Positions 1 to 64,000 of a stretch of 64,000 nt of DNA are shown piece after piece. The notes under the pieces were generated by a model. It made no database searches, was not told where the DNA came from, and saw nothing but the letters and a program-made list of their open reading frames with translations. This stretch comes from Argopecten irradians (taxonomy: Eukaryota > Mollusca > Bivalvia > Pectinida > Pectinidae). Where the stretch lies: positions 58,169,997 through 58,233,996 of the forward strand of contig NC_091135.1 of the NCBI RefSeq assembly GCF_041381155.1, given 5' to 3'. A program made the translations under genes and the position numbers. Every line of letters starts with the position of its first letter. Positions within the stretch are counted from its first letter, which is position 1.

Positions 1-73
1 TTAAGATTCCTGTATGCATTCTGTAAAGGCAGTGATTACAACTGCCACACGTTTGTGCAGATTTTTCCAATTT

Positions 74-2604
74 TTAGCTCACCTGGCCGAAGAGCCGGTG
101 AGCTTATGTCATGGCGCGCCGTCCGTCCGTCCGTCAACATTTCCTTTAAATTGCTACTAGTCATAGAGTTCTGCATGGATTGTAACCAAATTTGGCCACA
201 AACATCCTTGGGGGAGGGGGAACAGAACTTGTATAAATTTTGGCTCTGTCCCCCCCTGGGGGCAGGAGGGGCAGGGCCCAATAGGGGAAATAGAGGTAAA
301 TCCTATAAATCGCTACTTGTCCTAGAGTTCTGCATGGATTGTAACCAAATTTGACCACAAACATCCTTGAGGGAGGGGGAACAGAACTTGTATAAATTTT
401 GGCTCTGACCCCCCGGGGGCAGGAGGGGAGGGGCCCAATAGGGGTAATAGAGGTAAATCCTTTAAATCACTACTTGTCATAGAGCTCTGAATGGAATGTA
501 ACCAAATTTGGCCACAAACATCCTTTGGGGAAGGGGAACAGAACTTGTATAAATTTTGGTTCTGGTCCCCCGGGGGCAGGAGGGGCGGGGCCCAATAGGG
601 GAAATAGAGGTAAATCCTTTAAATCGCTACTTGTCATAGAGTTCTACATGAATTGTAACCAAATTCGGCCACAAACAACCTTGGGGGAAGGGGAACAGAA
701 CTTGTATAAATTTTGACTCTGGTCCCCTGGGGTCAGGAGGGGCGGGGCCCAATAGGGGAAATAGAGGTAAATCCTTTAAATCGCTACTAGTCATAGAGTT
801 CTGAATGGAATGTAACCAAATTTGGCCACAAACATCCTTTGGGGAAGGGGAACAGAACTTGTATAAATTTTGGCTCTGGTCCCCCGGGGGCAGGAGGGGC
901 GGGGCCCAATAGGGGTAATAGAGGTAAATCCTTTAAATCGCTACTTGTCATAGAGTTCTGAATGGAATGTAACCAAATTTGGCCACAAACATCCTTTGGG
1001 GAAGGGGAACAGAACTTGTATAAATTTTGGCTCTGGTCCCCCGGGGGCAGGAGGGGCGGGGCCCAATAGGGGAAATAGAGGTAAATCCTTTAAATCGCTA
1101 CTAGTCATAGAGTTCTACATGAATTGTAACCAAATTCGGCCACAAACATCCTTGGGGGAAGGGGAACAGAACTTGTATAAATTTTGACTCTGGTTCCCCT
1201 GGGGGCAGGAGGGGCGGGGCCCAATAGGGGAAATAGAGGTAAATCCTTTAAATCGCTACTAGTCATAGAGTTCTGAATGGAATGTAACCAAATTTGGCCA
1301 CAAACATCCTTGGGGGAAGGGGAACAGAACTTGTATAAATTTTGGCTCTGGTCCCCCGGGGGCAGGAGGGGCGGGGCCCAATAGGGGTAATAGAGGTAAA
1401 TCCTTTAAATCGCTACTTGTCATAGAGTTCTGAATGGAATGTAACCAAATTTGGCCACAAACATCCTTTGGGGAAGGGGAACAGAACTTGTATAAATTTT
1501 GGCTCTGGTCCCCCGGGGGCAGGAGGGGCGGGGCCCAATAGGGGAAATAGAGGTAAATCCTTTAAATCGCTACTAGTCATAGAGTTCTACATGAATTGTA
1601 ACCAAATTCGGCCACAAACATCCTTGGGGGAAGGGGAACAGAACTTGTATAAATTTTGACTCTGGTCCCCTGGGGGCAGGAGGGGCGGGGCCCAATAGGG
1701 GAAATAGAGGTAAATCCTTTAAATCGCTACTAGTCATAGAGTTCTGAATGGAATGTAACCAAATTTGGCCACAAACATCCTTTGGGGAAGGGGAACAGAA
1801 CTTGTATAAATTTTGGCTCTGGTCCCCTGGGGGCAGGAGGGGCGGGGCCTAATAGGGGTAATAGAGGTAAATCCTTTAAATCGCTACTTGTCCTAGAGTT
1901 CTGCATGGATTGTAACCAAAATTAGCCACAAACATCCTTTGGGGAAGGGGAACAGAACTTGTATAAATTTTGGCTCTGACCCCCCGGGGGCAGGAGGGGC
2001 GGGGCCCAATAGGGGAAATAGAGGTAAATCCTTTAAATCGCTACAAGTCATAGAGTTCTGCATGGATTGTAACCAAATTTGGCCACAAACATCCTTGGGG
2101 GAAGGGGAACAGAACTTGTATAAATTTTGGCTCTGACCCCCCGGGGGCAGGAGGGGCGGGGCCCAATAGGGGAAATAGAGGTAAATCCTTTAAATCGCTA
2201 CTAGTCATAGAGTTCTGCATGGATTGTAACCAAATTTGGCCACAAACATCCTTGGGGGAAGGGGAACAGAACTTGTATAAATTTTGACTCTGGCCCCCCC
2301 CCCCGAGGGCAGGACAGGTGGGGCCCAATAGGGAAAATAGAGGTAAATCCTATAAATCACTTCCTGTCCTAGAGTTTTGCTTGGATTGTGACCAAATCTG
2401 GCCATAAACATCCTTGGGGGAAGGGGAACAGAACTTGTATAAATTTTGGCTCTGACCCCCTGGGGGCGGGAGGAGTGGGGCCCAATAGGGGATTTAGAGG
2501 TTAATATTAAAATTCCTTCAGAAAAGAAACAATGAACCTGTATTCAGAACATTACTTGGTATTACAAACCAGGTGAGCGATACAGGCCCTCTGGGCCTCT
2601 TGTT
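74..2604 (-). mobile_element. Hairpin-ended (pearl/Helentron-like) element with central 157-bp array
   Basis: Read on the minus strand the element starts at a 5' end CAAGAGGCCC-AGA-GGGCC (about 2585-2604), followed by GCTCACCTGG, and ends at a 3' hairpin AGCTCACC...GGTGAGCT (76-104) that finishes in CTAA on that strand. Next to the hairpin lies a GTCC-repeat tract (119-133). The middle is a tandem array of about 15 monomers. No transposase reading frame is seen, so the copy is non-autonomous. It lies upstream of the first CMIP exon visible here, so probably in an intron of that gene. The architecture fits pearl-like or Helentron-associated elements of bivalves; the family name is inferred. 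Confidence 0.75.
125..2500. repeat. 157-bp tandem array with three-monomer higher-order periodicity
   Basis: About 15 monomers of roughly 157 bp, each with GTAACCAAATTTGGCCACAA, GAACTTGTATAAATTTTG and a C-run/G-run block. One monomer type (ATGAATTGTAACCAAATTCGG) recurs every 471-472 bp, so the central part is built from a three-monomer unit. The C/G runs vary in length. The 63-95 codon open frames here repeat with the array and are not genes. Confidence 0.85.
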
Positions 2605-2698
2605 GTATATGCCTTAAAACTGGATTTCATTCTAATAATTAAAGGCTTCATTTACAGATTACATGACCTAAGTTCACTTTCAAATTTTATTGTGTAAA

Positions 2699-5600
2699 GT
2701 GTATGTACCTCCTGTATATAAAATGAGATCCTTTAACCTCAAATTACATAATCTGATTGGTCTATGTACCTCCTGTATTATAATGAGATCCTTTAACCTC
2801 TAATTACATAATCTGATTGGTCTATGTATCTCCTGTATTATAATGAGATCCTTTAACCTCTAATTACATAGTCTGATTGGTCTATGTACCTCCTGTATTA
2901 TAATAAGATCCTTTAACCTCTAATTACATAATCTGATTGGTCTATGTACCTACTGTATTATAATGAGATCCTTTAACCTCTACTTACATAGTCTGATTGG
3001 TCTATGTACCTCCTGTATTATAATGAGATCCTTTAACCTCTAATTACATAATCTGATTGGTCTATGTACCTACTGTATTATAATGAGATCCTTTAACCTC
3101 TACTTACATAATCTGATTGGTCTATGTACCTCCTGTATTATAATGAGATCCTTTAACCTCTAATTACATAATCTGATTGGTCTATGTACCTCCTGTATTA
3201 TAATGAGATCCTTTAACCTCTAATTACATAATCTGATTGGTCTATGTACCTCCTGTATTATAATGAGATTCTTTAACCTCTAATTATATAATCTGATTGG
3301 TCTATGTACCTCCTGTATTATAATGAGATCATTTAACCTCTAATTACATAATCTGATTGGTCTATGTACCTCCTGTATTATAATGAGATTCTTTAACCTC
3401 TAATTATATAATCTGATTGGTCTATGTACCTCCTGTATTATAATGAGATCCTTTAACCTCTAATTACATAATCTGATTGGTCTATGTACCTCCTGTATTA
3501 TAATGAGATCCTTTAACCTCTAATTACATAATCTGATTGGTCTATGTACCTCCTGTATTATAATGAGATTCTTTAACCTCTAATTATATAATCTGATTGG
3601 TCTATGTACCTCCTGTATTATATGAGATCTTTAACCTCTTATTGCATAATCTGATTGGTCTATGTACCTCCTGTATTATAATGAGATCCTTTAACCTCTA
3701 ATTACATAATCTGATTGGTCTATGTACCTCCTGTATTATGATAAGATCCTTTGACCTCTAACTGATTGGTCTATGTGCCTCCTGTATTATGATAAGATCC
3801 TTTGACCTCTAACTGATTGGTCTATGTACCTACTGTATTGTGATGAGATCCTTTGACCTGTAATCTGATTGGTCTATGTACCTCCTGTATTATGATAAGA
3901 TCCTTTGACCTCTAACTGATTGGTCTATGTACCTCCTGTATTATGATAAGATCCTTTGACCTCTAACTGATTGGTCTATGTACCTCCTGTATTATGATAA
4001 GATCCTTTGACCTCTAACTGATTGGTCTATGTACCTCCTGTATTATGATAAGATCCTTTGACCCTAATTGCATAATCTGATTGGTCTATGTACCTCCTGT
4101 ATTATAATGAGATCCTTTAACCTCTTATTGCATAATCTGATTGGTCTATGTACCTCCTGTATTATAATGAGATCTGTTAACCTCTAACTACATAATCTGA
4201 TTGGTCCATGTACCTCTTGTATTATAATGAGATCCTTTAACCTCTAATTACATAATCTGGTTGGTCTATGTACCTCCTGTATTATAATGAGATCCTTTAA
4301 CCTCTAATTATATAATCTGATTGGTCTATGTACCTCCTGTATTATAATGAGATCCTTTAACCTCTAATTACATAATCTGATTGATCTATGTACCTCCTGT
4401 ATTATAATGAGATCCTTTAACCTCTTATTGCATAATCTGGTTGGTCTATGTACCTCCTGTATTATAATGAGATCCTTTAACCTCTAATTATATAATCTGA
4501 TTGGTCTATGTACCTCCTGTATTATAATGAGATCCTTTAACCTCTAATTACATAATCTGATTGATCTATGTACCTCCTGTATTATAATGAGATCCTTTAA
4601 CCTCTTATTGCATAATCTGATTGGTCTATGTACCTCCTGTATTATAATGAGATCCTTTAACCTCTAATTACATAATCTGATTGGTCTATGTACCTCCTGT
4701 ATTATAATGAGATCCTTTAACCTCTAATTACATAATCTGATTGGTCTATGTACCTCCTGTATTATAATGAGATCCTTTAACCTCTAATTACATAATCTGA
4801 TTGGTCTATGTACCTCCTGTATTATAATGAGATCCTTTAACCTCTAATTACATAATCTGATTGGTCTATGTACCTCCTGTATTATAATGAGATCCTTTAA
4901 CCTCTAATTACATAATCTGATTGGTCTATGTACCTCCTGTATTATAATGAGATCCTTTAACCTCTTATTACATAATCTGATTGATTTATGTACCTCCTGT
5001 ATTATAATGAGATCCTTTAACCTCTTATTACATAATCTGATTGATTTATGTACCTCCTGTATTATAATGAGATCCTTTAACCTCTAATTACATAATCTGA
5101 TTGGTCTATGTACCTCCTGTATTATGATAAGATCCTTTGACCTCTAACTGATTGGTCTATGTGCCTCCTGTATTATGATAAGATCCTTTGACCTCTAACT
5201 GATTGGTCTATGTACCTACTGTATTGTGATAAGATCCTTTGACCTGTAATCTGATTGGTCTATGTACCTCCTGTATTATGATAAGATCCTTTGACCTCTA
5301 ACTGATTGGTCTATGTACCTCCTGTATTATGATAAGATCCTTTGACCTCTAACTGATTGGTCTATGTACCTCCTGTATTATGATAAGATCCTTTGACCTG
5401 TAACTGATTGGTCTATGTACCTCCTGTATTATGATAAGATCCTTTGACCTCTAACTGATTGGTCTATGTACCTCCTGTATTATGATTAGATCCTTTGACC
5501 TCTAACTGATTGGTCTATGTACCTCCTGTATTATGATAAGATCCTTTGACCTCTAACTGATTGGTCTATGTACCTCCTGTATTATGATAAGATCCTTTGA

Positions 5601-5886
5601 CCTCTAACTGATTGGTCTATGTACCTCCTGTATTGTGATAAGATCCTTTGACCTGTAATCTGATTGGTCTATGTACCTCCTGTATTATGATAAGATCCTT
5701 TGACCTCTAACTGATTGGTCTATGTACCTCCTGTATTATGATAAGATCCTTTAACCTCTAATTACATAATCTGATTGGTCTATGTACCTCCTGTATTATG
5801 ATAAGATCCTTTGACTTCTAACTGATTGGTCTATGTACCTCCTGTATTATGCTGAGATTCTTTGACCTCTAATCTGATTGATGTTT
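2699..5886. repeat. Intronic satellite of 60-bp and 51-bp units
   Basis: Roughly 55-60 tandem units. The 60-bp form contains CTGATTGGTCTATGTACCTC and ATTACATAAT. The 51-bp form lacks about 9 bp (the ATTACATAA part) and reads GATAAG where the other reads AATGAG. The forms occur in alternating blocks: 60-bp about 2699-3740, 51-bp to about 4060, 60-bp to about 5120, then mostly 51-bp. Each unit carries ATTGG, an inverted CCAAT pentamer. The array stops about 13 bp before the exon at 5900. Confidence 0.9.
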
Positions 5887-5899
5887 GTACCTGTTTCAG

Positions 5900-13990
<8,091 letters not shown>

Positions 13991-14014
<24 letters not shown>

Positions 14015-14463
14015 CAACGGAAAATCAAATGTCTACGCTGACACATGGACACTATAACAACGGAAAATCAAATGTCTACGCTGACACATGGACACTATAA
14101 CAACGGAAAATCAAATGTCTACGCTGACACATGGACACTATAACAATGGAAAATCAAATGTCTACGCTGACACATGGACACTATAACAACGGAAAATCAA
14201 ATGTCTACGCTGACACATGGACACTATAACAATGGAAAATCAAATGTCTACGCTGACACATGGACACTATAACAACGGAAAATCAAATGTCTACGCTGAC
14301 ACATGGACACTATAACAACGGAAAATCAAATGTCTACGCTGACACATGGACACTATAACAATGGAAAATCAAATGTCTACGCTGACACATGGACACTATA
14401 ACAACGGAAAATCAAATGTCTACGCTGACACATGGACACTATAACAATGGAAAATCAAACATC
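13991..14463 (+). repeat. 11-copy 43-bp minisatellite containing the CMIP stop codon
   Basis: Eleven consecutive 43-bp units. Unit 1 (13991-14033) is the last eight codons of CMIP including TAA plus 19 bases of 3' UTR. Units 2-11 repeat it with two fixed changes (TACGCTGACACATGG instead of TACACTGACGCATGG). An AACAACGG/AACAATGG variant site alternates irregularly. As 43 is not a multiple of three, the copies fall in all frames. Confidence 0.95.
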
Positions 14464-17400
14464 TTAACACAGACCTTCTCCTCCATCTTGGTGCATGTCT
14501 TTGTTGATTACCGTTTCCATGGATACCACTGATGATCATCCAGGTGTGGAAATTTTCTGTGTTTATTTGGAGAAATCCTGTAATTTGATTGGTGTTACTT
14601 TTTCTTCTGATAAATCCCTCAGAGTTAGTAGTGTTGAAATCTCTACTGATAATCCATCTGATTTATGACCTCAGAATATCATTAATGTAAAAGATACAAG
14701 GTCGTGTATCCTTGAGGTCAAGGCCACTGTGACCTTTCTGTTTTGTCGTAATCCAATGAATGTAAGAGGATTACAAACCACTGAAGTGCTTTCAAATGTT
14801 GAAAATTGATAAACGTTCTAGGTATATCCATAGTGATGGTGGATTGTTTCTAACTTCAATTCAATTGTATGATGGACACCAATGGATGTCTTCAACAACT
14901 ACCAAAAACACACAAAAAAACTTCTTTATGGAAAACATGGTCATTGATTCCAATGATTGATTTCCTTTTATGTTTGCTAGTTATATGTTCAACAAATCGA
15001 AATATGGAATACCTGGTATAGTCAACAGTTTCAAACATTGAATACCTTATATGATCATCGATTCTAATGATCGACTTTCCTTATGGTGTCCTCTGCTTGA
15101 TCTATGGATCTGATGTTAGGATTTCCAGTTTATTGTGGATACATTGTACAGAGGAGAGTATTTTACTGCAAGAGAGCATCAAACAAGTACAATGTTGTAT
15201 TTTGATGTCAGTAGGACTCAAATCTGTCACACAATTAGGGTCAAATGAAGGTATTGATATCTGTAGACCCATGTTGTATCTATAATTAGAGGAGATGGTG
15301 TATATATATACAGGTGTCACTTCTCCTGTCTACGATATGAACACATGAACCTTTTTATGTTTTGCTCTCAAAGAGTAAATCTTTATCATCTCAGTCATCC
15401 TTCAGTCATACTTGATGTGTGTCCGACATCTTTACCTTCATTGATGTATATTTGAAGTGAGAAATATCATCTAATCATTCTCACATGCCTTTACATGATG
15501 TCGTCATAAGTTGTATGCTGTATATATAGGATCATCTCCTCTGTAAACCTTGTGTAGATTTTTATATTCAGAGACATGCTAAGTGTTTAAAACATTTATT
15601 AATAATTGTATTATATGTCAAAAGTCTTTTTATTATGATTGTAATGGTGCATCAGCTGTTGAAGAGAGTACAGGGGAAGACAACCCAAATAGGGAAGGTA
15701 ATCCATGATAAAAGGTAGCACATCCCCCTCTTGTACTTATCAGGACAGTACGTTTGGATATCTGTATAAACATTTATAATTTCTGTTATAATTTATTGAA
15801 TATTGTCCAAGCTTTTGTCTGGTCAGCTGATTTCATCCCAATGAATTTTTTTTCATTAGAATTCCTTTTTTTTTTTTTTTCTCAGAAAATTTACTTTGCC
15901 GATGAATACATTGTGTATTTTATCATTTACATAAACTGCTACGCATAGTCATAAAACATTTGGCAACACTTCATAAGCATCCCAATCTTAGTTAAAAATC
16001 ATTATAAATCCAGGCACATGACCAAACAAGTTAATTAAATGATGGTGTTATTTAGATACAACACCTTAACCCAGACAATTCATTTTTCTGATTAATTAGT
16101 TGTATGGAAGTGTTTAATTTGATTCTAAATACCATATTGATTATAACACCAAACTTCTATGATGAGTAACATGGAGGTTGTGTTGTAATGATCAACCGTG
16201 CCTTTCTGTATCAGGTTTGGACCAATACACTGCTGTACCAGTCATTGTAATTCTTAAAAACACCAGTGTCAAACAGGACAGAACTGTGATTCTTCACGTC
16301 CTGTACTTTCTTTTGTAAATGAGGTCGGAAGTTTTATTCTGTAATGAAATGGTATAGGTTATGCATATGAAGTTTGAAGAACTGATTGACTTTTATTTTA
16401 CTCATTAATTAAACTTCATAGCTTTAAACATACACTTACATTTTGGTACTAAACTTGTTGATGCGAACCTGATACAGGAAAACATGGTAATTATGTAAGC
16501 TTTAAAAGTTAAGAAAAACGTTACGATGATAGAACTCGCAATCATTCCATCTCTGCCACAAACCAACAATATGTATTTTGATTGTACTTGAAGATATTTC
16601 TTTATATATATATATATATATATAACACTGCTAAGTTCGTTCTGTTGATGAATGTCATTTAGAAATTGTGTTCAGTATATTTAACAAACATTACATTATT
16701 GAGGATGAGCTTTGTTATCTGTGTCCTTTTGTGTATACCAGTAGTACTAAACATGAGTCACGTGAAATGGATGTCCGTAGTCTGGTCAGTACATGTATGT
16801 TGTGCTTAAAGTTTTTCCTCTTTGTTTAAAGAATTAATTTCTTCCGTCTTTATTCCATTTTTAGTTGCTATATTATTATTAAGTTTGAACCATCACCATC
16901 AGTTGATAGGCTAGCTAACTGCCCATCTACTGATGGTGATCTATATTGCCTTTTGTACAATACATGGTCTATCTTTCATTAGAATCTTATCCACTAACCT
17001 TCATTCAAATTGGCCAACAGGTGGGTATGTTTATTACAGTAAGCATGCTTTAGTGTGGGTCAAAAACAAATAATAGACAAGAAAACAAAATGACTATCTT
17101 TGAATTTGATAGTTAAGTGTTATACTTATTTCATGGAAAATGAATTACATGTAAATATATATATAACAAATTCAGAACATTAGATGGAAAAGTTAATATT
17201 ACCTCCTTGGCTATTTTTGAAACGCTTTATAATTTGACACGAATGGGAGAAAAAAATGGCTGATGATAACTGGATATTTGAAATTGGTAAATTGTTTTTT
17301 ATACTTGATAACCTTGATTGAGAAAGATATGGCATGGTATCAGTTATCTGAGAATCGCAAGAGTCCAAGTGACCACTCGCACTATATTTGCTATATTTAC

Positions 17401-17560
17401 ATGAAATACATTTCCTCAGAGTACTTTTGAAGCTTCATTTGACCATGTGTGTGAAGTTGATGGTGAGCGATTAACCTATTCACCCCTGGAATTTCATAAT
17501 GGACTGGTCTATCTTTGATTTGGAATAGCCTAGTAAGTTTTAAGGGGTGAATTAGTTCTG
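14464..17560. other. CMIP 3' flank / intergenic, no gene recognised
   Basis: AT-rich sequence, presumably beginning with CMIP 3' UTR. The open frames at 15067-15320 and 15754-15948 have no recognisable domain. A (TA)n run lies at 16602-16622. No clear polyadenylation site could be chosen. Confidence 0.5.
16602..16622. repeat. TA microsatellite
   Basis: About ten uninterrupted TA dinucleotides in the intergenic region. Confidence 0.85.
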
Positions 17561-17562
17561 TG

Positions 17563-18832
17563 GCTTTATTTGACGGTAAAGCTGATGGTGGTTTTATTTG
17601 ATGGTGAGGCTGATGGTGGCTTTATTTGACAGCAAGGCTGACCGTGGCTTTATTTGATGGTGAAGCTGATGGTGGCTTTATTTGATGGTGAAGCCGATGG
17701 TGGCTTTATTTGATGGTGAAGCTGATGGTGGCTTTATTTGATGGTGAGGCTGATGGGGGCTTTATTTGATGGTGAGGCTGATGGTGGCTTTATTTGATGG
17801 TGAAGCTGATGGTGGCTTTATTTGATGGTGGCTTTATTTGATGATGAGGCTGATGGTGGCTTTATTTGATGGTGAAGCTGATGGTGGCTTTATTTGATGG
17901 TGAGGCTGATGGTGGCTTTATTTGATGGTAAAGCTGATGGTGGCTTTATTTGATGGTGAGGCTGATGGTGGCTTTATTTGATGGTGAAGCTGATGGTGGC
18001 TTTATTTGACAGTGAGGCTGACATTGGCTTTATTTGATGGTGAGGCTGATGGTGGCTTTATTTGATGGTGAGGCTGACGGTGGCTTTATTTGATGGTGAG
18101 GCTGACGGTGGCTTTATTTGACGGTAAAGCTGATGGTGGCTTTATTTGATGGTGAAGCTGATGGTGGCTTTATTTGATGGTGAGGCTGATGGTGGCTTTA
18201 TTTGATGGTGAAGCTGATGGTGGCTTTATTTGATGGTGAAGCTGATGGTGGCTTTATTTGATGGTGAAGCTGATGGTGGCTTTATTTGGTGGTGAGGCTG
18301 ACGGTGGTTTTATTTGACAATGGAGCTGTTGGTGAAGCTGATGGTGGCTTTATTTGATGGTGAAGCTGATGGTGGCTTTATTTGATGGTGAGGCTGATGG
18401 TGGCTTTATTTGATGGTGAGGCTGATGGTGGCTTTATTTGACGGTAAAGCTGATGGTGGCTATATTGATGGTGAGGCTGACGATGGCTTTATTTGATGGT
18501 GAGGCTGATGGTGGCTTTATTTGATGATGAAGCTGATGGTGGCTTTATTTGATGGTGAGGCTGATGGTGGCTTTATTTGATGGTGAGGCTGATGGTGGCT
18601 TTATTTGATGGTGAGGCTGATGGTGGCTTTATTTGATGGTGAGGCTGATGGTGGCTTTATTTGATGGTAAAGCTGATGGTGGCTTTATTTGATGGTGAGG
18701 CAGATGGTGGCTTTATTTGATGGTAAAGCTGATGGTGGCTTTATTTGATGGTAAAGCTGATGGTGGCTTTATTTGATGGTGAAGCTGATGGTGGCTTTAT
18801 TTGATGGTGAAGCTGATGGTGGCTTTATTTAA
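17563..18832. repeat. 28-bp satellite, left block
   Basis: About 45 units of GGCTTTATTTGATGGTGAAG plus CTGATGGT, with GAGG, TAAAG and GACGG variants. It is cut by the 18833-21594 element and resumes at 21599. Confidence 0.95.
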
Positions 18833-21594
18833 AGTGTACACGGAACAGAAAATTATATTTTGATATGTTATTCTGTCTGATCTCCTGACAAGAATGCCAA
18901 AAACCGCATCAAAATCGGCCGCTTCAGTACCGAGATACTGCCCTCCGAAGTGCTCGATTTTTACCTGTATAACGACTGCTAATCAGGGTATCGGCCGCTC
19001 ACCCTGATTTGGGGAATAACCGGATGTGACGTCACGAGGACAACGGCAATGTGAGCTGTACATGTTTGTTAGTGGGGTTATAGCACAAAGGTGGACATAT
19101 ATTCCTGAAAAGTGGCTACGAGAATTTTGCAAATATATATACAGTTATGATGACGATTTTATCATATTATATAAGGAAATATTGCAACTGAAATAAGGCT
19201 AAAATACATATTTATATTCAGTCTAAATGCATCACCTTGTGTACCTTGTGTAAACTTTCATATATGCACGACTCGGTAATTTTTACTAAATCACTGTTTC
19301 AACAAATTACTAAATTATCAAACTTAAGGAATATTAAATTTTCACTATGTAATCTAAAGAGACAAATTAGGAAAATGATGGTCATATAATTATCTATTTG
19401 AATATGTTTCTGTTTAAATAAAAATTCACTAGGCCTATGAATTTCAAGAACCAGCACAACGAAAAGAAAATGTGTTGAATGTATTTTATACTTCAATACA
19501 CGTAGCCATCATAGACATAACTTCGGGGGTAAACAATAAAAAAACTTGAGAGTTTGAATTCATAATATAAAATGCATTTATAGCTATAACGTGTTTCTCT
19601 TCCCTTTTAAACTATGTTGACATGTGTTATTTAAACAATCTTCAACAGTACATTTATTGATCATATAGATTATCATTTTTGGTATCATATAATGAATGAT
19701 ATGTGATTCTGTTTCTATTTGTTGAGTGAAAATAAAAAAAACTTAACATTTCACTATGTAATCGCCTGGATCATGCGATTAATTTCAAGAACCATCGACC
19801 ACACAACGAAAGAAATGCGTGTTGGTAAAATATAACTGTGCTAAACAATTAACACTTATTTCTCTACATTTGTTAATGTAGTGCGTTTTTTACGGAAGAA
19901 TTTTATTTTCTCGACTAGTTCCAAAAATACACGTTATAGAACATTCATCATACGGGCCAAAATTACTTCGTATTACATGAAAAATAGTACTATAACAAAA
20001 TTTGTTAGAGTTTTCATTCTTCTACCATTGTTTAAATATGTTTTTGTTATTTAAACAATCTTCAACAGTCGTAAATATTGACCAAAAGAATATTCACAAT
20101 CAAACGTTGAATTGGATATTCTGAATCATATGAGGAAATATCAGAACTATCAAAATTCTGACATTGTGCATTATATTTGCATTGTTCTTTCTCGACATGC
20201 CATTTGTAAATAATTTTGCAGTTTCTGTTATAAAAATACATATACATGTAACCAGAAACATGTACAAATGTATACATGGGTGTGATACACTTGTATGTTA
20301 TGTACAAACGGTATATTTTACTTTTTTTAAACCAAAGATTTATAAGTGTTTACAAATATGACATTATACAACAATAACATGATGGTCTATCGCTAACTTA
20401 CCTGTGGACTGATAGTTTGACACTTGACGTGTGCTAATCAACAAAGCGTGACAGGTCACTAAACACCTTTCTTACGTAACCTCCTCATTAGCCAGGGTTG
20501 ACCACGCGTTTTAGTTACTGCAGCAGTATACAGGTATAGAGATTAACGTAGCACGACATTGGCTATTCGGAAGTATTCTGATTTTGATACTTGATATCTG
20601 CTATTTGGATTAGACATGGACATCTTCAGTTCGTCTGACCCATGCATGATTTATTTTTCAAGTAAAGAATGAACTTGAGCGAAATATCACCAAGTCGTCG
20701 GATGTACTGTATTACATATGTATATAAAAGCTGAATGTATTTCGTCAAAAAACAATTAGATCGGAAAATATCACTCCGTCTAAATTCTAAATATCTGTTA
20801 CGGTTCTCAAAACTTGGTATATAGAATTAAATTCACCAAATCACATATTCACTGGTAATTATGCAATGGTATTAAATGTGTATTAAGTCACACGATCGAT
20901 TTCAGACATAACACAATTAGTAGATGCATTTGCACATATGCAAAAAATTCTGTTTAGAATCATACCTTAAGTCGTATGAAAAAGTCGTTTTATGAAAAAG
21001 TCCGAAATTTGTAAAGTGCACGTGGGTTCAATTAGACATAAGACGACCCCGAGTCGGGTTTTGGGTAACATAACCAAGCACATATAAGTCCTTGATATAA
21101 TAATCTTCATGTATATATGGTTCCAAACACCGCGGATATACAACGTACATGGATTATTATCTACATTTCATTGTGTATAATTATTTATCTACGACAGGTA
21201 CATCAATATATGTATTGTATAAATCCCTATTTCCAAGCATATTCCAAACTCATATCTGTGATTGAGGATAATATTAAATTGGTATCAGACATATACAAAG
21301 GTATTTGTGTCTTCAACATCGATGTTTACAAACAGATGGTTTATATTAGATGGCAGACACCGAATATCGCCTCTCTAACTTATGCAAGTAGGGTCGATCC
21401 TGTTGTCCTCGTGACGTCACAGGTCAGGGGGTCCCGAATCGGGGTCAGTGGCTTGGGGCTTCAGGTGTGTTCTAGAGAAAAGTTGCATTATCTCTAATAC
21501 GGTAATCGCTATGAAACTCGTACTTTCTCCATTTTTAATTTTATCCAATGACGCATTGATCAAGCCTTATATACCAAACCATTCCGTGTACACT
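18833..21594. mobile_element. TTAA-flanked TIR element (family F), 2.76 kb, no transposase
   Basis: It interrupts the 28-bp satellite. The ends are AGTGTACACGGAA and TTCCGTGTACACT, each bordered by TTAA (18829-18832 and 21595-21598). The intact satellite has TTGA at that point, one change from TTAA, so the target site can be reconstructed. A 20-bp subterminal inverted repeat TGTGACGTCACGAGGACAAC lies near 19026-19045 and, inverted, near 21402-21421. TTAA duplication is typical of piggyBac-like transposons, but the end sequence is not diagnostic. The longest frame (21117-21497, 126 codons) has no recognisable domain. Confidence 0.85.
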
Positions 21595-21598
21595 TTAA

Positions 21599-22978
21599 TG
21601 GTGAGGCTGACGGTGGTTTAATTTGACAGTGAAGCTGACGGTGAGGCTGATGGTGCCTTTATTTGATGGTGAGGCTGCTAGTGGCTTTATTTGATGGTGA
21701 GGCTGTTGGTGGCTTTATTTGATGGTGAGGCTGTTGGTGGCTTTATTTGATGGTGAAGCTGATGGTGGCTTTATTTGATGGTGAGGCTGCTAGTGGCTTT
21801 ATTTGATATTGAAGCTGATGGTGGCTTTATTTGATGGTGAGGCTGCTAGTGGCTTTATTTGATGGTGAAGCTGATGGTGGCTTTATTTGATGGTGAAGCT
21901 GATGGTGGCTTTATTTGATGGTGAGGCTGTTGGTGGCTTTATTTGATGGTGAAGCTGATGGTGGCTTTATTTGATGGTGAAGCTGATGGTGGCTTTATTT
22001 GATGGTGAAGCTGATGGTGGCTTTATTTGATGGTGAGGCTGTTGGTGGCTTTATTTGATGGTGAGGCTGTTGGTGGCTTTATTTGATGGTGAAGCTGATG
22101 GTGGCTTTATTTGATGGTGAGGCTGCTAGTGGCTTTATTTGATATTGAAGCTGATGGTGGCTTTATTTGATGGTGAGGCTGATGGTGGCTTTATTTGATA
22201 TTGAAGCTGATGGTGACTTTATTTGATGGTGAAGCTGATGGTGGCTTATTTGACGGTGAGGCTGATGGTAGCTTTATTTGATGGTGAGGCTGCTAGTGGC
22301 TTTATTTGATATTGAAGCTGATGGTGGCTTTATTTGATGGTGAGCTGATGGTGGCTTTATTTGATATTGAAGCTGATGGTGGCTTTATTTGATGGTGAGG
22401 CTGATGGTGGCTTTATTTGATGGTGAGGCTGATGGTGGCTTTATTTGATGGTGAGGCTGCTAGTGGCTTTATTTGATATTGAAGCTGATGGTGGCTTTAT
22501 TTGATGGTGAAGCTGATGGTGGCTTTATTTGACGGTGAGGCTGATGGTGGCTTTATTTGATGGTAAAGCTGATGGTGGCTTTATTTGATGGTGAAGGTGA
22601 TGGTGGCTTTATTTGATGGTGAGGCTGCTAGTGGCTTTATTTGATATTGAAGCTGATGCTGGCTTTATATGATGGTGAAGCTGATGGTGGCTTTATTTGA
22701 CGGTGAGGCTGATGGTAGCTTTATATGACGGTAAAGCTGATGGTGGCTTTATTTGATGGTGAAGGTGATGGTGGCTTTATTTGATGGTGAGGCTGATGGT
22801 AGGCTGATGTGCTTTATTTGACGGTAAAGCTGATGGTGGCTTTATTTGATGGTGAAGCTGATGGTGGCTTTATTTGATGGTGAAGCTGCTAGTGGCTTTA
22901 TTTGATGGTGAGGCTGACGGTGGCTTTATTTGATGGTGAAGCTGATGGTGGCTTTATTTGATGGTGAAGCTGACGATA
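21599..22978. repeat. 28-bp satellite, right block
   Basis: About 49 units continuing the left block. It has extra variants (GCTGCTAGTGGC, GATATTGAAG) in short repeated combinations, so its homogenisation differs from the left block. Confidence 0.95.
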
Positions 22979-25025
22979 GGGGCCATATTTTCTCTGTTAC
23001 TAAAGCTTTGTTCACATTTTTTATGCTGCTTTAATGTTTTGTTACAGTTATTTTAAGTCTGCTGTACTGCCTTTACCCACTATAATAATTAAGCTTGGTC
23101 AGAAATAAGGGTATGTGATTATACTGCCAATTTACATACTTTAGCTCAAGTAAACAACATATAAATCAAAACAATATTTTTTTGCTTATCACTCTGTAAA
23201 TTCTGTTAACCAACATGTTTTTGGGCATGATTATATACTGCACATTTTGTTGGCAATTGAAATTCAATTTGATTGGTTATGAGAATTTTTGAACTAGCGG
23301 TACAAATTTTTAAAGTGAACAGTCGGGCAAGGATGGCTAAAGTCGGTAAAAATGGTGTGAATGTATCCAGTATAATTTCTTATGAAATGGGAAAATAAAA
23401 TCTCTCGTCAAAATCTGTCTGCGTACGAAGAAATTAATTCAAAGTATGGGAATTCTAAAACGTCCTCCCGGCTCACTGTGTCCGTGGTTACATTTCCACA
23501 CAGCCTCGCTTTCAATGCTTTCAAATTTTCTTTACTTTAATGGTCAGAACTGGGAAACTAAGCAGAACTTGACCGTCGTATTAATATGTGAGAACTTTTG
23601 GACGGCCAATGAACGCATTTAGACTGGTTTTCTTTGCCCGAAAATTCACTTTAACTGTTATTGAAAAATTCATTGAAAAATTCTGTCATGGAAATGCAGC
23701 TTGGCATTAAACGTGAAATAATCAAGTTGCTACAAAGATAAGTTGGTTTACAGTATAGATATATTTAGATACTTGGCCAGTTACAATGTTTTTACCTGCC
23801 AATATATTTGTTCTTAGATGTAGGGTGCAGCAAACTGAGAGGTACATGTCAAGGAAGATAGCTGCAAATATGTCTAAACGCAATATTTATTTCTGTTGGT
23901 ACTGTTATGTTGCTGAAGCCTTAATTTCATCTGTTGAATTAATTACAAACACCTGAATAACATTCTTTTAAAATACACTTGATGTTTACAACTATTATAA
24001 ATATATAAGTGAAATGCTGATCGACAAGCTGCTCTTTGGTTTTATTTGCTGTTTTAGTTAACGATCCTTTTTGGTTTTTTCTGTGATATATTATTTTGCA
24101 ATAGATGAATTATTTGTTTTAAGTAATTGTTTAGTATCTTATTTGTTATGAAATGTAAATGAAAACTAGAAGTGTTGCTATTGGAGAAGAGAGAGAGGAA
24201 TGGTGTACTGGTACACAAGTATTCTGTTAATTTGGTCGGTAATTAGTCTTTACTGTAAGCATACATGTACTTATTTTGACACAACCCAATTTTAACTCGG
24301 ATTTGATATTAAATCTTATTAAAGACAATTATGAATTAGTTTTCATTAATTGCTGTAAATCCAATCACTTTATGAAAACATTTTCTGTACAAAAAGCGCT
24401 AACAAAACTATTCTTACATTATAGTGTATTTGAGTGCTGTAACCAAAGATTATTGTTTTTTTTTTAACTTCTGTTTCATCAGATTGGTATTTGTTATACC
24501 GGAGGTACTTTGTTCCAAATTTTTCTAACTGAACTGAGGGAGATTAATTTTGTTTTGTAAACATTTTCAGTTTATTGTAACATTTTGGTTGAAGGACTGA
24601 CACATTAACACTGTATAGAGCTAACCAATGTCAGACTTAGAATAAAAATTTCAATTTGTTTATGTCAGTTTGAATGCGTTTCTTTCCCATTCCTTATGCA
24701 TCAATTGCACTTTTCTCCCTTGTTTAGGGTTGGTCTGGTCACAGCCAATACCGAAAACACAAATATTTTCTTTTTGTATGGCCATTAAATATCAGTACAC
24801 TAACAGTTAATTGTGTAAATTATACAACAATATTTCAGTACAAAGTACGCTGTAACCAGTAGGGGAAAGCTCTGCAGTCCAACCTTGTTATCTTAGAAAA
24901 TAAAGATGTACACATGCTCAAGAATGCAAGTTTCTTTTGATCTCTAGGCTGATAAGATTATTGTACTCGAGCCATCTTTTGCTTGAGTAGTTATGTTATG
25001 CTGCACTGGGTCACTTGTTATAGCC
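22979..25025. other. Intergenic AT-rich sequence
   Basis: No gene or repeat family recognised. AATAAA hexamers at about 24640 and 24895 could belong to a + strand transcript end but cannot be tied to CMIP from the sequence. Confidence 0.4.
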
Positions 25026-25548
25026 CCACTGTAACTACATTAGGGGGATTATACGGGAATCAGCATGTCTGTCCATAGCAAAACGTTTGTCCTGACATCT
25101 CCGCCTAAACTACTGGATCAATTTCATTGAAACTTGGCAGCAATGTTCAGGACCATGTGTAGATGTGCATGAAGGATGGCTTCTTTTCAGATCAACTGAC
25201 CTAAATAGGCTAAAATATTTAAATGCTTGCAGGAATGACCTTGACATTCATTCAAGGTCACAGGGGTCAAAAAAGATTAAATCTTTAAACAACTTCTCTT
25301 CAATAACTAAAAGGCCTAGAAACCTGAAATTGGGCCTGTTGTTTTGCATACTAGCATGAATGGTTACTAAGTTTGTTCAAATGAATGATCTTGACATTCA
25401 TTCAAGGACAAATTCATCAATTATATCAAAAATTTACTTCTACTAAAGAGCTCCTTTTATTGCGTTGTTTTCTACTACTGCATTTTGACAGTGTTGTATT
25501 GTGCTAATAGTCTGATGACCGTTCAGGCCCATGAGCCTCTCGTTTATG
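25026..25548 (-). mobile_element. Old hairpin-ended interspersed repeat
   Basis: On the minus strand it begins AACGAGAGGCTCATGGGCCT then GAACGGTCATC, a variant of the CAAGAGGCC 5' end seen in other elements here. It contains repeated GAATGACCTTGACATTCATT(C)AAGG and CTGGATCAATTTCATTGAAA motifs. No coding content. Confidence 0.55.
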
Positions 25549-26010
25549 GGAAGGGAGGGGGATTTGTATCAATTTTGGTTGCCATGGTAACCAAGTCACT
25601 ATACACAGGTTTTGTAAAATGGCCAATAATCTATAAGCTTTTTCATCAATGTTTGGTCAATCTTTGTAACATATGGATGTCTATAATTTGTCTGGACGAG
25701 AATTAATGATGACAAACAAGGTGGGGGGGGCAATAAAAAATAAAACAACACAGATCTATTTATGTATAATATAAATAGTACATGTAGTTGATTCTAAGTA
25801 CATTGTAACAATTTGATTATTGCATGGAAGAACAGTTACACAGTTAGAAGTCTAAGGTGTTAGAAAACAAGTACATGCCAGCAAGGCTGATGTCTAATGC
25901 CAATTACTGTCCAGTCTGGACCCTCTGTGCAGGATAACAAATGAAGTCATTATATCAGTTGATGACAAGTGGCATTTCATGTCATAAATGAGTACAAAAT
26001 GATGCCTTAG

Positions 26011-26570
26011 TTAGGCAGATGCTGCTTCATAGGCTGGTACCAGATGCTTTTTGGGTACAAGACCAAAACTGCCCTGTAGTTCTCCTACCCACCAGGACTT
26101 GGAATCAAACTCTTTGCTTATTATATGGATCATATCACCCTTTTTAAATGTCAGTTCATCATTAGTACCTCCGGAAAAGTCCCATTTACCATAGTAGAGA
26201 TTCTCAAAGTCTTCTTTAGGGTTAACGATCTTCATTTTCTTTGGCTCTGGTGCATCAGGTTTAGATGGGGTAGGGGGTAGAGGGTTTCTACTAGGGGGTG
26301 GGGGAGGAGGTTGGGAGTCTGGTGGTAAGGGTGGGAGGGGTTTTCGCCCAGAGACTGGTGGTGGAGTCGATGTCTGTGTACGTGACGGAACTGCTGGGGG
26401 TGGAGAGGACACGGAACCACAATCCTCATACATCTCCTGGTCATCATCATCACCGTCAACAGGTGCAGTATCATCGTAAATTTCCTGATTGTCAGGCTGT
26501 GCCGGCTCTTCTACAGGAGTCTCTATTGCTGGAGTTTCTTCAATTGGTTCATAGATGTCATCAGGATCAT
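26011..26570 (-). CDS. SKAP-like terminal exon: linker and SH3 domain
   Basis: Acceptor AACCTTCAG read at 26579-26571; the stop TAA is at 26013-26011. It encodes 185 residues: acidic YxxP/YDD tyrosine motifs, then about 55 residues rich in PPPP and PLPP stretches (longer than in vertebrate SKAP, and itself a possible SH3 ligand), then a complete SH3 with the ALYDY-equivalent YYGKWDF, the WW pair and GLVPxxHLVP. It ends YEAASA. The C-rich codons make a low-complexity stretch at about 26240-26400. Confidence 0.93.
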
Positions 26571-29500
26571 CTGAAGGTTAAAGGGTCATTTCAAAATAAA
26601 TATCAGTAGCGAGACCTCAAATAATCAAACTAACGTAAAACATGTTTATAACGAACACACAACATGGTTATAACGTAGGAATTTTCATTCCTCGGCAATA
26701 GTCCTATAAGATGAATGTGATATGTGGATAACAAGCTATGATTATAACTAAGTGATTTCATCTAAAAGGTGTGTTATAACAGTGTTTTACTGTACTAGGC
26801 AAATCCACCTTTTAAATGTTTGATTTTTTTCAATCCCCTGTGCCTCTCCTCTTATAAATCGCCTCTTTGTAAGCATACCTACATTTGATCTTTTTGAAGA
26901 ACAAGCATTCAGAAATAAAATGTATGAAATACCTTGATGTACTGGTATAACAAGAGTTATTTTCCCTAGAATGACTTACCATCATAAATCTTCTGAGTTC
27001 CAGTAACCTTCTCTATGGCAGATTTCCACTTGGTATATTCATCAGTATTCAATGCTACAAACTGAAGAAAACATCTGATACAAACAATAAATCTTACAAC
27101 AAACCCTAAACCAATGTCCCACTAATACATCCACAACAAACCCTAAACCAATGTCCCCCTAATACATCCACAACAAACCCTAAACCAATGTCCCCCTAAT
27201 ACATCCACAACAAACCCTAAACCGATGTCCTCCAATACATTCCCAACAAGCCTTAAACCAATGTCCCCCTAATACATCCCCAACAAACCCTAAACCAATG
27301 TCCCCCTAATACATCCACAACAAACCCTAAACCAATGTCCCCCTAATACATCCACAACAAACCCTAAACCAATGTCCTCCTAGTGCTTCCACAACAATCC
27401 CTAAACTAATGTCCCCCTAATAATCCACAACAAACCCTAAACCAATGTCCCCCTAACACATCCACAACAAACCCTAAACCAATGTCCCCCTAAAACATCC
27501 ACAACATACCCTAAACCAATGTCCCCCTAGTGCATCCACATCAAACCCTAAACCAATGTCCCCCTAACACATCCAAAACAAACCCTAAACCAATGTCCCC
27601 CTAATACATCCACAACATACCCTAAACCAATGTCCCCCTAATACATCCACAACAAACCCTAAACCAATGTCCCCCTAATACATCCACAACAAACCCTAAA
27701 CCAATGACCCCCTAATACATCCACAACAAACCCTAAACCAATGTACACCTAATACATCCACAACAAACCCTAAACCAATGTCCCCCTAATACATCCACAA
27801 CAAACCCTAAACCAATGTCCCCCTATAGTGCATCCACAACATACCCTAAACCAATGTCCCCCTAATACATCCACAACAAACCCTAAACCAATGTCCCCCT
27901 AATACATCCACAACAAACCCTAAACCAATGTCCCCCTAATACATCCACAACAAACCCTAAACCAATGTCCCCCTAATACATCCACAACAAACCCTAAACC
28001 AATGCCCCCCTATAGTGCATCCACAACATACCCAAAACCAATGTCCCCCTAATACATCCACAACATACCCTAAACCAATGTCCCCCTTATACATCCACAA
28101 CAAACCCTAAACCAATGTCCCCCTAACACATCCACAACAAACCCTAAACCAATGTCCCCCTTATACATCCACAACAAACCCTAAACCAATGTCCCCCTAA
28201 TACATCCACAACAAACACTAAACCAATGTCCCACTAACACATCCACAACAAACCCTAAACCAATGTCCCCCTAATACATCCACAACAAACCCTAAACCAA
28301 TGTCCCCCTAATACATCCACAACAAACCCTAAACCAATGTCCCCCTTATACATCCACAACAAACCCTAAACCAATGTCCCCCTAACACATCCACAACAAA
28401 CCCTAAACCAATGTCCCCCTAATACATCCACAACAAACCCTAAACCAATGTCCCCCTAGAGCATCCACAACAAACTCTAAACCAATGTCCCCCTAATACA
28501 TCCACAACAAACCCTAAACCAATGTCCCCCTAACACATCCATCCACAACAAACCCTAAACCAATGTCCCCCTAGAGCATCCACAACAAACCCTAAACCAA
28601 TGTCCCCCTAGTGCATCCACAACATACCCTAAACCAATGTCCCCCTATAGAGCATCCACAACAAACCCTAAACCAATGTCCCCCTAATACATCCACAACA
28701 AACCCTAAACCAATGTCCCCCTAATACATCCACAACAAACCCTAAACCAATGTCCCCCTAGAGCATCCACAACAAACCCTAAACCAATGTCCCCCTTATA
28801 CATCCACAACAAACCCTAAACCAATGTCCCCCTAATACATCCACAACAAACCCTAAACCAATGTCCCCCTAGAGCATCCACAACAAACCCTAAACCAATA
28901 TCCCCCTAATACATCCACAACAAACCCTAAAGTCCATGAATGTAAATAAGTAATCCTTTATAATTATCTACCAGAGGCCTTGACGGTCACCTGAGTGCTG
29001 CTACAGAAAGAGCATTGCAATGTTTGTTCAAATCTGTAAAAAGTAGTTACAAATAAGAATAAACTTTAAAGTTGAACCTTTGCATTAGAATTTTTATTTT
29101 TTGTTTTTCACTTTGATAGTTAGTGTATTATGTTACCAAACCTTATGCTTAAAATTCCAATTATCTTTGCCAATGTTAAAAAACAAAACCAATCTGGAAG
29201 TCAGTCAGTGTCAGTGATTTTATAAATTTCTCTTTTTAATGTATAAAGATTATTTGGTTCCATTAAACCTGTGAACTCAGAAGAAGATTTTTAGGTCACC
29301 TGAGACGAAGTCTCAAGTGACCTATTCTAATCACCTTTTGTCCGTCGTCGTGCGTCATATGTCCGTAAACAATTTACATTTTCGACTTCTTCTCAAAAAC
29401 AGCTGAAGCAAATTCAATGACATTTTGCACAAACCTTCTGAGGCATAAGGCCAATCAAAATTGTGAGTTATATGGTCCGCCACCCCCTGGGGCTGTTTGG

Positions 29501-32500
29501 AGAGCCAAAAGGGGTAAAATTGACTATAATTTCAAAAATCTTCTCCGCTCACAGATGTGATGGAATCAAATACTCTTCATAGATAGAAAGGTCTGAAGGT
29601 CCTTTACAAAAACTGTGAATTATATGACCCTGGGGTCTCAGGTTTGCCCCTTGGGGAGGGGGTTAACTTTACTATAGTTAATATAGGGAAAACACATTTT
29701 CGAGCATTATTTGGTCATTTGTAAAAGGAAATGAGTCCAAATGTTGTCAGAACTAATCCCTATGAAAAGGCCATCTGTGAATCCTATTAACAAATTTTCC
29801 ATAACTTGACTCCCAGGGGCCTTAGGGGTTGGACCAAAAGGGGTCAATAAGCTAAAACTTCAAAAATCTTCTTCTGAAATTCTGGAACTGGTAGAATCAA
29901 ATACTCTTCATAGATGGAGAGGTCTTAAGGTCCTTTACAAAAATTGCTTATTTTTCATAGGAAATTAGTCAAACTGGGTTAGAATTATTAGTCTGAGATA
30001 GCATTTATCCATATTGGGCCTGGCTGACCCCCAGGGGCCTTAGGGGCGGGGCCAAAAAAGGGTCAAATAGGCTAAAACTTCACTTCAAAAATCTACTTCT
30101 GTATTCACAGATTTGATGGAACCAAATACTCTTCATAGATTGGAAGGTCTTAAGGCCCTTTACAAAAATTGTGAATTTCATGGCCCTCGGGATCTCAGAT
30201 TTTGCCCCTGGGGAGGGGGTCAAATTTACTTTATTTTATATTGGCAAGACACATTTATGAATGTTTATTTGCTTATTTTTTCATAGGAAATTAGTCAAAC
30301 TGGGTTAGAATTATTAGTCTGAGATAGCATTTTATCGTCATATCCATATTGGTCCTGGCCGACCCCCAGGGGCCTTAGAGGCGAGGCCAAAATGGCTAAA
30401 AATTTCAAAAATCTTCTTCTTAATTCACAGGTTTGATGGAACCAAATAATCTCCATAGATTAAAAAGTGAAATTTATAAAATCACTGACACTGACTGACT
30501 TCTAGTTTGGTTTTGTTGTTTAACGTTAGCAAAGCAAATTGGAATTTTAAACATAAGGTTTGGTAACATAATACACTAACTATCAAAATGAAAAACAAAA
30601 AATAACAAGAGATCCCAGAGGGATCTTAGCGCCCACCAAAGAATGATCTATGTTTGACAAAGAAAGAGGGATCTTTTCTCTGCTTTTAAAACTTTTACTA
30701 CATATTACTACATATGAAATTTGAGAAAGATCCTTTGAGAACTATCCGAGATATAAAACGATAACAAATATCAATTATCAAATTCCAAGATGGTGGCCTG
30801 TTGGCCATCTTGTTGACCGATTGGTCCTTAAGTTCAACATGCACAACTAGACCAGTAGGGGAACCTGCAAAAAAAATTGGAGACAGATCCCTTCAGTACT
30901 TTTTGAGAAATAGTGGTAACAAGCTTCAACTAACAAAATCCAAGATAGAGGCCTTTCAGCCATCTTGTTCATCAATCAGTCTCAAATGCAATATGCACAA
31001 CTAGACCCCTAGGGGAACATGGACACAATTTGAGACAGATCCCATCAGTACTTTTGAGACAGAGGCCCAGAGGGCCATCAGTACTGGTTTTTGAGTAAAA
31101 CAAGAAGGCCCAGAGGGCCTGTATCGCTCACCTGGTTTTTTGTTAGTAATTATCACAAGACTCTGACAATTAGAAAAATAAGCAAAATTGACTCCCAAAG
31201 TTTAATTTTGAATCACAACCATACAATGATGCTATTGATACCATACAAATATGCTATCCAATACATAGGTTCAGAGACAAAGTAATTTATATGAAAATAG
31301 TAGCCTAATTGACCTTCTTGACCTCGCATCTATTGCCGTTTAAGGCCCCGGGGTCAGCCCTATCATTTGTACAATTTCAAATCCCAACCCTATGGATGCT
31401 ACCATTGCATTATAAGTGCTCTTCCATTCTTAGTTGCAGAGAAGAAGTCGTTTATATGGAAATAGCTAAATTGACCCCTTTTGACCCCACCCTTCAGGCT
31501 CCCAGGGGGGTCAGCCCCATCATTTGCAAAATTTTGAATCCAAACCCTATAAGGATGTAACCGTTGCATTATGAGCGCAATCCCATGTTAAAGGTGATAA
31601 AAACAGATTTTAAATATGCTATTTTTGTGTTGATATTTGTTTATTGTGGTGCACTTTATGATTTCCAACAAAAAATACAGGTTGTATTTGACGTAATTTC
31701 AATAAAATGTGCTTGAAACGTAGTCCACAACGACCCTTGTCAAGAACGATCGCATCGCTTATCGCCCCTGATATCACCAGGTGGCCGTAAATTCGTGACG
31801 TCATCTGAGACCAACAGCTTTGACAAGAGCCGGGAAAATTCAATGGGGCATGTTGCGGTATTGACGATTATAGATATTTAAAACAGTCGCGCTACGTGCA
31901 GTTGCTATATTGATAAGTGGAAATGTATCCGTATATATAATATACAATTTATAACATACCCTGCTATGGTAAAAACGATCGTTTACTCATTCCAATCGTC
32001 ATATTCTGGGCTATAAAATTGTTATGTTCTTTAGGTCAAAAGTCATTTGATATCATGTACGTGTGTGTCAACTCAGGTTCGAGGAGGTTACGCTTGACTT
32101 TTGATTGCAAATTAAAACTCTAAACATAAAGTTTATATCAACAAGAAGAAATATAAGTTTACAAGAAAATGGACCCAAACAACAATGACACTACATGCTT
32201 TAATGTACATACACATAATGCATATATTTATAAAAGTAGACCCCGCCACCCTTCATACCCTTTCTAAAACCCTATCATACCGCGACAAACGTGCCCCTAT
32301 CCCGCCTTATGTATGCACTACACACCTCTATTTCCTAATTGGAACTTAATCCTTCAGAACACCACACAGAAAGGGTTAGGCTTATTTATTTTTTTAAGTT
32401 CTGTAATGAATTTTACGGATTTATTCGACAATATTTCGGGACTTTCCGTGTACGAAAATAGAATAGCATGTATAGTAGTAACAATACACGCACGACCGAT

Positions 32501-35500
32501 AAAAAAGACTGGACAAAACACAGATACTAGATACAATGACCAAATATGCATGACATGTACTCGTGGACAAGATATATATATGCATGTTTAATAGTTCAAC
32601 TAACACAGGGCCATGGAACAACATATTTCTTATAAAACACAGTTGTTCTTGTTCCGCTATCATTCATATATCAAAATCCTTAAGTAAATTTTAAAAGTAA
32701 CTAACAGGGGGCCTGTCGGCCATCTTGTTGACCGACTGGTCCCAAAATGCAATATGCACAACTACACCTCTAGGGGAACCTACATGTGAAATTTGAGAGA
32801 GATCCCTTCAATACTTTCTGAGAAATAGCGGTAACAAACTTTATCAATCAAAATCCAAGATGGGGCCTGTCGGCCATCTTGTTGACCGATTGGTCCCCAA
32901 AATGCAATATGCACAACTACACCCTAGGGGAACCTACATGTGAAATTTGAGAGAGATCCCTTCAGTACTTTCTGCGAAATAGCGGTAACAAACTTTAACT
33001 ATCAAAATCCAAGATGGCCGCCTGTCGGCCATTTTGTTGACTGATTGGTCCCAAAATACAATATGCACAACTAGGGCCCTAGGGGAACCTACATATGAAA
33101 TTTGAGAAAGATCCCTTTGGTACTTTCTGAGAAATAGCGGTAACAAAAAATGTTATCGGACGGAAGGACTGGGACGGACGGAAGGACGGACGAAAAGCGA
33201 TTTGAATAGCCCACCATCTGATGATGGTGGGCTAAAAATTCTAATACGAAAGTTCAACTTTATAGTTTATTTTATAATTCGTAAATAATTTTTATAGATT
33301 GGAACCAACTTTGCAATGCTCTTTCTGTAGCAGCACTCAGGTGACCGTCAAGGCCTCTTGGGCCTCTTGTTGAAATATTAGCCTTTTGACCCTTTTTGGC
33401 TCCGCCTCTCTGGTCCCTGGGGTCAGCCAGGACCAATATGGATATGGTGTTAAAATGCTATTTCAGGCTAATAATTCAAACCCAGTTTGACTCATTTCAA
33501 ATAATGTTCATAAATGTGTTTTTCCTATATAAACTATAGTAAATTTGACTCCCTCCCCAGGGAAAAATCTGAGATCCCAGAGCCATGAAATTCACACATT
33601 TTGTAAAGGGCCTTAAGACCTTTCAATCTATAAAGAGTGTTTGGTTCCATCCAATCTGTGAATTCAGAAGAAAGATTTTTGAAAAGTTAACAAATTTGAC
33701 CCCTTTTGGCCCCGCCCCTCTGACCCCTGGGGGTTGGCCAGGACAAATATGAATATGACGTTAAAATGCTTTCTCAGGCTAATTATTCTAAGCCAGTTTG
33801 ACTCATTTCCTATGAAAACAAAGCAAATAATGTTCATAAATGTGTTTTTCCTATATAAACTATAGGAAATTTGACCCACTCCCCAGGGAAAAAATCTGAG
33901 ATCCCAGGGCCATGAAATTCACAATTTTTTTAAAGGACCTTAAGACCTTCCAATCTATGAAGAGTATTTAATTCTACCACATCTGTGAGTGGAGAAGAAG
34001 ATTTTTGAAATTTTAATCAATTTTACCCCTTTTGGCCCTTCCTACAGCCCCCTGGGGGGTGGGGGTCATATAATTCACAATTTTGATTGGCCTTAGGAGG
34101 TTTGTGCAAAATTTCATTGGAATTGCTTTAGTGGTTTTTGAGAAGAAGTCGAAAATGTAAATTGTTTACGAACACACAACGGACGACGCACGACGACGGA
34201 CAAAAGGCGATTAGAATAGGTCACTTGAGACTTCGTCTCAGGTCACCTAATGAATCCCTTCCATCCTGAAAAAAATCACCAAAGGACTAAGACTGGTTCC
34301 GAACTAACCTCTTCCAAAGTATAAATTACTCAAATGCTACAATCTCTTTAAAGGTGATAAAAACAGAACGGACATGAAAAATGAGATAATACGCTAGAAA
34401 CATTTGTAATGCCTATCTAAACATATACCAGTTTGATATTTGCTTATATTTTGTCTCTAAATAGTAAAATTAATGAAAGCAATCTTCATATCTTTTCGAC
34501 GACAGATTTTTTTCTATGACTTACCTCCCTTGAGTTCCGATGAGTTGTGACGTCATCTGAGACAATCAACTACCGGAAGCCGGTGTGCCGATCGCGGAAC
34601 TGTCAACATGCATGTGTATTTTAGCCACATGTCTTAGTACTTACGGAAATACACACGGAGAAAAATATGTTATATTTCGACTATTTGGGTAACGTGATTT
34701 ATCCCCTACATAATGACACATTATTGACGTCATAACCTATGAAATGACGTCACTACATGTAAATAATGATGTCATTAATGTCGCGGGTACATATGTCATG
34801 TGGCTTATGGTGTGCCAGGGGTTAAACCACGAATGAATAAGTAGTTCTTTCCTATTCAGTCCACCCTGGAGTAATACGACTGTGCATGTATGTAATTTAT
34901 AGTTTACACATAAAATTAACCGAGGAGTTTTGATATACATAGAATCTACTGGTAATTTTATGTGCGAAATAAGATCGTAGCGAAAATGGACAATTATTGG
35001 GGCCCACCTCTTTAGACCTACGTTTTAATAGAAAAATTATCTGTTACAAACATACGGAGACATGAAAAATACATGCAGATTAAAAGAAAAAACTGAAATG
35101 TTCTCAAAATGCGCATTAAAAATAAAAGAGATCCTTCTGCACATTTTCCATACTTCATTTTAGGGATTTTCATATTTATTTTGGGTTACACAACAATGTA
35201 CCGGTGGTGTGAAACCGGTATGTTCAGATCTAGTCCGCTAAACCTGCCTATATTATCAGGCTTTTTTAATTATTTTTTTTGCCTCATATATAGGGGAGAA
35301 AAAAGCCTAATAATATAGGCAGGTTTAGCGGACTAGTTCAGATCGAGCAGGGTTGCATAATGATATGACGACATTCACAGTTATCATTATTTAATTGCAG
35401 GAATTTAAATTCGAAAAATTACCATGTTAAGAACGCTCTAAAGTCATCAAAATACATCGTAAAACTCATCTCAGCAATCCTAAATACATTAAGTAATATT

Positions 35501-38170
35501 TTTCCTTCTCGGAGGAGACCTTAGGACCCCCAAAAAACAAAATCTCTCGCCTTAAGCCCTTACAAAATCATCAAAATACATCGTGAAACTCATATCTCAG
35601 TCATTCTAAATTGTAATATCTTTATCAGGGTCTCCCCCCGAACCCCCAAAACACCACAATGCTCGCAAATTTGGCCAATTTTAGTACTCATTAATTTCCT
35701 GTTATATTCTACATAGTACACTTGCGTATATATATGTAGAATGCGAGTTTTACCGATTTTTTTTATTTAGAACGCTAGATCGTCTCATGATGGTCAATAG
35801 GCTATCTAGTGTGCTGTGGTCTGTGCGTATACTTTTAAAATTTACTAAGGTCGACAGGTTTCTTATTTCCAAAACTCCGCACGGTTAGAAAATATAATGA
35901 AGCGGTCTTGTAAATGATTTGTGTTTTATAAGAAATATATGTTGTTTCATGGTCCTGTGTTAGTTGAACTATTACATGTGTATCTTGTCCACGAGTACAT
36001 GTCATCCATATTAGGTCATTGTATCTAGTTTCTGTGTTTTGTGTCCCGTCTTTTTTATCGGCCGTGCGTGTATTGTTACTACTGTACATGTTATTTTATT
36101 TCGTACACATCCGTAAAACTCATTATAGAACTTTAAGAAAATAAATAAGTCTAGCCCTTTCTGTGCGGTGTTCTGAAGGATTAAGCTTCAAATAGGAAAT
36201 ATAGAGGTGTGCAGTACGTACATAAGGCGGGATAGGGGCATCGTGGTATCATAGGGTTTTGGATAGGGTATGAAGGGTGGCGTTTTTTTTTTTTTTTTTT
36301 ATAAATATGCATTATATGTACATGTATGTGCATGTAGCATGTAGTTTCATTGTAATTTGGGTCCATTTTCTTGTAAAGTTATATTTCTTTTTGTTGGTTT
36401 AACTTTAAAGTCTATGTTTTGAGTTTTAAGTTACAGACAAAAGTCAAGCACAACCCCCTTGAACCTGAGTCAGTGACACACACGTACACGGTGTCAAATG
36501 GCTTTTAAAGATGCTCCACCGCCGACAGAGCATAAATGATATTCACCATTCGTACAATAATTGGTGTTTAATCGTGTATATATATGTCTAATTAACACAA
36601 ACAATAATATAGAATAATTTATTTCGCCTTTGGTGCATGCGCAATCAGTACTTCATTCCATATAGGATATAGTAACACAGATTTTTTTCGGGATGCAATT
36701 AATTATATTTCATGTTTTTAACTTGAAATAAAATTAGAAGCTCACAAACTGTTCAATGGTGGTAATGGTGTAAAGTAAGTAACTTTTGTAACTGAAGAAA
36801 AATACTAAATCGTCTGCTCCTGTTTTTGATAGTTAAAATTTACCATTTGTCAGCGGTGGAGCATCTTTAACATACTGAACGTAACAATTTTATAGCCCAG
36901 AATATGACGATAAGAATGAGTAAGCTATCGTTTTTATTATATCATTGTATGTTATAGATTATATATTATATACGGATTCATTTCCACTATTCAATATAGC
37001 AACTACACGTAGCGCGACTGTTTTAAATATCTATAATCGCCAATACCGCAACACTGCCCCATTGAGTTTCCCGGCTCTTGTCACAGCTGTTGGTCTCAGA
37101 TGACGTCACGAATCTACGGCCACCTGGTGATATCAGGGGCGATAAGCGATGCGATCGTTCTAGACAAGGGTCGTTGTTGACTTCGTTTCAAGCACATTTT
37201 ATGGAAATTACGTCAAATACAACCTGTATTTTTTGTTGGAAATCATAAAGTGCACCACAATAAACAAATATCAACACAAAAATAGCATATTTAAAATCTG
37301 TTTTTATCACCTTTAAACAAATTTCACAAAACAAGAAAACTTTGATCAAATTTGTCGTAGAGCACTTGTACTAATGTTTTCAGTCATAGTATTTTTAAGT
37401 AGTACTAAATTCATTTTTTTTTTTCAACTTTACATTTATTCTTTAGAAAAGGTAGACTATCAAAATTAAGTACTATTACCTGGAATGTCCGCTTGCCCTG
37501 ACCTACGATCTCAAAGCTGAGCTCTTTCTTATTGGCTTCCTTGACAACGTCTGGCGCGGCCTGGAATCTATAACCAGCGAGACAGAACGCTCCCTTCTGT
37601 TTCTTGTCCTTCTTGTTCTCATAATAGTAAAGGCGATCATCTTTGATCACACACCAACGCTTTTGGAGTTTGGCCATCAAAATTAACCCTACAGAATCAT
37701 ACGAATCTAAATCATATACCGTAATAGGTGAGACATTTAAAGTCACAAGTGTCTTTCAACTATATGTGTCTTAAATGGAGGCAAAGTAAATTCACATCTG
37801 TATTAGCCAATATAGAGAGACACAAAACTTAAAACTTGTGCTGTATCTTATACCAACACAGAAACTTAAAGATTATATACATGGAGACAAAACTATGTGT
37901 GTTTCATTAGAAATAAAACAGAAAGTTTAGATTACCCTTTTTCTGTTTCTTTTCCAAGAATCCTGCGATTACTTCATCCTTTAAGTCTTGAGCAGCGACA
38001 TCAGGGAATTCTGGGGAAAGTTCAATTCATTAAAAACAACATCAAAACCTGTAAGTCTTAAAGGTGGTTTTCTTTCAATCATTTTGTTTCCCCGTTACTA
38101 TACTGAAAATAGCAGATTTATAATTCAAATCAGGCCTGTGATATGCCGTAATATCAACAGCAGAAGCCAT
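26011..38170 (-). CDS. Src kinase-associated phosphoprotein (SKAP-like) adaptor, PH + SH3
   Basis: Minus-strand exons 38104-38170 (tentative first), 37936-38010, 37480-37688, 26980-27061 and 26011-26570 join in frame to about 330 residues. The PH domain runs from AGFLEKKQKKG through LQKRWCVIKDDRLYYYENKK, KQKGAFCLAGY and FEIVGQGKRTFQ to TKWKSAIEKV. It is followed by an acidic, tyrosine-rich linker (IYDDDPDDIYEP, EIYDDT, EMYEDC), a proline-rich stretch, and a C-terminal SH3 (LYYGKWDFSG, DELTFKKGDMIHIISKEF, WWVGELQGSFGLVPKKHLVP). Order and motifs match SKAP1/SKAP2, cytosolic adaptors phosphorylated by Src-family kinases. The N-terminal SKAP dimerisation segment is not seen. SKAP1 versus SKAP2 cannot be decided, so no symbol is given. 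Confidence 0.88.
26571..26979 (-). other. SKAP-like intron
   Basis: A 409-bp intron. TATAAC repeats and AGTGTTTTACTGTA near 26780 resemble worn ends of a pogo/Tc1-like element, too degraded to call. Confidence 0.4.
26980..27061 (-). CDS. SKAP-like exon: end of PH domain
   Basis: Acceptor TTCTTCAG (27069-27062), donor GTAAGT. It encodes FVALNTDEYTKWKSAIEKVT then GTQKIYD, the C-terminal PH helix with its conserved W. Enters in phase 0 and leaves in phase 1. Confidence 0.9.
27090..28935. repeat. 37-bp satellite in SKAP-like intron
   Basis: About 49 units of CCACAACAAACCCTAAACCA plus ATGTCCCCCTAATACAT. The variable part is the 3' piece (AATACAT, AACACAT, TTATACAT, AGAGCAT, AGTGCAT, TATAGTGCAT). 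It begins about 30 bp from the exon at 26980-27061. Confidence 0.95.
30606..33235 (+). mobile_element. GATCCC-family hairpin element nested in the previous one
   Basis: 5' end CAAGAGATCCCAGAGGGATC with GCGCCCACC downstream. The monomers carry CCAAGATGGCCGCCTGTCGG plus CCATCTTG. The 3' end is a GGACGGA tract, then TAGCCCACCATC...GATGGTGGGCTAA. The empty site AAAAAATAA/AAATTCTA is given by the inverted host copy near 29085-29110, and no bases were duplicated. It contains the truncated elements starting at 31101. Confidence 0.8.
31101..32700 (+). mobile_element. Truncated pearl-type element carrying TTAA element copy 1
   Basis: 5' end CAAGAAGGCCCAGAGGGCCT then GCTCACCTGG. Two monomers follow, then TTAA at 31588-31591 and the left part of TTAA element family E (from 31592). 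Both are cut near 32700, where the sequence jumps back into GATCCC monomers. The complete version is at 56468-60410, so about 2.65 kb is missing here. Confidence 0.75.
34352..37312 (-). mobile_element. TTAA-flanked element family E, copy 2 (2.96 kb)
   Basis: Bordered by TTAA (34348-34351 and 37313-37316) with inverted ends AGGTGATAAAAACAGA. The orientation is opposite to the copies at 31592 and 56957. Inverted TGACGTCA-containing blocks lie near both ends (about 34549 and 37103). No transposase frame. It carries a 105-bp palindromic insertion at 35231-35335. It lies in the SKAP-like intron between the exons 26980-27061 and 37480-37688, about 170 bp from the latter. Confidence 0.85.
35231..35335. 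mobile_element. 105-bp palindromic MITE with 9-bp target duplication
   Basis: Inverted ends TAGTCCGCTAAACCTGCCTA, continuing to about 26 bp, enclose an AT-rich centre. The sequence is flanked by GTTCAGATC on both sides (35222-35230, 35336-35344). The related element at 56957-59505 has one GTTCAGATC (on its minus strand) and no insert, so it gives the empty site. A 9-bp duplication suggests a Mutator-like mechanism; this is an inference. Confidence 0.85.
37480..37688 (-). CDS. SKAP-like exon: main part of PH domain
   Basis: Acceptor TTCTGTAG, donor GTAATA, 209 bp, entering in phase 1 and leaving in phase 0. It encodes LILMAKLQKRWCVIKDDRLY then YYENKKDKKQKGAFCLAGYR and SFEIVGQGKRTFQ. The QKRWC and LYYYxxxKDKKQKGxF blocks are typical SKAP PH motifs. 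Confidence 0.93.
37936..38010 (-). CDS. SKAP-like exon: start of PH domain
   Basis: Acceptor TTCCCCAG (38018-38011), donor GTAATC. It encodes FPDVAAQDLKDEVIAGFLEK then KQKK, matching the FPPAAQDLxxVIKAGYLEKRRKD segment of SKAP proteins. The phase fits the exon at 37480-37688. Confidence 0.92.
38104..38170 (-). CDS. Possible first coding exon of SKAP-like gene
   Basis: An ATG in strong start context (A at -3, G at +4) opens MASAVDITAYHRPDLNYKSA then IF. A donor at TCA/GTATAG, 93 bp upstream of the next exon, gives the right phase. The donor is weak. If this is the true start, the protein lacks the SKAP N-terminal dimerisation segment. The exon could instead be an internal exon, or not be used. 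Confidence 0.4.
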
Positions 38171-38696
38171 GATGGCGTCCCCGGGTAACGTGAGTGAAGC
38201 AGTGAACACATGTGTGATTTTCTCGGTTAATTTATTCTGAGTTTTATATATTATTATATAGTAACACTCTGCATGGTAGTGCGTCGGCAGAGTTTGTAAC
38301 AGCTGTCTCCCTTTGTACGGACTGTTCTTGTTAACATGTTCGTCAGTTTGGGGGAATTCTAGTTCATTTTTAACACAAAGGCATGTATATGCCTTGTGTT
38401 TATACAAGCACGTATGGCTGACCTACTCATTTAAATGCGGTTGACCTGTCATTTAAATGCGATTTTTTCTTTATCTTCTTCTTATTCATACCTACCTTCC
38501 ATTACACATCTTTGAATTAACGAATATCTATAATGATGATTTAATTTGGGAATAAGATACCAAGGACTCATAAAAAAAGTACGATTAAAGTCGCTATTTA
38601 CGTACAATGGTCAAGACAAATTTACATAAGTTATGGTGATTTCTGCCAGTCATTTGCATATGTGTACGTATCTGCGCAACTTCCGGTTGAAAGAAG
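38171..38696. other. Flank upstream of the possible SKAP-like start
   Basis: Contains a short GC-rich patch (CCCCGGGTAACG) just upstream of the candidate ATG. No further SKAP exon was recognised up to the window's next repeats, so this may hold the promoter. Confidence 0.3.
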
Positions 38697-38704
38697 GTCA
38701 CACA

Positions 38705-38854
38705 CAGAGACTTAGATATAATAGGGTGGCGTCTGTCAAAGCTGTAATTAGAAACGCGATGCACTCTGGGATAGCAGGGGGATAACTTCCACAGCGGGTG
38801 TCGTCTATTAGGGTTATGAGGAAGCTACTTGACCCTATTATATCTAAGTCTCTG
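38705..38854. mobile_element. 150-bp hAT-like MITE
   Basis: Perfect 22-bp terminal inverted repeats beginning CAGAGACTTAGATATAATAG. Flanked by GTCACACA (38697-38704) and GTCACACT (38855-38862), an 8-bp duplication with one change. The CAGAG ends and 8-bp duplication fit the hAT superfamily. No coding capacity. Confidence 0.88.
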
Positions 38855-38862
38855 GTCACACT

Positions 38863-39934
38863 AAAGACAAGATTTTGCCGATATTATTACGTGTAAATAT
38901 GAAATAATGTTCAGCATTTATATATAAAGCAATTGATATTAACAAAACAATCATGAACGGCCATGAGCGAGGTCTTTGTAACACGTGTGTAAAACTAGGA
39001 AACTTGTGAAGTGAAATCGGTTGATTGCTGGGATCTGACGCACTATTCCATACTCAGTACATACTCGTAGGGCCTACAACAATATATATCGTACAGTAGG
39101 CCTATGTTGTACCGATATTATTTAAGCATTGATATAATGACAATCCTCATCAGACATATGCCAAATGAAGTGGAAGTTCTCTGTACTTTTAGAATCTCGA
39201 TCGTTACAGTCTTCACGACATGCCGGAAAATGTTCTTGATACAATAGATAAAGTTGTCGTACATGTGATGTCGATCTTATTATATAAATTACGTGAAGCA
39301 TTATCCAAATAAAACAACCTGCCTGTTAAACTGTTTACTAAATAGAGTATTAACAACAAAACTTGTCGGAAGCGACAGTTCTTTGTTTAGAGAGTGTGTC
39401 TACGACATTCTTTTGTGACACATATGTGTTAGTCACGTGATTATTCAGTGTGGGAAAAAACACGCATGTATGTTTGTTTACGTAATGTCTGATTGCTGAA
39501 TATAAACAAATACGGACACATACTGCTTGGCTTACAACCGATGTTGACCATGCTTATATTTTGATACACTGGAGAACATAGACTTCATGAGGACAGCAGA
39601 ATAGTTCTTCAATACATCGATGTTTACAGTATATGGCTGTTTTAAATTACAACCGGTAGGTATCACATGCATATATGGCAAACTTCACAGTAATATTTTG
39701 AGAGATGGATTTATTTACCACGGCTGATTAATTTGTAATTATTGACCTTAGCTAAGATATTTGTGTTTATGATTGTATCAATTTCCAAAAGAAATAATGT
39801 AACGTTAAATAAAATCTGTAAATTAAAGTTTAGTACCTGCTATTTTAATGTATTTAAAAGACAATATAGCATCTTTTTTATTATTTTTAACCAGCGAATT
39901 GAAATTAAAACTGGGGAAAATGTAGAGATGAAAA
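38863..39934. other. Intergenic AT-rich sequence
   Basis: No gene or known repeat family seen. The frame at 39742-40086 runs into the next element and has no recognisable domain. Confidence 0.4.
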
Positions 39935-42900
39935 CAAGAGGCCCAAAGGGCCTTAACGGTCATCTGACTACCTTGGCAATAGTAAAATTAATTTTATATG
40001 GTGTCACTTTGTCAGGGACCATGTCAGGATCATTTTCAATTTTTTTCAACAAATTTTATTTCAAACAAGAGGCCAAAGGGCCTTAACATGTAGGAAATTA
40101 ATTAGATATAGTGTCATGGTAGCCATCTTCGATTTGGGATCAACCAGAGAGATGTTAACAAACACTTTGTCGTGACCATGTCAGGATCATTTCATGCAAG
40201 TTTCAGACAAATCGCACAGTAGAACTTGAGAAGAAGTTCAAAATGTGTTTTCAAGATGGCGGCCATCTTGGATTTCGGATCGACCCGAAAAATAACAACA
40301 CTTCTGTCGGGACCATGTCAAGATCATTTCATGCAAGTTTCAGCCAAATCGCACAGGTAGAACTTGAGAAAAAGTTCAAAATGAGTTTTAAGATGGCGGC
40401 TGTGGCCATCTTGGATTTCGAATCGACCCGAAGAATAAAACACTTTGTCAGGACCATGCCAGGATCATTTCATGCAAGTTTCAGCCAAATCGAACCGTGT
40501 AGAACTTGAGAAGAAGTTCAAAATGTGTTTTCAAGATGGCGGCCATCTTGGATTTTGGATCGACCCGAAAAAATAACAACACTTTGTCGGGACCATGTCA
40601 AGATCATTTCATGCAAGTTTCAGCCAAATCGCACCGGGGGGGACGGAACTTGAGAGAAAAGTTCAAAATGAGTTTTCAAGATGGCGGCTGTGGTGGCCAT
40701 CTTGGATTTCGGATCGACCCGAAAAATAACAAACACTTTGTCGGGACCATGTCAGGATCATTTCATGCAAAGTTTCAGTCAAATCGCATCAGGTAGAACT
40801 CTTGAAGAAGTTCAAAATGTGTTTTCAAGATGGCGGCGTGTGGTGGCTACCATCTTGGATTTTGGATCGACCCGAAAAAATAACAACACTTTGTCGGGAC
40901 CATGTCAGGATCATTTCATGCAAGTTTCAGACAAATCGCATCTGGTTAGAACTTGAGAAGAAGTTCAAAATGTGTTTTCAAGATGGCGGCTGTGGCGGCC
41001 ATCTTGGATTTTGGATCGACCCGAAAAATAACAACACTTTGTCGGGACCATGTCAGGATCATTTCATGCAAGTTTCAGCCAAATCGCACTAGGTAGAACT
41101 TGAGAAGAAGTTCAAAATGTGTTTTCAAGATGGCGGCTGTGGCGGCCATCTTGGATTTCGGATCGACCCGAAAAATAACAACACTTTTGTCGGGACCATG
41201 TCAGGATCATTTCATGCAAGTTTCATCCAAAATCGCACAGGTAGAACTTGAGAAGAAGTTCAAAATGTGTTTTCAAGATGGCGGCTTTGGCGGCCATCTT
41301 GGATTTCAGATCGACCCGAAAAATAACAACACTTTGTCGGGGACCATGTCAGGATCATTTCATGCAAGTTTCAGCCAAATCGCACCGGTAGAACTTGAGT
41401 AGAAGTTCAAAATGTGTTTTTCAAGATGGCGGCTTTGGCGGCCATCTTGGATTTCAGATAGACCCGAAAAATAACAAAACTTTGTCGGGACCATATCAGG
41501 ATCAATTTCATGCAAGTTTTCAGACAAATCGCACCTGGTAGAACTTGAGAAGAAGTTCAAAATGTGTTTTCAAGATTGGCGGCTGTGGCGGCCATCTCGG
41601 ATTTCGGATCAACCCAAAAATAACAACACTTTGTCGGGACCATGTCAGGATCATTTCATGCAAGTTTCAGCCGAATCGCACTGGTAGAACTTGAGAAGGA
41701 AGTTCAAAATGTGTGTTTTTAAGATGGCGGCTGTGGCGGCCATCTTGGATTTCGGATCGACCCGAAAAATAACAACACTTTGTCGGGGACCATGTCAGGA
41801 TCATTTCATGCAAGTTTCAGCCAAATCGCACTGTTAGAACTTGAGAAGAAGTTCAAAATGTGTTTTTCAAGATGGGGGCTGTGGCGGCATTTGGCGGCCA
41901 TCTTGGATTTCGGATCGACCCGAAAAAATAACAAACCTTTGTCTGGACCATGTCAGGATCATTTCATGCAAGTTTCAGACAAATCACACTGGTAGAACTT
42001 GAGCAGAAGTTCAAAATGTGTTTTCAAGATGGCGGCTGTGGCGGCCATCTTGGATTTCGGATCGACCCGAAAAATAACAACATTTTGTCGGGACCATGTC
42101 AGGATCATTTCATGCAAGTTTCATCCAAATCGCACAGATAGAACTTGAGAAGAAGTTCAAAATGTGTTTTCAAGATGGCGGCTGTGGCAGCCATCTTGGA
42201 TTTCGGATCGACCCGTAAAAATAACAACACTTTGTCGGGACCATATCAGGATCATTTCATGCAAGTTTCATCCAAATTGCACAGGTAGTAGAACTTGAGA
42301 AGAAGTTCAAAATGTGTTTTCAAGATGGCGGCTTTGGCGGCCATCTTGGATTTCAGATCGACCCGAAAAATAACAACACTTTGTCGGGGACCATGTCAGG
42401 ATAATTTCACGCAAGTTTCAGTCAAATCGCACAGGTAGAACTTGAGAAGAAGTTCAATATGTGTTTTCAAGATGGCGGCTTTGGCGGCCATCTTGGATTT
42501 TAGATAGACCCGAAAAATAACAACACTTTGTCGGGACCATGTCAGGATCATTTCATGCAAGTTTCAGAAAAATCGCACTGGTAGAACTTGAGAAGAAGTT
42601 CAAAATGTGTTTTCAAGATGGCGGCTGTGGCGGCCATCTCGGATTTCGGATCGACCCGAAAAATAACAACACTTTGTCGGGACCATGTCAGGATCATTTC
42701 ATGCAAGTTTCAGCCAAATCGCACTGGTAGAACTTGAGAAGAAGTTAAAAATGTGTTTTCAAGATGGCGGCTGTGGCGGCCATCTTGGATTTCGGATCAA
42801 CCCGAAAAATATTAACACTTTGTCAGGACTATGTCAGGATTATTTCATGCAAGTTTCAGCCAAATCGCACAGGTAGAACTTGAGAAGAAAGTTCAAAATG

Positions 42901-42991
42901 TGAAAAGTTAACGCACGGCGCACGGCGCACGGCGCACGGACGAAACATGACGACTATAGGTCATCCTGACCCTTCGGGTCAGATGACCTAA
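39935..42991 (+). mobile_element. Hairpin-ended element with 146-bp array (GGTCATCTGAC family)
   Basis: 5' end CAAGAGGCCCAAAGGGCCTT then ACGGTCATCTGAC. The 3' end is repeated CGCACGG, then a hairpin GGTCATCCTGACCC/GGGTCAGATGACC, ending CTAA at 42991. A second, partly deleted 5' end (CAAGAGGCCAAAGGGCCTTA) lies at 40066, so two ends were captured or a 5' piece was duplicated. The 63-114 codon frames here are array artefacts. Confidence 0.8.
40130..42900. repeat. 146-bp array with palindromic ATGGCGGC core
   Basis: About 19 units, each with CAAGATGGCGGC...GGCGGCCATCTTG (a 10-13-bp stem), GATCGACCCGAAAAATAACA and CATTTCATGCAAGTTTCAGC. AAGATGGCGGC matches the known YY1 consensus. The palindrome is kept in almost every unit while the rest varies by small indels. 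Confidence 0.88.
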
Positions 42992-42994
42992 CAA

Positions 42995-44203
42995 CAAGAG
43001 ATCCCAGTGGGATCTTGGTGCCCACCAAAGAATGATCTATGTCTGACAATGGAAAGAGGGATCTTTTCCCTGCTTTTCAAAATTTTTCAAACACACTACA
43101 TATAAAATTTGAGACAGATCCCTATAGTACTTTCTAAGAAATACCTGGTAGTGGTAACAAACTTCAACAATGAAATCTAAGATGGCGGCCGGTTTGCCAT
43201 CTTGTTTATACCGATCAGTCCCGAAAGGCATTATGGATCAGTCCTTAAATGTACTATGCACAACTAGGGTACAAGGGGAAACTATGCATGGAATTTGAGA
43301 AAGATCCCTTCAGTACTTTCTGAGAAATAGCGATAAACAAACTTTAACTATCAAAATCCAAGATGGCCGTCAGTCAGTCATCTTGTTTACCGATCGGTCC
43401 CAAAATGCAATATGCACAACTAGGGTCTAGGGGAACCTGTATATGAAATTTGAGAAAGATCCCTTGCGCACTTTTTGAAATAGTGGTAATAAACTTTAAC
43501 CATTAAAATCCAAGATGGGCTGCCTGTCGGCCATCTTGTTGACCAGTCGGTCCCAAAATGCAATATGCACAACTAGGGTCCTAGGGGAACCGACATATGA
43601 AAATTGAGAAAGATCCCTCAGTACTTTTTGAGAAATAGCGGTAACAAACTTTAACTATCAAAATCCAAGATGGCCGCCTATCGGCCATCTTGTTCACCGA
43701 TCGGTCCGAAAATGGAACATGCACAACTAGGGTCCTAGGGGAACCTATATATGAAATTTGAGAGAGATCCCTTCAGTACATTTTGAGAAATAGCGGTAAC
43801 AAACTTTAACTATAACTATCACAATCCAAGATGGCCGCCTGTCGGCCATCTTGTTCACCGATCCGTCCCAAAATGCAACATGCACAACTAGGGTCCTAGG
43901 GGACCCTATATATGAAATTTGAGAAAGATCCCTTCAGTACTTTTTGAGAAATAGCGGTAACAAACTTTAACTATCAAAATCCAAGATGGCCGCCTGTCGG
44001 TCATCTTGTTCATCGATCGGTCCCAAAATGCAATATGCACAACTAGGGTCCTAAGGAAACCGACATATGAAATTTGAGAAAGATCCCTTCAGTACTTTCT
44101 GAAAAATGGCAGTTAGAAGAATTGTTAACGGACGGACGGACGGAAGGACGGACGGACGGACCACGGACCACGGACGAAAGGCGATTTGATGATGGTGGGC
44201 TAA
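42995..44203 (+). mobile_element. GATCCC-family hairpin element
   Basis: 5' end CAAGAGATCCCAGTGGGATC starts three bases after the CTAA of the preceding element. About six monomers of roughly 150-160 bp contain CCAAGATGGCCGCCTGTCGG plus CCATCTTG and CTAGGGTCCTAGGGGAACC. The 3' end is a GGACGGACGGAAGGACGG tract and GATGATGGTGGGCTAA. The last 45 bases region is duplicated (see 44188-44277). Confidence 0.85.
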
Positions 44204-44277
44204 TGAGGCCTCCTACTGAGTAAACTATATCCGATGATGGTGGGCTAATAAGGCCTCCTACTGAGTAAACTATGCCA
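44188..44277. repeat. 45-bp tandem duplication of element end plus flank
   Basis: GATGATGGTGGGCTAATGAG...ACTATATCC (44188-44232) is followed by a second copy with two or three changes. Each copy joins the element's 3' terminus to about 29 bases of host flank. Confidence 0.85.
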
Positions 44278-46300
44278 AATTAATTTTTATTTTTGATTTT
44301 GAAATATTTGTATATTAATTAGCTCAATTTACCATGCAATCTGAGTGAGATATATCCAATTTGATTATGTAGTATATATCCTAATTATTAAACTACATAA
44401 TTATGCATATGTCATCATGCAGAATTAGAATACATTCATTCCAGATTTGGCTGATCAATCATGAATATCACAGAGCTACATGTCCTCTATTATGAAGTCA
44501 TTCAAACAGATATGATTGCAGTGTGATTCTCAATTGATCCATGTGAAAATTACAAAAAGTCATGATATATGTATATGATGACGAAAAATTGTTATTTAAA
44601 TTTTGTTTAAAAAACTAACTTTTTATCAAGTGACATTTGATATTTTTTATCTGGAAATTATTTTGTGCAATTTTAAGTTCAGAGATTTACATTTCAAAAT
44701 TTAATTTGCCTTGTATTTAGAATCTAAATATTTTTTTTTGTAATCTTTTTGTCATTGATCATAATAATCCTAAAGGTTTTATTCTCGAAGAAATGAAGAG
44801 CTTCCTAAATGTATGTTTTATTGTTTTTGAAGAAATGTACAAGAAATGAAATCTGTATCGCCCTTCTAAAATAATGGAGACTGTCATCAATGCCGACCTC
44901 ACTGCTGGTACAAATGTGTAGTCTGATCCAAATCCTTAATTTATACTGGGTATATACTTAGCTGTTATGAATATGTTTTTAATTAATAAAAAGAATGGTC
45001 ATTATATTATAGCTATAAGGCCTTCCATTTTGTAATTGATCAAAACCCCTCCTTGGGAAGCAGTGGCCTTATGGCTATATACATTGAGTCATCAAATTAC
45101 CACCACCTGTGTTCCAAGTTGGGCAGTTGCCTGCAGGTACTAATAGTAGGTCGATGTTTTTTCTGAATACTCTTGCTTTTCCTTCACCTCTCTTCCACCT
45201 CAAGGTCCGTAAATGAATAAAAAATAAATACCTTTCCTATACTGCCTCCCTACACCCCTTTTGTCAGAGGAATGGCAAGGATCATATTTGAAATATTTTT
45301 TTCATTTTTAAGATCAAAGTTGTATGAATTTACAGTCCTTTGAATATGAAAATATTATTAGGATTGTTAATAAGGTATCTCAATTGAAAAAAACCCAAAT
45401 AGTGATGAATACATCTTGTACCAGTATATAAAAATATATCATTCTTCACACATGCAAAATCTATTAATGTTTTCTTCTTTATTACATGTATTTCAGACAC
45501 TGAAGTAGACCGCGATGACAGAAAGACATATGCTGTTCACAAAAAGACACTAAAAACAACATGTGAATTATTTTAAAGTTAATGTTAACAAAGAAGAAAG
45601 AAACCAAATGAAGAAAATGAAAACTCATGGATTTTGACCAAACTCATCAATTATAAAATATGATTGTGTCTCCTCATATAAAACCTATTCCATCTTTGCA
45701 TATTACAGAATTGCCTCCCTTGCGGGTATGTATCCATTATGATGTCATTATTTTGTGTGTGAAATTCTGGTAGATTTCTCTTAAAAGTATGATATTATGC
45801 CTGCAAACACACGACATCACAATCAATACCGACCCGCTAGGGCAGATAACTTTATGCAAATACAGAATATCATTAGTCAATATATATACTATGAAGTAAT
45901 GACTGTGCTGCTGTTATATAACAAAATGTATATTTTGAATTGAGCATTTAGGGGATTATATGTAGATTGACATGCATGTTGTCCTGTAATTATGGTATTT
46001 ATTTCTAATTTTTATGTGTACTACCATTCAATATTTTATTTATGAATGTATAAAAAAAAGAAAGAAATAAGAATTTATATGAAATACAATACACTATTAT
46101 TTAGTTGTCACTTTTGTTATTTTTCAGAAATAAGAGCTATTCCAGTAAAACATCTTTCACAAACCCCTAGACTCCAGATTTGCTTAGATATTCAAACAAC
46201 AGCTGTTACAGCAGGTTTTTTTTTATTTATTTCTTTTAAGCCAGAAGTTACCAAAGATGATTTTAATGAAATAACTCTTGTTAAGCACCATTTGATTTTT
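44278..46300. other. AT-rich intergenic sequence
   Basis: No gene or structured repeat recognised. The frame at 46046-46324 has no known domain. Confidence 0.4.
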
Positions 46301-46309
46301 AGACGCTTT

Positions 46310-46605
46310 AAATCCCCTAAGTGAGACCCCATCAAATCCCCCTAAGGATACCACTTCAAATCCACTGGTGTCCTCATTTACATATTGTAGACGTTTTTAA
46401 AAAATGCCCTTTGTGTGACCGCTTCAAATCCCCTTAGCTGGACCACTGCAAACCCCCTTAGTGGGGTCAATTCAAATCCCCTTATCGAAACCACTGGATA
46501 ACCCCTTAAATGGACCACTGCAAATCCCCTTAGCAGAAACACTGGTAAATAATTTAAATATTTTAAATGCTTAAAATCCCCATAGGTGACCCACTTCAAA
46601 TCCAC
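46310..46605. repeat. About 30-bp degenerate minisatellite
   Basis: Roughly nine imperfect units around CCACTGCAAATCCCCTTAG. On the minus strand one frame reads as a LRGFAVV-type repeat, a by-product of the 30-bp period. Just after it TTACCGTAATTACGCG resembles the end of the TIR element at 9725-10892. Confidence 0.65.
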
Positions 46606-46650
46606 TTAAATTACCGTAATTACGCGTGAAGCATACATTTTAAATTTTTA

Positions 46651-47370
46651 GGTCACCTGACCATAGGTCATGATGACCTGTGATATTCTTTTGTCCATTC
46701 TTGTGAACACATTAACTTGAGTAAATTTGAACCAACTTAATGAATAAACGAGTTTGAAAATCAGCTTGATTTGACTGTAAGTTACGGAATTATTGCCCTT
46801 TGCACTAATAATTATTACTGGACTTTGTTTATACGATAACTTGAGTAAGTATGCACAGAGTTTATTGAAACTTTGTGTGTAAAACAACACCGGAGAAATC
46901 CTTGGACGAGTATGAAAATCAGCGAACATTGTGAACACTATAACTTGAGTAAATATGCACCAAGTGTAATGAAATGTTGTGTGTAGACTAACATTGGTAA
47001 GATCTCACAGGATTGTGAAAATCAGCTTGATTCTACTGTAAGTTACGGAATTATTGCCCTTTGCACTAATAATTATTTTGGATCTTGTGAACATGATAAC
47101 TTGAGTAATAGACCAACATTGGAGAGATCTTTGACAAGTTCGAAAATCAGCGTGATTTGACATTAACTTCAGAGTTATTGCCCTTTGCAATAAAAATTAA
47201 TGAACATAGTGAACACTTTGAATTGAGTAAATATGCACCGTTCTTAATGAAACTTTAAAGGAGACTAACATTAGAAAGATCTCGGACGAGTTCGAAAATC
47301 AGCTTGATTCGACTGTAACTTACGGAGTTATTGCCCTTTGAAATAATAATTGTTATTGGACTTTGTCTTT
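46651..47370 (-). mobile_element. Hairpin-ended element with about 150-bp monomers, partial
   Basis: The + strand reads TAGGTCACCTGACCATAGGT then CATGATGACC, a terminal hairpin like those of neighbouring families, followed by TTTGTCC. Four monomers follow (GATTTGACTGTAAGTTACGG, AATTATTGCCCTTTGCA, AACTTGAGTAAATATGCACC). No CAAGAG end is found, so the 5' part is missing. Confidence 0.6.
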
Positions 47371-48004
47371 TTATAGAAACTATCCATTTATTTCTTATTT
47401 TCAATTTGTTATACCTACTTAAATGCTTTTTCTCTCTTTCTCAATAACTATTAGCATATGTATAAAATTTGTCTCTATCTAGAATGCAATAATTTCGTGC
47501 CAGTCTCGGAAAAGTACATACATTCATGAAAAAATTGTAATCGGCCAATTTACTCCTTTCATAACAATGGTAATGGTATTGCTATTAGAACCAACTTGAT
47601 CAGGTAGCCTTTGTGTTTAAATTGTTTGACAGTCATGAAGAGAGCGTACTTACAAAATATCTCTAGGCAATGTAGCCTTTGATATATTCTAAATATTGGT
47701 CCAATAATCATTTTTAAAAATACCCCTAAGTACTGAAAAAGACGAGAAGGATATCTAAGAGATATAAGCTAACTAATGTGATTAATTTTGTGTAGAAACA
47801 TAGAAAAAAATAATACAATAATGAAGAGATAAACAAAGTGGCAATGCGAAAAAGCCACTAAAGATGACATTCTAATAAATTGTCAGTTTCATATCAATAC
47901 GAAATAAAGGACGAATCCTGTTGTGCTTTATGCACAGATATTACTGTATTCTCGCAATCGTGAAACCTTGTACATGGAAGACAATTATATGTTCGCGCAT
48001 ATTA

Positions 48005-48350
48005 TTAGTTTCGAATGTTTAGACCAGAAGTTATATCTGTGGTGTCTAAGAAAGCACTGTAAGATTCCTCGGTACGGAGCCTGATATTGATGTTGGTTTC
48101 CGTTTGTGTTAGACCTGTAATGGTGATGTCATATGGGCAGTGATCTCCAGTGGTAAAGTGACATGATACTTGTTTGAATTTATTTCCCTGTCTGTATATA
48201 CAGCAAAATGTGCGTTGAAAACGTTCCCTGATGCTGTTGGAAGTTTGGCCAACATATTGCATTCTGCATTCTACGGCACTGTATTAAATAGATGGCACAT
48301 TTAGTGTTGCAATTGATGCTGCCGCGTATTTTAATTTTCTTCTCGTTGTG
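48005..48350 (-). pseudogene. Penelope-like element fragment, GIY-YIG endonuclease part
   Basis: The minus-strand frame has KIRGSINCNTKCAIYLIQC, then (after a one-base insertion near 48265) MQYVGQTSNSIRERFQ and SCHFTTGDHCPYDITI, ending in RLRTEESY and TSGLNIRN-stop. The IYLIQC...YVGQT...R..ERF...E order is the GIY-YIG endonuclease that follows the reverse transcriptase in Penelope-like elements. No reverse transcriptase domain is seen upstream, so this is a truncated, frameshifted 3' piece. Confidence 0.8.
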
Positions 48351-48867
48351 TGTTACTGGCAGCTTCCTTACACGTTAGCATACATGGGGACATAGTTGGC
48401 ATGGTTTTGTGACAAGGTTGACTGCCTAGGACCGGTTTAGTAGTCGCCACATCTGCTCTATTGGGTAACTAACACTTAAACATCTGCTTGATTTTAAGAA
48501 CGCAGCTGCTGGGCCAGTTTGAGGGCTTCAGGCTTTGTACGAGCGAGAGGTGGAGGAGACATCAGAGATCTCAACACACTAACTCAGAGAACTGGGCTGT
48601 CATTTTAAAGCTGCTTATGTGCTGGAAGCTACCCAAATCTGCTACGAGTAGACCGACAGAAAGTCAAACTCACCACACAGTAAGATTTTGGACTCATTTT
48701 TGAAAGTCGAAGAAACCCTCAACACATGAAATTTTAAAGCATATTATAGAAGACATAGAGGGAAAGTTCCTACTGGGACCCTTGATAACAGGAGTAATCC
48801 CTTTTATATATGCTCTTCAGATAGAAAACATTCAATATTTACACATTAAATCAAAAGTATCAGTTTA

Positions 48868-49135
48868 TTATCCCCCCGCGAAAACACATTTGCAGGGGAT
48901 ATTGTTTGGGGCTCTGTCCGTCCGAGAGAGATTCTTTTCGGGCTATAACTCAAAAATACTAATTTACAGTTTCTTTTTTGTTTACCTGCCATTATTTTTG
49001 TTTTAGATTTACAATACTCGCAAACATTTAAAGTAGTTATGCTTGAATAACTGCTACTTTGACCTTGATGTATTGAGAGTTTTACTCCAACTGTGGGGCG
49101 CGGGGGATAATGCCACAGTTTTTGTGGCTCCTTGT
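48868..49135. mobile_element. Short interspersed element with inverted ends
   Basis: Bounded by TTATCCCCCCGCGAAAA and TGGGGCGCGGGGGATAA, with GTCCGTCCGAGAGAG inside the left part, as in the hairpin elements. About 270 bp, non-coding. Confidence 0.5.
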
Positions 49136-49230
49136 TTTCATTTTAACCAGTTATCTTGGTAATTTTGCTATTACTCTTAAATGAAATACAATGTTTTTCG
49201 TAACCAAAAAAAAAATAATTTGGATAATAT

Positions 49231-49700
49231 ACACTACTGGAGTATAGTCTATGAAAATGCCATGAATAAGACTATAAAAAAGCAATGAAAAAATCATTGG
49301 CAAACCCCATGAAAATGGCCATGAAAAAAGGTAAAAGTAATCAAGATCATAAAAAAAACCAATGAAAATCATTTTTATGCCCATTAAATTTTGTGATGTT
49401 AATTTCATGGTCATGAAATTTCCCAAAAGCTTTATGACTATGATTTTTTATTCAGTATTTTTTAATGGCCATGAATATATAATATATTTTCATGGCCTTG
49501 AACACGATTATGGCCATGAATAAAGTAAAGTAATCATGGGGTAGTTAAAAAGTTCATGGGTTTTTCATTACTGAATAAAATTATTTATGGCCCTGATATT
49601 TTTAAAAATTGTTTTCAAATCTTTACCAATGAAAAATCATCATGAAAATAATTGTATTTTTCATGAATATATTTCAAGGTCATGATAAACTTCCATTTTC
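49231..49700. mobile_element. Partial copy of the CATGGCCATG element
   Basis: Starts CACTACTGGAGTATAGTCTA, like the CACTACTG end of the element at 49724. It is filled with CATGAAAA, ATGGCCATGAAT and similar strings. No matching opposite end was found. Confidence 0.5.
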
Positions 49701-49723
49701 TCCATCTGGCTTTAATTATAATT

Positions 49724-51052
49724 CACTACTGCACATGGAAACCATGAGAAAATTGATAATACCATGAAACTTGTATTAAGCTACATAGCATCTTATGTCA
49801 ATAGATCATACAATCTATATATTAAATATATAACATCAGAAGAGTTTAACTTGGAATCACCAACAGTTTACTGTGTTCATTATGTTTTCATAATGCCACA
49901 TATTAAATGCCAAAAAAATTCTGTTATCAGGGGTATGCTGCAATTGATATTATACATGCTAAGTAAATTAGTATTTATCCAAAATAAACTTATCATGTAA
50001 AGCATGATAGTTTATATGGACAATATAATTCAATAACAATTGACAAATACATAAACCGATATCTTCATTGTGTATGCATATGAACAGTTTGCAAAGATTT
50101 CCTGTTGATAAAGAAATGCAGATAATTAAAAATTACCCAGAGTGTTCATCTTTGCTTAAAGAAATTCAGGAATGAAATAATCCTTTCACTAATTTGGCAA
50201 AGCTTCCAATTTAAGACAAATTATGTTTCTCCTTCCAAAATCCAGCAAACACAACCGCCATTTTGGATTTTCATGGAAATATATTATATGGAAGTCATTT
50301 GACTCATTTGGTTATGTGACAAGTCATGTGCTTAAAAGATATAAGCAAGGAGGAGATGGGAAAATGATTTGTAGACTTTTAGAAGTTTTTCACTCAGAAG
50401 ATTCAGCATGTAAAACCTTAGATATTTAAAAACTTTAAAAAATCAATTACATATCAAAGGGTTTCTCATCAATGTTATTGTTTTTATAATGTTTAGTTGA
50501 AGTATTTTTAAGTTCCATTTCATGGCCATGAAAGCTCTCAATATATTAATTGAAATAAACTATTATAAGTTCTATTTCATGGCCATGAAATCTCTCAATA
50601 TATTAATTGAAATAAACTATTATAAGTTCTATTTCATGGCCATGAAATCTCAAAATAGTTTTCTTAGATAAACGAACATTTCATGGCCATGAAAGCTGAA
50701 TAACAAATAGAGTTCATGGGGTGAAAAATCATCCAAATTTGAAAGGAGAGTTTTAAGGCCATGATAATCACTTTTTCAACTGCATCTTCTCTTCATGGCC
50801 ATTAAATTGCATGGAGTCATGGCTATGAATGTTGTTGTCACTGGAAATCATGACCATGAAAATAATTCATGGGTTAATTACTTGTATATACCAGCCATTT
50901 CATTGTGATTTCATTGTCCCATGTAATATATTACAACTTTTTCATGGCACCATGAAAAATGTTCAAACAAAATTTCATGGTATATTTTCATGGTTTAATG
51001 GGAGTTTCATGGGATTATCATATTTTTTTCATGGTTTCCATGTGCAGTAGTG
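49724..51052. mobile_element. TIR element rich in CATGGCCATGAAA palindromes
   Basis: Inverted ends CACTACTGCACATGGAAACC-ATGA and TCAT-GGTTTCCATGTGCAGTAGTG, 24 bp identical and 1329 bp apart. Both subterminal zones are packed with TTTCATGGCCATGAAA-type palindromes, including three near-identical consecutive units at about 50515-50650. No transposase frame; the target duplication is unclear. Confidence 0.75.
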
Positions 51053-51111
51053 ATAATCATTATGGTTTTGACCTGGATTTGATTTTGTTAAATCATATTT
51101 CATTTTATTAG

Positions 51112-51359
51112 GAAAGAAAGTAATGTGTTCTTTCACATGAGCTCGGTGGTAAGTCAGATTCCAAGTTCAAAGAAGACACAGAAGAATCAGTTCATCAAAA
51201 GCCTGCGTTCTGATTGGCTGTTCTATCAGGAAATGACACGGTTCCAGCGACATCCCATGGTGAGGACTTGTACCATGGTGTCCCCTGTTACTGTAGCTGT
51301 GTTTGCTGGGCCAGCCAAACTCTCACCAGACGCTGTCAAGGACAAGCATCTCAACAGAA
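51112..51359 (+). pseudogene. YTHDC2-like exon, intact frame
   Basis: Acceptor TTTTATTAG, donor GTAAGA. The frame is open from KESNVFFHMSSVVSQIPSSK to LSPDAVKDKHLNR. The CTMVSPVTVAVFAGPAKL segment corresponds to the SPxxxxLFxG motif before the OB fold of DExH helicases. Confidence 0.75.
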
Positions 51360-51701
51360 GTAAGATTTTACTGCTAATTCTGCAATAAATGAAATAATTT
51401 GTAACTGCCAATTAACAAACATTGAAGATTTTTTTGGTAAATTCAAAGATAACCTGCTAAAGATTAAGTGTAATATTTAATTATGAATATCATTCCAAAC
51501 ATATTTCAAACTATTGACTTCAGAGACAATGTAATCAATGGGAAACAGAAAGTTGATCCTTTCTTAGTTTTAAATTTTGATTTGTTTGTTAGATATAAAG
51601 TTAATCGTTCTTCCATTTATTTAACGGTGGGTACCAAAATCTCTGTTTTCATGACAGCTGTGTGTAAAAATGATGAAAAAAATGCCCTTTACTATCTGTA
51701 G

Positions 51702-51823
51702 ATTTGGGTATACGAGGAGAGTTTGGTAGTGAAGAAAGTGATAGTGAAGGGGAGGACAAAGAAGATGACAGAAAAACCACATTGCAGTTGGACGAATGGC
51801 TCGGCTTCAGACTTGACAATGAG
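51702..51823 (+). pseudogene. YTHDC2-like exon, intact frame
   Basis: Acceptor ATCTGTAG, donor GTTAAT (weak at +3/+5). It encodes LGIRGEFGSEESDSEGEDKE then DDRKTTLQLDEWLGFRLDNE. An acidic stretch followed by LDEWLxFxLD is a YTHDC2 hallmark. Confidence 0.75.
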
Positions 51824-52272
51824 GTTAATAAGCTTATAGCCTGACAGATAGACTCGGGGGGTTTTGTTACCTCTAATGAACAATAAAAAAACAAATAAAG
51901 GGAGTAGTTGTTTTAGCTAAAAGCAGTAAAAGAAGAGGCATTGAGTTATCAATTATATAATACACTGTAGTGCTTACTGTGAAATAATTTTTAATTTGTT
52001 GCTAGATTTAATTTTTTTTATTAGTATTTCCTCTCATTACAACCATGCTAAATATAATTCGTTAACTTTTGGCAAAAGTTTTATTTTAAGTCTGTCTGAT
52101 TTAGCTGATCTCAGTTTTGTAGATAAACGACTTTTTTATCACAAAACTAGCCTGTCCAGCATCATGTCGGCATACGGCCAGTCATAAATATCGTAAGACA
52201 CATGTGTAGTAACACTATTATGACGTCACATTTTTTACGTCACAATGTTAGCTAAAATATATGACAATGCAT

Positions 52273-52440
52273 GATTTTTTGCATGCAGAACGATGGGTCA
52301 TTAGTGCTTCATTTGAGACAGAAATGGAACAGTCTTTTGTTACGAAGAATGAAATGAGCACCTCCTGCAAAACCTGGTCCCCAGCTGGGATGAGGAGACA
52401 AACTTTGTTTAGACCCCCGGGGGAAGTAACACTGATCCTC
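52273..52440 (+). pseudogene. YTHDC2-like exon with premature stop and frameshifts
   Basis: From acceptor GCATGCAG: NDGSLVLHLRQKWNSLLLRR then MK-stop. After the TGA the expected APxKPWSQ(L/V)DE residues are still visible in pieces (APPAKP, then a shifted DE-E), so the stop and at least two indels arose in formerly coding sequence. Confidence 0.7.
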
Positions 52441-52620
52441 GTAGGTTTGTTTGGGTAAAATGTTGGTTTATAAAGAAAAATAATTATATTATAGCATATC
52501 TAAACCATGCAATCAATAAGAAAATGGGAAGAATTTAAATTATCAGTTTTAATTTCATTAGAGTAGATACTTTTTTAATTATTGGAGAAGTAATTATAAT
52601 TCTAAAAATTGTATTTTCAG

Positions 52621-52760
52621 TCCGTGCTTTAGAACCATTGTCAATGTGTCGTTAAGGATGTGAGGAGATCAAACCATGGAACTACAACATGCCTATGCTG
52701 ACCCCCCCGGGGGTTCGGATGGAGCGACCCCGAAGTCAATGAGTATGCTTGATTTCCATA
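52621..52760 (+). pseudogene. YTHDC2-like exon remnant
   Basis: Starts VRAL in one frame and ends DQTMELQHAYADPPGGSDGA then TPKSMS in another, resembling the YTHDC2 stretch EEQSAGLQQP...RPRPMS. Stops and a one-base shift separate the two halves. C7 and G5 runs lie in the middle. Confidence 0.55.
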
Positions 52761-53495
52761 TATACCTCTTTATATCTTATAATTGGGGTACAGATAATCC
52801 ATTTAAAGATTTGTTAAAGATGATTAATATGTATAAAAAAAAACATAGCCACATGTGTTGCCTAACCTCAATAAAATAATCTATGGTAGAAATTTCAAAT
52901 ACCTAATATATCGGCTTATTGATGGTATGAAATAATCATGGAAGTCTCATAAAAGTGAAGAAATAAAAAACATTCTAAGAAAAAAATTGAAATAGTTGAA
53001 GTCTAGATTTGATATTGATGTATTTTGTTTTCAAATGGATTTAGAGTTTCAACATTAGGATACTTGTAGCTGCTGAGAACCATCATGTCAGGAAGCAGTG
53101 GGAAGGGAAACTTTGACTTCTGTTAACACCTCCAGGGAACAACTTCCAATTCCAGGCAGAGTAAGATTTAATCTTCTATTGGTGTTTAATGTACCATTTT
53201 AGGGAGTGGGATCCATTTCATAGATAATGCTGCATACCAGTTTAGGCTGATTTGGCAAACGTTTGATTAAAAATAATAGTCAAATTTACATATGACAAAT
53301 CCTGTTCATAGTGATTATAAAAGAAGCAATGAAATATCTTGAGTGACAAAATTTCAAATTTGCAGTTTTCCTACTACAATTAGTTATATAATATTAATAT
53401 TCAGTGGGCTATGCGCTTACTCAATTGATTAAGCCATTAAAATTGGTTGACCAAGAATCAAGGTGGGACAAAATATATGACTAAGTTCAATTGTA

Positions 53496-54683
53496 CAGTA
53501 AATACCCGTCTATATAAACACGCCATTGTTCAAATTTCCAATTATTGGCGTATATACACGAGTTACACTAGGGTAGCGGTCTTAAATAGCGGATTTGCGT
53601 TCGTTGAAATCACTTACGAATTAAGGCCTAAAACAAGTAGTCCCCCGGTGCCACAGTCATACTCATGAAACAGACTTTCTAGTCATCTGTATAGGTACGG
53701 CCAACTTCGTAATTTTGTTAAATATGATGTGGATCTCCCCCGCGCGGGCCTGTAATTAGACAAAGGGGGTAATTCGATATAGTTAGTCTTTCTAATCAAC
53801 ATTTAAGCTTCTATACCTCTGTAAAAACATTTGGATAGCACTCACGTATAACGTGCCAAGTTGCCTGCTAGCTATGGGATTTTTTCTACGGATTCAACAT
53901 GATAAATAGATAACATTAAGTTGTGGGTGAACCGCCCGGAAAACAAAGAAATTAGCAAGTTCGAACAAGCGCAGTGCGGTCGTGACCTCACTTTGCATGT
54001 CTGTCAAAATCAACGGTAATAAACGACAATCTCATAACAACGGCGATTTGATAACTTACATAATAACGGCGGATCTTATGTGATAGTGGGTATGGCTTCA
54101 TGAAATGAGTAATGATGGGTTTCTATCAGGGCTCTCTGAGAACTTCCGTATATGGTCCAAGATAAAAAAAAATCGATCGGAGGTTATCCGTAGAAATAGA
54201 CCTTAGTGGGTTTCATTTTTGTCAATAAATAACTAACGTTTACGTTAGTACGTAAAACACAATGTACACAGTTGTAGAGTTTTATTCACCAATACTTGCG
54301 AAACCTACCTTAAAATAATAACAAAGGTGTACCCATACTTGTTAATTGATGTCACTGTGTACACACGGTCGTACACTAAGCGCCATAGTGTGTAGCTGAT
54401 TACCTGTCAGTGCCGAAAAGCAGTTGAGCCCACCTTACGAAAAACATGTGAGAAACCCTATCAACAGAATTATGGCGTTATAATAACGATGGTGGCATTA
54501 TAGATTGTTATTTGTAATCATTTGTTCCGCAAATGTTGATGGCGGATGTGGTAGGCCGGTTTGGCGGTTGATAACGGTTGTATTTGTATGGAGGGAAATC
54601 CGATCTGAATAAATTCATTGGCGATAAGCGAGTTTTTGGCGGTAAAAACGGGTCGTGGCAAAATATAACAGGGGTTTTGACTG
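53496..54683. mobile_element. Possible pogo/Tc1-like non-autonomous element
   Basis: Ends CAGTAAATACCCGTCTATAT and, inverted, CAGTCAAAACCCCTGTTATA, each bordered by TA, 1188 bp apart. CAGT starts with TA duplication fit pogo/Tigger-like elements. The ends match only partly, and the internal frames show no transposase or DDE motif. It lies between remnants of the YTHDC2-like fragment. Confidence 0.5.
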
Positions 54684-56956
54684 TATACAATGAAAATTGG
54701 CTAATGACTGTATAACCAGAAAGTGCTTTATTGGCAAAAACATGTAGTAAATAATTTAAATATGTTGATTTCCACTCCAAGTGAAAAACGCAACCAACCA
54801 CATAGATTGTCTTTTTAGTGATTCTTTTAGGATTATACTTTGGCAATATGAGTCATGATTTGAAATAATATCTATATATTTAGTGCAAATACATTGAATT
54901 TTGACACTATTGAAAGTATTGGATTATTCTGTATTTCATTTCATTGATGTTTTGACAGGAGCCAACACAAGTTGGAATGGGAGATGACATCCGCCGTCAG
55001 TAGCATTCTCCATCGACTAACACCAGCCTGAGAGGATGCCATGTCCAGTAATACGTACTATGAGTCCTGGTCCAGGGGGTTAACTTTACTATGAGTTAAT
55101 ATAGGGAAAACACATTTTCGAGCATTATTTGGTCATTTGTAAAAGGAAATGAGTCAAATGTTGTCAGAACTATCCCTATGAAATGGCCATCGAATCCTAT
55201 TAACAAATTTTCCATAACTGACTCCCAGGGGCCTTAGGGGTTGGACCAAAAGGGGTCAAATAAGCTAAAACTTCAAAAATCTTCTTCTGAAATTCTGGAA
55301 CTGGTAGAATCAAATACTCTTCATAGATGGAGAGGTCTTAAGGTCCTTTACAAAAATTGCTTATTTTTCATAGGAAATTAGTCAAACTGGGTTAGAATTA
55401 TTAGTCTGAGATAGCATTTATCCATATTGGGCCTGGCTGACCCCCAGGGGCCTTAGGGGCGGGGCCAAAAAGGGTCAAATAGGCTAAAACTTCAAAAATC
55501 TACTTCTGTATTCACAGATTTGATGGAACCAAATACTCTTCATAGATTGGAAGGTCTTAAGGCCCTTTACAAAAATTGTGAATTTCATGGCCCTGGGATC
55601 TCAGATTTTGCCCCTGGGGAGGGGGTCAAATTTACTTTATTTTATATTGGCAAGACACATTTATGAATGTTATTTGCTTATTTTTCATAGGAAATTAGTC
55701 AAACTGGGTTAGAATTATTAGTCTGAGATAGCATTTTATCGTCATATCCATATTGGTCCTGGCCGACCCCCAGGGGCCTTAGAGGCGAGGCCAAAATGGC
55801 TAAAATTTCAAAAATCTTCTTCTTAATTCACAGGTTTGATGGAACCAAATAATCTCCATAGATTAAAAAGTGAAATTTATAAAATCACTGACACTGACTG
55901 ACTTCTAGTTTGGTTTTGTTGTTTAACGTTAGCAAAGCAAATTGGAATTTTAAACATAAGGTTTGGTAACATAATACACTAACTATCAAAATGAAAAACA
56001 AAAAATAACAAGAGATCCCAGAGGGATCTTAGCGCCCACCAAAGAATGATCTATGTTTGACAAAGAAAGAGGGATCTTTTCTCTGCTTTTAAAACTTTTA
56101 CTACATATTACTACATATGAAATTTGAGAAAGATCCTTTGAGAACTATCCGAGATATAAAACGATAACAAATATCAATTATCAAATTCCAAGATGGTGGC
56201 CTGTTGGCCATCTTGTTGACCGATTGGTCCTTAAGTTCAACATGCACAACTAGACCAGTAGGGGAACCTGCAAAAAAAATTGGAGACAGATCCCTTCAGT
56301 ACTTTTTGAGAAATAGTGGTAACAAGCTTCAACTAACAAAATCCAAGATAGAGGCCTTTCAGCCATCTTGTTCATCAATCAGTCTCAAATGCAATATGCA
56401 CAACTAGACCCCTAGGGGAACATGGACATGCAATTTGAGACAGATCCCATCAGTACTTTCTGAGAAACAAGAGGCCCAGAGGGCCTGTATCGCTCACCTG
56501 GTTTTTTGTTAGTAATTATCACAAGAATCTGACAATTAGAAAAATAAGCAAAATTGACTCCCAAAGTTTAATTTTGAATCACAGCATACAATGATGCTAT
56601 TGATACCATACAAATATGCTATCCAAACATAGGTTCAGAGACAAAAGTAATTTATATGAAAATAGTAGCCTAATTGACCTTCTTGACCTCGCATCTATTG
56701 CCGTTTAAGGCCCCGGGGTCAGCCCTATCATTTGTACAATTTCAAATCCCAACCCTATGGATGCTACCATTGCATTATAAGTGCTCTTCCATTCTTAGTT
56801 GCAGAGAAGAAGTCGTTTATATGGAAATAGCTAAATTGACCCCTTTTGACCCCACCCTTCAGGCTCCCAGGGGGGTCAGCCCCATCATTTGCAAAATTTT
56901 GAATCCAAACCCTATAAGGATGTAACCGTTGCATTATGAGCGCAATCCCATGTTAA

Positions 56957-59505
56957 AGGTGATAAAAACAGATTTTAAATATGCTATTTTTGTGTTGATA
57001 TTTGTTTATTGTGGTGCACTTTATGATTTCCAACAAAAAATACAGGTTGTATTTGACGTAATTTCAATAAAATGTGCTTGAAACGTAGTCCACAACGACC
57101 CTTGTCAAGAACGATCGCATCGCTTATCGCCCCTGATATCACCAGGTGGCCGTAAATTCGTGACGTCATCTGAGACCAACAGCTTTGACAAGAGCCGGGA
57201 AAATTCAATGGGGCATGTTGCGGTATTGACGATTATAGATATTTAAAACAGTCGCGCTACGTGCAGTTGCTATATTGATAAGTGGAAATGTATCCGTATA
57301 TATAATATACAATTTATAACATACCCTGCTATGGTAAAAACGATCGTTTACTCATTCTAATCGTCATATTCTGGGCTATAAAATTGTTATGTTCTTTAGG
57401 TCAAAAGTCATTTGATATCATGTACGTGTGTGTCAACTCAGGTTCGAGGAGGTTACGCTTGACTTTTGATTGCAAATTAAAACTCTAAACATAAAGTTTA
57501 TATCAACAAGAAGAAATATAAGTTTACAAGAAAATGGACCCATACAACAATGACACTACATGCTTTAATGTACATACACATAATGCATATATTTATAAAA
57601 GTAGACCCCGCCACCCTTCATACCCTTTCTAAAACCCTATCATACCGCGACAAACGTGCCCCTATCCCGCCTTATGTATGCACTACACACCTCTATTTCC
57701 TAATTGGAACTTAATCCTTCAGAACACCACACAGAAAGGGTTAGGCTTATTTATTTTTTTAAGTTCTGTAATGAATTTTACGGATTTATTCGACAATATT
57801 TCGGGACTTTCCGTGTACGAAAATAGAATAGCATGTATAGTAGTAACAATACACGTACGACCGATAAAAAAGACTGGACAAAACACAGATACTAGATACA
57901 ATGACCAAATATGCATGACATGTACTCGTGGACAAGATATATATATGCATGTTTAATAGTTCAACTAACACAGGGCCATGGAACAACATATTTCTTATAA
58001 AACACAGTTGTTCTTGTTCCGCTTCATTATATTATCTAATCGTGCGCAGTTTTGGAAATAACAAACCTGTGAACCTTAAGTAAATTTTAAAAGTATACGA
58101 ACAGTCCACAGGGAATTGAGAATTAGTTAGTTTATATCAATATGGACACACTAGATAGCCTATTGAACATTATGAGACGATTTAGGGGTCTAGATAAAAA
58201 AAAAATCGGAAAAATTCGTATTCTACATATACGCAAATGTACTATGTAGAATATAACAGGAAATTAATGAGTATGCAAATTGGCCAAATTGGTGAGCATT
58301 GTGGTGTTTTGAGGGTTCGGGGAGACCCCCGGGAAAAATATTACGATTTAGAATGGCTGAGATATGAGTTTCACGATGTATTTTGATAATTTGCGAGCGG
58401 CGAAGGCGCGATATTTTGGTGTTTGGGGGTCCGGAGGTCTCCCCCGAGAAGGAAAAAATATTACTATTTACAATGGCTGTGATGAGTTTTACGATGTATT
58501 TTGATGATTTAAAAGCGTTCTTAACATTGTAATTTTTCGATTTTAAATTACCTGCATTTAAATAATGATAATATTGTGAATGTCGTCTTATCATTATGCA
58601 ACCCTGCTTGATCTGAACATACCGGCTTCACACCATCGGCACATTGTTGTGTAACTCAAAGTACAAAGAAATGTAATAACGAATTAATTGTCTTGCTAAG
58701 ACTTATACACATTTTTTGAAATACATGTAGTAGAATCACTAAAATGAAGTATGAAAACTGTACAAGAGGACCTTTTTTCTTTTAAATGCACAGAACATTT
58801 CAGTCGACGAAAATGGGGGGCAAAACGACACAACAGATAAATGATTGTTTTTTCTTTTAATCTGCGTGTATTTTTTTTATGTCTCCGTATGTTTGTAACG
58901 CGTGATTTTTTTTATCAAAACGTAGGTCTAAAGAGGTGGGCCGCAATAATTGTCCATTTTCACTACGAGCTTATTTTGGACATAGAATTACCGGTATGTA
59001 CATATATATCAAAACTCCCCGGTTCATTTTATGTGTAAACTATAAATTACATACATGCACAGTCGTATTACTACAGGGTGGACTGAATAGGAAAGTAATA
59101 TTTATTCATTCATTTTATAGGTTATGACGTCAATAATGTGTCATTATGTAGGGGATAAATCACGCTACCCAATAAGTCGAAATATAACATATTTTTCGCC
59201 GTGTGTATTTCCGTAAGTACTAAGACCTGTGGCTAAAATCCACATGCATGTTGACAGTTCAGCGATCGGCACACCGGCTTCCGGTAGTTGATTGTCTCAG
59301 ATGACGTCACAACTCATCGGAACTCAAGGGAGGTAAGTCATAGAAAAAAATCTGTCGTCAAAAAGATGTGAAGATTGCTTTCATTATTTTTACTATTTAG
59401 AGACAAAATATAAGCAAATATCAAACTGATATATGTTTAAATAGGACATACAAATGTTTCTAGCCTATTATCTCATTTTCCATCTCCCTTCTGTTTTTAT
59501 CACCT
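56957..59505 (+). mobile_element. TTAA-flanked element family E, copy 3 (2.55 kb, complete)
   Basis: Ends AGGTGATAAAAACAGA (inverted, 16 bp) bordered by TTAA at 56953-56956 and 59506-59509. Neighbour monomers have CCATGCTTAGTTGCAGAG where this site has CCATG-TTAA-GTTGCAGAG. Inverted blocks GTGACGTCATCTGAGAC lie about 200 bp from each end. Two CCCCCGxxAAxAATATTACGAT stretches repeat inside (58320-58460). The 123-codon minus frame at 58223-58594 covers them and has no known domain. Confidence 0.88.
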
Positions 59506-59514
59506 TTAAGTTGC

Positions 59515-60300
59515 AGAGAAAAAGTCATTTATATGGAAATTGACCACTTTTGACCCTGCCCCTCAGGCCCCCGGGGGTCAGCCCTATCATTTGCTCAATT
59601 TGGAATCCCCAGCCTACAAGGATGCTACCATTGCATTATGGGTGCTATACCATGCTTAGTTGCAGAGAAGAAGTCATTTATATGGAAATAGCCAAATTGA
59701 CCCCTTTTGACCCCGCCCCTCAGGCCCCCCGGGGGGTCAGCCCCATTATTTGTACAATTTTGAATCCCCAACCTATAAGGATGATATCATTGCATTATGG
59801 GTGCTATCCCATGCTTGGTTTCAGAGAAGAAGTCGTTTATATGGAAATAGCCAAATTGACCCCTTTTGACCCTGCCCCTCAGGCCCCCCGGGGGGTCAGC
59901 CCCATTATTTGTACAATTTTGAATCCCCAACCTATAAGGATGATATCATTGCATTATGGGTGCTATCCCATGCTTGGTTTCAGAGAAGAAGTCGTTTATA
60001 TGGAAATAGCCAAATTGACCCCTTTTGACCCCGCCCCTCAGCCCCCCCCCGGGAGTCAGCCCCATCATTTGTACAATTTTGAATCCCCACCCTATAAGGA
60101 TGCTACCATTGCATTATGGGTGCTATCCCATGCTTGGTTTCAGAGAAGAAGTCGTTTATATGGAAATAGCCAAATTGACCACTTTTGGCCCCGCCCCTCA
60201 GGCGCCCGGGGGGTCAGCCCCATCATTTGTACAATTTTCAGTTAGTAGCCCATAAGGATGCTACCAGTAAAATTTTATTGAAATCCGACCAGCGGTTATG
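59515..60300. repeat. About 160-bp tandem monomers of the pearl-type element
   Basis: Five units with TTTATATGGAAATAGCCAAA, TTGACCCCTTTTGACCCCGC, CCCCATTATTTGTACAATTT and GCATTATGGGTGCTATCCCA. The 231-codon open frame at 59550-60245 repeats with the units and is not taken as a gene. Confidence 0.85.
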
Positions 60301-62400
60301 GAGAAGAAGTCGATTGTTGACGGACGCCGGACGCCGGATGCCGGACGCCGGACGACGGACGCTGCAGTATCCCATAAGCTCACCTCGGTCCTTTGGACCA
60401 GGTGAGCTAATAATGGTAACAAGCTTCAACTATCAAAATCCAAGATGGCGGCCTGTCGGCCATCTTGTTCACCGATCGGTCCGAAAATGTGATATGCAAA
60501 GCTAGACCCCAAGGGGAACCTGCACATGCAATTTGACACAGATCCCTTAAGTACTTTCTGAGATAAAGCGGTAACAAACATCAATTATCAAAATCCAAGA
60601 TGGCGGCCTGGCGGCCATCTTGTTCATCCATCGGTCCAAAAATGCATAATGCACAACTAGGGCCCTAGGGGAACCTACATGTGAAATTTGAGAACAATCC
60701 CTTCAATACTTTCTGAGAAATAGCAGTAACAAACTTTATCAATCAAAATCCAAGATGGGGGCCTGTCGGCCATCTTGTTGACCGACTGGTCCCAAAATGC
60801 AATATGCACAACTACACCTCTAGGGGAACCTACATGTGAAATTTGAGAGAGATCCCTTCATTACTTTCTGAGAAATAGCGGTAACAAACTTTATCAATCA
60901 AAATCCAAGATGGCGGCCTGTCGGCCATCTTGTTGACCGATTGGTCCCAAAATGCAATATGCACAACTACACCCCTAGGGGAACCTACATGTGAAATTTG
61001 AGAGAGATCCCTTCAGTACTTTCTGCGAAATAGCGGTAACAAACTTTAACTATCAAAATCCAAGATGGCCGCCTGGCGGCCATTTTGTTGACTGATTGGT
61101 CCCAAAATACAATATGCACAACTAGGGCCCTAGGGGAACCTACATATGAAATTTGAGAAAGATCCCTTTGGTACTTTCTGAGAAATAGCGGTAACAAAAA
61201 ATGTTATCGGACGGAAGGACGGACGGACGGAAGGACGGACGAAAAGCGATTTGAATAGCCCACCATCTGATGATGGTGGGCTAAAAATTCTAATACGAAA
61301 GTTCAACTTTATAGTTTATTTTATAATTCGTAAATAATTTTTATAGATTGGAACCAACTTTGCAATGCTCTTTCTGTAGCAGCACTCAGGTGACCGTCAA
61401 GGCCTCTTGGGCCTCTTGTTGAAATATTAGCCTTTTGACCCTTTTTGGCTCCGCCTCTCTGGTCCCTGGGGTCAGCCAGGACCAATATGGATATGGTGTT
61501 AAAATGCTATTTCAGGCTAATAATTCAAACCCAGTTTGACTCATTTCAAATAATGTTCATAAATGTGTTTTTCCTATATAAACTATAGTAAATTTGACTC
61601 CCTCCCCAGGGAAAAATCTGAGATCCCAGAGCCATGAAATTCACACATTTTGTAAAGGGCCTTAAGACCTTTCAATCTATAAAGAGTGTTTGGTTCCATC
61701 CAATCTGTGAATTCAGAAGAAAGATTTTTGAAAAGTTAACAAATTTGACCCCTTTTGGCCCCGCCCCTCTGACCCCTGGGGGTTGGCCAGGACAAATATG
61801 AATATGACGTTAAAATGCTTTCTCAGGCTAATTATTCTAAGCCAGTTTGACTCATTTCCTATGAAAACAAAGCAAATAATGTTCATAAATGTGTTTTTCC
61901 TATATAAACTATAGGAAATTTGACCCACTCCCCAGGGAAAAAATCTGAGATCCCAGGGCCATGAAATTCACAATTTTTTTAAAGGACCTTAAGACCTTCC
62001 AATCTATGAAGAGTATTTAATTCTACCACATCTGTGAGTGGAGAAGAAGATTTTTGAAATTTTAATCAATTTTACCCCTTTTGGCCCTTCCTACAGCCCC
62101 CTGGGGGGTGGGGGTCATATAATTCACAATTTTGATTGGCCTTAGGAGGTTTGTGCAAAATTTCATTGGAATTGCTTTAGTGGTTTTTGAGAAGAAGTCG
62201 AAAATGTAAATTGTTTACGAACACACAACGGACGACGCACGACGACGGACAAAAGGCGATTAGAATAGGTCACTTGAGACTTCGTCTCAGGTGACCTAAT
62301 GAATCCCTTCCATCCTGAAAAAAATCACCATAGGACTAAGACTGGTTCCGAACTAACCTCTTCCAAAGTATAAATTACTCAAATGCTACAATCTCTTTAA

Positions 62401-64000
62401 AGGTGATAAAAACAGAACGGACATGAAAAATGAGATAATACGCTAGAAACATTTGTAATGCCTATCTAACATATACCAGTTTGATATTTGCTTATATTTT
62501 GTCTCTAAATAGTAAAATTAATGAAAGCAATCTTCATATCTTTTCGACGACAGATTTTTTTCTATGACTTACCTCCCTTGAGTTCCGATGAGTTGTGACG
62601 TCATCTGAGACAATCAACTACCGGAAGCCGGTGTGCCGATCGCGGAACTGTCAACATGCATGTGTATTTCAGCCACATGTCTTAGTACTTACGGAAATAC
62701 ACACGGAGAAAAAATATGTTATATTTCGACTATTTGGGTAACGTGATTTATCCCCTACATAATGACACATTATTGACGTCATAACCTATGAAATGACGTC
62801 ACTACATGTAAATAATGATGTCATTAATGTCGCGGGTACACATATGTCATGTGGCTTATGGTGTGCCAGGGGTTAAACCACGAATGAATAAGTAGTTCTT
62901 TCCTATTCAGTCCACCCTGGAGTAATACGACTGTGCATGTATGTAATTTATAGTTTACACATAAAATTAACCGAGGAGTTTTGATATACATAGAATCTAC
63001 TGGTAATTTTATGTGCGAAATAAGATCGTAGCGAAAATGGACAATTATTGGGGCCCACCTCTTTAGACCTACGTTTTAATAGAAAAATTATCTGTTACAA
63101 ACATACGGAGACATGAAAAATACATGCAGATTAAAAGAAAAAACTGAAATGTTCTCAAAATGCGCATTAAAAATAAAAGAGATCCTTCTGCACATTTTCC
63201 ATACTTCATTTTAGGGATTTTCATATTTATTTTGGGTTACACAACAATGTGCCGGTGGTGTGAAACCGGTATGTTCAGATCTAGTCCGCTAAACCTGCCT
63301 ATATTATTAGGCTTTTTTAATTTATTTTTTTTTGCCTCATATATAGGGGAGAAAAAAAGCCTAATAATATAGGCAGGTTTAGCGGACTAGTTCAGATCAA
63401 GCAGGGTTGCATAATGATATGACGACATTCACAGTTATCATTATTTAATTGCAGGAATTTAAATTCGAAAAATTACCATGTTAAGAACGCTCTAAAGTCA
63501 TCAAAATACATCGTAAAACTCATCTCAGCAATCCTAAATACATTAAGTAATATTTTTCCTTCTCGGAGGAGACCTTAGGACCCCCAAAAAACAAAATCTC
63601 TCGCCTTAAGCCCTTACAAAATCATCAAAATACATCGTGAAACTCATATCTCAGTCATTCTAAATTGTAATATCTTTATCAGGGTCTCCCCCCGAACCCC
63701 CAAAACACCACAATGCTCGCAAATTTGGCCAATTTTAGTACTCATTAATTTCCTGTTATATTCTACATAGTACACTTGCGTATATATATATGTAGAATGC
63801 GAGTTTTACCGATTTTTTTTATTTAGAACGCTAGATCGTCTCATGATGGTCAATAGGCTATCTAGTGTGCTGTGGTCTGTGCGTATACTTTTAAAATTTA
63901 CTAAGGTCGACAGGTTTCTTATTTCCAAAACTCCGCACGGTTAGAAAATATAATGAAGCGGTCTTGTAAATGATTTGTGTTTTATAAGAAATATATGTTG
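62401..64000 (-). mobile_element. TTAA-flanked element family E, copy 4 (cut by window end)
   Basis: Same junction as 34348-34352 (TTAA then AGGTGATAAAAACAGAACGG), and it includes the same 9-bp-duplication MITE at 63282-63389. It is the duplicated-locus counterpart of copy 2. Confidence 0.88.
63282..63389. mobile_element. Second copy of the palindromic MITE (duplicated locus)
   Basis: TAGTCCGCTAAACC ends and flanking GTTCAGATC at 63273-63281 and 63390-63398, as in the copy at 35231-35335. The two differ by an AT-run length and a few bases in the loop. Confidence 0.85.

Follow-up and report, generated by a model that had tools for sequence, protein, structure and literature searches.

The closest described systems to the elements discussed here are Helitron2, the Helentron/DINE-1/HINE group and the Cg_HINE elements of the oyster Crassostrea gigas. 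In Helitron2, according to the accessible text of PMC3627910 (Bao and Jurka 2013), the 5' ATIR, an asymmetric inverted repeat forming one arm of the 5' terminal hairpin, lies 0-2 nt from the end, and the 3' ATIR is placed 20-30 nt from the 3' end, directly before a second hairpin. The paper describes two related elements whose ATIRs differ by compensatory changes, and it proposes that the two ATIRs, by pairing with each other, break up the 5' hairpin and thereby fix the point at which replication ends. In the Helentron/DINE-1/HINE group, families are defined by subterminal repeats (subTIRs) under an 11 bp rule (PMC4067079, Thomas et al. 2014, in the part available), and the oyster elements could not be related to autonomous ones (PMC7492417, Vojvoda Zeljko et al. 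2020, likewise in part). The present elements bear on two questions: by what means a Helentron recognises both of its ends, and what autonomous elements mobilise the satellite-carrying copies that are so numerous in genomes of this kind. They were studied in a 64-kb stretch, C2:58169997-58233996, called the window, and in the genome to which it belongs (845.8 Mb, 1508 contigs).

Elements of the window, their polarity and class

Ends were detected in the window and in 20 random 10-kb stretches, the 5' end by TTAG with a hairpin behind it and a nearby microsatellite and the 3' end, independently, by a palindrome ahead of CTCTTG. This gave 12 5' ends, of which seven are in the window, together with 16 candidate 3' ends, of which ten are there; four families, F1 to F4, account for all 12 5' ends. 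The 3' candidates at window 11585 (chance) and window 40066 (ATIR lost) were dropped, as were the row of stretch L023 in the hairpin survey (chance), three hairpin rows without microsatellite, and matches outside the four families such as L009:1604, in which the hairpin is similar and the following sequence different. CTCTTG ends without ATIR exist, namely that at window 40066 and one in stretch L038, and L012:4054 is an F2 3' end with a mutated palindrome, which was missed by the later detector and whose row was left out.

The elements of the window, with their probable class, are as follows.

74..2602, plus strand: F1-alpha, non-autonomous Helentron; 5' ATIR 77-86, 157-bp array 142-2505, 3' ATIR 2569-2578, palindrome, CTCTTG
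28973..28995, minus strand: F3, 3' end only; ATIR 28985-28995, terminal CTCTTG decayed, unconnected to 29291
29291..33369, plus strand: F3 Helentron, split by an F2 copy; 5' ATIR 29294-29304, 3' ATIR 33336-33346
30606..33235, minus strand: F2 nested in F3; 5' ATIR 33226-33232, 3' ATIR 30631-30637
39935..42991, minus strand: F4 Helentron; 5' ATIR 42978-42988, 3' ATIR 39958-39968, 146-bp array 40537-42902
42995..44203, minus strand: F2; 5' ATIR 44194-44200, with a second copy at 44239-44245; the partner arm of the hairpin is gone
56009..61284, minus strand: F2, duplicate of 30606-33235 with a full F1 insert inside; 5' ATIR 61275-61281, 3' ATIR 56034-56040
56468..60410, minus strand: F1-beta Helentron nested in F2; 5' ATIR 60398-60407, 3' ATIR 56492-56501
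61385..61418, plus strand: 3' end of the duplicated F3 copy; 3' ATIR, palindrome, CTCTTG
62286..62299, minus strand: F3 5' end, ATIR 62286-62296; its own 3' end was looked for and not found

Sequence search of the window found every motif of the initial annotation at its position. The single element drawn there from 28973 to 29291 consists of two insertions, that is, the plus-strand F3 end at 29291 pairs with 33369, and 28985-28995 is a minus-strand F3 3' ATIR. The F2 copies at 30606 and 56009 have identical 60-base ends, as do the F3 ends at 33369 and 61418, and because these identical ends lie within a duplicated segment they are not independent.

Read after reverse-complementing, the order is TTAG, 5' ATIR, loop, partner arm, GTCC-like microsatellite, body, 3' ATIR, palindrome and CTCTTG. 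The body is a tandem array with a unit of 146-159 bp in F1, F2 and F4, and the tandem-array listing gave none for F3. Twelve two-ended elements were compared, namely five from the window (the copy at 42995 is not among them), those of stretches L010 and L012, a small F2 element close to the C9 locus, and four loci that bear Rep. In all 12, most of which were found through their hairpin, the 5' ATIR lies at the extreme 5' end and forms a hairpin with downstream bases, and in all 12 the 3' ATIR sits 22-25 nt from the end of CTCTTG.

The initial annotation had taken CAAGAG as the 5' end and CTAA as the 3' end, which are the complements of 3' CTCTTG and 5' TTAG; these labels were swapped because the order is that of Helitron2/HINE elements when reversed and because Rep runs toward CTCTTG. 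A rolling-circle element beginning with CAAGAG and finishing with CTAA is very improbable: CTAA looks like the CTRR of canonical Helitrons and a hairpin lies just inside it, but the Rep genes of all three Rep types (F1, F3 and F4) point toward CTCTTG, opposite to that polarity, and the ATIR position, the microsatellite and the palindrome fit Helitron2 only after reversal. The canonical Helitron reading was likewise dropped after comparison with the accessible text of PMC3627910 and with the Rep direction. Helitron1 is characterized by 5' TC, 3' CTRR, an A/T site and no 5' hairpin, whereas the present elements have TTAG and CTCTTG ends and a 5' hairpin. The base after CTCTTG is T in all 15 cases, and the base before TTAG is T in 9 of 12. 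Furthermore, the F1 copy within F2 is inserted at GCTA/TTTCTCAG of the F2 repeat, for which a paralogous unfilled site is available, without target duplication, so that the T-rich/TT insertion of Helitron2/Helentron elements without target duplication is found here as well. We conclude with considerable confidence, in a judgement made jointly with the one-transposase-lineage explanation below, that all four families consist of non-autonomous Helentrons (HINEs), rolling-circle transposons with the Helitron2/Helentron order.

Matched ends and Rep-bearing loci

The ends are matched in a family-specific manner. The 3' ATIR is complementary to its own 5' ATIR over 11 nt in F4, 10-11 nt in F3, 9-11 nt in F1 and 7-8 nt in F2 (12 elements), lengths to be set beside the rule of at least 11 identical bp for subTIRs in the available part of PMC4067079, and the longest complementary run between families is at most 5 nt, compared with 7-11 nt within them. 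When the 3' 60-mers were shuffled by mononucleotide, a match as good as the element's own arose in 8 of 24,000 cases, and among the 24 pairings of family ends the true one was the best, with 40 matched nt against 28 for the runner-up; with four families only, the family-level permutation floor is 1 in 24. The motif at one end had been described initially as complementary to the outer hairpin arm at the other end, and this holds for all 12 elements, though in F2 over 7-8 nt only, and the copy at 42995 is without the partner arm.

The initial annotation had also proposed a check by ends collected genome-wide. Exact patterns gave 1,864 F3 5' ends, 2,504 F4 5' ends (backward control, 1) and 779 strict F4 3' ends (control, 0). 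Positions are known for the first 100 places of each pattern, and the check was run as F4 3' ends versus F4 and F3 5' ends on C1 up to 37 Mb, where the matches listed include 100 F4 and 96 F3 5' ends. Of the 32 exact F4 3' ends among these listed matches, 19 are preceded on their own strand, at no more than 6 kb, by an F4 5' end; an F3 5' end takes that place in none, and 13 have neither. Random placement gives means of 0.24 (F4) and 0.25 (F3). In this region F4 ends thus keep to their own family as against F3. The nearest 5' end within 20 kb, again among the matches listed, is F4 for 20 of the 32, F3 for one and absent for 11, and 5' ends on the wrong side within 6 kb are found for four (F4) and two (F3) of them.

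Autonomous elements with the same ends had been suggested for a search as well. A profile of the Rep family (PF14214) has 104 matches in the genome, and the following Rep-bearing loci have matched ends.

C11:11359790-11377272, 17.5 kb: F1 ends, F1-type array behind the 5' end; 3' ATIR with a mismatch at position 10
C626:14471-31576, 17.1 kb: F1 ends, F1-type array behind the 5' end
C9:37370587-37389202, 18.6 kb: F4 ends, F4 array
C1:16377933 (5' end) to C1:16393659 (CTCTTG end): F3 ends, 15.7 kb apart

A same-strand Rep follows the F3 5' end at C1:16377933 at a distance of 9.1 kb. Because the 3' ends of the other types lie 6.3-8.3 kb past Rep, its 3' end was sought in a 3-kb zone chosen beforehand, and the F3 3' ATIR, the palindrome and CTCTTG were found there. 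Matched F1, F3 and F4 ends flank Rep on the Rep-coding strand, 15.7-18.6 kb apart, and each of the four loci, whose interiors were read in part, would be one unbroken autonomous element. In F4, the protein upstream of Rep has OTU-like, tegument-protein-like and DUF6570 domains, and the end of the F4 protein has a helicase tail and an Exo_endo_phos domain (E 4.2e-5, 23.8 bits, 0.7 under the Pfam cut-off of 24.5); these last two were checked in F4 only, so the F1 and F3 partners are known by Rep alone. No Rep-bearing partner of F2 was found among the Rep loci examined. An element with an F2 5' end and an F1 3' end at C11 was considered and dropped, because several collinear copies cease matching at the F2 start, which makes F2 a nested insertion there; the 3' end of this nested F2 was not found. 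Copy C376 matches exactly up to the end of the T run, and its right-hand side is not alignable.

The Rep fragments are 82% identical between F3 and F4, 63% between F1 and F3 and 60% between F1 and F4, and the ends flanking these three Rep types (60-82% identical) fit the idea that ends may diverge together with their transposase. Of the 104 Rep matches, 14 have the upstream segment of the autonomous F1 type ahead of them in the same orientation, one of the 14 being the Rep of that type itself, as judged by comparing the lists by eye. Downstream of a distant Rep on C15 (Rep B), which is 38-40% identical to the other Reps, there is an F1-like 3' end; no 5' end was found for this locus. A second transposase may thus use F1-like ends, and in view of this Rep it is not established that each end type has a transposase of its own. 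A further candidate, the Rep copy D on C16, showed no matching end in the stretch examined.

The imperfect 5' hairpin and the explanations of matching

The family-specific pair of ATIRs is probably maintained because both ends have to be served by one and the same transposase lineage, this being the other half of the joint judgement made above with the HINE identity. The transposase would nick at the 5' TTAG end and transfer would end at CTCTTG. In single-stranded DNA the 5' ATIR could form either the terminal hairpin or a duplex with the 3' ATIR, and an exchange between the two may help to set the end point.

The 5' hairpin is imperfect in three of the families. In 19 of 19 F1, F3 and F4 hairpins of the stretches examined (several F1 copies having been fetched by similarity to one query) the partner arm is defective near ATIR positions 7-9, and the defect is of three kinds: a bulged T at position 8 in F1-alpha, a C-A mismatch at position 7 in F3, and a bulged G opposite the 7/8 step in F4 or the 8/9 step in F1-beta. 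The F3 mismatch is retained in 99 of the 100 partner arms listed, of 1,601 fitting a pattern that excludes arms with other changes, for example, the arm at the C1 locus. Among 14 3' ends of these three families, with eight similarity-fetched ends excluded, 12 have a 3' ATIR that is complementary through position 9, the two exceptions being L019 and a decayed end in L038. In F2 the 10-bp hairpin is perfect in five different intact copies, and the 3' ATIR is short, 7-8 nt.

The first alternative is plain descent with double-stranded recognition, in which the ends match as binding sites of one transposase and never pair with each other. Its chance is put at somewhat less than even. If each family descends as a unit, the matching is explicable without continuing coevolution; moreover, the ATIRs are closer where the Reps are closer, those of F3 and F4 differing at two of 11 positions with Reps 82% identical, compared with 60-63% for the F1 Rep, and no observation made here requires single-strand pairing. 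However, this explanation does not predict which copy is imperfect, namely the partner arm in every hairpin of the 19, with the 3' ATIR perfect through position 9 in 12 of the 14 ends.

The second alternative builds on the model of Bao and Jurka: the imperfect 5' hairpin would let the arriving 3' ATIR displace the partner arm and so mark the transfer end. The hairpin defect fits such a possible switch from hairpin to duplex and does not prove it. Besides the three kinds of defect and the constancy of the F3 mismatch, the predicted energies speak for it in part: in nine F1, F3 and F4 elements the ATIR duplex is predicted at -13.4 to -16.1 kcal/mol and the hairpin at -5.6 to -13.8 kcal/mol, the duplex being the stronger in eight of the nine. 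On the other hand, the duplex is stronger in none of the three F2 elements, where the hairpin is perfect, and it is less stable by 0.1-1.0 kcal/mol in four of the 12 elements (all three F2 and one F1); with both ends joined, the predicted fold is the duplex in two and the hairpin in ten of the 12. In addition, fixation of a defect within a family may come from one ancestor. The switch is rather unlikely on present evidence. A narrower form, which is more doubtful still, would have the 5' hairpin kept imperfect near ATIR positions 7-9 by a defect varying among families, and strand exchange by the fully complementary 3' ATIR would serve as a same-family check of the end before transfer ends.

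Comparison with described systems

Several features of these elements were already known, as far as the accessible texts go: matched ATIRs, compensatory change and the pairing model since 2013, subTIRs as family markers since 2014 and the same anatomy in the oyster since 2020. Of the initial interpretation as a whole, the family-specific ends that stay matched, now also seen to flank three Rep types, have survived; its polarity, its element at 28973-29291 and its suggestion that the matched switching is new have not, as compensatory ATIR changes and the pairing model are already in the available part of PMC3627910. Neither an autonomous partner for bivalve-type HINEs nor the hairpin defect was seen in the portions accessible of PMC4067079, PMC7492417, PMC5148889, PMC3627910 and PMC11136912, and a literal literature search for the end sequences gave, among the 30 of 382 matches listed, papers unrelated as judged by title only.

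In this genome three families share ends with Rep-bearing loci of three types, and the natural end variants differ at known positions. Swaps of ends can thus put both end specificity and the proposed hairpin switch to a direct test.

The elements, compared here through the accessible parts of the respective papers, share with Helitron2 (PMC3627910) the ATIR placement at both ends and the order, and differ from it in that four families reside together, in that three of these have a Rep type of their own enclosed by matched ends, and in the recurrent hairpin defect, which was not seen there. With the Helentron/DINE-1/HINE group (PMC4067079) they have in common the subTIR-defined family, the TT insertion and a Rep-helicase-endonuclease partner, whereas the host and the sequences are others and the F2 ATIR falls below 11 bp. 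They appear to resemble the elements described from bivalves. Cg_HINE (PMC7492417) likewise has a subTIR with a complementary inverted repeat, a GTCC-type microsatellite, central tandem repeats, a 3' subTIR with a palindrome, and oligo-T sites; unlike in the oyster, three families are linked here to Rep-bearing loci with the same ends.

Two forms of the F1 5' end

The 5' end of F1, one of the four families of non-autonomous Helentrons, occurs in two forms, alpha and beta (at window 77 and 60407 and, elsewhere in the genome, in L001-L005, L016, L037 and L041). The inner stem of alpha differs from that of beta by a matched C-G to T-A change, and the bulge also differs, whereas the ATIR, one arm of the 5' terminal hairpin, is identical.

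Nested elements and other repeats

Elements of the F2 family are found inside F1- and F4-type Rep-bearing loci, and the families are also nested within the window:

L037:6007 and L039:5063, F2 elements in these loci
window 30407-34060, F3/F2/F1 cluster, copy 1
window 55810-62109, F3/F2/F1 cluster, copy 2

The match of several collinear copies ends at L037:6007, which suggests natural unfilled sites. Because the cluster occurs twice, family counts in the window are inflated. The F1 of copy 1 lacks a part including the 5' end.

A stretch of about 190 bp (L037 about 5570-5760) matches many places on both strands, as would be expected of a palindromic mobile element in its own right, which it appears to be. 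Four long tandem arrays lie in the window, all outside the described elements (positions, then repeat unit):

2702-5873, 60 bp
17560-18830, 28 bp
21636-22973, 28 bp
27096-28931, 37 bp

Proteins in and beside the Rep-bearing loci

The Rep-bearing, F1-ended locus on C11 is adjoined by polymerase frames that are retroelement-like as judged from translation (L030:3936-6001, minus strand). Upstream of Rep, Helentron proteins (L033:372-5501, L031:1-5298) have an OTU-like domain and a domain resembling the N-terminus of the herpesvirus tegument protein.
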